A stretch of 64,000 bases of DNA from contig NC_077230.1 in NCBI RefSeq assembly GCF_027887165.1, forward strand, positions 33,617,351 through 33,681,350, written 5' to 3'. Positions 1 through 64,000 of this stretch are shown here, piece by piece; the stretch's first letter is position 1, and every line of letters begins with the position of its first letter. The position numbers and the translations under genes are program-made. The notes beneath the pieces were generated by a model. That model was not told the DNA's origin, did not search any database, and was given only the letters and a program-made list of their open reading frames with translations. Origin of the DNA: Monodelphis domestica. Its lineage: Eukaryota > Chordata > Mammalia > Didelphimorphia > Didelphidae.

Positions 1-812
1 AAAAAAAAGAACATGAGAGCCACAGATGGGCCAATATGACAATGAAGGAAAATAATAAATGTTGAAGGGGATATGGCAGAATTGGGACACTAATGCATTG
101 CTAGTGGAGTTGTGAATTAATACAAGCATTCTGGAGGGAAATTTGGAATTATGAGCAAAGGGCTTTAAAAGAGCACATATCCTTTGATCCAGCAATACCA
201 CTGCTGGGTTTGTACTCCAAAGAGATAATAAGGAAAAATGCGTATACAAAATATTCATACCTGAGCTCTTTGTGGTGGCAAAAATTGGAAAATGAGGGCA
301 TGTTCCTCAATTAGGGAATGACTAAACAAATTGTGGTATATGTTGGTGATGGAATACTATTGTGTTATAAGGAATGATGACCTACTTTATTTCTATATAA
401 ACTGGAAAGACCTCCATGAACTGAAGCAGAGTGAAATGAGCAGAACCAATCGAATGATATACACTGAAAGTGAAACATTGTAGAACTATCCAACATAATG
501 AACTTTACTACTAGCAGCATACAATAGTCCAGGACATTCCTGAAGGACTTATGAGAAAGAATGCTATCTATATTGAGAGAGAGAACTATGGGAATAGAAA
601 TGAAAAAGAAACTTAAGACTTAACACTGGGAACTTGTTTATATGAATATATGATTTGGTGTTTGAGCTCTATGGTAAAAATGAATAATATAAAATTAGAT
701 ATCAAGGGATAACATTTGTACAATCCAGTAGAATTGCTTATTGCTTCTGGGAGGGGAAAAGGGAAAGAAAATGAATCATATAAACTTGAAAAAATATTAA
801 AAATAAAAAAAG
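1..812 (+). mobile_element. L1 LINE, 3'-end fragment
   Basis: The sequence aligns by eye with the last part of L1 ORF2 and the 3' UTR seen in the longer L1 at 14511-19165. Shared blocks include the ones encoding the 'WRAIWNY' region, the 'LYPKEI' region and '[11 protein letters not shown]'. It ends in an A-rich tail near 780-812. Many substitutions and small gaps show it is an old copy. It is cut by the left window edge or truncated at its 5' end. No open frame remains. Confidence 0.85.
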
Positions 813-2142
813 AATATGAGGTATGAGGTCAATTGAGAAAATATCTATTGATCTTCACACACATATTTTTACACATACATAAATAAATAGATACACATGT
901 ACATATGAGTAAGTCCAACTAAAGATTTCATCACCCACCAGGCATTAGGAGGTATTTCTGACCTGCCCAATTTTGTTTGTGCTCTAGCTAGCAAGAATAA
1001 AATTCTGAATTGCCTCACATTTGGAATTCTTTTGAATCCTCCAAGGATGGTCCCATCTCTTAATAGATACTGAAAAAGGACCCCCACAACACTGTCTAAT
1101 GGAGATGGGCATATTTTTTTCAATTTTCTATTACTTATAAAATAATAAATGGCAATAAAATACAAGCTTTCCTCCAAACCTAAAGGTGACAACATCGAAT
1201 ATATTTAGCATTTGTAATCATGATGGTCAACTTGCCAAAATCTTGTAAAAAAAAAGTAAGATTTGTTTCCATTTACTTTCTAGAAATATTACCCATCAGT
1301 AGAAATAGACAAAAAACTAGGATGCACTTTAATAGTTCCTGACCAGTTTCTCAACTGATATGGTAACCTCAATTGGAAAGTTATGGATATCAGACACTGG
1401 AAGATGGAATTGGGGACTTGAGGGTTCTTTGCCTTTATAAGAACCATCACTAGATTCTAAAGTTAGCTAACACCTAGCTAATCTAACTTCTAGTCTTAGA
1501 ACCTGGTGATGACTCTTCCTCTGCCTCCCATGACCCAGAAACCCCAGCAGCTCCTACCAGGCCAAGTTGCCTCAACTTCCTTCCTGGGTGGATATTGGGT
1601 AAAGAGGCCTGTGTTCCTGGCCAAAGAAGAGACAAAACTACCTGGATAAAGGTAGATTTTAGTTCAATTTATTTTGGCCATGGAGAATAACTGAATACAC
1701 TTTGGATGTAGATAATTTTCCTCTCATATTGTCTTAACTTGGAGTAGGTGGAAACATTTTAGTATTAATACATTCCCTTACAAAGTCATCACTCCTTAAG
1801 GGAAAATATATCGAGTATTTTGCCTGTTTTAGAATAATGCTATTTTTAAAAAGGCTCCAAAGTATTTTCATTGCAAAAAATAAAGTTTTTTCCTGGTTTA
1901 CAAAACTCACTTCAGATCTCTTGTTGTTCTGTGAATTTTTGACATACAGATGAAAGAAAAGGGTGGTGGGGATAAGAAATACAGCAGCCTTGAAAAGCAA
2001 AATTTATAAAAAAATGAACTGTGAAATGAGGGATGATTTTGGAACAAATGGTCTCTAAGGCTCCTTTGAGTTTTTGCTGTCTATGGTTATATTAACATAT
2101 AGCCATGGAAGCTTTTTAAATATTGTGTCTCTTGACCTCTAG
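813..2142. other. No gene recognised (flank or intron upstream of SAM exon)
   Basis: No supported coding exon or recognised repeat was found here. A minus-strand open frame at 869-1195 and another at 1734-2000 match no family I know and lack supporting features. The stretch is AT-rich and probably intronic to the SAM-encoding gene, since the exon at 2143 begins at an acceptor and so needs an upstream exon. Confidence 0.4.
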
Positions 2143-2322
2143 GTATTGGAAGATTACTGTCCTTATTCTACTGAAGCCCCTAAAACATTGCCAACAGAGT
2201 GGACAAATATTGAAGTTGGTAATTGGTTATGGAGCATTGGAATGGAGGAGTATGTTGTAAAATTTTATTGTAAAGGAATAACTGGTGAAAAACTCCTTAC
2301 ACTGGACAATCGCTCGCTAAAA
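2143..2322 (+). CDS. Exon: first part of a neurabin-like SAM domain
   Basis: This 180-bp exon starts after a pyrimidine-rich acceptor ending 'cttgacctctag' and ends at a consensus donor 'gtaagt' at 2323. It is phase 0 at both ends. The 60 residues carry the SAM helix pattern 'EWTNIEVGNWLWSIGMEEY', then 'ITGEKLLTLD' and 'SLK'. From memory, the neurabin SAM reads 'EWSVQQVSHWLMSL', 'ITGEQLLQLD' and then 'KLK', so the match is close and runs over most of the exon. SAM domains mediate oligomerisation or protein docking. The second half of the domain lies in the exon at 9581. The preceding exon is not in view or not recognised. Family placement is inference from motif matching and no search was run. 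Confidence 0.85.
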
Positions 2323-2360
2323 GTAAGTTCAAGATTGACTTTTTTTTTACAATCCATTAG

Positions 2361-2365
<5 letters not shown>

Positions 2366-2397
<32 letters not shown>
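2366..2397. repeat. (AT)n microsatellite
   Basis: About 16 AT dinucleotides lie some 40 bp downstream of the SAM exon donor. Confidence 0.97.
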
Positions 2398-2398
<1 letters not shown>

Positions 2399-2589
2399 CA
2401 CTAATTTTATTGAGAGAGTATATAAAACATAATACAAAAATGGGAAATCCTATGGATGATCTATTTGCCAATCTTATGGTTTTAAGGAAATCATGTTAAC
2501 TTCCTTTTGAATGTAGTATCAAGGGAGATTTCTTTTTGATTGTGATTTGTTAAATTCCCCCCTCCCCTTTTTAGTATTCCTAACATGTG

Positions 2590-2765
2590 GTCATTTCTTT
2601 TTATTTATATTTATTTATTTATTTATTTTTAAAAACCTACCATTCCATCTTGGAATCAATCCCCATGTATTAATTCCAAGGAAGAAGAGGAGTAGGATCT
2701 GGGCAAGGAGTGGGTAGTGAGTGACTTGCCGAGGGTCACACTGCTAGCAAGAGTATCAAGAGTAT
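2590..2765 (-). mobile_element. SINE (marsupial tRNA-type/Mar), reverse orientation, with ATTT-rich tail
   Basis: Read on the minus strand this is the 3' half of the SINE seen clean at 45454-45654: the '...gtgacttgcc..gggtcacac' block and the 'ccatcttggaatcaat' end. The tail is an ATTT-rich run at about 2598-2632. It is diverged and 5'-truncated. Confidence 0.75.
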
Positions 2766-2768
2766 GTG

Positions 2769-3978
2769 AGGGGGCATCTGGGTAGCTCAGTGGTTTGAAA
2801 GCCAGGCCTGTAGATGGGAGATCCTGGGTTCAAATTTGACATCAGACATTTCCCAGCTGTGTGTGACAAGGAAATCACTTTAAAAACTGATATATATTAA
2901 TTTAAGGTAGCCAAGGAATTCAGCTATGTAATTCCTAAATGAAAAATCAAGTCATCAGTCAACCTTTTATGGAGTTTAATTACAAACAGGAGGAAGAAAG
3001 GAATTAGAGATAGAGAGAGAGAGGGAGAGAAAAAGGGGAGAGAAGGGAATAGGGCTTAAATACCTCTTCTGTTTAGGCTGGTTAGGCAAAAGGCCCAAGC
3101 CCTTAGATAGCTGAGGCAAAGAAAAGAGATCAGTCCCTATCACTCACGTGACCAAAATGGAGAAACAGTCTCAGGAGCCTCCACCTCCAGCTTCCTTCAG
3201 AGCAAGCTTCTCAGAGCACAACCTCTCAGAGCAAAACCTCTCCAACCAACCCCCCCTAGTCCTCAGACCCCGCTATCTTTAAGGAAACCATCCAAGTTCC
3301 CTCCCCTCAGTTCTCACATCTACCAATCACTGTCCATGTCTTCCCTGTGCCAATGGTGGCTCTAGCTTAACCCAGGACCACCCAGAGGTCTGTGGCTTTG
3401 CACATGTCTGTCTGTTGAATATTCTCAAATAATTAAATCTTGATCCTTTGCTGCAGCCCTTCCTAAATCCTGTTACCCTGAATAGGGTGGAGATTGGAAT
3501 AATTAAATTTTGATATATGCTGCAGCCCTTCCTAAATCCTGTTAGGACTGAGTAGGGTGGAGATTGTAATTTCTAAGACCTGGTTTTGTCATTCCAAGTA
3601 TCTCTATTGTATCAATTCTAAAATCAATCATGACTCAAAGAACTTCCTGTTCTATGCTTAAGCATAGGTCAAAGCCCTTTCCCTTGTTCAGCAAAAGGTT
3701 TCTGTCCTAAAGTAATCTTAAGAAGGGAGGAGGAGGAACCTCCCATGCCAATGGGGTTCACATTCCAATAGACTATCAGTAAGAAATTTTCCAAGTATGA
3801 AATTTCCCAATGGTGAAATTTCCAACATTTATAAGTCTAAGAAATTTTAAGGTTTACATGTGTGACTATGGGTAAGTCACTTAATGCCCATTGCCTAGCC
3901 TTTACTGCTCTTCTGCCTTATAACCAATACATAGTATTGATTCTAAAGTGGAAGATGAGGGTTTTTTAAAAAAAGAGT
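2769..3978 (+). mobile_element. SINE (same family), plus orientation, split by an LTR
   Basis: The SINE head ('gggtagctcagtggtttgaa' then 'ccaggcctgtagatgggag') runs 2769-2861. The element resumes at 3859 with 'tgtgactatgggtaagtcac' and ends in an A-rich tail near 3975. The break falls in 'cagctgtg', where a solo LTR inserted with a 4-bp duplication. The SINE is therefore older than that LTR. Its A-rich tail was then used as the landing site of the L1 that follows. Confidence 0.9.
2862..3858 (-). mobile_element. Solo LTR of an endogenous retrovirus (fossil)
   Basis: This is a 997-bp LTR in reverse orientation. Read on the minus strand it starts TGTAAACC and ends GTCACA. It is flanked by the 4-bp target duplication 'tgtg' (2858-2861 and 3859-3862) inside a SINE. 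It matches almost end to end the plus-strand LTR at 53868-57061, which is about 992 bp once its inserted L1 is removed. Both copies contain an internal tandem duplication around the repeated 'gcagcccttcctaaatcctg' block (about 3450-3560 here). A CT/GA-rich tract sits near the promoter side. No internal retroviral genes remain. The 4-bp duplication fits class I (gamma-type) elements. Confidence 0.9.
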
Positions 3979-6900
3979 GGTTGGTATTCCGGGTAAACAT
4001 GGTGGTAGTCTAGACGCACGACTTCCTCTTCTCAGTACCCACTCATAATAGACTACCTCAAAAGACCAAAAATCCAAATTCGTAAGAATGAAGAGACTCT
4101 ACAGTAGGGCCCAGCATTAAAGCTATGTGGAATTTGGGTATTTCCACAGTATAAGGGGGTGAAAAAGCTCCCTTCAAAATGTGAGCTGATCTAACCTCCC
4201 CCCACTCCACCTACGGAACCAGAGTCAGAGCCAGCTTGCTCCTGAATCAGCGAATGAGTAAGAAGCACCTCTAGGTCCTTGGGAACTAACTAAGACCAGA
4301 AAAGACCTATCCCTGAGAGCAGCTACATGTGAAACCCCAGCAGCCTGAAAAGCACAGATCATGGGTGCTCCTGGGAAGATATCACAGAGAAGGGCAGCAA
4401 ACAGCAGAAGCTGCGGAGATTCAGGAGCTTGCCTCGGGCAAAATCATTGCTCCTTAGCTCCATACACAGAGTTCCTTCCCATCTCACTCAGATTTCTGAC
4501 TAAAATGGGAAGGAAAAACCTCTACAGTGATGGTAAATTGTGACCAGGAGCAACAACCTCCCTCCAAGGAAAACAAAAAGAAGTTATTGACCCTGGAAAA
4601 TTATTAGAGGAAAAACTCAAGCTACAAAGGAAATACAAGTGGCAGCTTCCACACTAAAGGACCACAAAACCTAGAACATGCTAGGCAAGAGAATTGGGTC
4701 TTCAACCAAGGATCACCTATCCATCAAAATTGACTATATACTTGCAGGGGAAAGTATGGGCATTCAACAAAATAGAAGATTTCCCAGTATTTGTAAAGAA
4801 AAAAACAGAACTATAAGTGGAAAGTTTGATATCCAAACACAAGATCAAGAGAAACATGAAATGGTAAATAAGAGAGGGAAAAGTGGAAAAAAATTTTTAT
4901 TCAAACTTTCTTTTTTAAGGGCTTAAATTAGATCAAATTATATGTATTAATATATGGGGGAAATGTTATTTGTAACTCAAAAATTATATTCAATATCATG
5001 GTAATTAGAAGAATCAGTCACAGGAAGAGACTGGGGCATTAAGGGGCTATGAGATGATATGCAAAAAAGGGGGGGAATCAAAGATGGCACCAAGAGATAC
5101 TTCAAGAAATAAAATAAATAGTATAATCTTTATCACACAAAGATACAAATGGGCAGGGGAGGGGAAGAATACTCTTATTAGAAGGAGAGAAAGAGAATGC
5201 TAATAGGTAATACTCTGAACCTTACTCTCAGTGAAATCAATTCTGAGAGGGAAGAAAATCTAGACCACCGGGGTCTTGAATTCTATCTTATCTGACAGGG
5301 AAAGTGAGAAGGGAAAACTAAGGTGGGTAGGTTGGAGAAAAGTACAAAAAGGTAGGTAAAGAGAGGGGGGAGGGAACGTAACAGACCCTAAAAAAAAGAA
5401 GGGAACAAAAAGGGAGGGGCCAGAAAGGGAAGCATATTAAGGGAGGGGAATAGGGGAATTGATTAAAAGTAAACCACCAGTTTAAAAGGATGTAGCAAAA
5501 GAAGAAAGGACAGAACTAGGAGAGGATATCAAAATGCTGGAGAATACAAAAGTGACAATCCTAACATTGAATGTGAATGGGATGAAATTACCCATAAAAT
5601 GAAAGCAAATAGGAGAGTGGATTAGAATCCAAAATCCTACCATATGTTGTCTACAAGAAACACACCTGAGGTGAGTAGATACTCACAAGGTTAGAATCAA
5701 AGATTGGAGCAAAACCTGTTGGGCCTCAAGTGATAGAAAGAAGGCAGGAGTTGCAATCATGATATCTGACAAAGCCAAAGTAAAAATAGATCTGATTAAA
5801 AGGGATAAGGAAGGTAAATATATCCTGATAAAAGGGAGTATAGACAATGAGGAAATATCACTAATCAACAAGTATGTACCAAATGGTATAGCATCCAAAT
5901 TTCCAAAGGAGAAACTAATGGAATTGAAGGAGGTAATAGATAGTAAAACTATACTAGTGGGAGACCTGAATCTACCACTATCAAATTTAGATAAACCAAA
6001 TCAAAAAATAAATAAGAAAGAGATAAAAGATGTGGATGAAATCTTAGAAAAATTAGGGTTAATATGTCTATGGAAAAAAATAAATAGGTACAAAAAGGAA
6101 TACATCTTTTCAGAAGCACATGGTACATTCACAAAGATTGACCATATACTAGATTATAAAAACATGGCAAACAAAAGCAGAAAAGCAGAAATAATAAATG
6201 CAACCTTTTCAGATCATAATGCAATAAAAATAATGATCAGTAAAGGTATGTGGAGAGCCAAATCAAAAATTATTTGGAAATTACATAATAGGTTCTCCAA
6301 AATTGGCTAGAAAACAAATCATCAAAACAATAATTTCATTGAAGAAAATGACAATGATGAGGTATCCTTTCAAAATCTATGGGATGCAGCCAAAGCAGGA
6401 TTCAGGGGGAAATTTATATCTTTGAGTTCATATATTAACAATTTAAGGAGGATAGAGGTCAATGAATTGGACATTCAAATCAAAAAACTTGAAAGTGAAC
6501 AAATTAAAAATCCCTAGAAGAAAACTAAATTAGAGATCCTAAAAATTAAGGGAGAAATAAATAAAAGTGAAAGTGAAAGAACTATTGTACTAATGTAAAA
6601 CTAGAAGCTGGTATTTTGAAAAAAAAACAAACAAAATAGACAAACTAATGGTCAATCTAATAAAAAAAAGGAAAGAAGAAAAACAAGGTAATAGTGGAGA
6701 TGAAAAGAGAGACCACACCTCCAGTGAAGATGAAATGAAGGCAATCATTCAAAACTCTATTGCCCAATTATATGGCAAAAAATATGCTAATCTAGGTGAT
6801 ATAGATGAATGTTTACAAAAATATAAATTGCCTAGATTAACATATGAAGAAATAGAATTCTTAAATAATCCCACCATATCAGAAAAAGAAATTGAACAAG

Positions 6901-8402
6901 CCATCAAGAATCTCCTTAAGAAAAACATCCCCAGGGCCTGATGAATTAACAAGGGAATTCTATCAAACATCAAAGAAAAGCTCAAAGTTCATTTGGAGAA
7001 GAACAAAAGATCAAAGATATCCAGGGAAATAATGGAAAAAAAAACGCAAAGGAAGGTGGCCTTTGTAGTACCAGATCTAAAACTATACTATAAAGCAGTA
7101 GTCATCAAAACAATTTGGTAATGGCTAAGAGGCAGAAAGGAGGATCAGTGGAATAGACTTGGAATAAGTGACCTCAGCAAGACAGTCTATGACAAGCTGA
7201 AACATCATAGCTTTGGGGACAAAATGTAAAATAAATAATTTTGATTACATCAAATTAAAAAAGTTTTGTACAAACAAAACCAATGCAACCAAAATTAGAA
7301 GGGAAGTAACAATTTGGGAAACAATCTTCATAACAAAATCTCTGACAAAGGTCTAATTACTCAAATTGACAAAGAACTACATCAATTGTCCAAAAAAAAT
7401 CAAGCCATTCTATAATTAATAAATGAGCAAGGGACATGAATAGGCAATTTTCAGTCAAAGGAATCAAAACTATTAATAAGCACATGAAACAGTGTTCTAA
7501 ATCTCTAATAATCAGAGAAATGCAAATCAAAACAACTCACCTCATACCTAGAAGATTGGCTAACATGACAGCAAAAGAAAGTAATGAATGATGGGGAGAA
7601 GGGGTGTGGAAAAGTTGGGATATTTGCATTGCTGGTAGACTTGTGAATTGATCCAACCATTCTGGAGGGCCATTTGGAACTATGCCCAAAAGGGGCTAAA
7701 AGACTGTCTGCCCATTGATCCAGCCATAACACTGCTGGGTTTGTACCTCAAAGAGATAATAAGGAAAAAGACATGTACACGAATATTCGTAGCTGCACTC
7801 TTTTTGGTGGCAAAAAATTGGAAAATTCCCCTTCAGTTGGGGAATGGCTGAACAAATTATGGTATATGTTGGTGATGGAATTACTATTCTGCTCAAAGGA
7901 ATAATAAAATAGAGGAATTCCATGGGAACTGGAACAGCCTCCAAGAAGTAATGCAGAGTGAAAGGAGCAGAACCAGGAGAACATTGTACACAGAGACTGA
8001 TACACTGTGGTACAATCGAATGTAATGGATTTTTCCATTAGTGGCAATTCAGTGATCCTGAAGAACCCAGAGGGATCTATGAGAAAGAACACTATTCACA
8101 TTCAGAAGAAAAACTGTGGGAGTAGAAACACTGAAGAAAAACAACTGCTTGATTACATGGGTCTAGGGGGATATGTTTGGGGATGTAGACCATAAAGGAA
8201 CATCCTAGTGCAAACATCAACAGCATGGAAACAGGTTATGATCAAGGACACATGTAATACCCAGTGGAATTGCGCATCAGCAATGGGAAGGGTGGGAAGG
8301 GGGAGGGGAGGGAGGAATAGTATATGATTTTTGTAACCAAGGATTAATGTTTGAAATTGACCAAATTAAAAAATTAATAAAATGAAATGAAATGAAAAAA
8401 AA
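3979..8402 (+). mobile_element. L1 LINE, old, internally deleted, with target-site duplications
   Basis: The insertion is bracketed by an A-rich duplication ending 'aaaaaaagagt' (3967-3978 and about 8395-8406). It begins with 5' UTR-like sequence at about 3979-4550. ORF1 is reduced to its C-terminal part (about 4620-4890). The G/A-rich inter-ORF region covers about 4930-5530, and a decayed ORF2 and 3' UTR follow. The total of 4.4 kb is well short of a full L1, and most of the reverse transcriptase core is missing. Confidence 0.85.
5534..8014 (+). pseudogene. L1 ORF2 remnant: endonuclease, RT mostly deleted, C-terminal part
   Basis: Starts at ATG 5534 by comparison with the ORF2 start of the better-kept L1 at 14993. 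The endonuclease part is recognisable: 'TLNVNGM' near the start, 'GDLNLPLSNLD' around 5960 and 'SDHNAIKIM' around 6210. The longest clean stretch is 5759-6310 (about 183 codons). The linker runs to about 6940. Sequence then jumps near 6950-7000 from the 'KNIPRA' region straight to the 'NKRSKI' region, so the FADD-bearing RT core is absent. The C-terminal region continues to about 8014 with several stops and frameshifts. No product is expected. Confidence 0.85.
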
Positions 8403-8404
8403 GA

Positions 8405-8706
8405 GTATACGAGGCCACATTTGAATTAATGACTTTTTAAAAAATTTAATTTATTTAGTCAATTTTTAGAACATTATTCCTTGGTTACAAGAATTATATT
8501 CTTCCCCTCCCTGCCCTCTCCCCACCCTTCCTGAATCTGTTGCTCAATTTCATTGGGTATTACATGTATCCTTGATCAGAACCAATTTCTATGTTGTTGG
8601 TGTTTGCATTATGATGATCATTTAGAGTCTACCTCCCCAGCCATATCTGAGTTAAGGACTTCTTGTTTCTAGGCCTAGCTCTCAATTTGCTAAGCCACCC
8701 GTCATT
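8405..8706 (-). mobile_element. Mar/MIR-type SINE remnant interrupted by an L1 tail
   Basis: The pieces at 8407-8433 ('gaggccacatttgaatt') and 8651-8706 ('gacttcttgtttctaggcc...ctaagccaccc') read as consecutive parts of a reverse-oriented Mar-type SINE. The interval between them is a separate L1 tail. The 8405 end adjoins the target duplication of the L1 at 3979-8402. Confidence 0.55.
8434..8650 (-). mobile_element. L1 LINE, 3' UTR-only insertion, reverse
   Basis: On the minus strand this is the L1 3' UTR: 'caattccttggttacaag'-like start, C-rich 'cccctccctgccctctccc', then 'gggtattacatgtatcc'. It matches the tails at 21935-22227 and 26618-27313. It is severely 5'-truncated, about 215 bp. Confidence 0.75.
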
Positions 8707-9580
8707 CTTTTTTAGAACTCTGTGCATTAAAAAAAAAAAAAAAACAACCCACTGGTAACCAGGAAAGCAGTTTTGTAGTTTTTGAACAGTCAGATTAATT
8801 TCACTGAAACAGATTAAAAAACATTAATCATGGAAAATGGCAAAATTTCATTTCATTTATAGTAAATAGAATCTCATATTTTATAAGGCCTAAATTGCAA
8901 ATCCTGGTTAGTATGATACCTTTGTCTTTGACTAGAGATACTTGATCCATGAAATATGATAACTTACTAGACAAAAAAAAAATTCTACTTGGATTCATTT
9001 ATTTCCTAAGAGAATAGAATTTTGAGGGTTTTAAAGTATACTTTCTCTCATAACATGTTTCTAGGATTTTCCTAAAATATAGTATTTGATTTAAGTTCCT
9101 TTAAGCTGTAAATGTCTGATATTCTGAGCCTTCAATTTTAATTTAATTTTTAATTTTAAAAATAAATTATTAATACATTTAAGTATTGATTGATTTTATT
9201 ATTCATTCTTTTACTTAAGTAAACAGGAATGTTTTAATTAATTTAATTTTCCATTTAATTTTTTTTCAATTCGGGATTGTTTCAATAGCACAAGCATCAT
9301 TGGACTCCCATCTAGATAAATAACAATTAATGCATGAAGTCCCAAAACGTTTCGCAAAGGCAAACTATTATGGTAGTTCCTTAATGTATTTTAGGATTGT
9401 ACGATGTAATTTTTTCTTCATCCAGACCTAGGGAATATTTTTCTATTGTTGGAAAATCTGTGTTCTTTAGAAATGATCCTATAGCAGCTTCATTTTCAGG
9501 TTCATTATGTAAAGAATTAGAAAATCTATTCATCTGAATAAGTAGATGCAAAATTACACTTTTAATTTTTCTTTCCAAAG
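8707..9580. other. Intron between SAM exons, no other feature seen
   Basis: The stretch is AT-rich with a poly(A) run at about 8730-8745. No exon or recognisable repeat was found. The last 20 bp form the pyrimidine-rich acceptor of the next exon ('tttttctttccaaag'). Confidence 0.5.
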
Positions 9581-9682
9581 GAAATCGAAGTCAACAGAAA
9601 GAAAGACCGCCGGAAAATACTTAAGGCTATTAAGAAAGTTAGAGATTTTTGGGAAAAAAATCATATTTTCGTCTTACTATAG
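9581..9682 (+). CDS. Exon: second part of the SAM domain, possible 3' terminal exon
   Basis: Follows the acceptor 'tttctttccaaag' and continues phase 0 from the exon ending at 2322. It adds 'EIEVNRKKDRRKILKAIKKV', which has the usual SAM ending (x-x-V-x-x-x-x-D-R-x-x-I-L-x-A-I) and completes the domain. The frame stays open for 13 more residues and stops at TAG 9680-9682. Two readings fit. It may be the terminal coding exon, as expected if the SAM is C-terminal as in neurabin. Or it may splice at a weak donor 'gttaga' (9638), leaving phase 0. A long minisatellite starts about 60 bp after the stop. The domain call is firm; the 3' boundary is not. Confidence 0.7.
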   Translation, partial: EIEVNRKKDRRKILKAIKKVRDFWEKNHIFVLL

Positions 9683-9740
9683 AAATTGATGGAAAGAAGA
9701 CACAGAACCTGAAAGATATGGCAAAAATGGAAAATGCAAT

Positions 9741-11275
9741 TACTTTTGTTCTTTTTACTTTTCATCATTTTACTTCTATGTTACTTTTGTTATATGAACT
9801 TTTAAGGGATTTTACTTCCATGTTACTTTTGTTATATTTACTTTTCATCATTTTACTTGTATGTTACTTTTGCTATATGAACTTTTAAGGGATTTTACTT
9901 CCATGTTACTTTTGTTATAGGAACTTTTATTCATTTTATTGTTACTTTTGTTATTATTAACTTTTAATCATTTCACTTCCATGTTACTTTTGTTATATGA
10001 ACTTTTAATGGATTTTACATCCATGTTACTTTTGTTATATGAACTTTTAAGGGATTTACTTCCATGTTATTTTTGTTATTATTAACTTTTAATCATTTCA
10101 CTTCTATGGTACTTTTGTTATATGAACTTTTAATGGATTTTACTTCCATGTTACATTTGTTATATGAACTTTTAATCATTTTATTACTGTTACTTTTGTT
10201 ATTAACTTTTAATCATTTCACTTCCATGTTACTTTAGGTATATGAACTTTTAAGGGATTTTACTTCCATGTTTCTTTTGTTATATGAACTTTTAAGGGAT
10301 TTACTTCCATGTTACTCTTGTTATATGAACTTTTAAGGGATTTTATATCCATGTTACTTTTGTTATATGAACTTTTAATCATTTTATTAGTGTTACTTTT
10401 GTTATTATTAACTTTTAATCATTTCACTTCTATGTTACTTTTGTTATATTTAATTTTAAGGGATTTTACTTCCTTGTTACTTTTGTTATATGAACTTTTA
10501 AGGGATTTTACTTCCATAATACTTTTGTTATATGAACCTTTAATCATTTTATTACTGTTATTTTGTTATTATTAACTTTTAATCATTTCACTTTCATGTT
10601 ACATTTGTTATATGAACCTTTAAGGGATTTTACTTCCATGTTACTTTTGTTATATTAACTTTTAAGGGATTTTACTTCCATGTTAATTTTGTTATATCAA
10701 CTTTTAATCATTTTATTACTATTACTTTTGTTATTATTAACTTTTAGTCATTTCTTTCCATGTTACTTTTGTTATATGAACTTTTAAGGGATTTACTTCC
10801 ATGTTACTCTTGTTATATGAACTTTTAAGGGATTTTATATCCATGTTACTTTTGTTATATGAACTTTTAATCATTTTATTAGTGTTACTTTTGCTATTAT
10901 TTACTTTTAATCATTTCACTTTCATGTTACTTTTGTTATATGAACATTTAGGGATTTTACTTCCATGTTACTTTTGTTATATGCATGTTACTTTTGTTAT
11001 TATTAACTTTTAATCATTTCACTTCCAGGTTACTTTTGTTATATGAACTTTTAAGGGATTTACTTCTATGTTACTTTTGTTATATGAACTTTTAATGGAT
11101 TTTACTTCCATGTAACTTTTGTTATATAAACTTTTAACGGATTTTACTTCCATGTTACTTTTGTTATATGAACTTTTAAATATTTTATTACTGTTACTTT
11201 TGTTATTATTAACTTTTAATCATTTCACTTCTATGTTTCTTTTGTTTCATTATTAACTTTTAATTATTTCATTTT
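9741..11275. repeat. Minisatellite, about 1.5 kb, 39-42-bp units in a higher-order pattern
   Basis: Tandem units all begin 'gttacttttgttat'. The main types are a 42-bp unit ending 'ttaagggattttacttccat', a 42-bp unit with 'tattaacttttaatcatttc', and a 39-bp unit with 'ttaatcattttattact'. The types recur in a partly regular order, so units were amplified in blocks. Short open frames inside it with repeated 'MLLLLYELL' peptides are by-products of the repeat. It lies just 3' of the second SAM exon, in a 3' UTR or intron. Confidence 0.95.
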
Positions 11276-12199
11276 TAAGTAAGTATTATTTTGATAGAGG
11301 ATAATTATTGCACAGGTTAATAATTGTTAGTATCATACATATAACATATGAAAAAATGGTTATCATATGCATGTATACTTTTTTATAAAAACCAATATGG
11401 AATTTCCTCCATATGACCATACTGTAAAAAGCAATCATTCTAATCTAACAAAATTTTTAGTTATTTTTCCTTTTCAACTTTTCATTGCCACTGCCACCAG
11501 CTTTAAAGAATCTGTCTCAAGTACTATTTATTAGTTCATAATTCCAGAGAACTCAATAGGCTTTAGTCAAGCCCTCATGATGCTCTGTTACTTTTGTTTC
11601 AGAATCTATATATAAACAAAAGAAATGCATATAAAAATCTGTACATATTATAGATTTCCTGTAAGGATACATATTGTTCATGAGAATCTCCTTATTACCT
11701 TACTTTTTTGGTCATATTCCTCTCCAAATCATATTTTAAGAGCTACAAAGTATAGTTTTATATTCATCACTCTCTTATAGAATTTAGTTTAAATTTCTAT
11801 CAAAGTATTTTAAATAACAATGAAAATAACTTCATAAAACTTTCCCCCTTAAAATTTCAGTTCATTCTCTCATAAAGGTATAAAAGCTCAGTGGAATAAG
11901 GATACCTCTTTAGGATTCATACATAGGCACAGGCAGCACTTATGCTTTGGGACATGGGTGAACAGAACACGTTGGAGGGCAATGAAATTAGAGCTAAGAG
12001 ATATCCCAAAACTATCCTCATTAAGGACATTGTAACATGTAAGGCATCCATTGATGTTAAGTGAGCAGCCTAGATGTAATCATAAAACTGACTGGACAGG
12101 ACCCTTCCTCCTGATAGGGAATATTTTAATATGGATACTTGCACACACATATGTATTTCCATTTAAGTGTGTATACACATATATACAATAATCTATACT
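11276..12199. other. No gene or clear repeat recognised
   Basis: AT-rich sequence with no supported exon. The first few bases are the decayed edge of the minisatellite. Confidence 0.4.
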
Positions 12200-12960
12200 A
12201 AAAAATAAGCATCATATGAAACTGAGAAACACTAGCAGCTATCCCAATAAATATAAGAGTAACGAAAAAATACCAACTCTCCCCAATACTATTTGAAATT
12301 TTTCTGGAAATACAATAGTAATAAGAAAGACAAATCCAGGACCTAAAGGGATGAAAACAGGAGTATATCTAGTTATTCTTATTTGCTTATAACTGACAGA
12401 TGTCTTAGAAAATCCTAAAAAATCAGGAGATATTGTAACTGAGATGAGAATTTATAGCAAATTTACATTCTACAAAGTAAACCCTCAAAAATCAATACTA
12501 TTTCTATATAATAGCCACAAAGATTCAATGGGTAGTAATAGAGATAAAATTCACATTGTAAATAACTATAAATAGCTTCAAATAACATGTTAGGCTCAAA
12601 CTACTGAAATATACAAACTAATTGTATAAACAACATTATAAAGTGATCCTTGAGGAAGAAAAGAAAACTATAAATAGCTGGAGGGAATATTCATTATTCA
12701 TGACTGGTGATCATAATTTAGGGCAAGTGTCAGTGCTACTCTACTTAACCAATTTCTAGTGCTATGGCAATCAGATTTTTAAAGGTTACATTATGAAATT
12801 CAATAGAATTCTAACAACTCAATTTAAAAATATATATATAAAGGGAAATAATGAATGAAGACTGGGAAATATAAAGTCTGTAAATTAAATACTGAGTCCA
12901 GACTTCATACTGTTATAAGGAAGCAATCACCAAAGCCATACTCTAATGATTAAAAAATTG
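12200..12960 (+). mobile_element. Ancient L1 fragment (RT region of ORF2)
   Basis: Around 12280-12320 the sequence encodes a degraded form of the L1 'GCPLSP..F.I.LE' RT block. It then gives residues like those after the FADD motif ('LENPKKSG') and ends near 'SPDF'. It is heavily mutated with no useful frame. Confidence 0.6.
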
Positions 12961-13009
12961 AAAATTAAATTTTGTATATATAGTCAGTGAAGGGTGGTTT
13001 AGCATAAAT

Positions 13010-14060
13010 GTTTGTTGTATTGTGACAAAGGCTTTTTTCTAAATCAAAAAATTATGTGGTTTAGGCCGTTTTTCTTTTCTATATGATTGTCTTTACTCTT
13101 TTCCTTATGTTAAACTATCTTTTGTATTCCTCGAATAAATCTAATTTTTTTAACCACAGATTGGTTTTTGGCTCAATCACTGTATTTTGTTGACAGAATT
13201 TTACTAAAAATTGTTAAATTAAGTTTCATTAAAAGTCTGGACTTCTGTAATTTTTCCTTCCCTTGTTTAGGTGTTAGGATTATAATTATTCAGTGAAATT
13301 TAATAGTGCTTTCTCAATGTTTTGAAAATATTTTATGTGTATAGTAATACTATAATTATTCTTTGAAAGTTTGACTCAATTCAGGACTAGGAATTTTTCA
13401 CCAATATCCCCTGAATTCCCACTTTGGCATGGCATTTCATTTATACTTTGATTTCTTTCTCTCAATTGGATTATTAAAGAACTTTATATGGGATTCTGTT
13501 AGTTTGGATATTTAATATGCTCGAAGATTTTTCTCTATTTTGTATTTTCAGTTTTATCATCATAAAATCATATAAAGTTGGAAATTATTTGATTCCAGTT
13601 TTGTGTTTTATTATATTTTCTAGATTCTTAATTGGATTTTCTTCCATCTTTCTAATCATGTTGATGATTTGTCAAATTTGTTCATCTTTTTAAAAAAATC
13701 AACTTGTAGTTTTATTCATTATTTTCATCATTTGCAAAGTGGATTTTTCATTTAGTTTTCTCTAATTTTTCATAGTTCATTTTTCTATATTTTCTATTTA
13801 TTAGCTGCATTTCAGATATTTTAGTATGTTATTTCATCCTTATAATTTCCAATTGCATTTCCTGTTTTACCTAAAAGTTTATCAATTAAAAAGTCATGTT
13901 GGTTTTCCAAGTTATGTCTCTTAAAATTGTTTTATGTTATTTCAAATTTTTTAAATTGTCTTTTCTTTTTCCTACAAAATGTGGGAAATGAATAATAAAC
14001 TCTTTTATGAATTTATATTGTCAATCAAATTTCTATATCGGCCATGTTGAAAAAATACGA
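13010..14060 (-). mobile_element. Ancient L1 fragment, reverse (ORF2 middle)
   Basis: T-rich sequence whose minus strand resembles the L1 RT and linker region, in the same order as the reverse L1 at 61700-63000. It is strongly decayed. Confidence 0.5.
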
Positions 14061-14064
14061 ATGT

Positions 14065-14410
14065 CTTATTCTGTACTCTTGAGTCTTTGATTTATCAGGA
14101 GGCAAATAGTATGCTTTTTCATTAAGCGTCTTGAATCATGGTTGGTCATTACACTGATTAGAATTCCTAATTTGTTCAATGTTTTTGTCATTACCATATT
14201 GTTCTCCTTGGCTCTGTTTACTTGTCTCTCCTTCACACTTTACAAGTCTTCCCATTATTTTCTCAAACCTTCTTCCATTATTTATTGAAATACAATAACA
14301 TTCTATCATATATCATATTTACATCACATAACTTTCAGCCATTCCTCAATTTGTGGGCTTGCCTTCAAATTTCTATCCCTAGCCACATTAAAAAGGTATA
14401 TAATATATTT
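14065..14410 (-). mobile_element. Old L1 3'-end fragment, reverse
   Basis: Contains 'tggttggtcattacactgat' and 'cagccattcctcaatttg', which on the minus strand are the ORF2 C-terminal and 3' UTR landmarks of older L1 copies. It is separate from the preceding fragment because the order of L1 parts restarts. Confidence 0.5.
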
Positions 14411-14510
14411 TAAAATATGTATGCAAATACATATATGTGATATATAAATATATTTATGTATATGACTATCACTCCCTTCCTCTGGCCTCCCTCTAATTAC
14501 CCCATTTTCC

Positions 14511-17500
14511 CATAGTATACTAATATGTGGGGGAAATGTTTCCCCATGTATACTAATATGTGGGGGAAATGTAATGTATAAATGGGGGTAAAGAAAGACC
14601 AAATAGAATAATCTTTCTCACACAAAGATTCACATGGGAAGGGGAGGGGAAGAAAACTCCTATAAGAAGAAGAAGAGAGGGTTTTTTTTTTTTTTACTTA
14701 AACCTTAATCTCAGGGAAATCAACTCTGAGAGGGAAAAACATCCAGATCAATTGGGATCATGAATTCTATCTTACCCAACAAGGGTAGGGAGAAGGGAAA
14801 ACCAAGGGGGGGAGGGGGAGAGGGAGAACAAAAAGGGAGGGAAAGAGACGGGGGAGGGGGAGGGAACCAAAAGGGAGGGAATAAAAAGGGAAACATCAAG
14901 GGAGGGGACAAGGGGGACTGATTCAAAGTAAATCACTGGACTAAAAGGTAGAGCCGAAGAAGAAAAGGTTAGAATTAGGGAAGGATATCAAAATGCCAGG
15001 GAGTCCACAAATGACAATCATAACTTTGAACGTGAATGGGATGAACTCACCCATAAAACGTAGACGAATAGCAGAATGGATTAGAATCCAAAACCCTACC
15101 ATATGTTTTCTTCAAGAAACACACATGAGGTGGATTGACACCCACAAGGTCAGAATTAAAGGATGGAGTAAGACCTTCTGGGCCTCAACTGATAGAAAGA
15201 AGGCAGGAGTGGTAATCATGATATCTGATAAAGCCAATGCAAAAATAGACCTGATCAAAAGGGATAGGGAAGGTAATTATATTTTGTTAAAAGGGACTCT
15301 AGACAATGAGGAAATATCATTAATCAACATGTATGCACCAAATAATATAGCACCCAAATTTCTAATGGAGAAACTAGGAGAATTGAAGGAAGAAATAGAC
15401 AGTAAAACCATATTAGTGGGAGACGTAAACCAACCATTATCAAATTTAGATAAATCAAAAAATAAAGAGGTAAAAGAAGTGAATGAAATCTTAGAAAAAT
15501 TAGAATTAGTAGACATATGGAGAAAAATAAATAGGGATAAAAAGGAATACACCTTCTTCTCAGCACCACATGGCACATTCACAAAGATTGACCATACATT
15601 AGGTCACAGAAACATGGCACACAAATGCAGAAAAGCAGAAATAATGAATGCAGCCTTCTCAGATCACAAGGCAATAAAAATAATGATTAGTAATGGTACA
15701 TGGAAAACCAAATCTAAAACCAATTGGAAATTAAACAATATGATACTCCAAAACCGTTTACTTAAAGAAGAAATCATAGAAACAATTAATAATTTCCTCG
15801 AGGAAAATGACAATGGCGAAACATCCTTTCAAACCTTTTGGGATGCATCCAAAGTGGTAATCAGAGGTAAATTTATATCCCTGAATGCTTATATTAACAA
15901 ACAAGGGAGAGCAGAGATCAATCAATTGGAAATGTAAATGAAAAAACTTGAAAGCGATCAAATTAAAACCCCCCAGCAGAAAACCAAACTAGAAATCCTA
16001 AAAATTAAGGGAGAAATTAATAAAATCGAAAGTGATAGAACTATTGATTTAATAAATAAGACAAGAAGCTGGTACTTTGAAAAAACAAACAAAATAGTCA
16101 AAGTACTGGTCAATCTAATTAAAAAAAGGAAGGAAGAAAAGCAAATTAACAGCATTAAAGATGAAAAGGGGGACAGCACCTCCGATGAAGAGGAAATTAA
16201 GGCAATCATTAGAAATTACTTTGCCCAATTATATGGCAATAAATACACCAATTTAGGAGAAATGGATGAATATATACAAAAATACAAACTGCCTAGACTA
16301 ACAGAAGAGGAAATAGAATTCTTAAATAATCCCATATCAGAAATGGAAATCCAACAAGCCATCAAAGAACTTCCTAAGAAAAAATCCCCAGGGCCTGATG
16401 GATTCACCAGTGAATTCTATCAAACATTCAGAGAACAGTTAATCCCAATACTATACAAACTATTTGACATAATAAGCAAAGAGGGAGTTCTACCAAACTC
16501 CTTTTACGACACAAACATGGTACTGATTCCAAAACCAGGCAGGTCAAAAACAGAGAAAGAAAACTATAGGCCAATCTCCCTAATGAATATAGATGCAAAA
16601 ATCTTAAATAGGATACTAGCAAAAAGACTCCAGCAAGTGATCAGAAGGATCATTCACCATGATCAAGTAGGATTCATACCAGGTATGCAGGGCTGGTTCA
16701 ACATTAGGAAAACCATCCACATAAATGACCACATCAAGAAGCAAACTAGCAAGAACCACATGATTATCTCAAGAGATGCAGAAAAAGCATTTGATAAAAT
16801 ACAGCACCCATTCCTATTAAAAACACTAGAAAGCATAGGAATAGAAGGGTCATTCCTAAAAATAATAAACAGTATATATCTAAAACCATCAGCTAATATC
16901 ATCTGCAATGGGGATAAACTAGATGCATTCCCAATAAGATCAGGAGTGAAACAAGGATGCCCATTATCACCTCTACTATTTGACATTGTACTAGAAACAC
17001 TAGCAATAGCAATTAGAGAAGATAAAGGAATCGAAGGCATTAAAATAGGCAAGGAGGAGACCAAGTTATCACTCTTTGCAGATGACATGATGGTCTACTA
17101 GAGACTAGAGAATCCTAGAGATTCAATCAAAAAGCTAATTGAAATCATCAACAACTTTAGCAAACTTGCAGGATACAAAATAAACCCACATAAATCATCA
17201 GCTTTTCTATATATCTCCAACACAGCTCAGCAGCAAGAATGAGAAAGAGAAATCCCATTCAAAATCACCTTAGACAAAATAAAATACCTAGGAATCTACC
17301 TCCCAAGACAAACACAGGAACTATATGAACACAACTACAAAACATTCGCCACACAACTAAAACTAGACTTGAGCAAATGGAAAAACATTAACTGCTCATG
17401 GATAGGACGAGCCAATATAATAAAAATGACCATCCTACCCAAACTTATTTATCTATTTAGTGCCATACCCATTGAACTACAAAATACTTCTTCACTGATT

Positions 17501-19165
17501 TAGAAAAACCATAACAAAGTTCATTTGGAAGAACAAAAGATCAAGGATATCCAGGGAAATAATGAAAAAAAAAACACATATGATGGGGGCCTTGCAGTCC
17601 CTGACCTTAAACTATATTACAAAGCAGGAGTCATCAAAACAATTTGGTACTGGCTAAGAAACAGAAAGGAAGATCAGTGGAATAGACTGGGGGAAAGCGA
17701 CCTCAGCAAGACAGAATACGATAAACCCAAAGATCCCAGCTTTTGGGACAAAAATCCATTATTCGACAAAAACTGCTGGGAAAATTGGAAGACAGTGTGG
17801 GAGAGACTAGGAATAGATCAACACCTCACACCCTACACCAAGATAAATTCAAAATGGGTGAGTGACTTAAACATAAAGAAGGAAACCATAAGTAAATTGG
17901 GTAAACACAGAATAGTATACATGTCAGACCTTTGGGAGGGGAAAGGCTTTAAAACCAAGCAAGACATAGAAAGAGTCACAAAATGTAAAATAAATATTTT
18001 TGACTACATCAAACTAAAAAGCTTTTGTACAAACAAAACCAATGTAACTGAAATCAGAAGGGAAACAACAAATTGGGAAAAAATCTTTATAGAAACCTCT
18101 GACAAAGGTTTAATTACTCATATTTATAAAGAGCTAAATTAATTGTACAAAAAATCAAGCCATTCTCCAATTGATAAATGGGCAAGGGACATGGATAGGC
18201 AGTTCTCAGATAAAGAAATCAAAACTATTAACAAGCACATGAAGAAGTGTTCTAAATCTCTTATAATCAGAGAGATGCAAATAAAAACAACTCTGAGGTA
18301 TCACCTCACACCTAGCAGATTGGCTAACATAACAGCAAAGGAAAGTAATGAATGCTGGAGGGGATGTGGCAAAGTAGGGACATTAATTCATTGCTGGTGG
18401 AGTTGTGAACTGATCCAACCATTCTGGAGGGCAATTTGGAACTATGTCCAAAGGGCGACAAAAGAATATCTACCCTTTGATCCAGCCATAGCACTGCTGG
18501 GTCTGTACCCCAAAGAGATAATGGACACAAAGACTTGTACAAAAATATTCTTAGCTGCGCTCTTTGTGGTGGCCAAAAACTGGAAATCGAGGGGATGCCC
18601 ATCAATTGGGGAATGGCTGAGCAAATTGTGGTATATGTTGGTGATGGAATACTATTGTGCTCAAAGGAATAATAAAGTGGAGGAGTTCCATGGAGACTGG
18701 AACAACCTCCAGGAAGTGATGCAGAGAGAGAGGAGCAGAACCAGGAGAACATTGTACACAGAGACTAATACACTGTGGTATAATCGAAGGTAATGGACTT
18801 CTCCATTAATGGTGATGTAATGTCCCTGAACAATTTGTAGGGATCCAGGAGAAAAAAACACTATTCATAAGCAAAGGATAAACTATGGGAGTGGAAACAC
18901 CGAGGAAAAGCAACTGCCAGAATACAGTGGTTGAGGGGACATGACAGAGGAGAGCCTCTAAATGAACACTCTAATGCAAATATTATCAACAAAGCATTGG
19001 GTTCAAATCAAGAAAACATGTAATGCCCAGTGGATTTATGCGTCGGCTATGGGGGCTGGGGGGAGGAAAAGAAAATGATCTATGTCTTTAACGAATAATG
19101 CTTGGAAATGATCAAATAAAATATATTTAAAAAAAATAAAAAAGAAAAGAAAAAAAAGAAAAAAG
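14511..19165 (+). mobile_element. L1 LINE, comparatively young, 5'-truncated in the inter-ORF region
   Basis: Starts in the inter-ORF region with a doubled 'tatactaatatgtgggggaa' segment (about 14515-14570), followed by a long G/A-rich tract (14770-14920). ORF2 is nearly complete (14993-18793). The 3' UTR runs to an A-rich tail at about 19110-19165. ORF1 and the 5' UTR are absent, typical of incomplete reverse transcription at integration. No clear target-site duplication could be identified by eye. Confidence 0.92.
14993..18793 (+). pseudogene. L1 ORF2 (endonuclease + reverse transcriptase), four in-frame stops and a short shifted stretch
   Basis: Starts at ATG 14993 (MPGSPQMTIITLNVNGMN) and runs about 1,267 codons in one frame. 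Order of parts: an APE-type endonuclease (about residues 7-235) with 'TLNVNGMNSP', 'QETHMR' and 'SDHKAIKIM'; a linker; a reverse transcriptase with '[13 protein letters not shown]', '[10 protein letters not shown]' and 'LFADDMMVY'; and a C-terminal CX3C-X7-HX4C knuckle starting at 18353 ('CWRGC...HCWWSC'). Stops interrupt it at 15935 (TAA), 17099 (TAG, just after FADDMMVY), 17240 (TGA) and 18140 (TAA). Two 1-bp losses near 17480-17510 shift the frame, and a poly(A) run near 17570 restores it. The endonuclease part (314 codons) is intact. No full-length product is possible, so it is a recently dead copy. Confidence 0.93.
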
Positions 19166-19224
19166 AAAAACCAGTGAATGGGAACCCACTATTCCTGAGG
19201 CTGCTCATTCCACTTTGAAAGTAA

Positions 19225-19345
19225 ATTGGGCAAGTGCAGCCAAGATGGAGGAAACACAGCAGGGAGTTTCCCCATGAAATTCATCCAAATAGAACTAGAA
19301 CATTATCTAAAACCCAGATAAGGAAATTTTCTTAAGTCACATTTT
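19225..19345 (+). mobile_element. Possible L1 5' UTR scrap
   Basis: Contains 'gtgcagccaagatggaggaa', which resembles the 'gccaagatgg' start of L1 5' UTRs seen elsewhere in this window. It is short and changes abruptly into reverse-oriented L1 sequence. Confidence 0.35.
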
Positions 19346-20430
19346 TCTATCCCTTTTCAGTAGCAGGAGACAAAGAGGACTCTCTTCATTGAAAACAGAT
19401 ACTTCTACCCTTAAATTACTCCCATCCCCACCACACCTTTCTTATTCTCCTTCTACTACTTCACATTAAAGCAAGATAGATTCTATACCCCAATGAATCA
19501 GGCTGTTCTTCCCTCTCTGATCCAATTCCAATTAGAGTAAGGTTCAAGTAATACTTGTCACCACCCTCATCCTTCCCTCCATAGTAATAGTATTACTTAC
19601 CTCCTGTGCCATGTTAGATGATATAATTTACCCCATTTCCACTTCTCTTGTCCCATTACTCAGTACAATCTTCTTTATCACTCCTAGTTTTTAAAAATAT
19701 TCTAAATAGCTTACAACAATCTCTGTCTATATATATATTTCTATTATGATGATAATTTTAAAGAGTTACAGATATCTTTCCATATAGGAATATGAAAAAT
19801 TTGACCATATTGAAGCCCTTAAATGTTTTCTCTTATTTACTTTTTTATGTTCTTGAATTTTGAGTCTAAACATCAAATTTTCTGTTAGGTATTTTTTTCA
19901 GGAATGTGTGGAAACCTTCTATTTTATTAATTAGCCTTTCTTTCCCCTGAAATAGTCTGCTTTGATGGGTAGCTTATTATCCTTTCCCTGGGTCAATTCT
20001 CATTTTCCAGGAATTATTTTCTTCAGAAATATTGTTCACTACTTTTTTCTTTTTGCCAATTCTGATTTTTTAAAAGAATTGACTTCTTTCTCAAATATTT
20101 TGTGCCTCTATTACCACGTTGTTGAATTTCTTTTCATTATGTTCTTGGATTTTTCTCATTAATTTTCTCAGTTTTTTGTTTTCTAGTCTTATTTTATTTT
20201 TGAAATACAATTTTTGTTTCTTTTTAAAATGTTTCTTTAGCTCTTTTAGGAGTTATTGTTGGATTTCTGTCCAATCTCCACTTTTCTTGGAGGCTTTTTG
20301 TAGTCATTGTCTTTTTCTGAATTTGTATCTTGAACTTCTCTGTCACCTTAGTAGTTATATTTATGATTAGATTCTTTTGGTTTGCTCATTTTTTAGCATA
20401 TTTCTTGACTGTACCTTAGATTAGAGTTGG
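19346..20430 (-). mobile_element. Old L1, reverse: inter-ORF and ORF1 coiled-coil region
   Basis: C-rich inter-ORF sequence (19430-19660) is followed by T-rich sequence. On the minus strand this encodes lysine/glutamate-rich coiled-coil residues typical of L1 ORF1. The same order occurs at 47700-49320. Decayed. Confidence 0.6.
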
Positions 20431-21058
20431 GCACAATCACCAGTTTTTGAGTTAATAGTCAAATAATACAGTTTGCTAAGAAAAATACAACTTGGAGGGT
20501 ATTAAATCTGCTGACAGGCCACTTTGACTTTAAGCCTGTAACCCAAAAGTTTCTACCAAGCCCACCACACCCTGCTGCATGTAAGCATACGACAATCACG
20601 AGGTGGAGGTCTGCCTTTGGGGTATCTTATAAGACAGAAGGCGGAGGTCTGCTCTTGGGGTGACTGGCAAGGTGCAATGACTATATCAGTCTTGGGGCTG
20701 CTGACTCCTAACATTAATAGGAAATTGTCAGCAAAAACAATTAACCTCTGACCTTTTATTGAGATAACTTAGAAAGGTCAGTCATATAACTGATATTAGT
20801 TACCTCACATAGTGATGATTTCTGTACTTTCTAGCTTATTCTGCACTTGCAGCATTAATTAAGAACTGCCCATGCGAAAGATTTATTTTCACCCTACTTT
20901 AATTTTTATTGTATTTTCTCTCTTTAATATGGTACTATGTCATCAGATTTTCCTAAGACTTGGGGTCTTTAGTCTTGATCTTGACCACAGTCACCCTGCT
21001 TCCAGTAAACCTATTATTTTCTTGGAGACTGTATTGGTGTGATAATTTTTCACCACAA
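20431..21058. mobile_element. LTR-like block, unassigned (fossil)
   Basis: A block of non-L1 sequence between two L1 pieces. It has two near copies of 'ggaggtctgc' within about 60 bp (20600-20660) and a late segment reading 'gtaaacctattattttcttggagactg', which resembles retroviral U5 ends. It could be a solo LTR or another element. No flanking duplication was found. Confidence 0.35.
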
Positions 21059-21595
21059 AATGCGAATTAAAACAACTCTGAGGTACCCACTACACATCTG
21101 TTAGATTAGCAAATATGAAGTAAAGGAAAATAATAAATAATGTACAGACTGGCATAATTGGGACACTAATGTATTGCTGGGGGGGTTGCGAACTGATCCA
21201 ACCATTCTGCAGGGCAATTTGGAATTATGCCCAGTAATACCACTACTAGGTCTGAAATCCAAAGAGACTTAAAAAAATGGGAAAGGACATGGTTGTACAA
21301 AAATAGTTAAAGCTGCCCTTTTTGTGGTGGCAAAGAAATGGAAACTAAAGGGACATCCCTCAATTTGGGAATGGCTGAACAAATTGTGGCAGATGATGGT
21401 GACAGAATACTATTGTGCTCTGACATTAACAGGATGATCTCAGAAAGAGTTGGAAAGACCTATATTAATTGATGCACTGAAATGAACAGAACCAGGAAAA
21501 CATTATAAACAGTAACAGCAATAGTGTGGAATGATCAAATTTGATAGACTTAGCTGCTCTCAGTGATACAATGATTCAGACAGCATTTTAGATAG
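21059..21595 (+). mobile_element. Old L1 3'-end fragment
   Basis: Starts 'aaatgcgaattaaaacaact' and follows L1 ORF2 C-terminal landmarks ('gatccaaccattctgcaggg', 'gggaatggctgaacaaattg') to the 3' UTR. The 'cagaaagagttggaaagacc' variant marks an older subfamily than the 14511 element. Confidence 0.8.
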
Positions 21596-21919
21596 GTAGC
21601 CACAAACACAGAAAAGATGTAGGATGACAGGGGATGGAAGAAATAAGTCAGGGGGTTTTGAGGATAAGCCTGAAATATGTTTCTTTGCAGGCAGTAGGGA
21701 AGGAGTCAGCAGACAGAGACTGAGAATAAGTCAGAGTGTGGGGACAGATTCCAGTTCCATTGCCATGTGGACCATTTCAACTATTTCAGATCCTGAGCTC
21801 TGTGGCTCTCAGGCTCAGTAAGAATTCCATTATCTGCTTGTTTTCTTATTGGTGGTTTGGAGAGTGAAGCCTGACTTCAGATCTATACTCAAATGCATTT
21901 TCTCTCTTTTCGTTCCTGT
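21596..21919. other. No gene recognised
   Basis: Unassigned sequence. A 65-codon open frame at 21624-21821 has no recognisable family and no supporting signals. Confidence 0.35.
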
Positions 21920-21934
21920 CCAATTTGGATTTCT

Positions 21935-22227
21935 TTTTTTTTTTTCAATTAAATTAAATTTTATTTTATTTTTTTGGTTACAATACTCACTTCATTTCCC
22001 TCCCTCCTCTCCACCCACACTTCCCACAGCCAAGGCGCAATTTCATTGGGTATTACTTGTGTCCTTGATCAGAACCTATTTCAATACTGTTGTTTGCACT
22101 AGGATGTTCATTTAGAGTCTACATCCCCAACCATATCCCTTTGACCCATGGATTCAAGCAGTTGATTTTCTCCTGGGTTTTTACTCCCACAGTATTTCCT
22201 CTGGATGTGGATAGTGGTTTTTCTCAT
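21935..22227 (-). mobile_element. L1 LINE 3'-end insertion with target-site duplication
   Basis: A 293-bp reverse-oriented L1 3' end. It starts with a T-run and is flanked by 'ccaatttggatttct' (21920-21934) and 'ccaaattggatttct' (22228-22242), differing by one base. It carries only 3' UTR and the last few ORF2-proximal bases. Confidence 0.93.
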
Positions 22228-22242
22228 CCAAATTGGATTTCT

Positions 22243-25200
22243 GAATCTAAAACAAGGCTTACTTTGGGCATATTTTCCCCATACTTTTGTCACTTCTGTC
22301 ATCCATGGTTGTGAATCTATTTTTTTAATGTCCCCAGGATAAGGTCAGGAGTTGAATCAAAGGGTTGTTAATAGTAGAAATTTCTGGGGCAACAAGGAAG
22401 GTGTTGGGTTCTTATGACTTCAACAGGAGCTCCTATTACAATTTTCCAAGTCAAAGAAATCCAGGGTACACCTGCACATCCCTGCTCAACCTAGGTAACT
22501 TCCTTTTCAATTGCAAAGATTTTTATTGGTCTTTGACTCCTCCTCATTTGCTAACATCTGGCAAATGGGCAATATGTAGACAGAAAGTGATATTGAATGC
22601 AAATATTCCATAACCTTGGGAAAGGGTTCAAGCCTCTTATTCCTCATCACTTATTTTATTGTCCTTTCAGGATTCATCAGGAATCCAGATTCTTTCTAGG
22701 CTAACTGTCTTTCTACTGTGAGCCATGATCCCACTTAGTATGGGAATGAGCATATTGTTCCATCAGGCAAAGTGTTGCCGTCAAATAAAAGAAAATAATA
22801 GCTAAGAGTGCCTGGTAATTCTCACTTAGATTCCTTGGTTCTTTAATGGCTCATCTTAGGCACCAAGAGCACACTACCAAATGTTTCTTCATTCCTCAAC
22901 TTCTTCCCTAGTAACTTCTTTCCTAGAATTACCCTGTATTTATTTTTTAGTTCATCTTAGCATATATACGTTATTTTTTGTTTAGTGGTTTGAAATGCAA
23001 ATGGAAATGGAAACCATGAAACAGTACATTAGAATCTGTAGACATCATGTTGACTTAGAGAATCCTCTAGTCATATTACCTATATTTCATTTTTTATATT
23101 CTGTTAACTAGTTACCAATTACATTTTAATCCTGTCTACCATGCCGCTCTTTGGTGTGTGACACTGTTTCACACCTCTGGACTAAACCATATTATTCCCC
23201 TTGAGGGCAGGAACTGTTTGCACTAATAAATACTTGTTGGTTGACTGGATTGATAGGTACAATTGGGTACATCCTTGTTATTGCTAGGGAAGCTTGTTAT
23301 GAAACGTAGGGAATGAAATTACATAAGTCTCAAATGAAAGAAAAAGAAGTCTGCATATCAAATGTAACAAAGGTAGTAAAATGGAAAGACTAGGTAGATC
23401 TGGGCTGAGGTATCTGTCAATTTTTGCTGCTGCTTTTTGAGTGCTGGCTAACGATTATAAGTTTTAAAGCAAATGAAAAGTTTATTCAGGATAAAGAATC
23501 TGTTGTTTCCTCATAGGGCCAAACACTCAGCCAATAAAAGATGATTACATCACAGAGCACTTATGATATGTCACATCACCAAGGTAACTGGAGGGATGGA
23601 GATAAACAAAGGGCGGAGCCTGGGGAGATCATTTCTGAAAAGAAAAAGATGAGGTAGGATGTGTTATGATTTAGAGGATGACAGTTGATAAATTGTGGAA
23701 TTTTGTATTATATAGAAGTTTGCCATGGATTTTTTTTTTTGTGTTGGAATGGTTTACTATGAAATTGCTATAGAAATTTTTCTTAAAACTCTTAAAAAAA
23801 CTCATGATAATTTGCAATGTTGGCTCAAGATTATAAAATTCTAAAGGGGATCACTGAGGTTTTGTCCAGTTTCAAGAGATTTAACTTTATTGAGGAATTT
23901 AAAAATATTATTAGATGCTATAGTAGGTTCTAGGGAAAGAAAATATGTCATGACCAATATCTTCTAATGTGTTTTCAGTTTCATACGATTTTCACTACGT
24001 TAGTAATTTATCTAATGAACAAATATAATAATGTCATTGGGGAATGAAGGGTTTGGATACATAATGGAAATTTCTCTTTTTTCTGTATAAATAGTTATAA
24101 ACATAAATGCATCTATATATTTATGTAATTAATATACTACATATAAATGCAGGTCACATAGCTAATGTCTGAAGCTCTATCCATTATATCATCTAGCCAT
24201 CCTACATTTATGCATACATTCATATTTCTTTCTATGTCCCTATCTATGCTGATGTCTATGTCTATACACACATAACGTGCGCACACACAGAAACTGTTCC
24301 CAGGGAATTTTGTTAGAGATGATTTTAATGTCACCAAGCAAGTGCCTTTTTATTTACTAAATTTCTGGATCATTAATTCTTTCACTTAACTATTCTGTTC
24401 CTTAATTTGTTCCTAAGTCTAATGAATAAGTCAGACCAGAAAAGGGTTTATTAATACCTGTGGTCAGTGAGTTTGCTTTCTTTTTAAATTTCTATGCCTG
24501 TATTTCAATATAATTAATTCCTTTGTAATTCTTTCTATTTTGTTTTATGCATCTAAATTTTTTTTCTTGGAAAAGGTCTTCACCATATTACTAAAGGAGT
24601 TGATGACACAAAATAGGTTAAGAGTTTCTGGAATAAAAGATCACTAAGGTTCTTCCAAACTATAAATTTCTTGATCTATGCTGCTATAATTTTTTTCTGA
24701 TTTCATAGGCACATTAACGGAATATATTTTCCATGTCTACCTTTTTCTTTACATATTACATACTTACTATTGTTACTCTATAATATTACATATTATAATA
24801 AATACTTTATACTACATTATTATATCTGAAAAGTTGGCCAACTTCAGCCTTTACTCTTTCTATAGTGATAAAGTAGAGAACAAGGAATACAAGATGAAAG
24901 CATGTGATAGATCTATTGTGAATTGACTGTATGTTCATCAAATGAAAGAACAAATGGAGCAATTTCAAAATCAGAAGAAGCAAAGCAATAAAGAAGTACT
25001 GCATTTTCTGGTGATAAACTAAGAAGTAAGAAATTTTTTGAAATGAATAAAACTTATGGCTTAACATGTCTAAGTGCCTAGAGTATGAATACTTTCAGTA
25101 GAGTAAGGACCCTGGTATTCCTGTGAGAAGTACATAGGACATGTGGCATTGCTACAGCAATTTCCTCTGGCTCCCATAGGGCAGTTGAAGCAAAATGATA

Positions 25201-25640
25201 CAAAGGCAACAAGGTTTTTTGTTTTTTGGTAGGTTGTGTGTGAATAATTAGAATATAGTCAATATTTTTAGTTGGTTTTGATCTCTAATATAACAGAGAA
25301 GGATAAAGGACAATAAGATTCTACCACACTGGAATTCTCTTGCCTTGCAGAAATTGGAAAAGGAAATAAGATGTTGAGGATGATAAAAGAACATAGCTAG
25401 GTTGAGGAAGACTGTCAGATGATATCCAGGTCTGAAAATTATTTTATTTTTGGACAATACAAAGGATAGACTTAACGCTGGAAAAACTCCATCCATTGTG
25501 CCTCATACCTCCTAGCATAAACATTACTTGGGGTATATCTACATAGAATATTCCTTTAGAATTCCTCCCCCTTACATTAGACACACTACTGATTTTTTTA
25601 TCACAAATTTAAAAGGAAGAAGCAAATATGAACACATGTG
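22243..25640. other. Gene-poor stretch with faint SINE remnants
   Basis: No coding exon was recognised. Faint old-repeat signatures are 'ccttgagggcaggaactgtt...aataaatacttgttg' at about 23195-23255 and a reverse Mar/MIR-type scrap 'ggtcacatagctaatgtctg...ccattat' at about 24150-24200. The rest is unassigned, AT-rich and probably intronic or intergenic. Confidence 0.4.
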
Positions 25641-25718
25641 ATACTTGAAGAAGAGAAAATTATTCTTGTGCAAGGAGCTTGATATCTTTTAAACTTCTCT
25701 GAAAAAAATGATGCAAAG

Positions 25719-25762
25719 AAGAGTCCAACAATTAGATTTATTTTCTTGTCAAATAGACAAAG
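25719..25762 (+). CDS. Short exon just upstream of the PDZ domain (neurabin-like linker)
   Basis: A consensus donor 'gtaagc' at 25763 follows a frame encoding 'RRVQQLDLFSCQIDK' plus one base (phase 1). That is exactly what the next exon needs, giving 'DK-GENELGLC'. Recalled neurabin sequence before and into its PDZ is 'KRVEKLELFPVELEK' then 'DEDGLGI', so residues and spacing agree. The same frame has a TAA at 25690-25692, so the exon must start after it. The best acceptor by eye is the AG at 25717-25718, giving a microexon of about 44 bp. Upstream of the stop the frame reads 'KKRKLFLCKELDIF', weakly like the neurabin PP1-docking region, so an older, longer exon may have decayed. The end is firm; the start is uncertain. 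Confidence 0.6.
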
Positions 25763-26617
25763 GTAAGCATTAACTTTATGATTGCTTATTTCATATGTAT
25801 AGTATTCTTTAAGCATTTTTCTATTTTTGTAAAGAATCTTTTATTATAACAATAAAGGTTGAATATGGAGAATATTTTTAAAAATAAAATATTAGGAATA
25901 ACACAAATGAAGATAAAGGTATACAATTATAACTAGTAAAGATTTTGTTATCATCACAACTATTTGCGAATGGTGTCAGAAATATGTGAGTTATAGCAAT
26001 AAGGAAAGAAAAAAATTGAGAGAATTATAAAAGCACAGTGAGAATAAAATTCCCTAGAGAGCCAAATATAAGGAATTAAAATAACAACTCCAAAAACATT
26101 CAGGATAATAAATAAATCCATAAAAGTATTGGCATTTGTATATATTATCCACAAACCGCATAGCAGAAACAAATGGAGAAATTAAAATTTAATATGACAG
26201 AGACTGTAAAATAGTTGTAAGACTATCTATCAAGGTAAAGCAATAATGGGGGTGGGAGTGGGGGTTGAGCCAAGACAGTGGTGAAGTTGCTACAGAGACC
26301 AATTTGATTTCTACCAAATTAAATTATGACATAATGCCTTAAAACAAATATTATAGGAGGAGCATAATACAAAGATGGGGTGAAAACATTTTCATCCTAA
26401 AAATACTTAGGCCAAGAGGAAAGATCTGCAACAATGTAGTGGAAGTAGTGCAAAAAGAGTAGAACAAGGCAGGCCCCAATGAGGAAAGAGACCTTGGAGA
26501 CACCTGAATCCACAGCAAGGGCTTCCAGAGCTCTCAAATACAAATTGTAAAAAGAGTCAGAAAATTGATCATAAGGAGGTTACCTGGGTCCCTTTGCTGA
26601 CTTGAGGGCAAGATTTT

Positions 26618-27313
26618 AATTTGAAAATTTTATTTAATTAGTAAATTTAGAATATTTTTCCTTGGTTACAAGAATCATGTTCCATCCCTCCCCCTGCCCC
26701 CAGTAGCCCACACGCAATTCTACTGGGTTTTACATGTGTCCTTGATCAAATCCAATTTCCAAATTGTTGATGTTTGCACGAGGGTGATTAGTTAGAGTCT
26801 ACATCCCCAATCACTTCCCCATCAACCCATATAACCAAGTAATTGTTTTTCTTTTGTGTTTCTGCTCCCAGAGTTTTTCCTTTGGATGTGGATAGTGTTC
26901 TTTCTCATGGATCCATCTTAATTGCCCCGGATCATTGCATTTCTGCTAGTAGAGAAGTCTATTACATTCAGTTGTACCACAGTGTATCAGTCTCTGTGTA
27001 CAGTGTTCTCCTGGTTCTGCTCCTCTCACTCTGCATCAATTCCTGGAGGTCCTTCCAGTTCACATGGAATTCCTCCAGTTCATTGTTTCTTTGAGCAAAT
27101 AGTATTCCATCACCAAAAGATACCACAATGTGTTCAGCCATTCACCAATTGAAGGGCATCCCCTTATTTTCCAGGTTTTTGCCACCTCAAAGAGTGGGCT
27201 ATAAATATTTTTTTATTAGTATTTTTTTTCTTTGGGGTATAAACCCAAAAGGTGCTACAGCTGGATAAAAGGGCAGACAGACTTTTAGTGCCCTTTGGGC
27301 ATAGTTCCAAATT
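26618..27313 (-). mobile_element. L1 LINE, 5'-truncated, inserted in the older L1
   Basis: Reverse L1 3' end of about 0.7 kb, from the 3' UTR into the ORF2 C-terminal region ('gggcatccccttattttcca'). It is flanked by 'ttgagggcaagatttt' at about 26602-26617 and again at about 27314-27329. The duplication joins the two halves of the host L1. Confidence 0.92.
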
Positions 27314-28100
27314 TGAGGGCAAGATTTTTGATGCATTGCCAGTACATAGATCCAGGCAGGTAGAGAGGTAGAAGACAAATTGAGGGGGAAAATGAGAATG
27401 ATACAGGAAAATCATGAAAAAAAAATAAATGCCTTGGTGTAAAGGAGGCACCAAAAGCATTGAAGAAATTAATATCTTATAGGCCAATTGGAAAAGGGGC
27501 ACAGAAATCCAATGTAGAGAAAAACTATTTAAAAAGCAGAATTGACCAAATGGAAAAAAGATATGGAAAAATGCATTGAAGAAAAGAACTTCTCAAAAGG
27601 TAGAATTGGCCTTTGGAAATATATAAAAATTCACTGAGGAAAAGAACTTTATACAAAAACAGAATTAGAGAAATTGAAAAGCAATTACAAAAGCTTACTC
27701 AAGAAAATCATGCCTTAAAGATAAGCAAATGGAAACCAATAACTCCATGGGACTCTGATAATTCATAATAAGAATCCATCAATTGTTTAAAAGAGATTCT
27801 AAAATAATAACTCCCAGGAAAATTATAGCCAAATTCCAGAAAAGAGGGCAAATCAGAGGAAGAAGTGGTCTGAAACTAGCTGGAAATAAGATGAAGAGTA
27901 ATATAGTAATCATAATGGTGCAAAATTTTTTGCAATTCTCTCATAAAGGCCATATTTCTAAAATATACAGAGAAATGAGATAACTATATAAGAATATAAG
28001 TGATTCTGAAATTAATAAATGATCAAAGGATATGAACAGGAAATTCTCAGTCAAGACTAATTAAAGCTATGGTTTTGCAAAAACTGCTCTAAATCACTGC

Positions 28101-28180
28101 AATTTAATGCAAATTAATGCATTTTATGCATTATTGTGCATCCAATTTATGCACAAAATGCACAAAATGCAAATTAAATT
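28101..28180. repeat. Imperfect inverted repeat of ATGCA-rich motifs
   Basis: The left arm (28101-28140) and right arm (28149-28180) are near reverse complements built from 'aatgcattttatgcatt' and 'atgcacaaaatgcacaaaat'. It interrupts the normally conserved L1 'aaatgcaaattaaa' segment, so the L1 sequence has been locally duplicated and inverted there. Confidence 0.7.
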
Positions 28181-29329
28181 ATCTGAGATACCACCCCACA
28201 TCTATCAGATTAGCAGTTATTACTGAAAAGGAAAATAACAAAACTCTAGAGGATGTGGAAAGATTGAGACGCTAAAGCATTATTGTTGGAGTTGTGAAGT
28301 GATTGAATCATTCTGGAATGCAATTTGAATCCTATGCCCAAAGAGGTATAAAGCTATACCTACCCTTTGATGTAACAATATCAGTACTAGACTATGTATT
28401 CCAAAGAGATAAAAACCCAAATGGGTAAGGAATACACATTAAAAATATTTGAAGCAGCTTTTTGGGGAGGGACAAAGAATTTGAAAGTAAAGTGATATCC
28501 ATCAAATTAGGAATGAGTGAGTAAGCTGTGGTATATGATCATAATGGAATACTATTTTGTTGACAGAGTGACAAAAGGAAATCAGAAAAAATTGAAACAA
28601 TGAAATTAGCAGAACAACATTGTATAAAGTGACAGGCACAATGTAAAAAACTGTGAATAACATAGCTATTCTAAACAATACAATGATCCAAAACAATCCC
28701 AAATGGCTACTGATTTAAAAAAAAAGCCATCTGCTTAGAAGAAAAAAAGATTGAGTCTAAATCTAGAAGAAAGAAAAGAGTTTTAAAAATTTTTTTTTGT
28801 TCAAATATCCTTCAAAAAAGTATTGACATGGGGAAACCTTTTAAATGATTACATATGTAAAATGTAAAGGAGCTTATTTACTATTTTATTGGCTGAGGGA
28901 TGGGGTGAGGGAAGGAGAGAATTCAAGATTCAAAATTATTTTTTAAATGTTGTAAATATTTTAAATGTAATTGGAGAAAAATGCATACACATTGGGACTA
29001 TACATAATCATTCTCAAAATTCTCTTTACATAAAGACCTAAATAATTAGAAATAAATGTTAAATAAATCCTCTGAAGTCTAAATCAATATCATGAAATAC
29101 AAAGAGTATCTAAGTTAATAGACTTTGCTGCCATACTTAATAAACTATGAAAAGATTGCCTTACAATAGAGGTTAAGAAAGTAAGAAAACAATACAGTAA
29201 TAAAAAGGTTAAGTATGTCATGAGACATAATGAAAAAAAATTAATAAAATGAAGTAAAGGTAGTATGTATTCCACATCTCAAAGTCCTCTACAAAGCAGA
29301 CATTGTCTAAATTTTTTTATGTAGTTTAA

Positions 29330-29520
29330 GAAATAGATCTCTATCTCTTAATAGTTGTGTGATTCTGGCAACATCACATAACCCTGTTTGTCTCTGTTTC
29401 TTCTGTAAAATAAGATAGAGAAGGAAATGGAAAACTACTATTATTTTTTTTTTTTTGCTAAGAAAATTTGAAATCAGATCATAGAGTCAGATACAACTAA
29501 TCAACAAAAAATAAAAATAA
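29330..29520 (+). mobile_element. Mar1-type SINE remnant
   Basis: The run 'gtgtgattctggcaacatca', 'ctgtaaaataagatagagaa' and 'ggaaatggaaaactac' corresponds to the 3' half of a marsupial CORE-type SINE, ending 'gagtcagatacaactaatca'. It is diverged. The flanks 28991-29329 and 29521-29904 hold nothing I recognise. Confidence 0.6.
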
Positions 29521-29904
29521 AGATCAATGATTAACTATGGAACAGTTTAGGTGTACAACATGCAGAATCAAATGGATCTTGTATGCTACTGTTTGATAAA
29601 AATTCAAAGTCCTAAGAATACCAAAATCAGGAATTACTATTTATTTAAATGATGGAAAATAGAGAATGGATGGAGATGAGTTTTTGTACAAGTTGTCTTT
29701 AACTAGGCATACATGAACACAGAAATTATCTATGGAGCAACTTTAGGAGTTCTTTAACCTTGGGAGGAAAAAAAAAAGTGCATGTTCATTTTCAATAACA
29801 ATAACCTTTAAATGAAATTTAACATTTCAATAACAATTTTTAAAAATTCAGAAAAATAGCACATAAGTTAGTTTAAAGAAATCTATCATACAAAAATGGT
29901 TAAG

Positions 29905-30299
29905 AACAGATATAAGAGAAGATTGCAGCTTAGAAGCAGCAGAAGTTCAGACCTCTAGAAAACCCTTCCTTACCCATCACAAACTGACTGCTCTAGGAGA
30001 CTGAAAATCAAACCTAACAACAAGACAGAGCCAAGGAACCCTTCCATTGGGCTCAATCCAAAAGATACACCCACAGAAAAGAAAGACAGAATCCAAGAAC
30101 ACTTGGGTTTAAGGGGAAGGCAGAAGGAAGGTCCCAGGACTCCTCCCACACACACACCTTGAGTGCTAAGCCTCCAGTGGCAGTGGGAACCTCTGGGCAG
30201 GCAAAGGCACTGGTCTGGAGGGTGTACCTTGACGGCAGGGCTGTGCCAGGCTCAGAGCATCGAACACAGGAGGCAGGGAAGGAGCTGGAGAGGCAGCAC
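29905..30299 (+). mobile_element. L1 5' UTR, left half, split by a retrovirus
   Basis: Begins 'agattgcagcttagaagcag...gttcagacctctag', an L1 5' end, and runs to the retroviral insertion at 30300. The same element resumes at 33850. The insertion left the 6-bp duplication 'cagcac' (30294-30299 and 33850-33855). Confidence 0.8.
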
Positions 30300-31262
30300 T
30301 GTTATAATTAAAATGGTTGGATGCTATAAACTGTAAGAAGTTAAAATAGTGGAAGATATAAATTGTAGTAGATATGAGTGGATGAGTAAATTGTGACCTC
30401 AGGAAATATGTTTTCACTACATTGTTATGTTTTTAAATCAAATATAAGGTGGTCACCAGGGAAATATTCCCAATTTTTCAAATATACCCAAGTTAGCTGG
30501 GTTTTATAGATATTTTAATTAATACAAATGAGGAATTAAAGAAAAGGAGAGAAAGAGAGAAAAAGGGGAATAATGAGAAAAAGAATAGGCCAGCCCAGGG
30601 CAGCCCTGGCCAACCCAGGCCTAAGGCCTTAAGAGAAAGGTCAGTCAGTCCTTAATCACTCACCACAAGATCTGTCCAAGCAAGGATTCTAGTGACACCA
30701 GGCTAGCATCATCTCAGCTGCCTCCACCAGCTTAATCCTCAATCTGAAAATGACCATCTGAATGAATCTGAGCTCCTATTTAAAGGGTATTTTCTCCTAT
30801 GTCACCTCTCCTAAGTCTGTATATCTACCAATCACAGTAGACATTTTTCAAAGGACAGACCATTCTTAGTTCACACCTAAGAAGGCTTTAAATTTTTGAT
30901 TAAGTTCACACCAGAAAGCCTCTAAGTAAGTTTCTCACCTCTTTGCTCCTTGTAAGTTCACACCCTTTGTATTATATCCAAAAATACGCATAGCTTAAGA
31001 ATTTCTGTCCTACTATAAGTATGGGTTTATGTTTCTTTCATTGTTCAGCAAGGAGTTTCTCCCCCTAAAGCAGGCTTAAGTATGGGTGGAGTAGAGGTCT
31101 TCACATTCCTGATCTAACTAGAGTTCTCACATTCCTAATCTAAGTTCCTTCATTGTTTAAATGGGGAATGGTCTTAAACCCAGCTTTATGAAGTAGGGTC
31201 TGGGAATTTTTTAAGGTTTACAATCCTAACCTTATGAAGTAGGGTCTGAGAATTTCTAAGGT
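30300..31262 (-). repeat. Retroviral LTR (fossil)
   Basis: A nearly full-length LTR of about 960 bp. Its start, read on the minus strand, is a tandem pair of related segments, both containing 'cagaccctacttcataa'. The first opens with AACCTTAG and the second with TGTAAACCTTAA. The same pair occurs in the piece at 33776-33849, so the pair was already part of the LTR at insertion. The TGTAAACCTTAA opening resembles the start of the solo LTRs at 2862 and 53868, suggesting related families. A GA-rich tract lies near 30540-30590. Confidence 0.8.
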
Positions 31263-31263
31263 T

Positions 31264-31953
31264 CGTTGGAGTAGTTAACAATATTTGGAATGGTCCTTCC
31301 CATGAAGGCTGAGTTGCTCCAGTATGCTTACAATTTTTAATATACACTTTGTCTCTTGGGTTCAGGTCATGAAGAGAAAAATCTAGTGGTCCAGCTTGTA
31401 CTGCAGCTTCAGATTCATGAAGTTCACATAGTTTGTGCTGTAACTCCTGTATATAGGAAGCAATAGTAGTATCTCCCCCTAATAGTGAGGTATATGCAGG
31501 GGAAGAAGGTTCAGCCTGTATACGCGGATGTCCAAAAAGCATCTCAAATGGTGAGATGTGTAGGTCTCCTCTAGGCCTGCTTCTGAGATAAAATAGGGCC
31601 AGGGGGATAATTTCAGGCCATTTTAAATGTGTCTCAGTACATAGTTTTCCAATCATAGTTTTAAGTTCTTTGTTCATCCTCTCAACTTGTTTTGAGCTCT
31701 GGGGATGATATGGAACATGGAATTTGGGAGTTATCCCCAAGCAAGAATATATTTGATTTAAGACAGGATCAGTAAAATGGCTTCCTCTATCTGAATCAAT
31801 ATGTGCTGGTAGTCCAAAGTGAGGAATAATTTCTTTTAAAAGTATCTTAGCAACAAAATACCCTGTGGCTCTGGTCGCAGGAAATGTTTCCGGCCATCTG
31901 GTTAGTTGATCTACAATTACTAGATGAAATTTATAATGTCCAGCCTTTGGCAT
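31264..31953 (-). pseudogene. Retroviral integrase region (fossil)
   Basis: The minus strand shows the integrase core with a D-D-E arrangement around 'IVDQLTRWPE', 'DSDRGSHF' and 'PQSSKQVERMN', then 'PLALFYLRSRP' and 'SPFEMLFG', and a C-terminal 'WEGPFQILLTTPT'. These motifs are typical of gamma-type integrases. Fossil, not functional. Confidence 0.9.
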
Positions 31954-32383
31954 TGTTATGAAATCTATCTATAGATATTCAAAAGGTGTGTAAGTCAGAG
32001 GACGTCCACCAAAGGCTTTTACATTATATGCATGTTGGTTATATGCCTGTTAGGTAAAGCAGGCTGAACATACTTTAGAGGCTATAGTAGTTATACCAGG
32101 GGCTATACATACTCTCTTGACAGAGTCCATGATGCCCTGGGTGCTAAAGGAACCATTTTTTATGAATAGATTGGCAAATTTGGTGATAGAAACTTCTAGG
32201 GAGCAGGGGTTTTCCTTCAGATGACACCCATACTCCATTAATATGTTATGCTTTAAATTTCTGTTTCCACTTTTCCACTTCCTTTTCATTATACAAAAGT
32301 GATAAATTTAAATCATCAGTGGTTGTTAATGTTAAAATTAATTCAGGTCCTTCTATGGCTGTTAGCTTTGTAGTGGCATCTGC

Positions 32384-32842
32384 TCAATCATTTCCTCTAG
32401 AGACAGGGTAAGTGACACCTGTATGGGCAGAAAAATGAACTATAGCTAGGGCTTCAGGAAGCTGTAGAGCAGAAAGAACATCATTAATAATTTCTGCATT
32501 AGCTTTGGATTTTCCAGCTGAGGTTAAAAATCCTCTCTGGAGCCATAACATTCTGATTGAATGACAAATGCCAAAAGCATATCGAGAATCCATATAAATT
32601 GTTGTCTTTTTATCCTTGGCAATTATACAAGCATGCTTCAGAGCTATGAATTCTGCTCCTTGAGTGCTAATGTTAGAAGGTAGTGAAGCTGACCATTCAG
32701 TGGCAAATTCTGAGACTACGGCAGCTCCAGTGTAGCGTATGCCATCCCTCATAAAAGAGGAACCATTGGTAAATGAAATCAGATCTGCATTGTCTAAGGG
32801 AGTGTCCAATAGATTATCTCGAGGCTTTTCTGCCATGGACAC
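32384..32842 (-). pseudogene. Retroviral RNase H region (fossil)
   Basis: The minus strand encodes 'FTNGSSFMRDGIRYTGAAVV' (RNase H first strand), 'QGAEFIALKHAC' and 'IYMDSRYAFGICH', the usual acidic-residue pattern of retroviral RNase H. It lies between the RT and integrase regions in the expected order. Fossil. Confidence 0.9.
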
Positions 32843-33269
32843 TAATGTTTCATAATTGTGTAATGGTTCTCCTGAAGTTTGTAAATCTGGAAGGTAGGTG
32901 GCAGGGTTAAGAGTAGAACAATATTTTAAGGTAATGTTTTTGCTATTTAATAAGTTATTTCATACCTTGTAATTCTCTGATCCGAGAAAGTCTGTGTTCT
33001 ATGTATTATCAACAATGCTTCTACCTCATGTAGGCACATAATTGTTAATGGACATCCCAATACTAGATCAACAGTTTTTGTCACTAGTAAGGCTGTAGCA
33101 GCTACTCCTCTAAGACATGGTGGTGTTCCTGCTGCTACTGGGTCCAGTTGAGCAGAATAATAAGCAATTGGGTGCTGAGAAGGTCCTAAAGTCTGAGTTA
33201 AAACGCCAGAAGCTACTCCTCTTCACTCATGCACATACAAAGTAAATGGCTTGTTGTAATCTGGGATGC

Positions 33270-33767
33270 CTAGAGCAGGGGCAAACATGATAGCTTTTTT
33301 AGATCTGATAGAGGTGACAAGAGTTCAGGTTCTAATTTGAGGGGTTCAGGGACCAAATCTTTTGTTAATGCTATAAGGGGTTTAGTAATTTTCCCATAGC
33401 AAGGAATCCATTGTCTGCAAAATCCTGTTGCTCCTAAAATTGCTCTCAACTGTTTCTTAGTAGTAGGAGCCCTTAAATTTTGAATATTCTCAATTTGTTT
33501 TGGAGAAATATAATGAGCACCCACAGTCAGGATGAATCCCAAATATTCTACTTTAGGGAGACACCACTGAACTTTATCCTTAGAGATTTTATGTCCTCTT
33601 TTGTGCAATTCCAAAAGAAGGTGTTTACTATCTTCTTGACATGTTTCTGTGTCTGTTGAAGCCAAGAGTAGATTATCTACATATTTGATTAATTTACTAT
33701 TTTTAAATGTTATATTGTCTGTGTCTTGGCTCAAAATTTGCTCAAATAAACTCGGACAATATAACAT
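33270..33767 (-). pseudogene. Retroviral reverse transcriptase region, C-terminal part (fossil)
   Basis: The minus strand shows the late RT motifs 'YVDNLLLAS' (YxDD-type box), 'LLLELHKRGHKIS', 'VEYLGFIL' and 'LRAILGATGFCRQWIP', the usual fingers-to-connection order in gamma-type pol. Only the later part of RT is present. Fossil. Confidence 0.9.
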
Positions 33768-33849
33768 TTAAATGAAGTAAGGTCTGGGAATTTTTTAAGG
33801 TTTACAATCCTAACCTTATGAAGTAGGGTCTTAGAGTTTCTAAGGTTCA

Positions 33850-35775
33850 CAGCACCGAGCTAGCAGCTTGGACAGAGCTACGAAGACTCTACATATTCCT
33901 CTAGCCTTCTAGGAGGTTTTGGCCTCAGGACACATCAAGCCCAACCCAGCTGAACTTAATCCCATCAAAAGCCTTCAGAGGTCAGGGAAGTCCAAACTCC
34001 AAGATCCCTTCCTCACAGACTTCTGGACTTTAATCTAATCAAAAGCCTTCAGAGGACAGGGAAGCTCAAACTACAACACCTCTCCCCCACAGAATGCATG
34101 GAGAGACCTTCTGTCAGAGTTCAAGAGGGGAGACTGACAGAAACTCCGAAAGTCAAAAAATGAGAGGAGCAAGAGCACAGGCATATATGGAGAGCAAAGA
34201 AGGGGTAAATATGAGCAAACAACAGAAAAAGAAGAATGGAATTACAATAGACAGCTTCTGTACAGGTAATGAACAAAGAGCGAATGAAACAGTGCAGAGA
34301 GGGATCAGCAAAGGAAAAATCAGAAATCCCAGAGAATTGGATACAGGACTTGGAAGAAGTAAAAATGCAATTCAAAACACAATTAATAGAGGCTGACAAC
34401 AATTGAGAAAAGAACTTAATAACTAAGATAAGTCATTTGGAAACAGAAAATAGTGTATTGAAAGACAAAATCAACCAGCTTGAAAATGAGGCAAAGGACA
34501 TGAAAGATGAAACAAAGAGGATGAAAGATGATCCCCAAAGAAAATCAGACCAGAAGGAGAAGGATGACCAAAAAGCCAGGGATGATATCCAGTCTTTAAG
34601 AACCAGAATACAACAATTAGAATTAAATGACCTAACAAGGCAGCAGGACACTATAAAACAAAACCAAAAGAATGAAAAAATTGAGGAAAATATGAAATAT
34701 CTCATTCACAAAACAGAAGATTTAGAAAATCGGTTGAGGAGACCCAATTTAAAAATCATTGGTCTACCAGAAGACCATGACAAAAGAAAAAGCCTAGACA
34801 TAATGCTACAGGAAATTATTCAAGAAAACTGCCCCAATATTCTAGAACAAGAGGGAAAAGTGGAGATTGAAAAGAATCCATAGATCACCTCCTGTACTTA
34901 ATCCTCAACTGACAACACCCAGGAATGTTATAGCGAAATTCAAGAACTACCAGCCCAAAGAAAAAATATTACAAGCTGCCAAGAAAAAGTCATTCAGATA
35001 CCATAGAAGCACAATGAGGATAGCACAAGTTCTTACTGCATCTACACTTAAGAACCGAAAGGCATGGAATATGATATTCCGGAAAGCAAGGGAACTAGGT
35101 CTACAACCAAGAATCAACTTCCCAGCAAAACTGACTATGTTCTTACAGGGGAAGTATGGTCATTCAACAAAATAGAAGAATTCCAAGAATTTGTAAAGAA
35201 AAGACCAGACATTATAGGAAATAAAATGGATCCTTTTGATTACATTTAAAAGTTTTCACACAAACAAGATGGAGATAGCCAAGATTAGAAGGAAAGCAAA
35301 AAACTGGGAAAAAATTTTTATAACTTTCTCTGATAAAGGCCTCATTTCTCAAAAATAAAGAAAACTTAATCAACAGTATAAGATTAAGTCTTATAAGTAT
35401 ACTTATAAGTATGTCATTCTCAAGTTACTAGTTTTCAAGAATAACTAGTTTTCAGAAAAATAAATCAAAACTGTCTATAGCCACATAAAATTTCACTAAA
35501 TTCTTATGAAGAATATTAATTTAAACATCTCTGACTTACCCCCTCACACCTTTCATATTGTCTAATGTGACAGGAAAATAAAATAAGATATGTTGTAGGT
35601 GATGTGGGAAAATTGGGACACTAATGTATTGGTGGTGGTGTGAACCAATCCAACAATTGAACTCATTTACTTGTGGAATGGTTGAACAAGTTGTGGAATA
35701 GATTGTCACAATGTCATGTTATTGTGCTACATGTAACAAATGACAATTGGGATGCTTTCAGAAAAACCTGAAATG
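33850..35775 (+). mobile_element. L1 LINE, right part: 5' UTR, ORF1, then ORF2 end
   Basis: Continues the L1 from 30299. The 5' UTR runs to about 34210. ORF1 follows, then at about 35223 the sequence jumps straight to the ORF2 C-terminal region ('TNKM..AKIRRKAKNWEKIF', 'SDKGLISQ'). The tail proceeds to about 35775 ('ctttcagaaaaacctgaaa') and appears to resume at 36973 ('gacttaaatgaactgattca'). Nearly all of ORF2 is missing. Confidence 0.8.
34211..35215 (+). pseudogene. L1 ORF1 (RNA-binding coiled-coil protein), frameshifted
   Basis: ATG 34211 begins 'MSKQQKKKNGITIDSF'. The middle (34437-34883) is a long heptad-rich coiled coil ('METENSVLKDKINQLENEA', 'MKDETKRMKDD') followed by the RRM-like start 'RRPNLKIIGLPE'. 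The third piece (34867-35175) has the C-terminal domain ('HRSPPVLNPQ', 'FRKARELGLQPRINFPAKLT'). The three pieces are in different frames, so at least two frameshifts interrupt it. ORF1 protein normally trimerises and coats L1 RNA. This copy is dead. Confidence 0.88.
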
Positions 35776-36052
35776 GGGGCAGCTGGGTGGCTCAGTGGAT
35801 TGAGAGTTTGGCTCAGAGATGGGAGATCCTGGGTTCAAATTTGGTCTCAGATACTTCCTAACTGTTAGCTCAGTGGATTGAGAGCCAAGCCTAGAGATGG
35901 GAGGTCCTAGGTTCAAATCTGGCTTCAGCCACTTCCCAGCTGTGTGACCCTGGACAAGTCACTTAACTCCCATTGCCTAGCCCTTACCACTCTTCTGCCT
36001 TAGAACCAATACCCAATATTAATTCCAAGATGGAAGGTGAGGGTTTAGTAAA
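35774..36052 (+). mobile_element. SINE with a duplicated head
   Basis: Begins 'gggggcagctgggtggctca', reaches about the 'tacttcctaactgt' position, then restarts 'tagctcagtggattgagagc' and continues to a normal 3' end and A-rich tail. The head part is therefore present twice in tandem. The second unit is nearly full length. Confidence 0.9.
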
Positions 36053-36339
36053 AAAAAGGAAAAGAAAAAAGAAAAAAAACTCAAAGGAGGAAGAACTTGG
36101 AAGTAATTGTCCTTGGATGGAAAGAAATCATACTGTTAAAAAATAAAGGTTAAAAAATCCCAACCTAAATATTTCTTAAGAATCCATCATGATACTTCCA
36201 ACCCTGGGGCACATTCATCTGCCTTTGGTAAAGCTGTTACTCTTACCAGGTATATACCCATTATTTTCTCTGCCTTATTAAATTCTGTCATGGGTCATGT
36301 AGTATCATAGAAAGAGTATTTGTGATGAAGGTTCAAATC

Positions 36340-36570
36340 TATCCACCCACACTCAGAGGACTCATGGCTTTAGAGTTGGCAGGAACCTTAGAAGTCCTCT
36401 TGTTCAATGCTCTTCGCAGATGAGGGTAGAATAGAGGACAGATGAAGCCTAGAGAGATTAAGTAACTTGGCTAATGTAAGAAAGGTAGCATGTAAAAAGC
36501 TGGGATTTGAACCCAGGTACTCAGCTCTATTCAGGAGCATTTTGCATTATAACATATTGTCTCATTTTTT
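36340..36570 (-). mobile_element. MIR-type SINE remnant
   Basis: Contains 'gatgagggtagaatagagga', 'gagagattaagtaacttggc' and 'gggatttgaacccaggtact', the conserved middle of MIR-like elements read in reverse. Confidence 0.5.
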
Positions 36571-36579
36571 ACCTGCTAT

Positions 36580-36972
36580 TTTACTCCAGGCAGTTAACAA
36601 CCACTCAATAAGAATTTAATAAATGTTTATTATGTACTAAGTGCAAGAGAACTCATTTAATCTTTATGATCCTGATTCTTAATTGGTCAAATAAGGATAA
36701 CATTAAAAAATTCTCTACTTCATTGGCTTGTAACAAGTGACATTCTTGGAAATATTTTTATTGTTTTCTTTGTTAATGGTATACATTTTCATTTGATATA
36801 ACTTGCATTTCCATAACGGTGGACTTCTTGCAACCATAGAGATGACCAGGTACAGTCCATGGCACCCTTTTTTTTGTTTTGTTTTGTTTTGTTTTAACCT
36901 CCTTTGGTTTCTTTACTTCTCATATGGCTGTAATAAAGGTTTTATAAATGCTTTAAAAAAAGAAAAAAAAAA
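36580..36972 (+). other. Possible retrocopied polyadenylated RNA tail
   Basis: AATAAA at 36932-36937 is followed 16 bp later by an A-rich run (36954-36972), the layout of a reverse-transcribed poly(A) tail. The block ends exactly where the interrupted L1 tail resumes. A TTTTG repeat lies at about 36868-36897. No parent transcript is recognised. Confidence 0.35.
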
Positions 36973-37372
36973 CATGACAGACTTAAATGAACTGATTCAA
37001 AGTGAAGCGAGAAGAAGTGGGAGAACGCTGGGCACAGGAACAGCAAAAATGAGCAACTTTGAATGGCTTAGCTATTTCCCAAAATACAAAGTTCAAAAGA
37101 CAGTTCTGAAGTACTAAAAAATCCTATCTACTTCCAGAGGAAAAAGTTATTGAATCTGAATATAGAGGGAAACATTTTTCACTTTTTCTTGTTTTTTCTT
37201 TTTTCTTTCTCATCATTACTAATATGGAAAAATGCTTCGCATGACTGCATATGTATAATCTTTATCAAATTGTTTGTCTATTCAGTGGGGGGATGAGGGA
37301 GAGTGGGAAATAATTTGGAACTTAATATTGCTTTAACATGTAATTAGAAAAGAATAAAATACTTAAAACATT
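36973..37372 (+). mobile_element. L1 3' end (probable continuation of the L1 at 33850)
   Basis: 'gacttaaatgaactgattca' picks up where 35775 stopped, when compared with the uninterrupted older L1 at 21059-21595. It runs through the 3' UTR to 'aaaatacttaaaacatttta'. Confidence 0.7.
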
Positions 37373-37582
37373 TTAAATGGGCTTAAATGCTGGAAGGTGG
37401 CAAGTTCAGCAAAATCATTGGTCTAAGGACATTATAAGGGAATCAGATATAACTAATTATTAAGGAAAAGATGCAGGGAGAGTATCAGTGGGTGGCTTAT
37501 AATTCCAGTGCAAAACTACAAACTAGTCTGGACAATTAACTGTACAGGGAGGACATTTTATTCTTACTGTTGCTTTAGATGC

Positions 37583-37583
<1 letters not shown>

Positions 37584-37615
<32 letters not shown>
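37584..37615. repeat. (TTA)n microsatellite beside a splice acceptor
   Basis: About ten TTA units end about 10 bp before the acceptor AG of the PDZ exon. Confidence 0.95.
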
Positions 37616-37625
37616 GTATTTGTAG

Positions 37626-37746
37626 GTGAAAATGAATTAGGGCTTTGTACTCGTATCTTCTTTGATCCAGCAGATGAGGATGAAAAGGATCCAGGTGTTT
37701 TTATTACTGAAATTGCTGAAGGGGGTGCAGCCCACAAACTTGGATG
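37626..37746 (+). CDS. Exon: PDZ domain, first part
   Basis: This 121-bp exon runs from acceptor 'gtatttgtag' to donor 'gtgagt' (37747). It starts with two bases completing a Gly codon and ends with two bases of the next codon. It encodes 'GENELGLCTRIFF', the PDZ carboxylate-binding loop region (GLGF-like), an acidic insert 'DPADEDEKDP', then 'GVFITEIAEGGAAHKLG'. Recalled neurabin PDZ has 'GIFVKTVTEGGAAQRDGR' at this place. PDZ domains bind C-terminal peptides; in neurabin/spinophilin the PDZ works beside the PP1-docking segment. Upstream phase matches the exon ending at 25762. Strong exon call; family by motif. Confidence 0.92.
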
Positions 37747-37787
37747 GTGAGTTTGAATTTATAATTTTATAAGAATTAACTTTGTAG

Positions 37788-37988
37788 GGGGCAGCTGAGT
37801 AGCACAGTGGATTGAGAGTCAGGCCTAGAGATGGGAGGTCCTAGGTTCAGATCTGGCCTCAGACACTTCCCAGCTGTGTGACTTTGGGCAAGTCACTTGA
37901 CCCCCATTGCCTAGCCCTTACAACTCTTCAGCCTTGGAGCCAATACTCAGTATTGACTCCAAGATGGAAGGTAAGGGTTAAAAAAAAA
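37788..37988 (+). mobile_element. SINE, full length, with target-site duplication
   Basis: Complete element from 'gggcagctgagtagcacagt' to a poly(A) tail. It is flanked by 'aagaattaactttgtag' at 37771-37787 and 37989-38005 with no mismatch, so it is relatively recent. It sits in the intron 40 bp downstream of the PDZ exon. Confidence 0.96.
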
Positions 37989-38005
37989 AAGAATTAACTT
38001 TGTAG

Positions 38006-39767
38006 AGAGGATTTAATATAATTCTAAATGGTATTAATATTGTAAGCATGACAAATAATTTACAAAATAAAAATCTCTGAAAAACACAGAAATATATCAC
38101 CTTTAAAAATATTTCCATGACCAAATTAGCAATAAAATGGAATTGACCCTGCAACAGATTCTATAATCCCAATTATGCCAATCAAAAGTAGTCTGTACAA
38201 CACATGGGCAACAGTCCCTGACCTTATCATTGATCATTAATAATTGCCATAATAAGTGTGTTCTAAACAGGGGTTCAGCTATTTCCAAGTCAACAAGAAT
38301 TTATCAGCCTACACAGTTCCCAGCCCTGTGTGCTATCACATGAAAGGATATAAAGATAGGGAGAAATAATCCTTAATCTGGAGAAATGAATAAACAAATT
38401 GGCTAGGAAACAAACAAATTACTATTGTGTATAGAAATTACTTATACAAGTTCAATGAAAAATAATCTCAGTGGGGGTATATGGTCCACTTTGATTTCCT
38501 TACAAACAAATGGGAGCCACGAGACCCTAGAAACTATCTTCAAAGATCACTGAAATTTGTCAGTATTATAAACCAGCTCCTGAATCAACATAGGGCTTCC
38601 TAGATATAGGAATGTACATTAAAAATGTTTTTACAAATTGCTGTAATATAGGGCCCTGAGAAAGAAAAAAATAAGAAATGACAACAGATTGTCAATTCGT
38701 AAGCTTAAAAATGTGAGAATTTGATAAATAACAGCAATGAAATATGTTCCAAATCCTTGCTCATGATACAATTTTGAACTCTATAGTACAATTCTTCCTG
38801 AGATTTACACTTTTATTTAGAACTGAAAGCAAAATCAAAAGCAAAAACCTTAAGTAGAATCTTACCTTCAGTTTACTTCTTCTTAAGGAAGGAAAACTTA
38901 AGTATTTTGTTTCTAAGCCTGATGCTCATTGCCTCTTGATGTCAATTCTTCCAGCCCCCACTTTTTAGAACCTTTCCTGCTTCCTAGACTGTAAGAAAAT
39001 CTATTTCTTTAGCTGCCCACCCTGAATATCCCAAATAAATGGTAGAAATTTTCTCCTCCCAACCTCTCAACATTGTTGTCTTTTCCTCAGTTTATTTGAT
39101 GGCATTTATCTGTTAATTGTCACCCAAAGTATCTATAATTAATGTATCAACTGGAAGTCTGTTTTTGAATGATTTTGTCTCCTGACCCAATCCCCAAATT
39201 CTCAAAGGCACACTGTCTGACACTTCAGTGGAATCATTAACTCTAATTGCCCATTTCCAAAGAATTTTAAATTTGGAACAACACACTGATATTCTGTGTT
39301 TGTGGACAATTTCTCCTGGATCTGTCTCACCCTGTTTTCCAATCTCTGCCAATATCCTTTCCTTTTCCAATCTCATTTCCTGATTGCCTTACTGGAGAAT
39401 GGAGGTGGTCTTTAGTTGGATAAGTCCTAAACCAGAAAATCTTGGAGTATGGAGTAAGTGATGAATACTTTGTCTACCATCTTTGAAATCTGCTTTAAAA
39501 GTCCAGGGAAGAGCAAGATCTCCAAACAGGCTGCAGGATGATGAATTTATTTAGACACACCAGTCCTCTAAATCATATCAATTTGTAAAGAGGTAACAGT
39601 TGGAATATTTGTAAGGGGTAGAAGTTATACTTATGGTATAATGAGTCATTGAAGTCTGTCTCTTAAATACCATCCTTTGGTCTTCTAATCACATACATGC
39701 ATTGGTTTGTTTGGTCATAACATTTTTTTACTTGTAGTTTTAATTACCCTGCAATTCTCTTTTTCAG
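38006..39767. other. Intron, no further exon recognised
   Basis: The sequence at about 38285-38400 ('ttatcagcctacacagttcc') may be an ancient repeat remnant. The rest is unassigned. The intron ends in a good pyrimidine tract and 'tttttcag'. Confidence 0.45.
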
Positions 39768-39875
39768 TATCCATTTATTTGACCAGATTATTAAAATAGG
39801 TGAAACCAATCTAATTGGATTAGATGAAGAAGAAATCTTCTCTACTTTTAAAAAAATGGAAAATTGCGTTTTCCG
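39768..39875 (+). CDS. Exon: PDZ domain, second part
   Basis: This 108-bp exon runs from acceptor 'tctctttttcag' to donor 'gtgagt' (39876). The first base completes a Cys codon (TG|T) and the last two bases start an Arg codon. It encodes 'CIHLFDQIIKIGETNLIGLD' and 'EEEIFSTFKKMENCVF'. This is the PDZ core with the usual G-R-I/L-x-x-x-D-x-I-x-x-I-x-G pattern; the usual Arg before I is Cys here. Recalled neurabin equivalent: 'RIQVNDQIVEVDGISLVGV'. Both junction phases agree with the neighbouring exons. Confidence 0.93.
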
Positions 39876-40327
39876 GTGAGTAAATTGTATATTTCTTTAA
39901 GATACAGTGATTTCTAGATCTCCATTTTTTATTTGGAAATTTCTAGAGCAATGGTGTTCACACAGAAAAATTGGGGAGAAAACAAGACAAATTTTAAACA
40001 AAACATTAATTTCTTTTTTCACCTTCATTTCCTAAATAGAAATAAACCTCTTTTTTCTGTACAGTGGTTCAGAGAATGTTTTATGATCCAGTTGCACTTT
40101 CCCTTCTGAATGGAATGCCCTATGAAATCTGAAAGTCCTGACTTCCATTTGGATTTATTTCTAGTTAATGAATTAGTATTTCCGTGGCAAATAATGCTAC
40201 TTGAACCTAAAGAGATTTTTTTGGAAGAGAGAATGCTTAGGTGCATTTATTTGCCCACTCAGTTTATTTGCATGAACTATGTCTTATTTCAAAATACATA
40301 AATTAAATGTGGATATTTTGAACCTAG

Positions 40328-40433
40328 GATTGAAATTGGACGAGAGCCACCTGAAGTCAAGACAGAACTCATCATACTCCTTGAATTGTCAGAGGAAAGG
40401 AAGAAATTTTTTACAGATTCAGTCATAGTTCAG
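40328..40433 (+). CDS. Exon: end of PDZ domain and start of linker
   Basis: This 106-bp exon runs from acceptor 'tgaacctag' to donor 'cag|gtatga' (40434). It starts with the last base of an Arg codon and ends in phase 0. It encodes 'IEIGREPPEVKTELIILLEL' then 'SEERKKFFTDSVIVQ'. The recalled neurabin PDZ ends 'RFVIGREKPGQVSEVAQLIS' with a following acidic/basic helix, so 'IGRE-P' and the helix start match. This is the strongest single hint that the PDZ belongs to the neurabin/spinophilin branch. Confidence 0.92.
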
Positions 40434-43400
40434 GTATGATATCAACCAAATACAAAGATGTAAAAACTCAAAATTCTTACTTATTCCATCACAAGATAGC
40501 AAAATTTTAAAAAAATATACATTTAAATATAGTTTCCTTTCTCAGAGGGAACAAATAAAACTCAAATACTATATTGCACATGCAAAGAAAAACAATAATA
40601 AAAAAGTTTTAAAAATAAAAAATATATAGCAATAAGTGACACACTCTGCCAGCCAAAGAGAGGTAGAACACAAAGGTTACTCACTAAAAAATGAGATCCA
40701 TTTCCCTTTTTAACTTGGACATGAACCACTGTGTGAGTGTAAATGATTTTCAGAATAAAACAGTAGTAGAGTAGATAATGCATAATCAAAGAAAGTACCA
40801 AAGTCCCCAAAATTCACAATGGTCCAGTTAATTTCAATAGGAAAGAAATCCACTATCATATTTTACATGAGTTGCTATGTGACATTTTTAAAAACCCATG
40901 AACTGATGGATTCTAGGCCTCTAGGTCACAATTTTTTCAGATGTAGATATTCTTTCAATGTTGGCAAAGATATTTTTAAACAAAGTCATTTTGTTTAATA
41001 ACTGCCATTATTTCAAAATTTGGCAGAAGAGTCCAGAAAAAAAACAAACCTCTTATATTGATGAGGAAAATCTATTTGGGGTCTATAACATAACCAAGAA
41101 ATCTAGATTGTTCTGATTCAAGTAAAGTAAACTGCTGAAGAGTTATGCAGAATCTCTTTTTTGGCTTTCTGCTTTATGTAAACACTTTTTTCTCTGGCAG
41201 GAACTTCTATTTGGTTCTCTACCTTTAATAAAACATTCTATATTTTAGATAGATAGATAGATATAAACCTTCCATTCAGAAACCATTAGTTATCTAAAAT
41301 CATTTCTGAAGACCCATTAAAATTAAAAGTTAGATTCTCTAAAGGTTGTATACAAGTCGTAACCAGTTTTTTTGAAGTTCATCCATCATCATCTATGTGA
41401 TAATTAACAAAGGCAAAAAGACAGAAAAGGCTTTTAAGGCAACGTGATCTTAGGCAACATGATCTTTGATGGATCTAGTGACAAGGTTTGGGGCAAGATG
41501 TTCTTAGGCTTTTACAATGATATTTTGTTCTTCAGCAAAGGTACAAAATAAAGAATGATATAACAAAACAGTATTGATTAGATTAATAATATATGAACTT
41601 AAAGAACTTAAAAAGAAAATTAGATCTTACAACAATCAGGAAATATAAAAATTCATGACATTGAATAGGCAGTGCAGTCAAAATATCCTTTATTGTAATC
41701 CAAACATACATGTTTACTATCTTGAGGGGGAATAAAACTCAAAAGGTTAACATCACTAAATGTCCTGATCTCTTTTTTCCCCTCCCCCAGGATTTATCAT
41801 CCATTTGCATTTCTTTTGTCAGAGATTTGAAGTTTCTGATAGAAGCACTGGGAAGAATCTCCACTCTGCATGTTGAGAGTATTTAAGACTTTTAGAACTT
41901 TGTCAAAATATTTCAGTTTGGTTTATAGTTTAAGCAGCCCCCAGCCTATTGCATATTTATGAGGAGAAATAAACAAGAGGAGAAATAGCCAATGAAAATT
42001 CAAACTGCTAGTAAGAAAATCAAGCAGAGCTAATATGCACTTTGTTAGCTCAAGCGATTCAAACTGTTCTCTGAGAGTTTGAAGCATGGTTTGGAATAGC
42101 ATTTTTCCTCCAAAAAAAAAAAAAAGTGGAATGGAAAGGAATTAGTTAAGAGGCTTGGAAGAGTATTGTTCTTTCACCTCCTCATTAGGGGCAAAACTTT
42201 GAGGGAAAACAATAGTGTGTTTACATATGAGAGAAAGAGTACTCCTCCTTGGTGTTTTGGGGCAATAGAAAGAAGGAAAAAGCAGGTTTATTCCCCCAAA
42301 CTGACTTTAAATCCACTGATTTGGACTAACTACCTTCCCTGTGAAAAACCTTGAATAACAACCTTCTAAACCAGGAGCCCAGAATTAGCTTTTAAAAATC
42401 AGCCTGAATAACGCGGTTTCTTTTTTGGGGTGTGAGGAAAGGGATTTGGGTGGAAAGATTTTTATATGTCACCCTATGCACAGAGACTCGACTCAGAATG
42501 AGAGGTGGCAGCAGAGTAGCTCCTTAGGATTCCCAGCACACTTCAGTGAGGAGTTAAGGCAAAAGAAACCACAGTCGCTTGGGAACAGCAGTAGCAGCAA
42601 CAGTGACCATAATGGCTAAAGCAGGAGGGTGGGCAGGAGTGCAGGCTTGAAAAAATGCATCTGTTCTATCTTAAAAAATATTTGAGAATTCTATCTCTTT
42701 TTGGTCAGCCAGAATGTGGATCTTTTAAATTAATATACAATAACTAAGTATTATATTTTAAAAGTTTTATTAATAATAACTTGAAATAAGAAACTAGAGT
42801 AAAACCTGCCTAACAGCTCAGGTTGCAAGAGAAGAGAGAGAGTGTGTGGCTTCCAGCAAACTATATAGAAGCATGACATTGCAAATGTGTTGGAGAGAGG
42901 AGAGTAATTATGGGAAATACTGAAGGACTTCTAGGGAATGAAGTCCAAGGGTTCAAGATTCTAATTAATATACTGTTCAAAACCTCATTTCTGTCACACT
43001 GATTATCCGTTTTCTTTGAAGTTCTTCTAAAATAAAGAATCCTTTCTTCATTTTTGTTTTTGGGTTTATTGCTTGCTGATTTCAGTTTCTTCTGCGACTT
43101 CCTTATATAGTCTATTCCATGAACTTAGTTTTCTTTTAAACCACTACTAAGTAATCTTGAATAATTATCAATTTTTGAAGGTTCAGTTTCAGACCTGCTA
43201 ATGCTAGACCTCTTTTATTCTTATTTTTATTTAATGGAAATTTAAGGTATTATTTACCTTTTCACAACAATCTCTTACTAACAATCATTTTATTTTTTGT
43301 CTTTCTCTACCCTAACCCTAATGTTATCCCCAACAGACCTCTCTACATTGTAAGCTCCTGGAGTCAGGAAGTGTTTTAATTTCATCTCAAGTATAACACA

Positions 43401-43890
43401 CAGGACTAACATTTAATAGATGCTTTAAAAAATTCTGATAGAACTAGCTGCATTGAGCTATATACTTATGTAGATCCATAATAGGCTCTTGTTTTCAATT
43501 GTTTTAACTGCTATTTAGTTTTGTGTTTTGGTGAATTCTTTAATATATACACTCATTTTGAACTGACTATCCTTTATCTCATATACTATAATAAAAAATC
43601 TTTGGAACCAAGATCAAAGTATATATTCTCCAAAAAAAATACATATATATATATATGTATATATATATACACATACATATATAAGCTTGCATATAGTTCA
43701 TCTTGGGGAAACATGTAAAAGAATTTCAGTATGGCACCCTTAAAACATCATTTGTGTTCAATTATATAATCATAAATATGAGCAAACAACAGGAGTGGAT
43801 TTTGTTTCTTTATTTTAAGCATGTTCTTATAATTGATTAGCTTTGGGTACACATTGTAATTACATTTCTAAACATTTTCTCCCCTTAAAG
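40434..43890. other. Intron; faint old repeats only
   Basis: No exon recognised. About 43350-43440 reads like a decayed SINE/LINE2-type 3' segment ('attgtaagctcctggagtca'). A mixed TA/TATG microsatellite lies at 43640-43682. The rest is unassigned unique-looking sequence. Confidence 0.45.
43640..43682. repeat. TA-rich microsatellite
   Basis: Alternating 'atatat' runs broken by 'gtatat' and 'acacatacat'. Confidence 0.9.
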
Positions 43891-43973
43891 GAAAAAGTTG
43901 GAGATATCAAAATTGTGAAAGGAAAAGCAAGAAATTCTAAAACTCCGAAAATATCATGGCTCTGGATCACCAG
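43891..43973 (+). CDS. Exon: basic linker after the PDZ
   Basis: This 83-bp exon runs from acceptor 'tctccccttaaag' to donor 'cag|gtatat' (43974). It begins in phase 0 and ends with two bases of a codon. It encodes 'EKVGDIKIVKGKARNSKTPK' and then 'ISWLWIT', a lysine-rich stretch with no domain I recognise. The phases link the exon at 40433 to that at 51446. Support is from splice signals and phase only; there is no motif, so confidence is lower than for the PDZ exons. Confidence 0.75.
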
Positions 43974-44689
43974 GTATATCAATAAGTTTCTACTAGGAAA
44001 GTAAACTAGTGGATTTTTTAGACAAAATGTAAAATTCCAGGTATGAACAAATCATGAAAGTATTAAAGATGCATTCAATAGCTGACTCTTATGAGCAATG
44101 TGCTCATGTACCAGACTTCTGGATCCTTGAATTGAATTGGGACTCATATTTTGTAGTATTCTGACTACTTCCCACACTTGAAGACCAAAGGTAAAACGAA
44201 CTTCTGCGCTAAGCGCTGGCTATGACATTGTCTTAGCCTTCACCTCTTTGATTTTGTTGTTGTTTACTAGGCTAATGTTAAGTTCTCTACCATGTCACAT
44301 GTTTGACTAACTATCTCCCATTCCCCATTCCTTGGAACTTCAATAAAAACTGTATTCACCTGTAATTGGCTCTCTCACACCATCAGAAGAGCACAGACAG
44401 ACTGAATGCCATGCTCAAATATCCCGCATCTCTGTGTTTCTTTACCTGCTTTATGTCTTCTCCATTCTTAATCTTTAAACACTTCAACCCAAATTCCCTC
44501 AGTCCTCGACTTCCCTTTTCAGGTGGTCAACCCATGTTAGAATATTTTGTAGCTGCTGGTCAGCTACACAAAATGAAAGTTTAATAATAAAATAATGGTA
44601 TGTTTTAATCCTATAATCCACTTACCGAGAATGTTTTGTAATCAGAAAATTTTAAAAATATATGTTCTGGGGCATTTATTGTATAATAT

Positions 44690-44880
44690 TTTTTCTTATT
44701 TATCCAGGGCAAGCCTCAACTCCTGTTTGTCTTAGTTTCCTCATTTGTAAAATAGGGATCTGAATAGAAGTCCCAGCAGTGTGAGGAACAAATGAGATAA
44801 TAATAGTCAAGCACTTCACTCAATTCCTGGCATGTATTAAAAGGATATAAATAATTCTTATTATTGTCATTACTATAATA
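44690..44880 (+). mobile_element. MIR SINE
   Basis: 'cttagtttcctcatttgtaa', 'atagggatctgaatag', 'gaggaacaaatgagataata' and a 3' 'attcttattattgtcatta' follow the MIR consensus order. Confidence 0.8.
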
Positions 44881-45039
44881 GTGTGACAAATGAGGAATGG
44901 CTGAACCGTTTCTGGCTTATAAATGCAATGAAATAATGTAATGCCCTAAAATCAGTAAATATCAGGAATTGGAAACAATTTAATAAACTTTGACGTAAAG
45001 CAAATACTGCCCCCAAAATAACTCTACAAGAGGGAATTT

Positions 45040-45212
45040 TAAAAATCTTATCATCTGTCCTAGAATTGGGGCTAAGTATCAGTTCTAAGGTAGAAGAGCA
45101 GTAAGAGCTAAGTGACTTACTTTGGATCACATAGGAAGGAAGCCAGATATGAAACCAAGTCCTCTCATCTCCAGACTTAGCTCATTATCCACAGAACCAC
45201 CTAGGTGCCCCT
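45040..45212 (-). mobile_element. SINE remnant, reverse
   Basis: Read in reverse it has the tRNA-type head 'ggggcacctaggtggttctg' and the 'gtgatccaaagtaagtcact' middle. Diverged copy of the family at 45454. Confidence 0.8.
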
Positions 45213-45453
45213 GAGAATATATTTTCAAGAATTAAAAGGAAAACTCTATAAAGATAAATGGATGAGTAAAAAACAATAGGCAAGGAGAGAATATTAAAAT
45301 GTAAGTCATTTTGGAGAATGTTTATCTGACTTTGGTAATATATAAATGAATGTTCAAAATAAACAGGATAAAAAGACTAGAATCTCTAAGTATGATGCTT
45401 AATCTTTAGGTTACTAAGAGTGTTGAACCAAATTTTTTCAAATGGCCAATATA

Positions 45454-45654
45454 AGGGGACAGCTGGGTAGCTCAGTGGATTGAGAACCAGGCCTAGAGAC
45501 AGGAGGTCCTAGGTACAAATCTGGCCTCAGCCACTTCCTAACTGTGTGACCCTGGGCAAGTCACTTGACCCCCATTGCCTAGCCCTTACCACTCTTCTGT
45601 CTTGGAGCCAATACACAGTATTGACTCCAAGAAGGAAGGTAAGGGTTTAAAAAA
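45454..45654 (+). mobile_element. SINE, full length, with target-site duplication
   Basis: From 'aggggacagctgggtagctc' to an A-tail. Flanked by perfect 'aatggccaatata' at 45441-45453 and 45655-45667. Confidence 0.96.
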
Positions 45655-45689
45655 AATGGCCAATATATTTTATACTATTCACATGTATT

Positions 45690-45935
45690 TATGGTGTCCA
45701 GCTCTGCTTTTATTTTTGATTTTTAGGATTTTTTTGTACACAGATACTGGAGTGGTTTGCCATTTCCTTCAACTCATTTGACAAGAATAAAGCTGAGGTA
45801 AATAGGGCTGACTGACTTGCCTAGGGTCACACAGCTAGTTTTTGATTTTACTGCATTTGAACTTACAAAGATGAGGCCTCCCTGACTCTGGGCTTGGTAC
45901 TCGATATCCACTGGGCCACCTAACTACCCCTAACT
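45690..45935 (-). mobile_element. Mar1-type SINE, reverse
   Basis: In reverse: the head 'ggggtagttaggtggcccag', then 'ctaggcaagtcagtcagccc', 'gaaggaaatggcaaaccact' and 'ccagtatctgtg'. This is the CORE-type marsupial SINE in good order. Confidence 0.8.
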
Positions 45936-47319
45936 GCCATTAGTATTTGCAATGTAAGGAGGAACAATAAAATATACCTCAGGCATTTACCTATGGTATA
46001 GTGATAGGAATTTCCAAAATAGGATAACAATGACAAGGGATGTTCCAATCAAGGGGATTGGGATGATGCTGTTTGTGCCCTCTCCCTTTCCACTAAGGAG
46101 TCTCTCTGGTTTTGATCTAAGCACATAATGACCAGCTTTTTAGCCTTGGAGAGACCTGAAAGGTCAAGCATCTATCTCACAGCCTTTGACTCTTTATTCC
46201 TCTACCCTGTGTCTCAAGAGAAAACTAAACAGGAAAATTTGGCCAAATAAGGAACTAGAAAGGTACTCAGTCTACTCTGTGAGACAGCTACTTATTTCCT
46301 CTTTACAAAAGATGGGCATAATAAATACAAGATCTGATTTCCATTCAGGATCTCTGGACCTCTGAAATTCATAATGTTGATTTTATGCAGAACACAACTT
46401 TAAGACTGATGTTTGATCATGTCTGCAGCGACAGGCAGTAAGAGGATTAGGTTCAAGTTTGCCTAATTGATCCCTAAAACCACAACCACATGGAAGAAAC
46501 TGCCAAACCCTTAGGATGGTGAGGGCAGCCCATCCTCCTACTGCTCAAAAGAGAATTATTTGCCACATGCCCTAGAAAACCAAAGGAAGAGAACAAGCCA
46601 TAAGGAGCCTCTCCTTTTTAACAGATACAACACCCCACCACCACCTTCCTCTCTGACAGGTTGGGGAAAGGACCAAGGGACCATGCGCTGGTTCTCTGTG
46701 GGACTGAGCCACATATGTGGTCCAGAGGAAGTAGACAGGGCAGCTCTAAGAATGTTCCATCCCCATTACCATAACCATTGACATGAAAAGAGAGTCTGGC
46801 AGGTAGACATAAATACATAAAAGCCTTTTAAGTGAAATTCATTGATCACATTTGTTTTAAATGCAAGCTTAGGTCTTTATTGAACTTACAATTTAAAGTA
46901 CTGTCATGCCTTACATGATAATGCTCAATATTGCTAGGAGAACCACATGGCATATATTTGGAATTGTGTGTTTTTATTTTATCTTTAGGGTTCATTAAAT
47001 CATATTTGGGTAAGTACAGATATGGGAAGGATTCATGATTTCATTGATATATAGGAAATGCTCATAGGTAATGAAACTTCCCCTACCAATGCTGGCTGAC
47101 ACCTCTGCAACTTAATTGTTTAAAAGTATTGATAAACAAACTTGAACTCAGATTTTCTTGACTTGCTCTTTATATGCTATGTAAAGCTGACTCGCTAGGT
47201 ATGATTTCATACATATACACACATACACACACTAGGTTGTCTCTATGCATGAAATATATAATTTATTCAGGTATTTAGGAAATATTCTCCATAATGAATT
47301 ATTCTATAGGCAGGACTAA
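45936..47319. other. Intron, nothing recognised
   Basis: Unassigned. Short open frames near 46560-46818 on both strands have no family, splice or codon support. Confidence 0.4.
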
Positions 47320-47695
47320 GATTGTAATGACCGAAAGGTTTGGTCTTTCAGTATATATAGAGAAGAGTGGAGACCTCTCTGTTTCAGCTTTTGGAGCTGA
47401 GGCCAGGCCTCACAGGCTGGCAGAGGGTTTCTCCCACTCCCATCCTCTGTGCTACTTTTGTTGATTTCAGAATCTTAGCAGTTGATAGAAAGCAAACAAG
47501 AACAGTTCTAACTTTCAGAAACTGGTTGGGCCTGTGTCTTCGGGCTGAATTGAGAAGAGGCACTCGGAATCAGGACTGGGAAGCCAACACTCCTCCCACC
47601 TCCAACAGCAGGAAGGAAGTAACAACCAGGCAGGAAGGAAGTGCAAGTCACAAGACCCAACTGCCACTCCCAGTTGGCCCTCCCCCCACCAACTA
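47320..47695 (+). promoter_or_regulatory. Promoter-like/LTR-like block, unassigned
   Basis: A GC-richer island in AT-rich surroundings with a TATA-like 'cagtatatatagagaaga' at about 47351-47368. An open frame follows at 47367-47720 with no recognised family. It abuts the truncated end of a reverse L1. It may be part of an LTR fossil. Confidence 0.25.
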
Positions 47696-50270
47696 TCAGT
47701 CTTGTTTCCTTTCCAAATAGCCTTCTTACCCTTCCCCCTAACTTTTCGATTTTAGTCAGTCTCTCTCTTTTCCCCTCCCTAATGTTACTCCCCTTCCAAT
47801 GTCCTCCCCTCTTATTTATTCCTCTCTTACTATAGTGCCTTTTAAATGACCCCCCAATTTCTCCCTCTCTTGTGTAGCTCCCCTCCCCACATGCCCATTT
47901 ATTATCCTTCTACTTCTCCATAAGAAACAATACAATTCTCTGCCCCAATGGATCTGATTGTTCTCTCTCTGAGTCAATTTCAGTGTGTGTAAGATTTAAG
48001 TATTACATGTTGCCAAACTCTTCCATTCTTCCATTGAATTGATCTTCTCCCCCTCACCCATGAGCTTCTTTATGAAAAATATATTTACCCCATTTTATCT
48101 CTTTTCCAATTTCTCTTAGTATTAACCTATGTTTACACCTAGTTTTTTAAATACATTTTGATATATTATCCTATACAGTTTGTCACTGTACCCTCTAAGT
48201 ACCATTTTTCTAGCTAACCTGATGAAAATAACAATTTTTAAGAGTTATCAATATGTTTCCTTATAGAAATACAAATCATTTTTACCTCATTGGGTCCCTT
48301 AAAAAAGTTTTATTTTCTTTTTTTTTTCCTTTCTTACCTTTTGGTGATTCCTTTGAGTTCTGTTTTGGGGTATGAAATTTTCTGTATAAGTCAGGTCTTT
48401 TTTTTAGGAATGCTTGGAAGTCTTTTTTAAATTAAATTACAAAACTTTCCAGTGCATGACTATAATCAATTTTGCTGGGTAGTTGATTCTTGGTTGTAGA
48501 CCCAGTTTCCTCATATTCTGTAATATCATATTTTTTGCCTTGCAGTCCATCAGAGTGGATGCAGCCAGTTCCTGTGTTATGCTAACTGTGCATCCATGAT
48601 ATCTGAATGGTTTCTTTGTAGCATCTTTTCCTTAATCTGGAAGTTCTTGAACTTGGCTATAACATTCCTTGGTGTTGTCAATTAGCTATTAAATGCAGCA
48701 GGTGGTCTGTGGATTCTTTCAATCTCTACCCTCTTGTTCAAGAATGCCTGAGCAGTTTTCTTGAATATCCAGACTTTTTTCTTTGGTCATGATTTTCTGG
48801 TGGTCCAATGTTTCTTAAATTGTCTCTTCTGGATCTATTTTCTAGGTCTTTTTTTTCCAACATGTTGTTTCATATTTTCCTCAAATTTTTCATTCTTTTG
48901 ACTTTGTTTTATAGACTCTTATTGCCTTGTGAACTCATTTGCTTCTAGTTGTTGGATTTTTGGTTATCCTTTTCCTTTTGGTCTGTTTTTCTTTGTAGTT
49001 CATCTTTCATTTTCCTTGCTTCATTTTCAAGCCGGTAAATTCTGCCTTTTAAAACACTATTTTTTTGTTTTAGTTCATGTGCCTCTGTTTCCAAATGACC
49101 TATTTTGCTTTTTAAGATCTTTTCCCAATTGTCTTCAGCCTCTCTTAATTGTTTTTTGAATTGTGCTTTGAGTTCTTCCAAAGCCTATGTCCAGTTCTCT
49201 GGAGTTCCTAAGTTTTTGCTTGGTGTTTCTTGGTCCTCCTCCTTTCCGTTTGTTCTTTGTTCAGTACCCATATAGAAACTGTTGATTGTAATTTCTTTTA
49301 TCTTTTTCTGTTGTTTACTTATATTCCTTCTCCTCTCCCCCCTCCCCATTGTTGGCTGTAATCATACACTTTTGTTTATTTGTTGGATCTGTGGAGTTTG
49401 GGCTATTCTGTCTTGAAGAGGCTTCTTCTCTGCTCTGCTGATTAACTAGATTAGACTGATGGAGTATTAACTGAGCCCTGAGACCAGATCTTCTTCAGTT
49501 TCCAACAGAAGCTGAAGGCGAAGATGAAGGTAGTTACCCTCATCCTCCTTTCTACTCCTTTCTGCCAGCAGCCTCCCTGTCAGCTGCTCAGTCAGAGTTC
49601 TGAGCTTCCCATGATGGTACCAAGGTACTCTATCACAGTTATAGCCTTCACCCTGGGATCCCAGTCAGCTGGATTCTTACTGTGGGTAATGTAAGTGGGA
49701 GGAAGAGTGTTGGAGATTGAGATTCCCTGCCCTTTGAAGGCTTCTTATTTGCACAACTGGTAGATGGGATAAAGCCTGGCCAAGCTGATTTGCAAAGCTG
49801 AATGTGGATGTTCCTTGAGGCCAAAACTTCCAGAGGCAGAGGACCAAGATATGGAGAGTGGTGGCTGAAGGCGGTGACCCAGCTGCCCTCCTCTCTGCCC
49901 CTCTCCTTCAGCTATGTCCCTTCCAGTTGTCAGAGTCCTGGGTCTCAAGTAACTGTGGTGGCAAGCACTTTCTCCAGGCTAGAGCTCTCACCCCAAGATC
50001 TCAGCAATCACCCAAATCTCAGCGCCGTAGGTAGGGGAGGAATCCGGGGATCTTCCTTATTTCTTTTCCTTAAACTAGAGAATTCAGGATTCTCTGTTGT
50101 GTACCTTTTACATTGAATTGAGCAGGAGGGTCCCCTGGCTCTGTCTTGTTTGATTTGTTTTTCTATCGCCCTTGAAGCACTTTGTTTTTTATTATGTGGA
50201 AGAGTTTACACAGAGGACTCAAATTTTGCTACTTCTAAGTGGCCATCTTGACTCTGCCTCTGAACACTAA
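47696..50270 (-). mobile_element. L1 LINE, reverse: 5' UTR, ORF1 and inter-ORF region, no ORF2
   Basis: The 5' end is at about 50270 ('agaggcagagtcaagatggc' on the minus strand). The 5' UTR runs to about 49330. ORF1 (about 49300-48200) includes the coiled-coil 'MEELKAQFKKQLREAEDNWE' and 'NSVLKGRIYRLENEARKM' (49181-48945). The C-rich inter-ORF segment (about 48060-47700) ends abruptly with no ORF2 or 3' tail. Losing the 3' end is the reverse of the usual L1 truncation. Confidence 0.8.
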
Positions 50271-50279
50271 ATCTTGAAA

Positions 50280-51190
50280 CACTATGCCTAACAACCCCTT
50301 TCCCTTATATCCTCACTTCTTGCCTTTCACCCCTACCCCAAAAATAAAGAGGAAAACATTAAAAGGGTGAAAAATATCAAACATATTTAGCCCAACAATA
50401 CAATTCCTATATTTGTCCTATTCAAAAATGTATACCTTATTCTGCTTTATCAGTCTATCACTTCCCCTTTTATGTGGTGGGTATCATTGTTTAATCTTTA
50501 CCCTCTAGAATTGTGGCTGATTGTTAAATATTGTGGTTAAATAGAGTCTATTAAATAAATGTCCATTAAATAGAGTTCTTAAATCTTTCAAATTTCTTTT
50601 TCTTCATGATGTTATTATGGTAAAACCCTCATGATATTGTGGAATTTCTTCATGTGATCATGACAAATGCTTTTTCTGGTTCTGTTCACTTTGTGTCAGT
50701 TCACAGAAATCTGCCCAGGTTTCTCTAAGACCATTCTGGTAATAATTTCTTATTGTGCATAATTTGTTCAGCCATTTCCCAGTGATGAACATCCTTAGTC
50801 TCCAATTTCTTACCTTTGAAAAAAATTTATAAGTCTACTATAATTATAAAAGTCTACTACTATCTATGGGTCCTTTTTATTTTTATTGTTGAACTTCTTT
50901 GGGATTATAGGTCTAGTAATGCAATTTCTAAATCAAAGAGTTAGTTCAATGACAGCTTAATGTATCCTAGGACCAAAGTATTTTACTGAATGCCTAGAAA
51001 AACCCACATTTCTACCAATATTAATACTATTACTTTCCAATACCCCTCCAATAATTGTCATTTTTATTTGTCAATTGTCATTCTTTGTCAATCAGAATAA
51101 TATGAAGTAGAAGCTCAGAGTTGCTTAAATTTATACTTCTCTACTTATTTAGTGATTTTGGACTATTTAAAATTGACCACTCCCTTGAAA
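50280..51190 (-). mobile_element. Old L1 3'-end fragment, reverse
   Basis: Landmarks in reverse order: 'ggttctgttcactttgtgtc', 'gttcagccatttcccagtga' and 'tgggattataggtctagtaa'. These are the ORF2 C-terminal region and 3' UTR of an old subfamily. Confidence 0.75.
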
Positions 51191-51229
51191 ACTGCCATTT
51201 TCATATATTGGACTTTTTGATGGTCATTT

Positions 51230-51410
51230 AATTGAAAGAAACCTCATGGTTCAAGTCCAAGGCTTTCATTTGATCAGTGTAGTAAATTGAAGGTCAGAAA
51301 GGCTATAAGTGACTTGCCTAAATTAATACAAATAGTTAGTGGAAACTACAATTAGATTCTAGAACTAGAAATAGAGGTCATGTCTCCTTAATTCCAAGAT
51401 GATTTCATTG
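51230..51410 (-). mobile_element. MIR-like remnant, reverse
   Basis: 'ataagtgacttgcctaaatt' with 'agttagtggaaactacaatt' resembles the reversed MIR middle. Weak. Confidence 0.4.
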
Positions 51411-51445
51411 TCCATTGTATCAAACTATCCCTTTTTCTTCCGTAG

Positions 51446-51542
51446 AGAACTGGAATTAAAAAATGAAGAGATGGAATTGAAAAGAATAATAGAAGAAGAA
51501 GGTCAGAAATATAAAAAAGACCTCAAGGAAATTGATGAAAGG
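51446..51542 (+). CDS. Exon: coiled-coil segment
   Basis: This 97-bp exon runs from acceptor 'tttttcttccgtag' to donor 'agg|gtacag' (51543). The first base completes an Arg codon left by the exon at 43973, and it ends in phase 0. It encodes 'ELELKNEEMELKRIIEEEGQ' then 'KYKKDLKEIDER', a highly charged amphipathic helix with leucine/isoleucine at heptad-like spacing. Neurabin and spinophilin also have a coiled coil after the PDZ, used for dimerisation, so the position fits. The residues do not align closely with the neurabin coiled coil as I recall it. Confidence 0.8.
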
Positions 51543-51571
51543 GTACAGTTCATTTATATGTATACACACAT

Positions 51572-51573
51572 AC

Positions 51574-51606
<33 letters not shown>
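51572..51606. repeat. (TA)n microsatellite
   Basis: About 17 TA units, 30 bp downstream of the coiled-coil exon donor. A (TG)n run also lies at about 51893-51912. Confidence 0.95.
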
Positions 51607-51612
<6 letters not shown>

Positions 51613-52570
51613 ATCTATGATTAAAAATCCAGTGTCTGGCTCACATATTTTCCCTCTTCTTTGTGAATAAAATCTAAATCCTGTGACTTCCAAACTGAAA
51701 CCAGAGAGTTTTACAATTAATATCCAGCATACCTTGAAATAAATCTTATTATATATACATATATGCATATAAGTCTCATATACTCACAGCTTAGCAAAGG
51801 ACCAGATACATAAAAAGCATTTAATAAAGGTCATTTTTTCTTTCTATATACACATGACAAGATGTATAAATATATACATACACACATTTATATATGTGTG
51901 TGTGTGTGTGTAACTTACATCTATATATACACCTCTATCAAAGAACAGGATACATTTTTATCAAAACTCTCCTAACATCATTCTAACTGCAAATGGCCTG
52001 GTCCCTGTAATTTCCCAGTTCTTATGGCACTTTCACTAATTTTGTGTTTGAACATCTTTACTAGTCCATGCTACAAAATTATAACCTCCCTGGAGACAGA
52101 ATCTGTCTTTTCCCTTTCATATACAATACTACACACAGAGAGTGGTTTCATTTTATAATATTAAGAAGGAAGACCTACAATGAAATCCCTCCTTCTAATG
52201 TCCATCCTGGATGTCTAAACCTCACCAAGTCGGTAACATCTTAGTGCTCTGGGAAACTCTCTGCAACAAGAGAGCAATGGAAGTGACACTTTCCTTGAAA
52301 AAGTTAGTTCTTCACTGGGAGATCTTTTCACTTTGGATTCTATCCCTAACCTCATCTACTATGACTATTCCTATTCCTTTTCCCTTTCCTATTCCCATTT
52401 TGACCTCTATATCAATGTCTATCCCTATCCCTAACTTCATGTTAATCCTTAAATCTATTTTGATTATTATTCCCTGACAACCTATTCATGGAATTTGTGT
52501 ATAAGTATTTTTAATGTATAGTATTAAGGGGTTAATTGGAGAGCAGAGAGGCCTGATAAGTGGCTAGCAG
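51607..52570. other. Intron, no other feature
   Basis: Unassigned AT-rich sequence with a pyrimidine-rich 'cctatt/tccctt' low-complexity patch at about 52360-52440. Confidence 0.4.
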
Positions 52571-52802
52571 GTACAAATGAGTTATTTATGGAATAGTTAT
52601 GAATGCTGGAGAAAAAAAGGATTGAATAAATTGAAATTAATAGAATTATTATGGTTGCACAAATTTCAGACTAACAACTTGATAGAGAAACTTAAAAAAT
52701 ACGTGAACATATCTGAAGTGAATATCGGAAATCAGCCTGAGGAGACAGTAAAAGAAGATATAACAACAGGGCAATTATTGGCCGCAGAGGATATCAGTTT
52801 AG
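52571..52802 (+). CDS. Exon: helical segment after the coiled coil
   Basis: This 232-bp exon runs from 'tggctagcag' to donor 'gtaaga' (52803). It begins phase 0 and ends with one base, so a further exon must follow downstream. It encodes 77 residues: 'VQMSYLWNSYECWRKKGLNK', 'LKLIELLWLHKFQTNNLIEK', 'LKKYVNISEVNIGNQPEETV' and an acidic end 'KEDITTGQLLAAEDISL'. The length without a stop in AT-rich DNA and the phase match to 51542 support it. The acceptor lacks a strong pyrimidine tract, so splicing efficiency is uncertain. No domain recognised. Confidence 0.7.
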
Positions 52803-54040
52803 GTAAGAGTTTGATTCTTGATTAGGCTGAAAGGAATCAATTAGTGTCAAGAAAAGAGGCAGCAGAGGTTATAATGTAAATATGGAATTTTAGCTGATAA
52901 ACATACTGTTGGTCTATTAACCCAAATATTTTTAATTTTTAATTGTAAAATTTTAATTTTAATTTAAAATTTTTAAAAATTAAAAAAAATGTAAATGTTA
53001 CATGGAGGAACAATTTTTGACAACTTTTTTTTTACTGTTTTAAAATTCAGATTTGCTACTTACCCTCCTCCAACTCCCAGACAAGGTGATTAATAGGAGA
53101 GAGGAGGATATACCCATACTTTCATGTTATACATACTTCCATATTATTTCTGTCCATAGATGATAGAAGACACATATCACTCTTACAATAAAAATCTCAT
53201 GAAGTTTATATTATAGGAGCAGATGTCAGGTTTTGATCTGTCCTTAGCTTCTAATAGTTCTGTCTTTGGCTACAGACACTATTTTCTTCATGAATCCCTT
53301 GCAGTTATCTTGGAGACTTACTTTACTGATGATGGTTTTAGTCCTTCACAGTTAATCATGGCATAATATTTCTGTTACTATATACATTGTTCTTCTGGTT
53401 CTGTTCACTTTTTTTCTGAACTCACTCTTTCACTGTACCTTATGGTACAATAGTATTTCATTATAACTATATAGAAGAACTTGTTCATTCTTCTCCCACG
53501 TGATGAATAACCCCATAGTTTCCAATTCTTTGCCACTACAAAAAGAGGTGCTAATAATATTTTGGTACGGTTAATTCCTTTTATTCTATCTTTGATCCAT
53601 TTGGGATACTAAGCCTGTAATGAGACTACTGGCTCAAAGGGTATGCATAGTTGTCTTTGGGTATGGTTCCGTATAGCTCTCAAGAATGGTTGTATAAGTT
53701 CACAGTTCCACCTACAGCATATCAGTGTTTCAATTTTCCCATGTCTCCTCCAACATTTATCATTTTCCATTTAGGTCAGTTTAGCTAATATAAAAGTTAA
53801 GAAGGCATTTCTCAGAATTGTTTTAATTTAACTTTCTCTCATCAGTAGTGATTTGGACCATTTGTTCTGTAAACCTTAAAATTCCTTAGACTTATAAATG
53901 TTGGAAATTTCACCATTGGGAAATTTCATAATTGAGAAATTTCCTATTGATAGTGGAAACTCTATTGGAATGTGAACCCCATTGGCATGGGAGGTTCCTC
54001 CTACTCCCTTCTTAAGATTACTTTAGGACAGAAACCTTTT

Positions 54041-56223
54041 TTTTTTTAAATATATTTTATTTGATCATTTCCAAGCATTATTCGTTAAAGAGATAGATCA
54101 TTTTCTTTTCCTCCCCCTCACCCCCCATAGCCGACGCGTAAGTCCACTGGGCATTAGATGTTTTCTTGATTTGAACCCATTGCTTTGTTGATAGTATTTG
54201 CATTAGAGTGTTCATTTAGAGTCTCTCCTCTGTTATGTCCCCTCAAACTCTGTATTCAGGCAGTTGCTTTTCCTCGGTGTTTCCACTCCCATAGTTTATC
54301 CTTTGCTTATGAATGGTGTTTTTTTCTCCTGGATCCCTGCAAATTGTTCAGGGACATTACACCACCATTTATGGAGAAGTCCATTACGTTCGATTATACC
54401 ACAGTGTATTAGTCTTTGTGTACAATGTTCTCCTGGTTCTGCTCCTCTCGCTCTGCATCACTTCCTGGAGGTTGTTCCAGTCTCCATGGAACTCCTCCAC
54501 TTTATTATTCCTTTGAGCACAATAGTATTCCATCACCAACATATACCACAGTTTGTTCAGCCATTCCCCAATTGATGGGCATCCCCTCATTTTCCAGTTT
54601 TTGGCCACCACAAAGAGCGCAGCTATGAATATTTTTGTACAAGTCTTTGTGTCCATTATCTCTTTGGGGTACAGACCCAGCAGTGCTTTGGCTGCGTCAA
54701 AGCCTAGATATTCTTTTGTTGCCCTTTGGGCATAGTTCCAAATTGCCCTCCAGAATGGTTGGATCAGTTCACAACTCCACCAGCAATGAATTAATGTCCC
54801 TACTTTGCCACATCCCCTCCAGCATTCATTACTTTCCTTTGCTTTTATGTTAGCCAATCTGCTAGGTGTGAGGTGATACCTCAGAGTTGTTTTTATTTGC
54901 ATCTCTCTGATTATAAGAGATTTAGAACACTTCTTCATGTGCTTGTTAATAGTTTTGATTTCTTTATCTGAGAACTGCCTATCCATGTCCCTTGCCCATT
55001 TATCAATTGGAGAATGGCTTGATTTTTTGTACAATTGACTTAGCTCTTTATAAATATGAGTAATTAAACCTTTGTCAGAGGTTTCTATGAAGATTTTTTT
55101 CCCAATTTGTTGTTTCCCTTCTGATTTCAGTTACATTGGTTTTGTTTGTACAAAAGCTTTTTAATTTGATGTAGTCAAAAATATTTATTTTACATTTTGT
55201 GATTCTTTCTATATCTTGCTTGGTTTTAAAGCCTTTCCCCTCCCAAAGGTCTGACATGAATACTATTCTGTGTTTACCCAATTTACTTATGGTTTCCTTC
55301 TTTATGTTTAAGTCACTCACCCATTTTGAATTTATCTTGGTGTAGGGTGTGAGGTGTTGATCTATTCCTAGTCTCTCCCACACTGTCTTCCAGTTTTCCC
55401 AGCAGTTTTTATCGAATAGTGGATTTTTGTCCCAAAAGCTGGGATCTTTGGGTTTATCGTATTACTGTCTTGCTGAGGTCGCTTTCCCCCAGTCTATTCC
55501 ACTGATCTTCCTTTCTGTTTCTTAGCCAGTACCAAATTGTTTTGATGACTGCTGCTTTGTAATATAGTTTAAGGTCAGGGACTGCAAGGCCCCCATCATA
55601 TGTGTTTTTTTTTTCATTATTTCCCTGGATATCCTTGATCTTTTGTTCTTCCAAATGAACTTTGTTATGGTTTTTTCTAAATCAGTGAAGAAGTATTTTG
55701 GTAGTTCAATGTGTATGGCACTAAATAGATAAATAAGTTTGGGTAGGATGGTCATTTTTATTATATTGGCTCGTCCTATCCATGAGCAGTTAATGTTTTT
55801 CCATTTGCTCAAGTCTAGTTTTAGTTGTGTGGCGAGTGTTTTGTAGTTGTGTTCATATAGTTCCTTTGTTTGTCTTGGGAGGTAGATTCCTAGGTATTTT
55901 ATTTTGTCTAAGGTGATTTTGAATGGGATTTCTCTTTCTCATTCTTGCTGCTGAGCTGTGTTGGAGATATATAGAAAAGCTGATGATTTATGTGGGTTTA
56001 TTTTGTATCCTGCAAGTTTGCTAAAGTTGTTGATGATTTCAATTAGCTTTTTGATTGAATCTCTAGGATTCTTTAAGTAGACCATCATGTCATCTGCAAA
56101 GAGTGATAACTTGGTCTCCTCCTTGCCTATTTTGATGCCTTCAATTCCTTTATCTTCTCTAATTGCTACTGCTAGTGTTTCTAGTACAATGTCAAATAGT
56201 AGAGGTGATAATGGGCATCCTTG
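54041..56223 (-). mobile_element. L1 LINE, young, 5'-truncated inside ORF2, with target-site duplication
   Basis: Reverse L1 of 2.2 kb flanked by a perfect 19-bp duplication 'tttaggacagaaacctttt' (54022-54040 and 56224-56242). It runs from the poly(T) 3' end to the RT region near '[14 protein letters not shown]', where it is truncated. It interrupts the solo LTR. Confidence 0.97.
54384..56223 (-). pseudogene. L1 ORF2 C-terminal part, truncated and frameshifted
   Basis: Minus strand, from the RT palm region to the natural end at 54384 ('LWYNRT' then stop). Readable blocks are 55812-55522, 55654-55454, 55383-55075 and 55034-54384; these are in more than one frame, so several indels are present. 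The last block holds the CX3C-X7-HX4C knuckle ('CWRGC...HCWWSC') and the variant '[15 protein letters not shown]'. The start codon and endonuclease are absent, so no product is expected. Confidence 0.92.
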
Positions 56224-59200
56224 TTTAGGACAGAAACCTTTTGCTGAACAATGGAAAGGGCTTTGACCTATGCTTAAGCGTAGAACAGGAATTTCTTTGA
56301 GTCATGATTGATTTTAGTCATTGATACAATAGAGATACTTGGAATGACAGAACCAGGTCTTGGAAAAAAATTTCCACCCCATTCAGTCCTAACACGATTC
56401 AGGAAGGGCTGCAGCATAGATCAAAATTTAATTAGTCCAATCTCCACCCTACTCAGGGTAACAGGATTTAGGAAGGGCTGTAGCAAAGGATCAAGATTTA
56501 ATTATTTGAGAATATGACCTTCAACAGACATGTGCAAAGCCACAGACCTCTGGGAGGTCCTGGGTTAAGCTAGAGCCACCATTGGCACAGGGAAGATATG
56601 GACAGTGATTGGTAGATGTGAGAACTGAGGGGAGGGAACTTGGATGGTTTAATTAAAGAGAGAGGGGTCTGAGGACTGAGGTGGTGGTTGGTTGGAGAGG
56701 TTTTGGCTCTGAAGGAAGCTACTCTGAAGGAAGCTGGAGGTGGAGGCCCCTGAGACTGTTTCTCCATTTTGTTCACGTGAGTAATAGGGACTGATCTCCT
56801 TTCTTTGCCTCAGCTATCTAAGGCCTTGGGCCTTTTGGCCCAGCCTAAACAGAAGGGGTATTTAAGCCCTATTCCCTTGTCTCCCCTTTCTCTCTCCCTC
56901 TCTCTCTCTCTCTCTAATTCCTTTCTTCCTCCTGTTTGTAATTAAACTCTATAAAAGGTTGAAGGCTGACTTGAGTTTTCATTTAGGAATTACATAGCTG
57001 AATTCCTTGGCAACCTTAAATTAATATATATCAGTCTTTTAAAGGGATTTCCTTGTCACAGTTCATATAACTGAATAATTTTAATCTCTTCCTCTGAGAA
57101 CTGCCTTTTAATATCTATTTCTTGATTGGGGAATGTTTTGTATTCTTATAAATTTGACTTGGTTCTCTATATATTTGAGAAATGAGACTTTAGTCAGATA
57201 TAACGCTTCCCCCCATATTTGTTGTTTCCCAGATTTGTTGTTTCCTTTCTCATTGGTTTTATTTCAGTAAAATCTTTTAAATTTAATTAAATTAAAATAC
57301 TTTTTAAATTAAATAAGCCATGATTTATAATATTTGATTTATTTTTTCACAAAACCAACTTTTTTCTTGTTAGTTCTATAGTTTTATTTCAATATATTCA
57401 TATCTCCCTTGATTTTCAGGATTTCCAAATTGCTGTTTAATTATGGGTTTTTAATTTGTTCTTTCATAGTTTTTTACTTTCATAACCAATTGATGTTCTC
57501 TTTCTCTATTTTATTAATATGAGCAATGAGATATGAATTTCCTTCTAAGTACTGCTTGGCTGCATCCCATAAATTTTGTTTACATTCCATAAATGTTGTT
57601 AATGATATTGTTATTTATTTCTATGATTTAATCTTTGATCCATTTGCTCTTTAGGAAATGATTGTTTCTAATTCTAAATATTAGTTTCTAATTTATTTTT
57701 AGTCTTCTGCATTTTGTGTCACTTTTCCAGCATTCTGGTTTGAAAAGTATGGATTTAATATTTCTGTTTCTATACATTTGGATGTGAGGCTTTTAAGACC
57801 ACTTATGTGGTTGATTTTTGTGAAAGTCACACATATTGCTGAGAAAAAGTGCATTCCTTTCTATTTCCCTTCAGTTTTCTCCAGAGGTCTATCATGTCTG
57901 GGTTTTCTAAAGTTCTCTTTACCTTCTTAACTTCTTTCTTGTTTATTTTCTGGTTGGATTTATCTACTTTTGAGAGGGGAATGTTGAGATTCCCCACTAG
58001 TAATATTTTTATTTTATTTTTCCTTCTGTAACTTCTTTAATTCTTCCTTTGTGACTATGGATGCTATGCCATTTGATGCATAAATGTTTAATAATGATAT
58101 TGTTTTCATTATCTATCATACCTTTTATCGTTATGTACTTTCTTTCCTTATTTCCTTTGATCAGATCAGTCTTTGCTTTTGATTTGTCTGTAATCAGATT
58201 TGCTATCCTGGCTTTTATTACTTTATTTGAGGCATAGTATATGCTATTCCAGCCTCTTTTATTCTGTGTGTGTTGACTCCATGTTTTAAATGTGTTTCTT
58301 GTGGGCAGAATAATGTGTTGTTCTGGTTTTTTTTAAACAACTCTGCTATCCTTTTCTGTTTTATGTGTAAATTCAGCCCATTCATCATTACTAATTGTGT
58401 TTTCTTGCATCTTATTTTCCCTGTTTATTTTTCTCTTTCTCTCTTTTTAGCTTTTCCATGTTCACAGATGTTTTGTTATTGACTATCACCTCCCCCAATT
58501 CAACCCTCCTTTTTTGTTCACCCTCAATCCCTCATTCTCTCTAACCTCCTACTTCCCTATAGGGTAAGATAAGTTTCTACAGATGAATATGGCTGTTATT
58601 TCCTTTTTGAGCTAGTTCTGATGAGAGTAAGTTCCAATCAGAGTTAAAGCACATCTCCTCCACTGGATTTGCTGTTTATGTGCCTCTTTATGAGAAATAT
58701 TTTACCTCCTTCTAGATCTCCTTTTCTCTCTTCTCCATTTATTCCTCTTTCCCATCCCCTCCCTTTTAATATCATCCCATCTTATTTAGCTTCCTTTCTT
58801 TGATGCATACCCCTTTTATTGCTCCAATATTAAGTATTTTAGATACTTTAATCTTAAGTATTATTTTCAATATTAAGTATTTTAGATTCTTTAGCTTTAG
58901 CTTGCCTTTGAAATATTATAGATGTCTTAATTATTTCAATGATCATCTTGCCAGGTATGAATGAACTCAATTCAACTTTCGCAAAACTATCAAGTATTAT
59001 TTTTCTCTTGAGTATTGAACTTAGTATCAAATTTTGTTTTCAACTTTTTTGCGTGAGAAAAGTCTGAAATTTCTCTATTTCATTAAAGAGCAATTATTAC
59101 CTTTTGGAAGGTTAATTTTGGTTTTACTCAGTGTACAATTCTAGGTTGCAGTCCTAGAATCTTTGCTTTTCAGAATGTCATTTTCTGTGTCTTCCAGTCC

Positions 59201-59640
59201 TTTAATGTAAAAACTGCTATGTCCTGGAGAATCCTGACTATGGCTCCTCAATATTTAAAATGTTTCCTTCTGGCAGCTTCTACCACTTTTTCTATGGCCT
59301 GGGAGTTCTAGAATTTGGTTATAGTAGTACTGGGGTATTTTATTTTGGGTTCTCTTTCAGGAAGAGATAGGTGGATTCTCTCTATTTCTATTTCCCCCTC
59401 TTGTTAGAGGATATTGTAATATTCCCTGATGACTTCTTATAATATGGAATTCAGGATTTTCTTTTGATCGTGGTTTTCAGGTATTCTGATGATCCTTAGA
59501 TGACTTCTCCTGGGTCTATTTTCTAGGCTGGTCATATTTACAATTGAAGTATTTCAGACTTTCTTCTATTTTTTTTTAAATTTTGGATTTTGTTTTATTG
59601 TTTCTTGCTTATGGTTTCATTAACTTCTATCAGTCCAATT

Positions 59641-62600
59641 CTATTTTTTTCTTTTTTTTTTAATATATTTTATTTGATCATTTCCAAGCATTATTCGTTA
59701 AAGACATAGATCATTTTCTTTTCCTCCCCCTCACCCCCCATAGCCGACGCGTAAGTCCACTGGGCATTAGATGTTTTCTTGATTTGAACCCATTGCTTTG
59801 TTGATAGTGTTTGCATTAGAGTGTTCATTTAGAGTCTCTCCTCTGTCATGTCCCCTCAAACTCTGTATTCAGGCAGTTGCTTTTCCTCGGTGTTTCCACT
59901 CCCATAGTTTATCCTTTGCTTATGAATGGTGTTTTTTTTCTCCTGGATCCCCGCAAATTGTTCAGGGATATTACACCACCATTTATGGAGAAGTCCATTA
60001 CGTTCGATTATACCACAGTGTATTAGTCTCTGTGTACAATGTTCTCCTGGTTCTGTTCCTCTCGCTCTGCATCACTTCCTGGAGGTTGTTCCAGTCTCCA
60101 TGGAACTCCTCCTCTTTATTATTCCTTTGAGCACAATAGTATTCCATCACCAACATATACCACAGTTTGTTCAGCCATTCCCCAATTGATGGGCATCCCC
60201 TCATTTTCCAGTTTTTGGCCACCACAAAGAGTGCAGCTATGAATATTTTTGTACAAGTCTTTGTGTCCATTATCTCTTTGGGGTACAGACCCAGCAGTGC
60301 TTTGGCTGCGTCAAAGCCTAGATATTCTTTTGTTGCCCTTTGGGCATAGTTCCAAATTGCCCTCCAGAATGGTTGGATCAGTTCACAACTTCACCAGCAA
60401 TGAATTAATGTCCCTACTTTGCCACATCCCCTCCAGCATTCATTACTTTCCTTTGCTTTTATGTTAGCCAATCTGCTAGGTGTGAGGTGATACCTCAGAG
60501 TTGTTTTTATTTGCATCTCTCTGATTATAAGAGATTTAGAACACTTCTTCATGTGCTTGTTAATAGTTTTGATTTCTTTATCTGAGAACTGCCTATCCAT
60601 GTCCCTTGCCCATTTATCAATTGGAGAATGGCTTGATTTTTTGTACAATTGACTTAGCTCTTTATAAATATGAGTAATTAAACCTTTGTCAGAGGTTTCT
60701 ATGAAGATTTTTTTCCCAATTTGTTGTTTCCCTTCTGATTTTAGTTACATTGGTTTTGTTTGTACAAAAGCTTTTTAATTTGATGTAGTCAAAAATATTT
60801 ATTTTACATTTTGTGATTCTTTCTATATCTTGCTTGGTTTTAAAGCCTTTCCCCTCCCAAAGGTCTGACATGAATACTATTCTGTGTTTACCCAATTTAC
60901 TTATGGTTTCCTTCTTTATGTTTAAGTCACTCACCCATTTTGAATTTATCTTGGTGTAGGGTGAGAGGTGTTGATCTATTCCTAGTCTCTCCCACACTGT
61001 CTTCCAATTTTCCCAACAGTTTTTATCGAATAATGGATTTTTGTCCCAAAAGCTGGGATCTTTGGGTTTATTGTATACTGTCTTGCTGAGGTCGCTTTCC
61101 CCCCAGTCTATTCCACTGATCTTCCTTTCTGTTTCTTAGCCAGTACCAAATTGTTTTGATGACTGCTGCTTTGTAATATAGTTTAAGGTCAGGGACTGCA
61201 AGGCCCCCATCATATGTGTTTTTTTTTTTCATTATTTCCCTGGATATCCTTGATCTTTTGTTCTTCCAAATGAACTTTGTTATGGTTTTTTCTAAATCAG
61301 TGAAGAAGTATTTTGGTAATTCAATGGGTATGGCACTAAATAGATAAATAAGTTTGGGTAGGATGGTCATTTTTATTATATTGGCTCGTCCTATCCATGA
61401 GCAGTTAATGTTTTTCCATTTGCTCAAGTCTAGTTTTAGTTGTGTGGTGAGTGTTTTGTAGTTGTGTTCATATAGTTCCTGAGTTTGTCTTGGGAGGTAG
61501 ATTCCTAGGTATTTTATTTTGTTTAAGGTGATTTTGAATGGGAGATTTCTCTTTCTGGTTCTTGCTGCTGAGCTGTGTTGGAGATATATAGAAAAGCTGA
61601 TGATTTATGTGGGTTTATTTTGTATCCTGCAACTTTGCTAAAGTTGTTGATGATTTCAATTAGATTTTTGGTTGAATCTCTAGGATTCTTTAAGTAGACC
61701 ATCATGTCATCCGCAAAGAGTGATAACTTGGTCTCCTCCTTGCCTATTTTGATGCCTTCAATTCCTTTATCTTCTCTAATTGCTACTGCTAGTGTTTCTA
61801 GTACAATGTCAAATAGTAGAAGTGATAATGGGCATCCTTGTTTCACTCCTGATCTTATTGGGAATGCATCTAGTTTATCCCCATTGCAGATGATATTAGC
61901 TGATGGTTTTAGATATATACTGTTTATTATTTTTAGGAATGATCCTTCTATTCCTAGGCTTTCTAGTGTTTTTAATAGGAATGGGTGTTGTATTTTATCA
62001 AAGGCTTTTTCTGCATCTATTGAGATAATCATGTGGTTCTTGCTAGTTTGCTTGTTGATGTGGTCAATTATGTGGATGGTTTTCCTAATGTTGAACCAGT
62101 CCTGCGTCCCTGGTATGAATCCTACTTGATCATGGTGAATGATCCTTCTGATCACTTGCTGGAGTCTTTTTGCTAGTATCCTATTTAAGATTTTTGCATC
62201 TATATTCATTAGGGAGATTAGCCGATAGTTTTCTTTCTCTGTATTTGACCTGCCTGGTTTTGGAATCAGTACCATGTTTGTGTCGTAAAAGGAGTTTGGT
62301 AGAACTCCCTCTTTGCTTATTATGTCAAATAGTTTGTATAGTATTGGGATTAAGTGTTCTCTGAATGTTTGATAGAATTCACTGGTGAATCCATCAGGCC
62401 CTGGGGGTTTTTTCTTAGGAAGTTCTTTGATGGCTTGTTGGATTTCCATTTCTGATATGGGATTATTTAAGAATTCTATTTCCTCTTTTGTTAGTCTAGG
62501 CAGTTTGTATTTTTGTATATATTCATCCATTTCTCCTAAATTGGTGTATTTATTGCCATATAATTGGGCAAAGTAATTTCTAATGATTGCCTTAATTTCC

Positions 62601-64000
62601 TCTTCATCGGAGGTGCTGTCCCCCTTTTCATCTTTAATGCTGTTAATTTGCTTTTCTTCCTTCCTTTTTTTAATTAGATTGACCAGTACTTTGACTATTT
62701 TGTTTGTTTTTTCAAAGTACCAGCGTCTTGTCTTATTTATTAAATCAATAGTTCTATCACTTTCGATTTTATTAATTTCTCTCTTAATTTTTAGGATTTC
62801 TAGTTTGGTTTTCTGCTGGGAGGTTTTAATTTGATCGCTTTCGAGTTTTTTCATTTGCATTTCCACTTGATTGATCTCTGCTCTCCCTTGTTTGTTAATA
62901 TAAGCATTCAGGGATATGAATTTACCTCTGATTACCGCTTTGAATGCATCCCAAAAGGTTTGAAAGGATGTTTTGCCATTGTCATTTTCCTTGATGAAAT
63001 TATTAATTGTTTCTATAATTTCTTCTTTAACTAAATGGTTTTGGAGTATCATATTGTTTAATTTCCAATTGGTTTTTGATTTGGTTTTCCATGTACCATT
63101 ACTAATCATTATTTTTATTGCCTTGTGATCTGAGAAGGCTGCATTCATTATTTCTGCTTTTCTGCATTTGTGTGCTATGTTTCTGTGACCTAATGTATGG
63201 TCAATTTTTGTGAATGTGCCATGTGGTGCTGAGAAGAAGGTGTATTCCTTTTTATCCCTATTTATTTTTCTCCGTATGTCTATTAATTCTAATTTTTCTA
63301 AGATTTCATTCACTTCTTTTACTCTTTCTTATTTATTTTTTGATTTGATTTATCTAAATTTGATAATGGTTGGTTTAAGTCTCCCACTAGTATGGTTTTA
63401 TTGTCTATTTCTTCCTTCAATTCTCCTCGTTTCTCCATTAGAAATTTGGGTGCTATATTATTTGGTGCATACATGTTGATTAATGATATTTCCTCATTGT
63501 CTAGAGTCCCTTTTAACAAAATATAATTACCTTCCCTATCCCTTTTGATCAGGTCTATTTTTGCTTTGACTTTTTCAGATATCATGATTACCACTCCTGC
63601 CTTCTTTCTATCAGTTGAGGCCCAGAAGGTCTTACTCCATCCTTTAATTCTGACCTTGTGGGTGTCAACCCGCCTCATGTGTGTTTCTTGAAGACAACAT
63701 ATGGTAGGGTTTTGGATTCTAATCCATTCTGCTATTCATCTACGTTTTATGGGTGAGTTCATCCCATTCATGTTCAAAGTTATGATTGTCATTTGTGGAC
63801 TCCCTGGCATTTTGATAGCCTTCCCTAATTCTAACCTTTTCTTCTTTGGCTCTACCTTTTAGTCCAGTGATTTACTTTGAATCAGTCCCCCTTGTCCCCT
63901 CCCTTGATGTTTCCCTTTTTATTCCCTCCCTTTTGGTTCCCTCCCCCTCCCCCCTCTCTTTCCCTCCCTTTTTGTTCTCCCTCTCCCCCTCCTCCCCTTG
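59641..64000 (-). mobile_element. L1 LINE, long, reverse, continues past the right edge
   Basis: The poly(T) 3' end lies at about 59650, and the 3' UTR is nearly identical to that of the L1 at 54041. ORF2 is complete in extent (63810-59998). The C-rich (G-rich on the minus strand) inter-ORF region runs from 63850 to the window end. ORF1 and the 5' UTR, if present, lie outside. It landed in the ORF1 region of the older L1. Confidence 0.95.
59998..63810 (-). pseudogene. L1 ORF2 (endonuclease + RT), full extent, frameshifted
   Basis: ATG at 63810 (MPGSPQMTIITL). The endonuclease is readable over 63678-63319 and onward. The longest clean block, 63313-61523 (596 codons), covers the late endonuclease ('SDHKAIKIM'), the linker and the RT with '[13 protein letters not shown]', 'GVKQGCPLS' and '[11 protein letters not shown]'. 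Further blocks at 61427-61068, 60997-60689, 60648-60391 and 60270-59998 are in different frames, so at least four indels separate them. RT catalytic Asp residues are intact in their block. Better preserved in RT than the ORF2 at 14993, but not translatable as one protein. Confidence 0.93.

Follow-up and report, generated by a model that had tools for sequence, protein, structure and literature searches.

The window analyzed here, a 64,000-nucleotide stretch of the Monodelphis domestica genome (C4:33,617,351-33,681,350), contains the 3' end of one gene and, beyond it, the first 7 of the 11 coding exons of the next, and all exons described below are on its plus strand. The upstream gene (C4:33591636-33627032), of a type designated B, is complete with 11 exons and begins upstream of the window, with its own PDZ exons in flanking sequence at C4:33,597,503-33,600,029. 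Its final two exons encode a SAM domain. Exon 10 (SAM exon 1; 2143..2322) matches the Pfam SAM model, has GT-AG boundaries and phase 0/0, and occurs in 31 type-B copies in a larger array, while exon 11 (SAM exon 2; 9581..9682), the last coding exon, matches the RefSeq C-terminus ...KKVRDFWEKNHxFVLL and terminates in TAG. Together they match Pfam SAM_2 (E 3.6e-13), and the SAM that a first-pass annotation had assembled from two phase-compatible exons on one strand is real. A polyadenylation site just after 9682 had been named as a sign of tandem genes, but AATAAA and ATTAAA are absent from the 1500 bases 3' of this stop codon, the earliest lying at 12246.

The second gene, of type A, starts at exon 1 (25708..25762), earlier taken for a linker exon; the exon itself stands, but it carries the start codon (ATGATG) and the initial residues of the PDZ region, and the RefSeq proteins P0001 and P0002 begin at the same Met. 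The PDZ domain is then encoded by three phase-compatible exons with GT-AG boundaries, as first described: exon 2 (37626..37746; 100% to P0001), exon 3 (39768..39875; skipped in RefSeq isoform P0001), and exon 4 (40328..40433), which includes the residues IGREPPE and the start of a helical linker. These PDZ exons match Pfam PDZ with an E of 5.8e-8. The linker continues through exon 5 (43891..43973), exon 6 (51446..51542; matched by P0001, P0006, and P0007), and exon 7 (52670..52802), which is joined to exon 6 and to the downstream SAM in P0006 and P0007 (type A 3' parts). Exons 6 and 7 had been recognized as coiled-coil exons and are retained as helical linker, whereas exon 5, which is present in P0001, had been overlooked. 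The remaining exons 8-11 are located in flanking sequence (window-equivalent 70297-72976) and include the gene's own SAM exons (C4:33,688,857-33,690,326), 7.5-9 kb past the window end. These exon sets are not a product of chance because the predicted peptide of each exon, when searched as the first-pass annotation had suggested, has its match in RefSeq opossum proteins.

The SAM and PDZ exons of the window belong to two genes, each complete in flanking sequence. All 11 exons were examined in three genes (the type-A window gene and both neighbours), while the other copies were checked at exons 2-4 and SAM exon 1. The three have complete open coding sequences, GT-AG introns in 30/30 cases, phase-compatible exon junctions, and the domain order PDZ, linker, and C-terminal SAM, and Pfam recovers PDZ (above cut-off) and then SAM in both the type A (373 aa) and type B (420 aa) proteins. 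The locus had originally been read as possibly a single, permuted third neurabin-type gene with the SAM before the PDZ, transcribed across 2.1-52.8 kb and beyond. Within the window the exons do lie on one strand as SAM and then PDZ, and the missing polyadenylation hexamer in the 1500 bases after the SAM stop also fits such a gene. However, a stop codon closes the SAM exon, each exon set completes a separate gene with its own PDZ and SAM, exon 1 of the window gene is preceded by an in-frame stop with no acceptor before the ATG, and the PDZ-then-SAM pairing recurs along the array. Moreover, the phase at the end of SAM exon 1 is 0 and that at the start of PDZ exon 2 is 1, and therefore the splice sites in use are not joinable in frame. 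A permuted gene is thus hardly credible and was rejected; both genes are PDZ-linker-SAM because the flanking sequence holds the PDZ exons of the upstream gene and the SAM exons of the downstream gene. The tandem duplication that had been offered as the other option is correct in that two adjacent copies are present, but the PDZ exons open the second copy rather than coming from its middle. We interpret the window SAM and PDZ, with a probability of about 0.95, as the tail of one gene and the head of the next within a tandem array of short neurabin-family genes, a family descended from a neurabin/spinophilin-type gene. A domain order read across neighbouring tandem copies can imitate a permuted gene, which may serve as a warning for similar loci.

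The neurabin-like character first noted for both domains is borne out by their sequences and by four introns shared in position and phase. For the PDZ, neurabin-1 is the best single-domain match (64.8 bits vs at most 33.0 for any DLG4 domain among the matches listed), and DLG4 chains outrank it in the PDZ search only by summing several PDZ domains. For the type-B SAM, the top PDB sequence match is the neurabin-1 SAM (phmmer, E 1.9e-9); in a SAM profile search, neurabin-1 is tied with liprin-beta-1 (three SAMs summed), and a Foldseek search with the type B model placed the Shank2 and DGK-delta SAM above the neurabin SAM (rank 17). The intron positions and phases compared in PDZ and SAM agree in 4/4 cases with PPP1R9A- and PPP1R9B-like loci of the opossum (C5:327.08-327.10 Mb; C2:202.62-202.67 Mb), although for the first shared intron both sides were seen only at C5, with C2 showing the 3' side, and for the SAM intron both loci showed the 5' side. 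From their residues, we read the C5 locus as neurabin-1 and the C2 locus as spinophilin. Chance adjacency of unrelated domains, already considered unlikely, was rejected given the matches of both PDZ and SAM to neurabin-1 and the introns shared with neurabin-type loci. Residue similarity and these intron positions and phases show the descent of the family from a neurabin/spinophilin-type gene. SAMD14 is a neurabin relative bearing a SAM. The array genes have the order of PDZ, linker, and C-terminal SAM in common with neurabin-1 and spinophilin (PPP1R9A/PPP1R9B), but differ from them in being 373-420 aa long and in having many tandem copies.

In neurabins, the actin-binding and PP1-docking segments are located upstream of the PDZ. 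Unlike the neurabins, type A begins just before the PDZ, without this upstream part. An in-frame TAA lies upstream of the ATG, and the 15 bases between them contain no AG; because the stop just precedes the ATG with no acceptor between, there is no space for an N-terminal F-actin-binding region, and type A, judging from its sequence, has lost the neurabin part upstream of the PDZ. Type B may have an additional far 5' exon, since an AG sits at its upstream in-frame stop. Scanning A, B, B2 (a neighbour of B), and P0001-P0012 with a loose motif revealed no RVxF-type PP1-docking motif upstream of the PDZ, and the hits (RIFF, KISW, and REIEF) are within or after the PDZ.

The two genes are part of an array at C4 33.6-38.4 Mb with at least 43 PDZ-exon and at least 64 SAM-exon places. 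Types A and B mostly alternate along it, and in the array map the next SAM exon after a PDZ exon is of its own type in 30/31 cases for B and 8/9 for A. This amplification, rather than a swapped domain order, is the noteworthy point of the locus. Arrays of such units, roughly 92-97% similar, are prone to misassembly, and the checked exons of the type A copies are almost the same from copy to copy, so collapsed or misordered contigs might produce the observed order. Such an artefact is nevertheless very improbable: the 164 kb around the window contains no N and carries three complete genes in succession, the B, A alternation stays largely regular across megabases, and the array units differ from one another and are therefore not one repeat multiplied by the assembler.

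A further alternative is that the amplification is mostly non-functional, a segmental duplication with many of its copies being young pseudogenes or no more than transcribed noise. Several features point in this direction: of the 28 A-type SAM places, 20 lack a preceding PDZ exon of type A and 3 have stops in the matched stretch, while the exon-3 boundary is changed in one B copy and a donor is lost in one A copy. In the neighbouring pair B and B2, coding divergence (35/1208; 2.9%) is about equal to non-coding divergence (615/23488; 2.6%), with a dN/dS of 1.46 on 30 and 5 changes. On the other hand, the PDZ exons retain open frames and normal splice sites in 30/31 type-B copies and open frames in 8/8 type-A copies checked (the ninth, with exon 2 at L094, was left out), SAM exon 1 is open with AG/GT in 31/31 type-B copies, and dN/dS between types A and B is 0.51 (Fisher p 1.5e-5). 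Among 28 B copies, leaving out L045, L048, and L053 with a broken exon or 3-base insertion, amino-acid sites in exons 2-4 differ by a pairwise mean of 0.0105, silent sites by 0.0276, and intron 3 by 0.0308. Amino-acid sites in type B are less variable than intron sites for both PDZ (p 1.1e-4) and SAM (p 1.2e-11), and SAM exon 1 differs between copies by 2.25% vs 8.1% for its upstream intron. This upstream flank alone served as the control, and a both-flank control (167/328 sites variable) was dropped because the downstream sequence differs in some copies. The deficit of amino-acid relative to silent changes within type B is not significant by count (PDZ exons p 0.22; SAM p 0.38), which again fits non-functional copies, and variation at silent sites of SAM exon 1 is likewise low relative to the intron (p 0.0014). 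Given these last two results, gene conversion may explain part of the low amino-acid variation in type B. Overall, we consider a mostly non-functional array unlikely, albeit deserving of serious weight.

Relatives with strong E-values were found only within marsupials in the one database searched. Marsupial relatives include single genes annotated as 'neurabin-2-like' or uncharacterized in Antechinus (P0008), Macrotis (P0009), and Phascolarctos (P0010), along with an opossum gene (P0011/P0012; C4:183.55-183.57 Mb). They have the same PDZ and linker as the array genes, with P0008 sharing 40% identity over the alignment with the type A protein, but all five proteins end in ...WFR, ahead of the SAM. 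In the opossum gene, CGG TAA lies in frame at the exon-8 donor position with an AATAAA downstream, and no SAM exon was detected in 183,541,000-183,577,000 (best E 0.2), which includes 9.8 kb past the gene. The AlphaFold model of P0011 has one long helix and a poorly modelled PDZ.

The array proteins would, in our tentative proposal, act as adaptors or decoys, retaining neurabin's PDZ ligand site and SAM contacts; they would be unable to bring PP1 or actin and could thereby compete with neurabin and spinophilin, and array expansion would probably act through dosage in one tissue. A neurabin derivative without the PP1-docking part, in dozens of largely open copies, amounts to a natural experiment uncoupling the scaffold from PP1. 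The scaffold gene Dlg5 carries PDZ domains. According to two studies, the rodent Speer/alpha-takusan family is a lineage-restricted autosomal expansion of a partial Dlg5 copy; mouse is estimated to carry 215 copies, located on chromosomes 5 and 14, and expression is reported in germ cells and brain (PMC7743899, PMC2680341). The opossum array, known from Monodelphis, resembles this family in its many similar tandem copies, which derive from part of a scaffold gene, but has a different parent (neurabin-type, not Dlg5). By analogy with mouse Speer/takusan, the germline is perhaps the leading guess for the tissue. More doubtful is the broader idea that a dosage-driven family of dozens of translated, PP1-uncoupled neurabin derivatives interferes with signalling by neurabin/spinophilin in the germline or brain of the opossum, as an independent, arms-race-amplified marsupial counterpart of Speer/takusan. 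If expressed, the array would parallel the rodent expansion, and the role of such expansions could be tested in a second mammalian lineage. No account of an opossum neurabin-like array was found by title or abstract start in the open-licence literature, and the available part of PMC9937046 does not mention neurabin or PPP1R9.

Expression of the array genes is suggested by the existence of RefSeq models, of which one 90%-identity cluster represents 29 sequences. The retrieved models are partial: P0003 and P0004 are without most of the PDZ, P0006 and P0007 without all of it, P0001 and P0005 omit PDZ exons, and P0002 is the PDZ half only. Neurabins have a coiled coil between PDZ and SAM; in P0003, AlphaFold places low-confidence helices at residues 65-85 and 90-110. 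P0001 also differs in frame from the window by an extra A in the A run of exon 6, and probably represents another type A copy or an allele.

The SAM exons (2143-2322 and 9581-9682, + strand) and PDZ exons (25708-25762, 37626-37746, 39768-39875, and 40328-40433, + strand) reported in the first-pass annotation exist, with canonical splice sites and matching phases, and the encoded domains match Pfam SAM_2 (E 3.6e-13) and PDZ (E 5.8e-8). Exon mapping places linker exons at 43891-43973, 51446-51542, and 52670-52802 on the same strand; the latter two had been recognized, while 43891-43973 had been overlooked. The window spans C4:33,617,351-33,681,350 (+ strand); with flanks added (C4:33,577,351-33,741,350 covered), these exon sets belong to two separate genes of 11 coding exons each. 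The upstream gene (“type B”; C4:33,591,636-33,627,032; 420 aa) has the window SAM as its last two exons, and the gene that starts with the window PDZ (“type A”; C4:33,643,058-33,690,326; 373 aa) carries its own SAM exons at C4:33,688,857-33,688,994 and 33,690,246-33,690,326 (window-equivalent 71,507-72,976). The next gene downstream, B2 (C4:33,703,914-33,729,444), encodes 420 aa. All 30 introns of the three genes are GT-AG and the three frames are open, and a Pfam scan of the type A and B proteins finds PDZ followed by SAM in both. The permuted single gene with SAM ahead of PDZ, as initially proposed, is therefore refuted, and the alternative proposal of tandem duplicates holds, with the window SAM as the end of type B and the window PDZ in type A. 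A simple SAM-then-PDZ transcript is also excluded because the window SAM closes with a stop codon and an in-frame stop lies just 5′ of the type A ATG, with no acceptor between. Against expectation, the polyadenylation signal anticipated soon after 9682 is absent, as neither AATAAA nor ATTAAA occurs within 1500 bases 3′ of the type B stop (first at window 12246); both motifs lie <200 bases 3′ of the type A stop. A tandem minisatellite of ~40-base units (window 9740-11275) closely follows the type B SAM stop, and one is likewise present after B2.

The opossum RefSeq protein P0001 (uncharacterized LOC103098397 isoform X2) matches the window exon peptides at 100% when residues of neighboring exons are set aside. 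At the exon-6 A run (window 51510-51519), P0001 has one extra A, through which its last few residues differ, and it ends early; P0001 probably represents another type A copy or an allele.

The genes of the array form a family derived from neurabin, divergent and shortened. In the PDZ profile search, neurabin-1 reached 64.8 bits within one domain, and DLG4 chains scored higher solely by summing domains, each ≤33.0 bits among the matches listed. For the SAM, neurabin-1 ranks first by phmmer and is level with liprin-beta-1 by profile. A neurabin-1 PDZ probe gave seven genome matches, comprising three PDZ exons each at C5:327.10 Mb and C2:202.66-202.67 Mb and a weak seventh on C7. Weak SAM matches at C5:327.08 and C2:202.62 Mb agree with these two loci, which, judging from their residues, appear PPP1R9A-like (C5) and PPP1R9B-like (C2). 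At both loci, two introns read on both sides share place and phase with those of the array genes, one following PDZ part 1 and one preceding the IGRE exon; the SAM-internal intron agrees at both loci on its 5′ side. The intron before PDZ part 1 agrees at C5 on both sides and at C2 on the 3′ side. Upstream of this last intron, coding continues in the C5 gene as ...AEYELEKRVEKLDLFPVELEK, and the type A gene begins at the corresponding place, with MMQRRVQQLDLFSCQIDK.

When the genome was searched with the type A PDZ, at least 126 matches were returned, a lower bound as 150 of 179 candidates were scored. Counting by exon-2 places, C4 33.59-38.42 Mb holds at least 31 copies of type B, 9 of type A, and 3 that are divergent, and an additional one lies outside the array at C4:183.56 Mb. 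Searching with the SAM yielded 98 matches (121/121 candidates scored). SAM exon 1 accounts for 31 places of type B, 28 that are A-like, and 5 that are divergent, besides a single place on each of C2 and C5; the remaining matches are SAM exon 2. In sorted order, B and A copies mostly alternate, with exceptions. Among the matches listed, the next SAM after a PDZ exon is of matching type for 30 of the 31 B copies (with one inverted pair) and for 8 of the 9 A copies. Among the PDZ matches listed, 20 of the 28 A-like SAM places lack a preceding A PDZ. One such copy near the window is visible from exon 6 onward, which fits the 207-aa RefSeq proteins P0006 and P0007 (1 and 7 member sequences), starting in the same exon. 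The type B RefSeq protein P0003 represents 29 sequences. The array is divided at C4:35.46-37.14 Mb by 1.7 Mb without SAM matches or, among those listed, PDZ matches. A third type, P0005 (LOC103097891; 428 aa), has a SAM and a PDZ shortened by absent exons.

Exons 2-4 were fetched for 31 B copies and exons 3-4 for eight A copies, with A exon 2 taken from the genome PDZ search. Of the 31 B copies, 30 have open frames and AG/GT sites throughout exons 2-4, and the other, L045, has an altered exon-3 boundary. The frame is open in 8/8 A copies, where L055 has a donor GT to AT change, and SAM exon 1 has an open frame and AG/GT sites in 31/31 B copies. The following comparisons are simple site counts rather than tree-based tests. 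Exons 2-4 of 28 equal-length B copies vary at 18 of 265 amino-acid and 8 of 71 silent sites, compared to 72 of 431 in intron 3 (amino-acid vs. intron, p 1.1e-4; vs. silent, p 0.22), with mean pairwise differences of 0.0105, 0.0276, and 0.0308, respectively. In SAM exon 1 of 31 B copies, 14/142 amino-acid and 6/38 silent sites vary (p 0.38), whereas the upstream intron varies at 69/155; the mean difference is 2.25% in the exon and 8.1% in the intron. Because silent sites of SAM exon 1 are likewise low compared to the intron (p 0.0014), gene conversion may act there alongside selection or instead of it. Between types A and B, dN/dS is 0.51 (dN 0.24, dS 0.48; p 1.5e-5). Counting against constraint, however, B and B2 have a dN/dS of 1.46, from few changes, and differ at 35/1208 coding and 615/23488 non-coding sites.

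Relatives were sought by profile among proteins of ~205-653 aa, a range that lies below full-length neurabins, and scoring covered the 7998 candidates with the most shared words. Within this set, strong E-values are confined to marsupials (opossum, Antechinus, Macrotis, and Phascolarctos), and nine of ten hits at E ≤ 0.1 are marsupial, the tenth being a SAM-bearing EukProt protein (E 0.059). The SAM seems to have been lost in the opossum single gene (C4:183,550,764-183,567,489, - strand), because its reading frame terminates at the position of the exon-8 donor and an AATAAA follows downstream, and P0008-P0012, from the four marsupials, lack a SAM and all end there. Structure prediction supports the SAM of P0003 (pLDDT 82-94 in ten-residue blocks); the PDZ of P0011, from the single gene, was not supported, the model being poor.

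Domains, domain order, copy number, and open frames are established for the array family, and a PDZ-plus-SAM adaptor without PP1 docking could compete with neurabin and spinophilin or serve as a decoy for them. No published description of the array was found among the titles and abstract starts listed from an open-licence library. The closest precedent is Speer/takusan, described as a rodent expansion from a partial Dlg5 copy, with expression in post-meiotic germ cells and, in some members, brain (PMC7743899, PMC2680341).

Two 2.2-kb direct copies (window 54038-56226 and 59652-61843; 98.4% identical) lie within minus-strand LINE-1-like ORFs, recognized by eye, and are probably two young insertions 3′ of exon 7. 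The first intron of type A contains broken retroviral pol-like ORFs (window 31186-33767, - strand), also recognized by eye.
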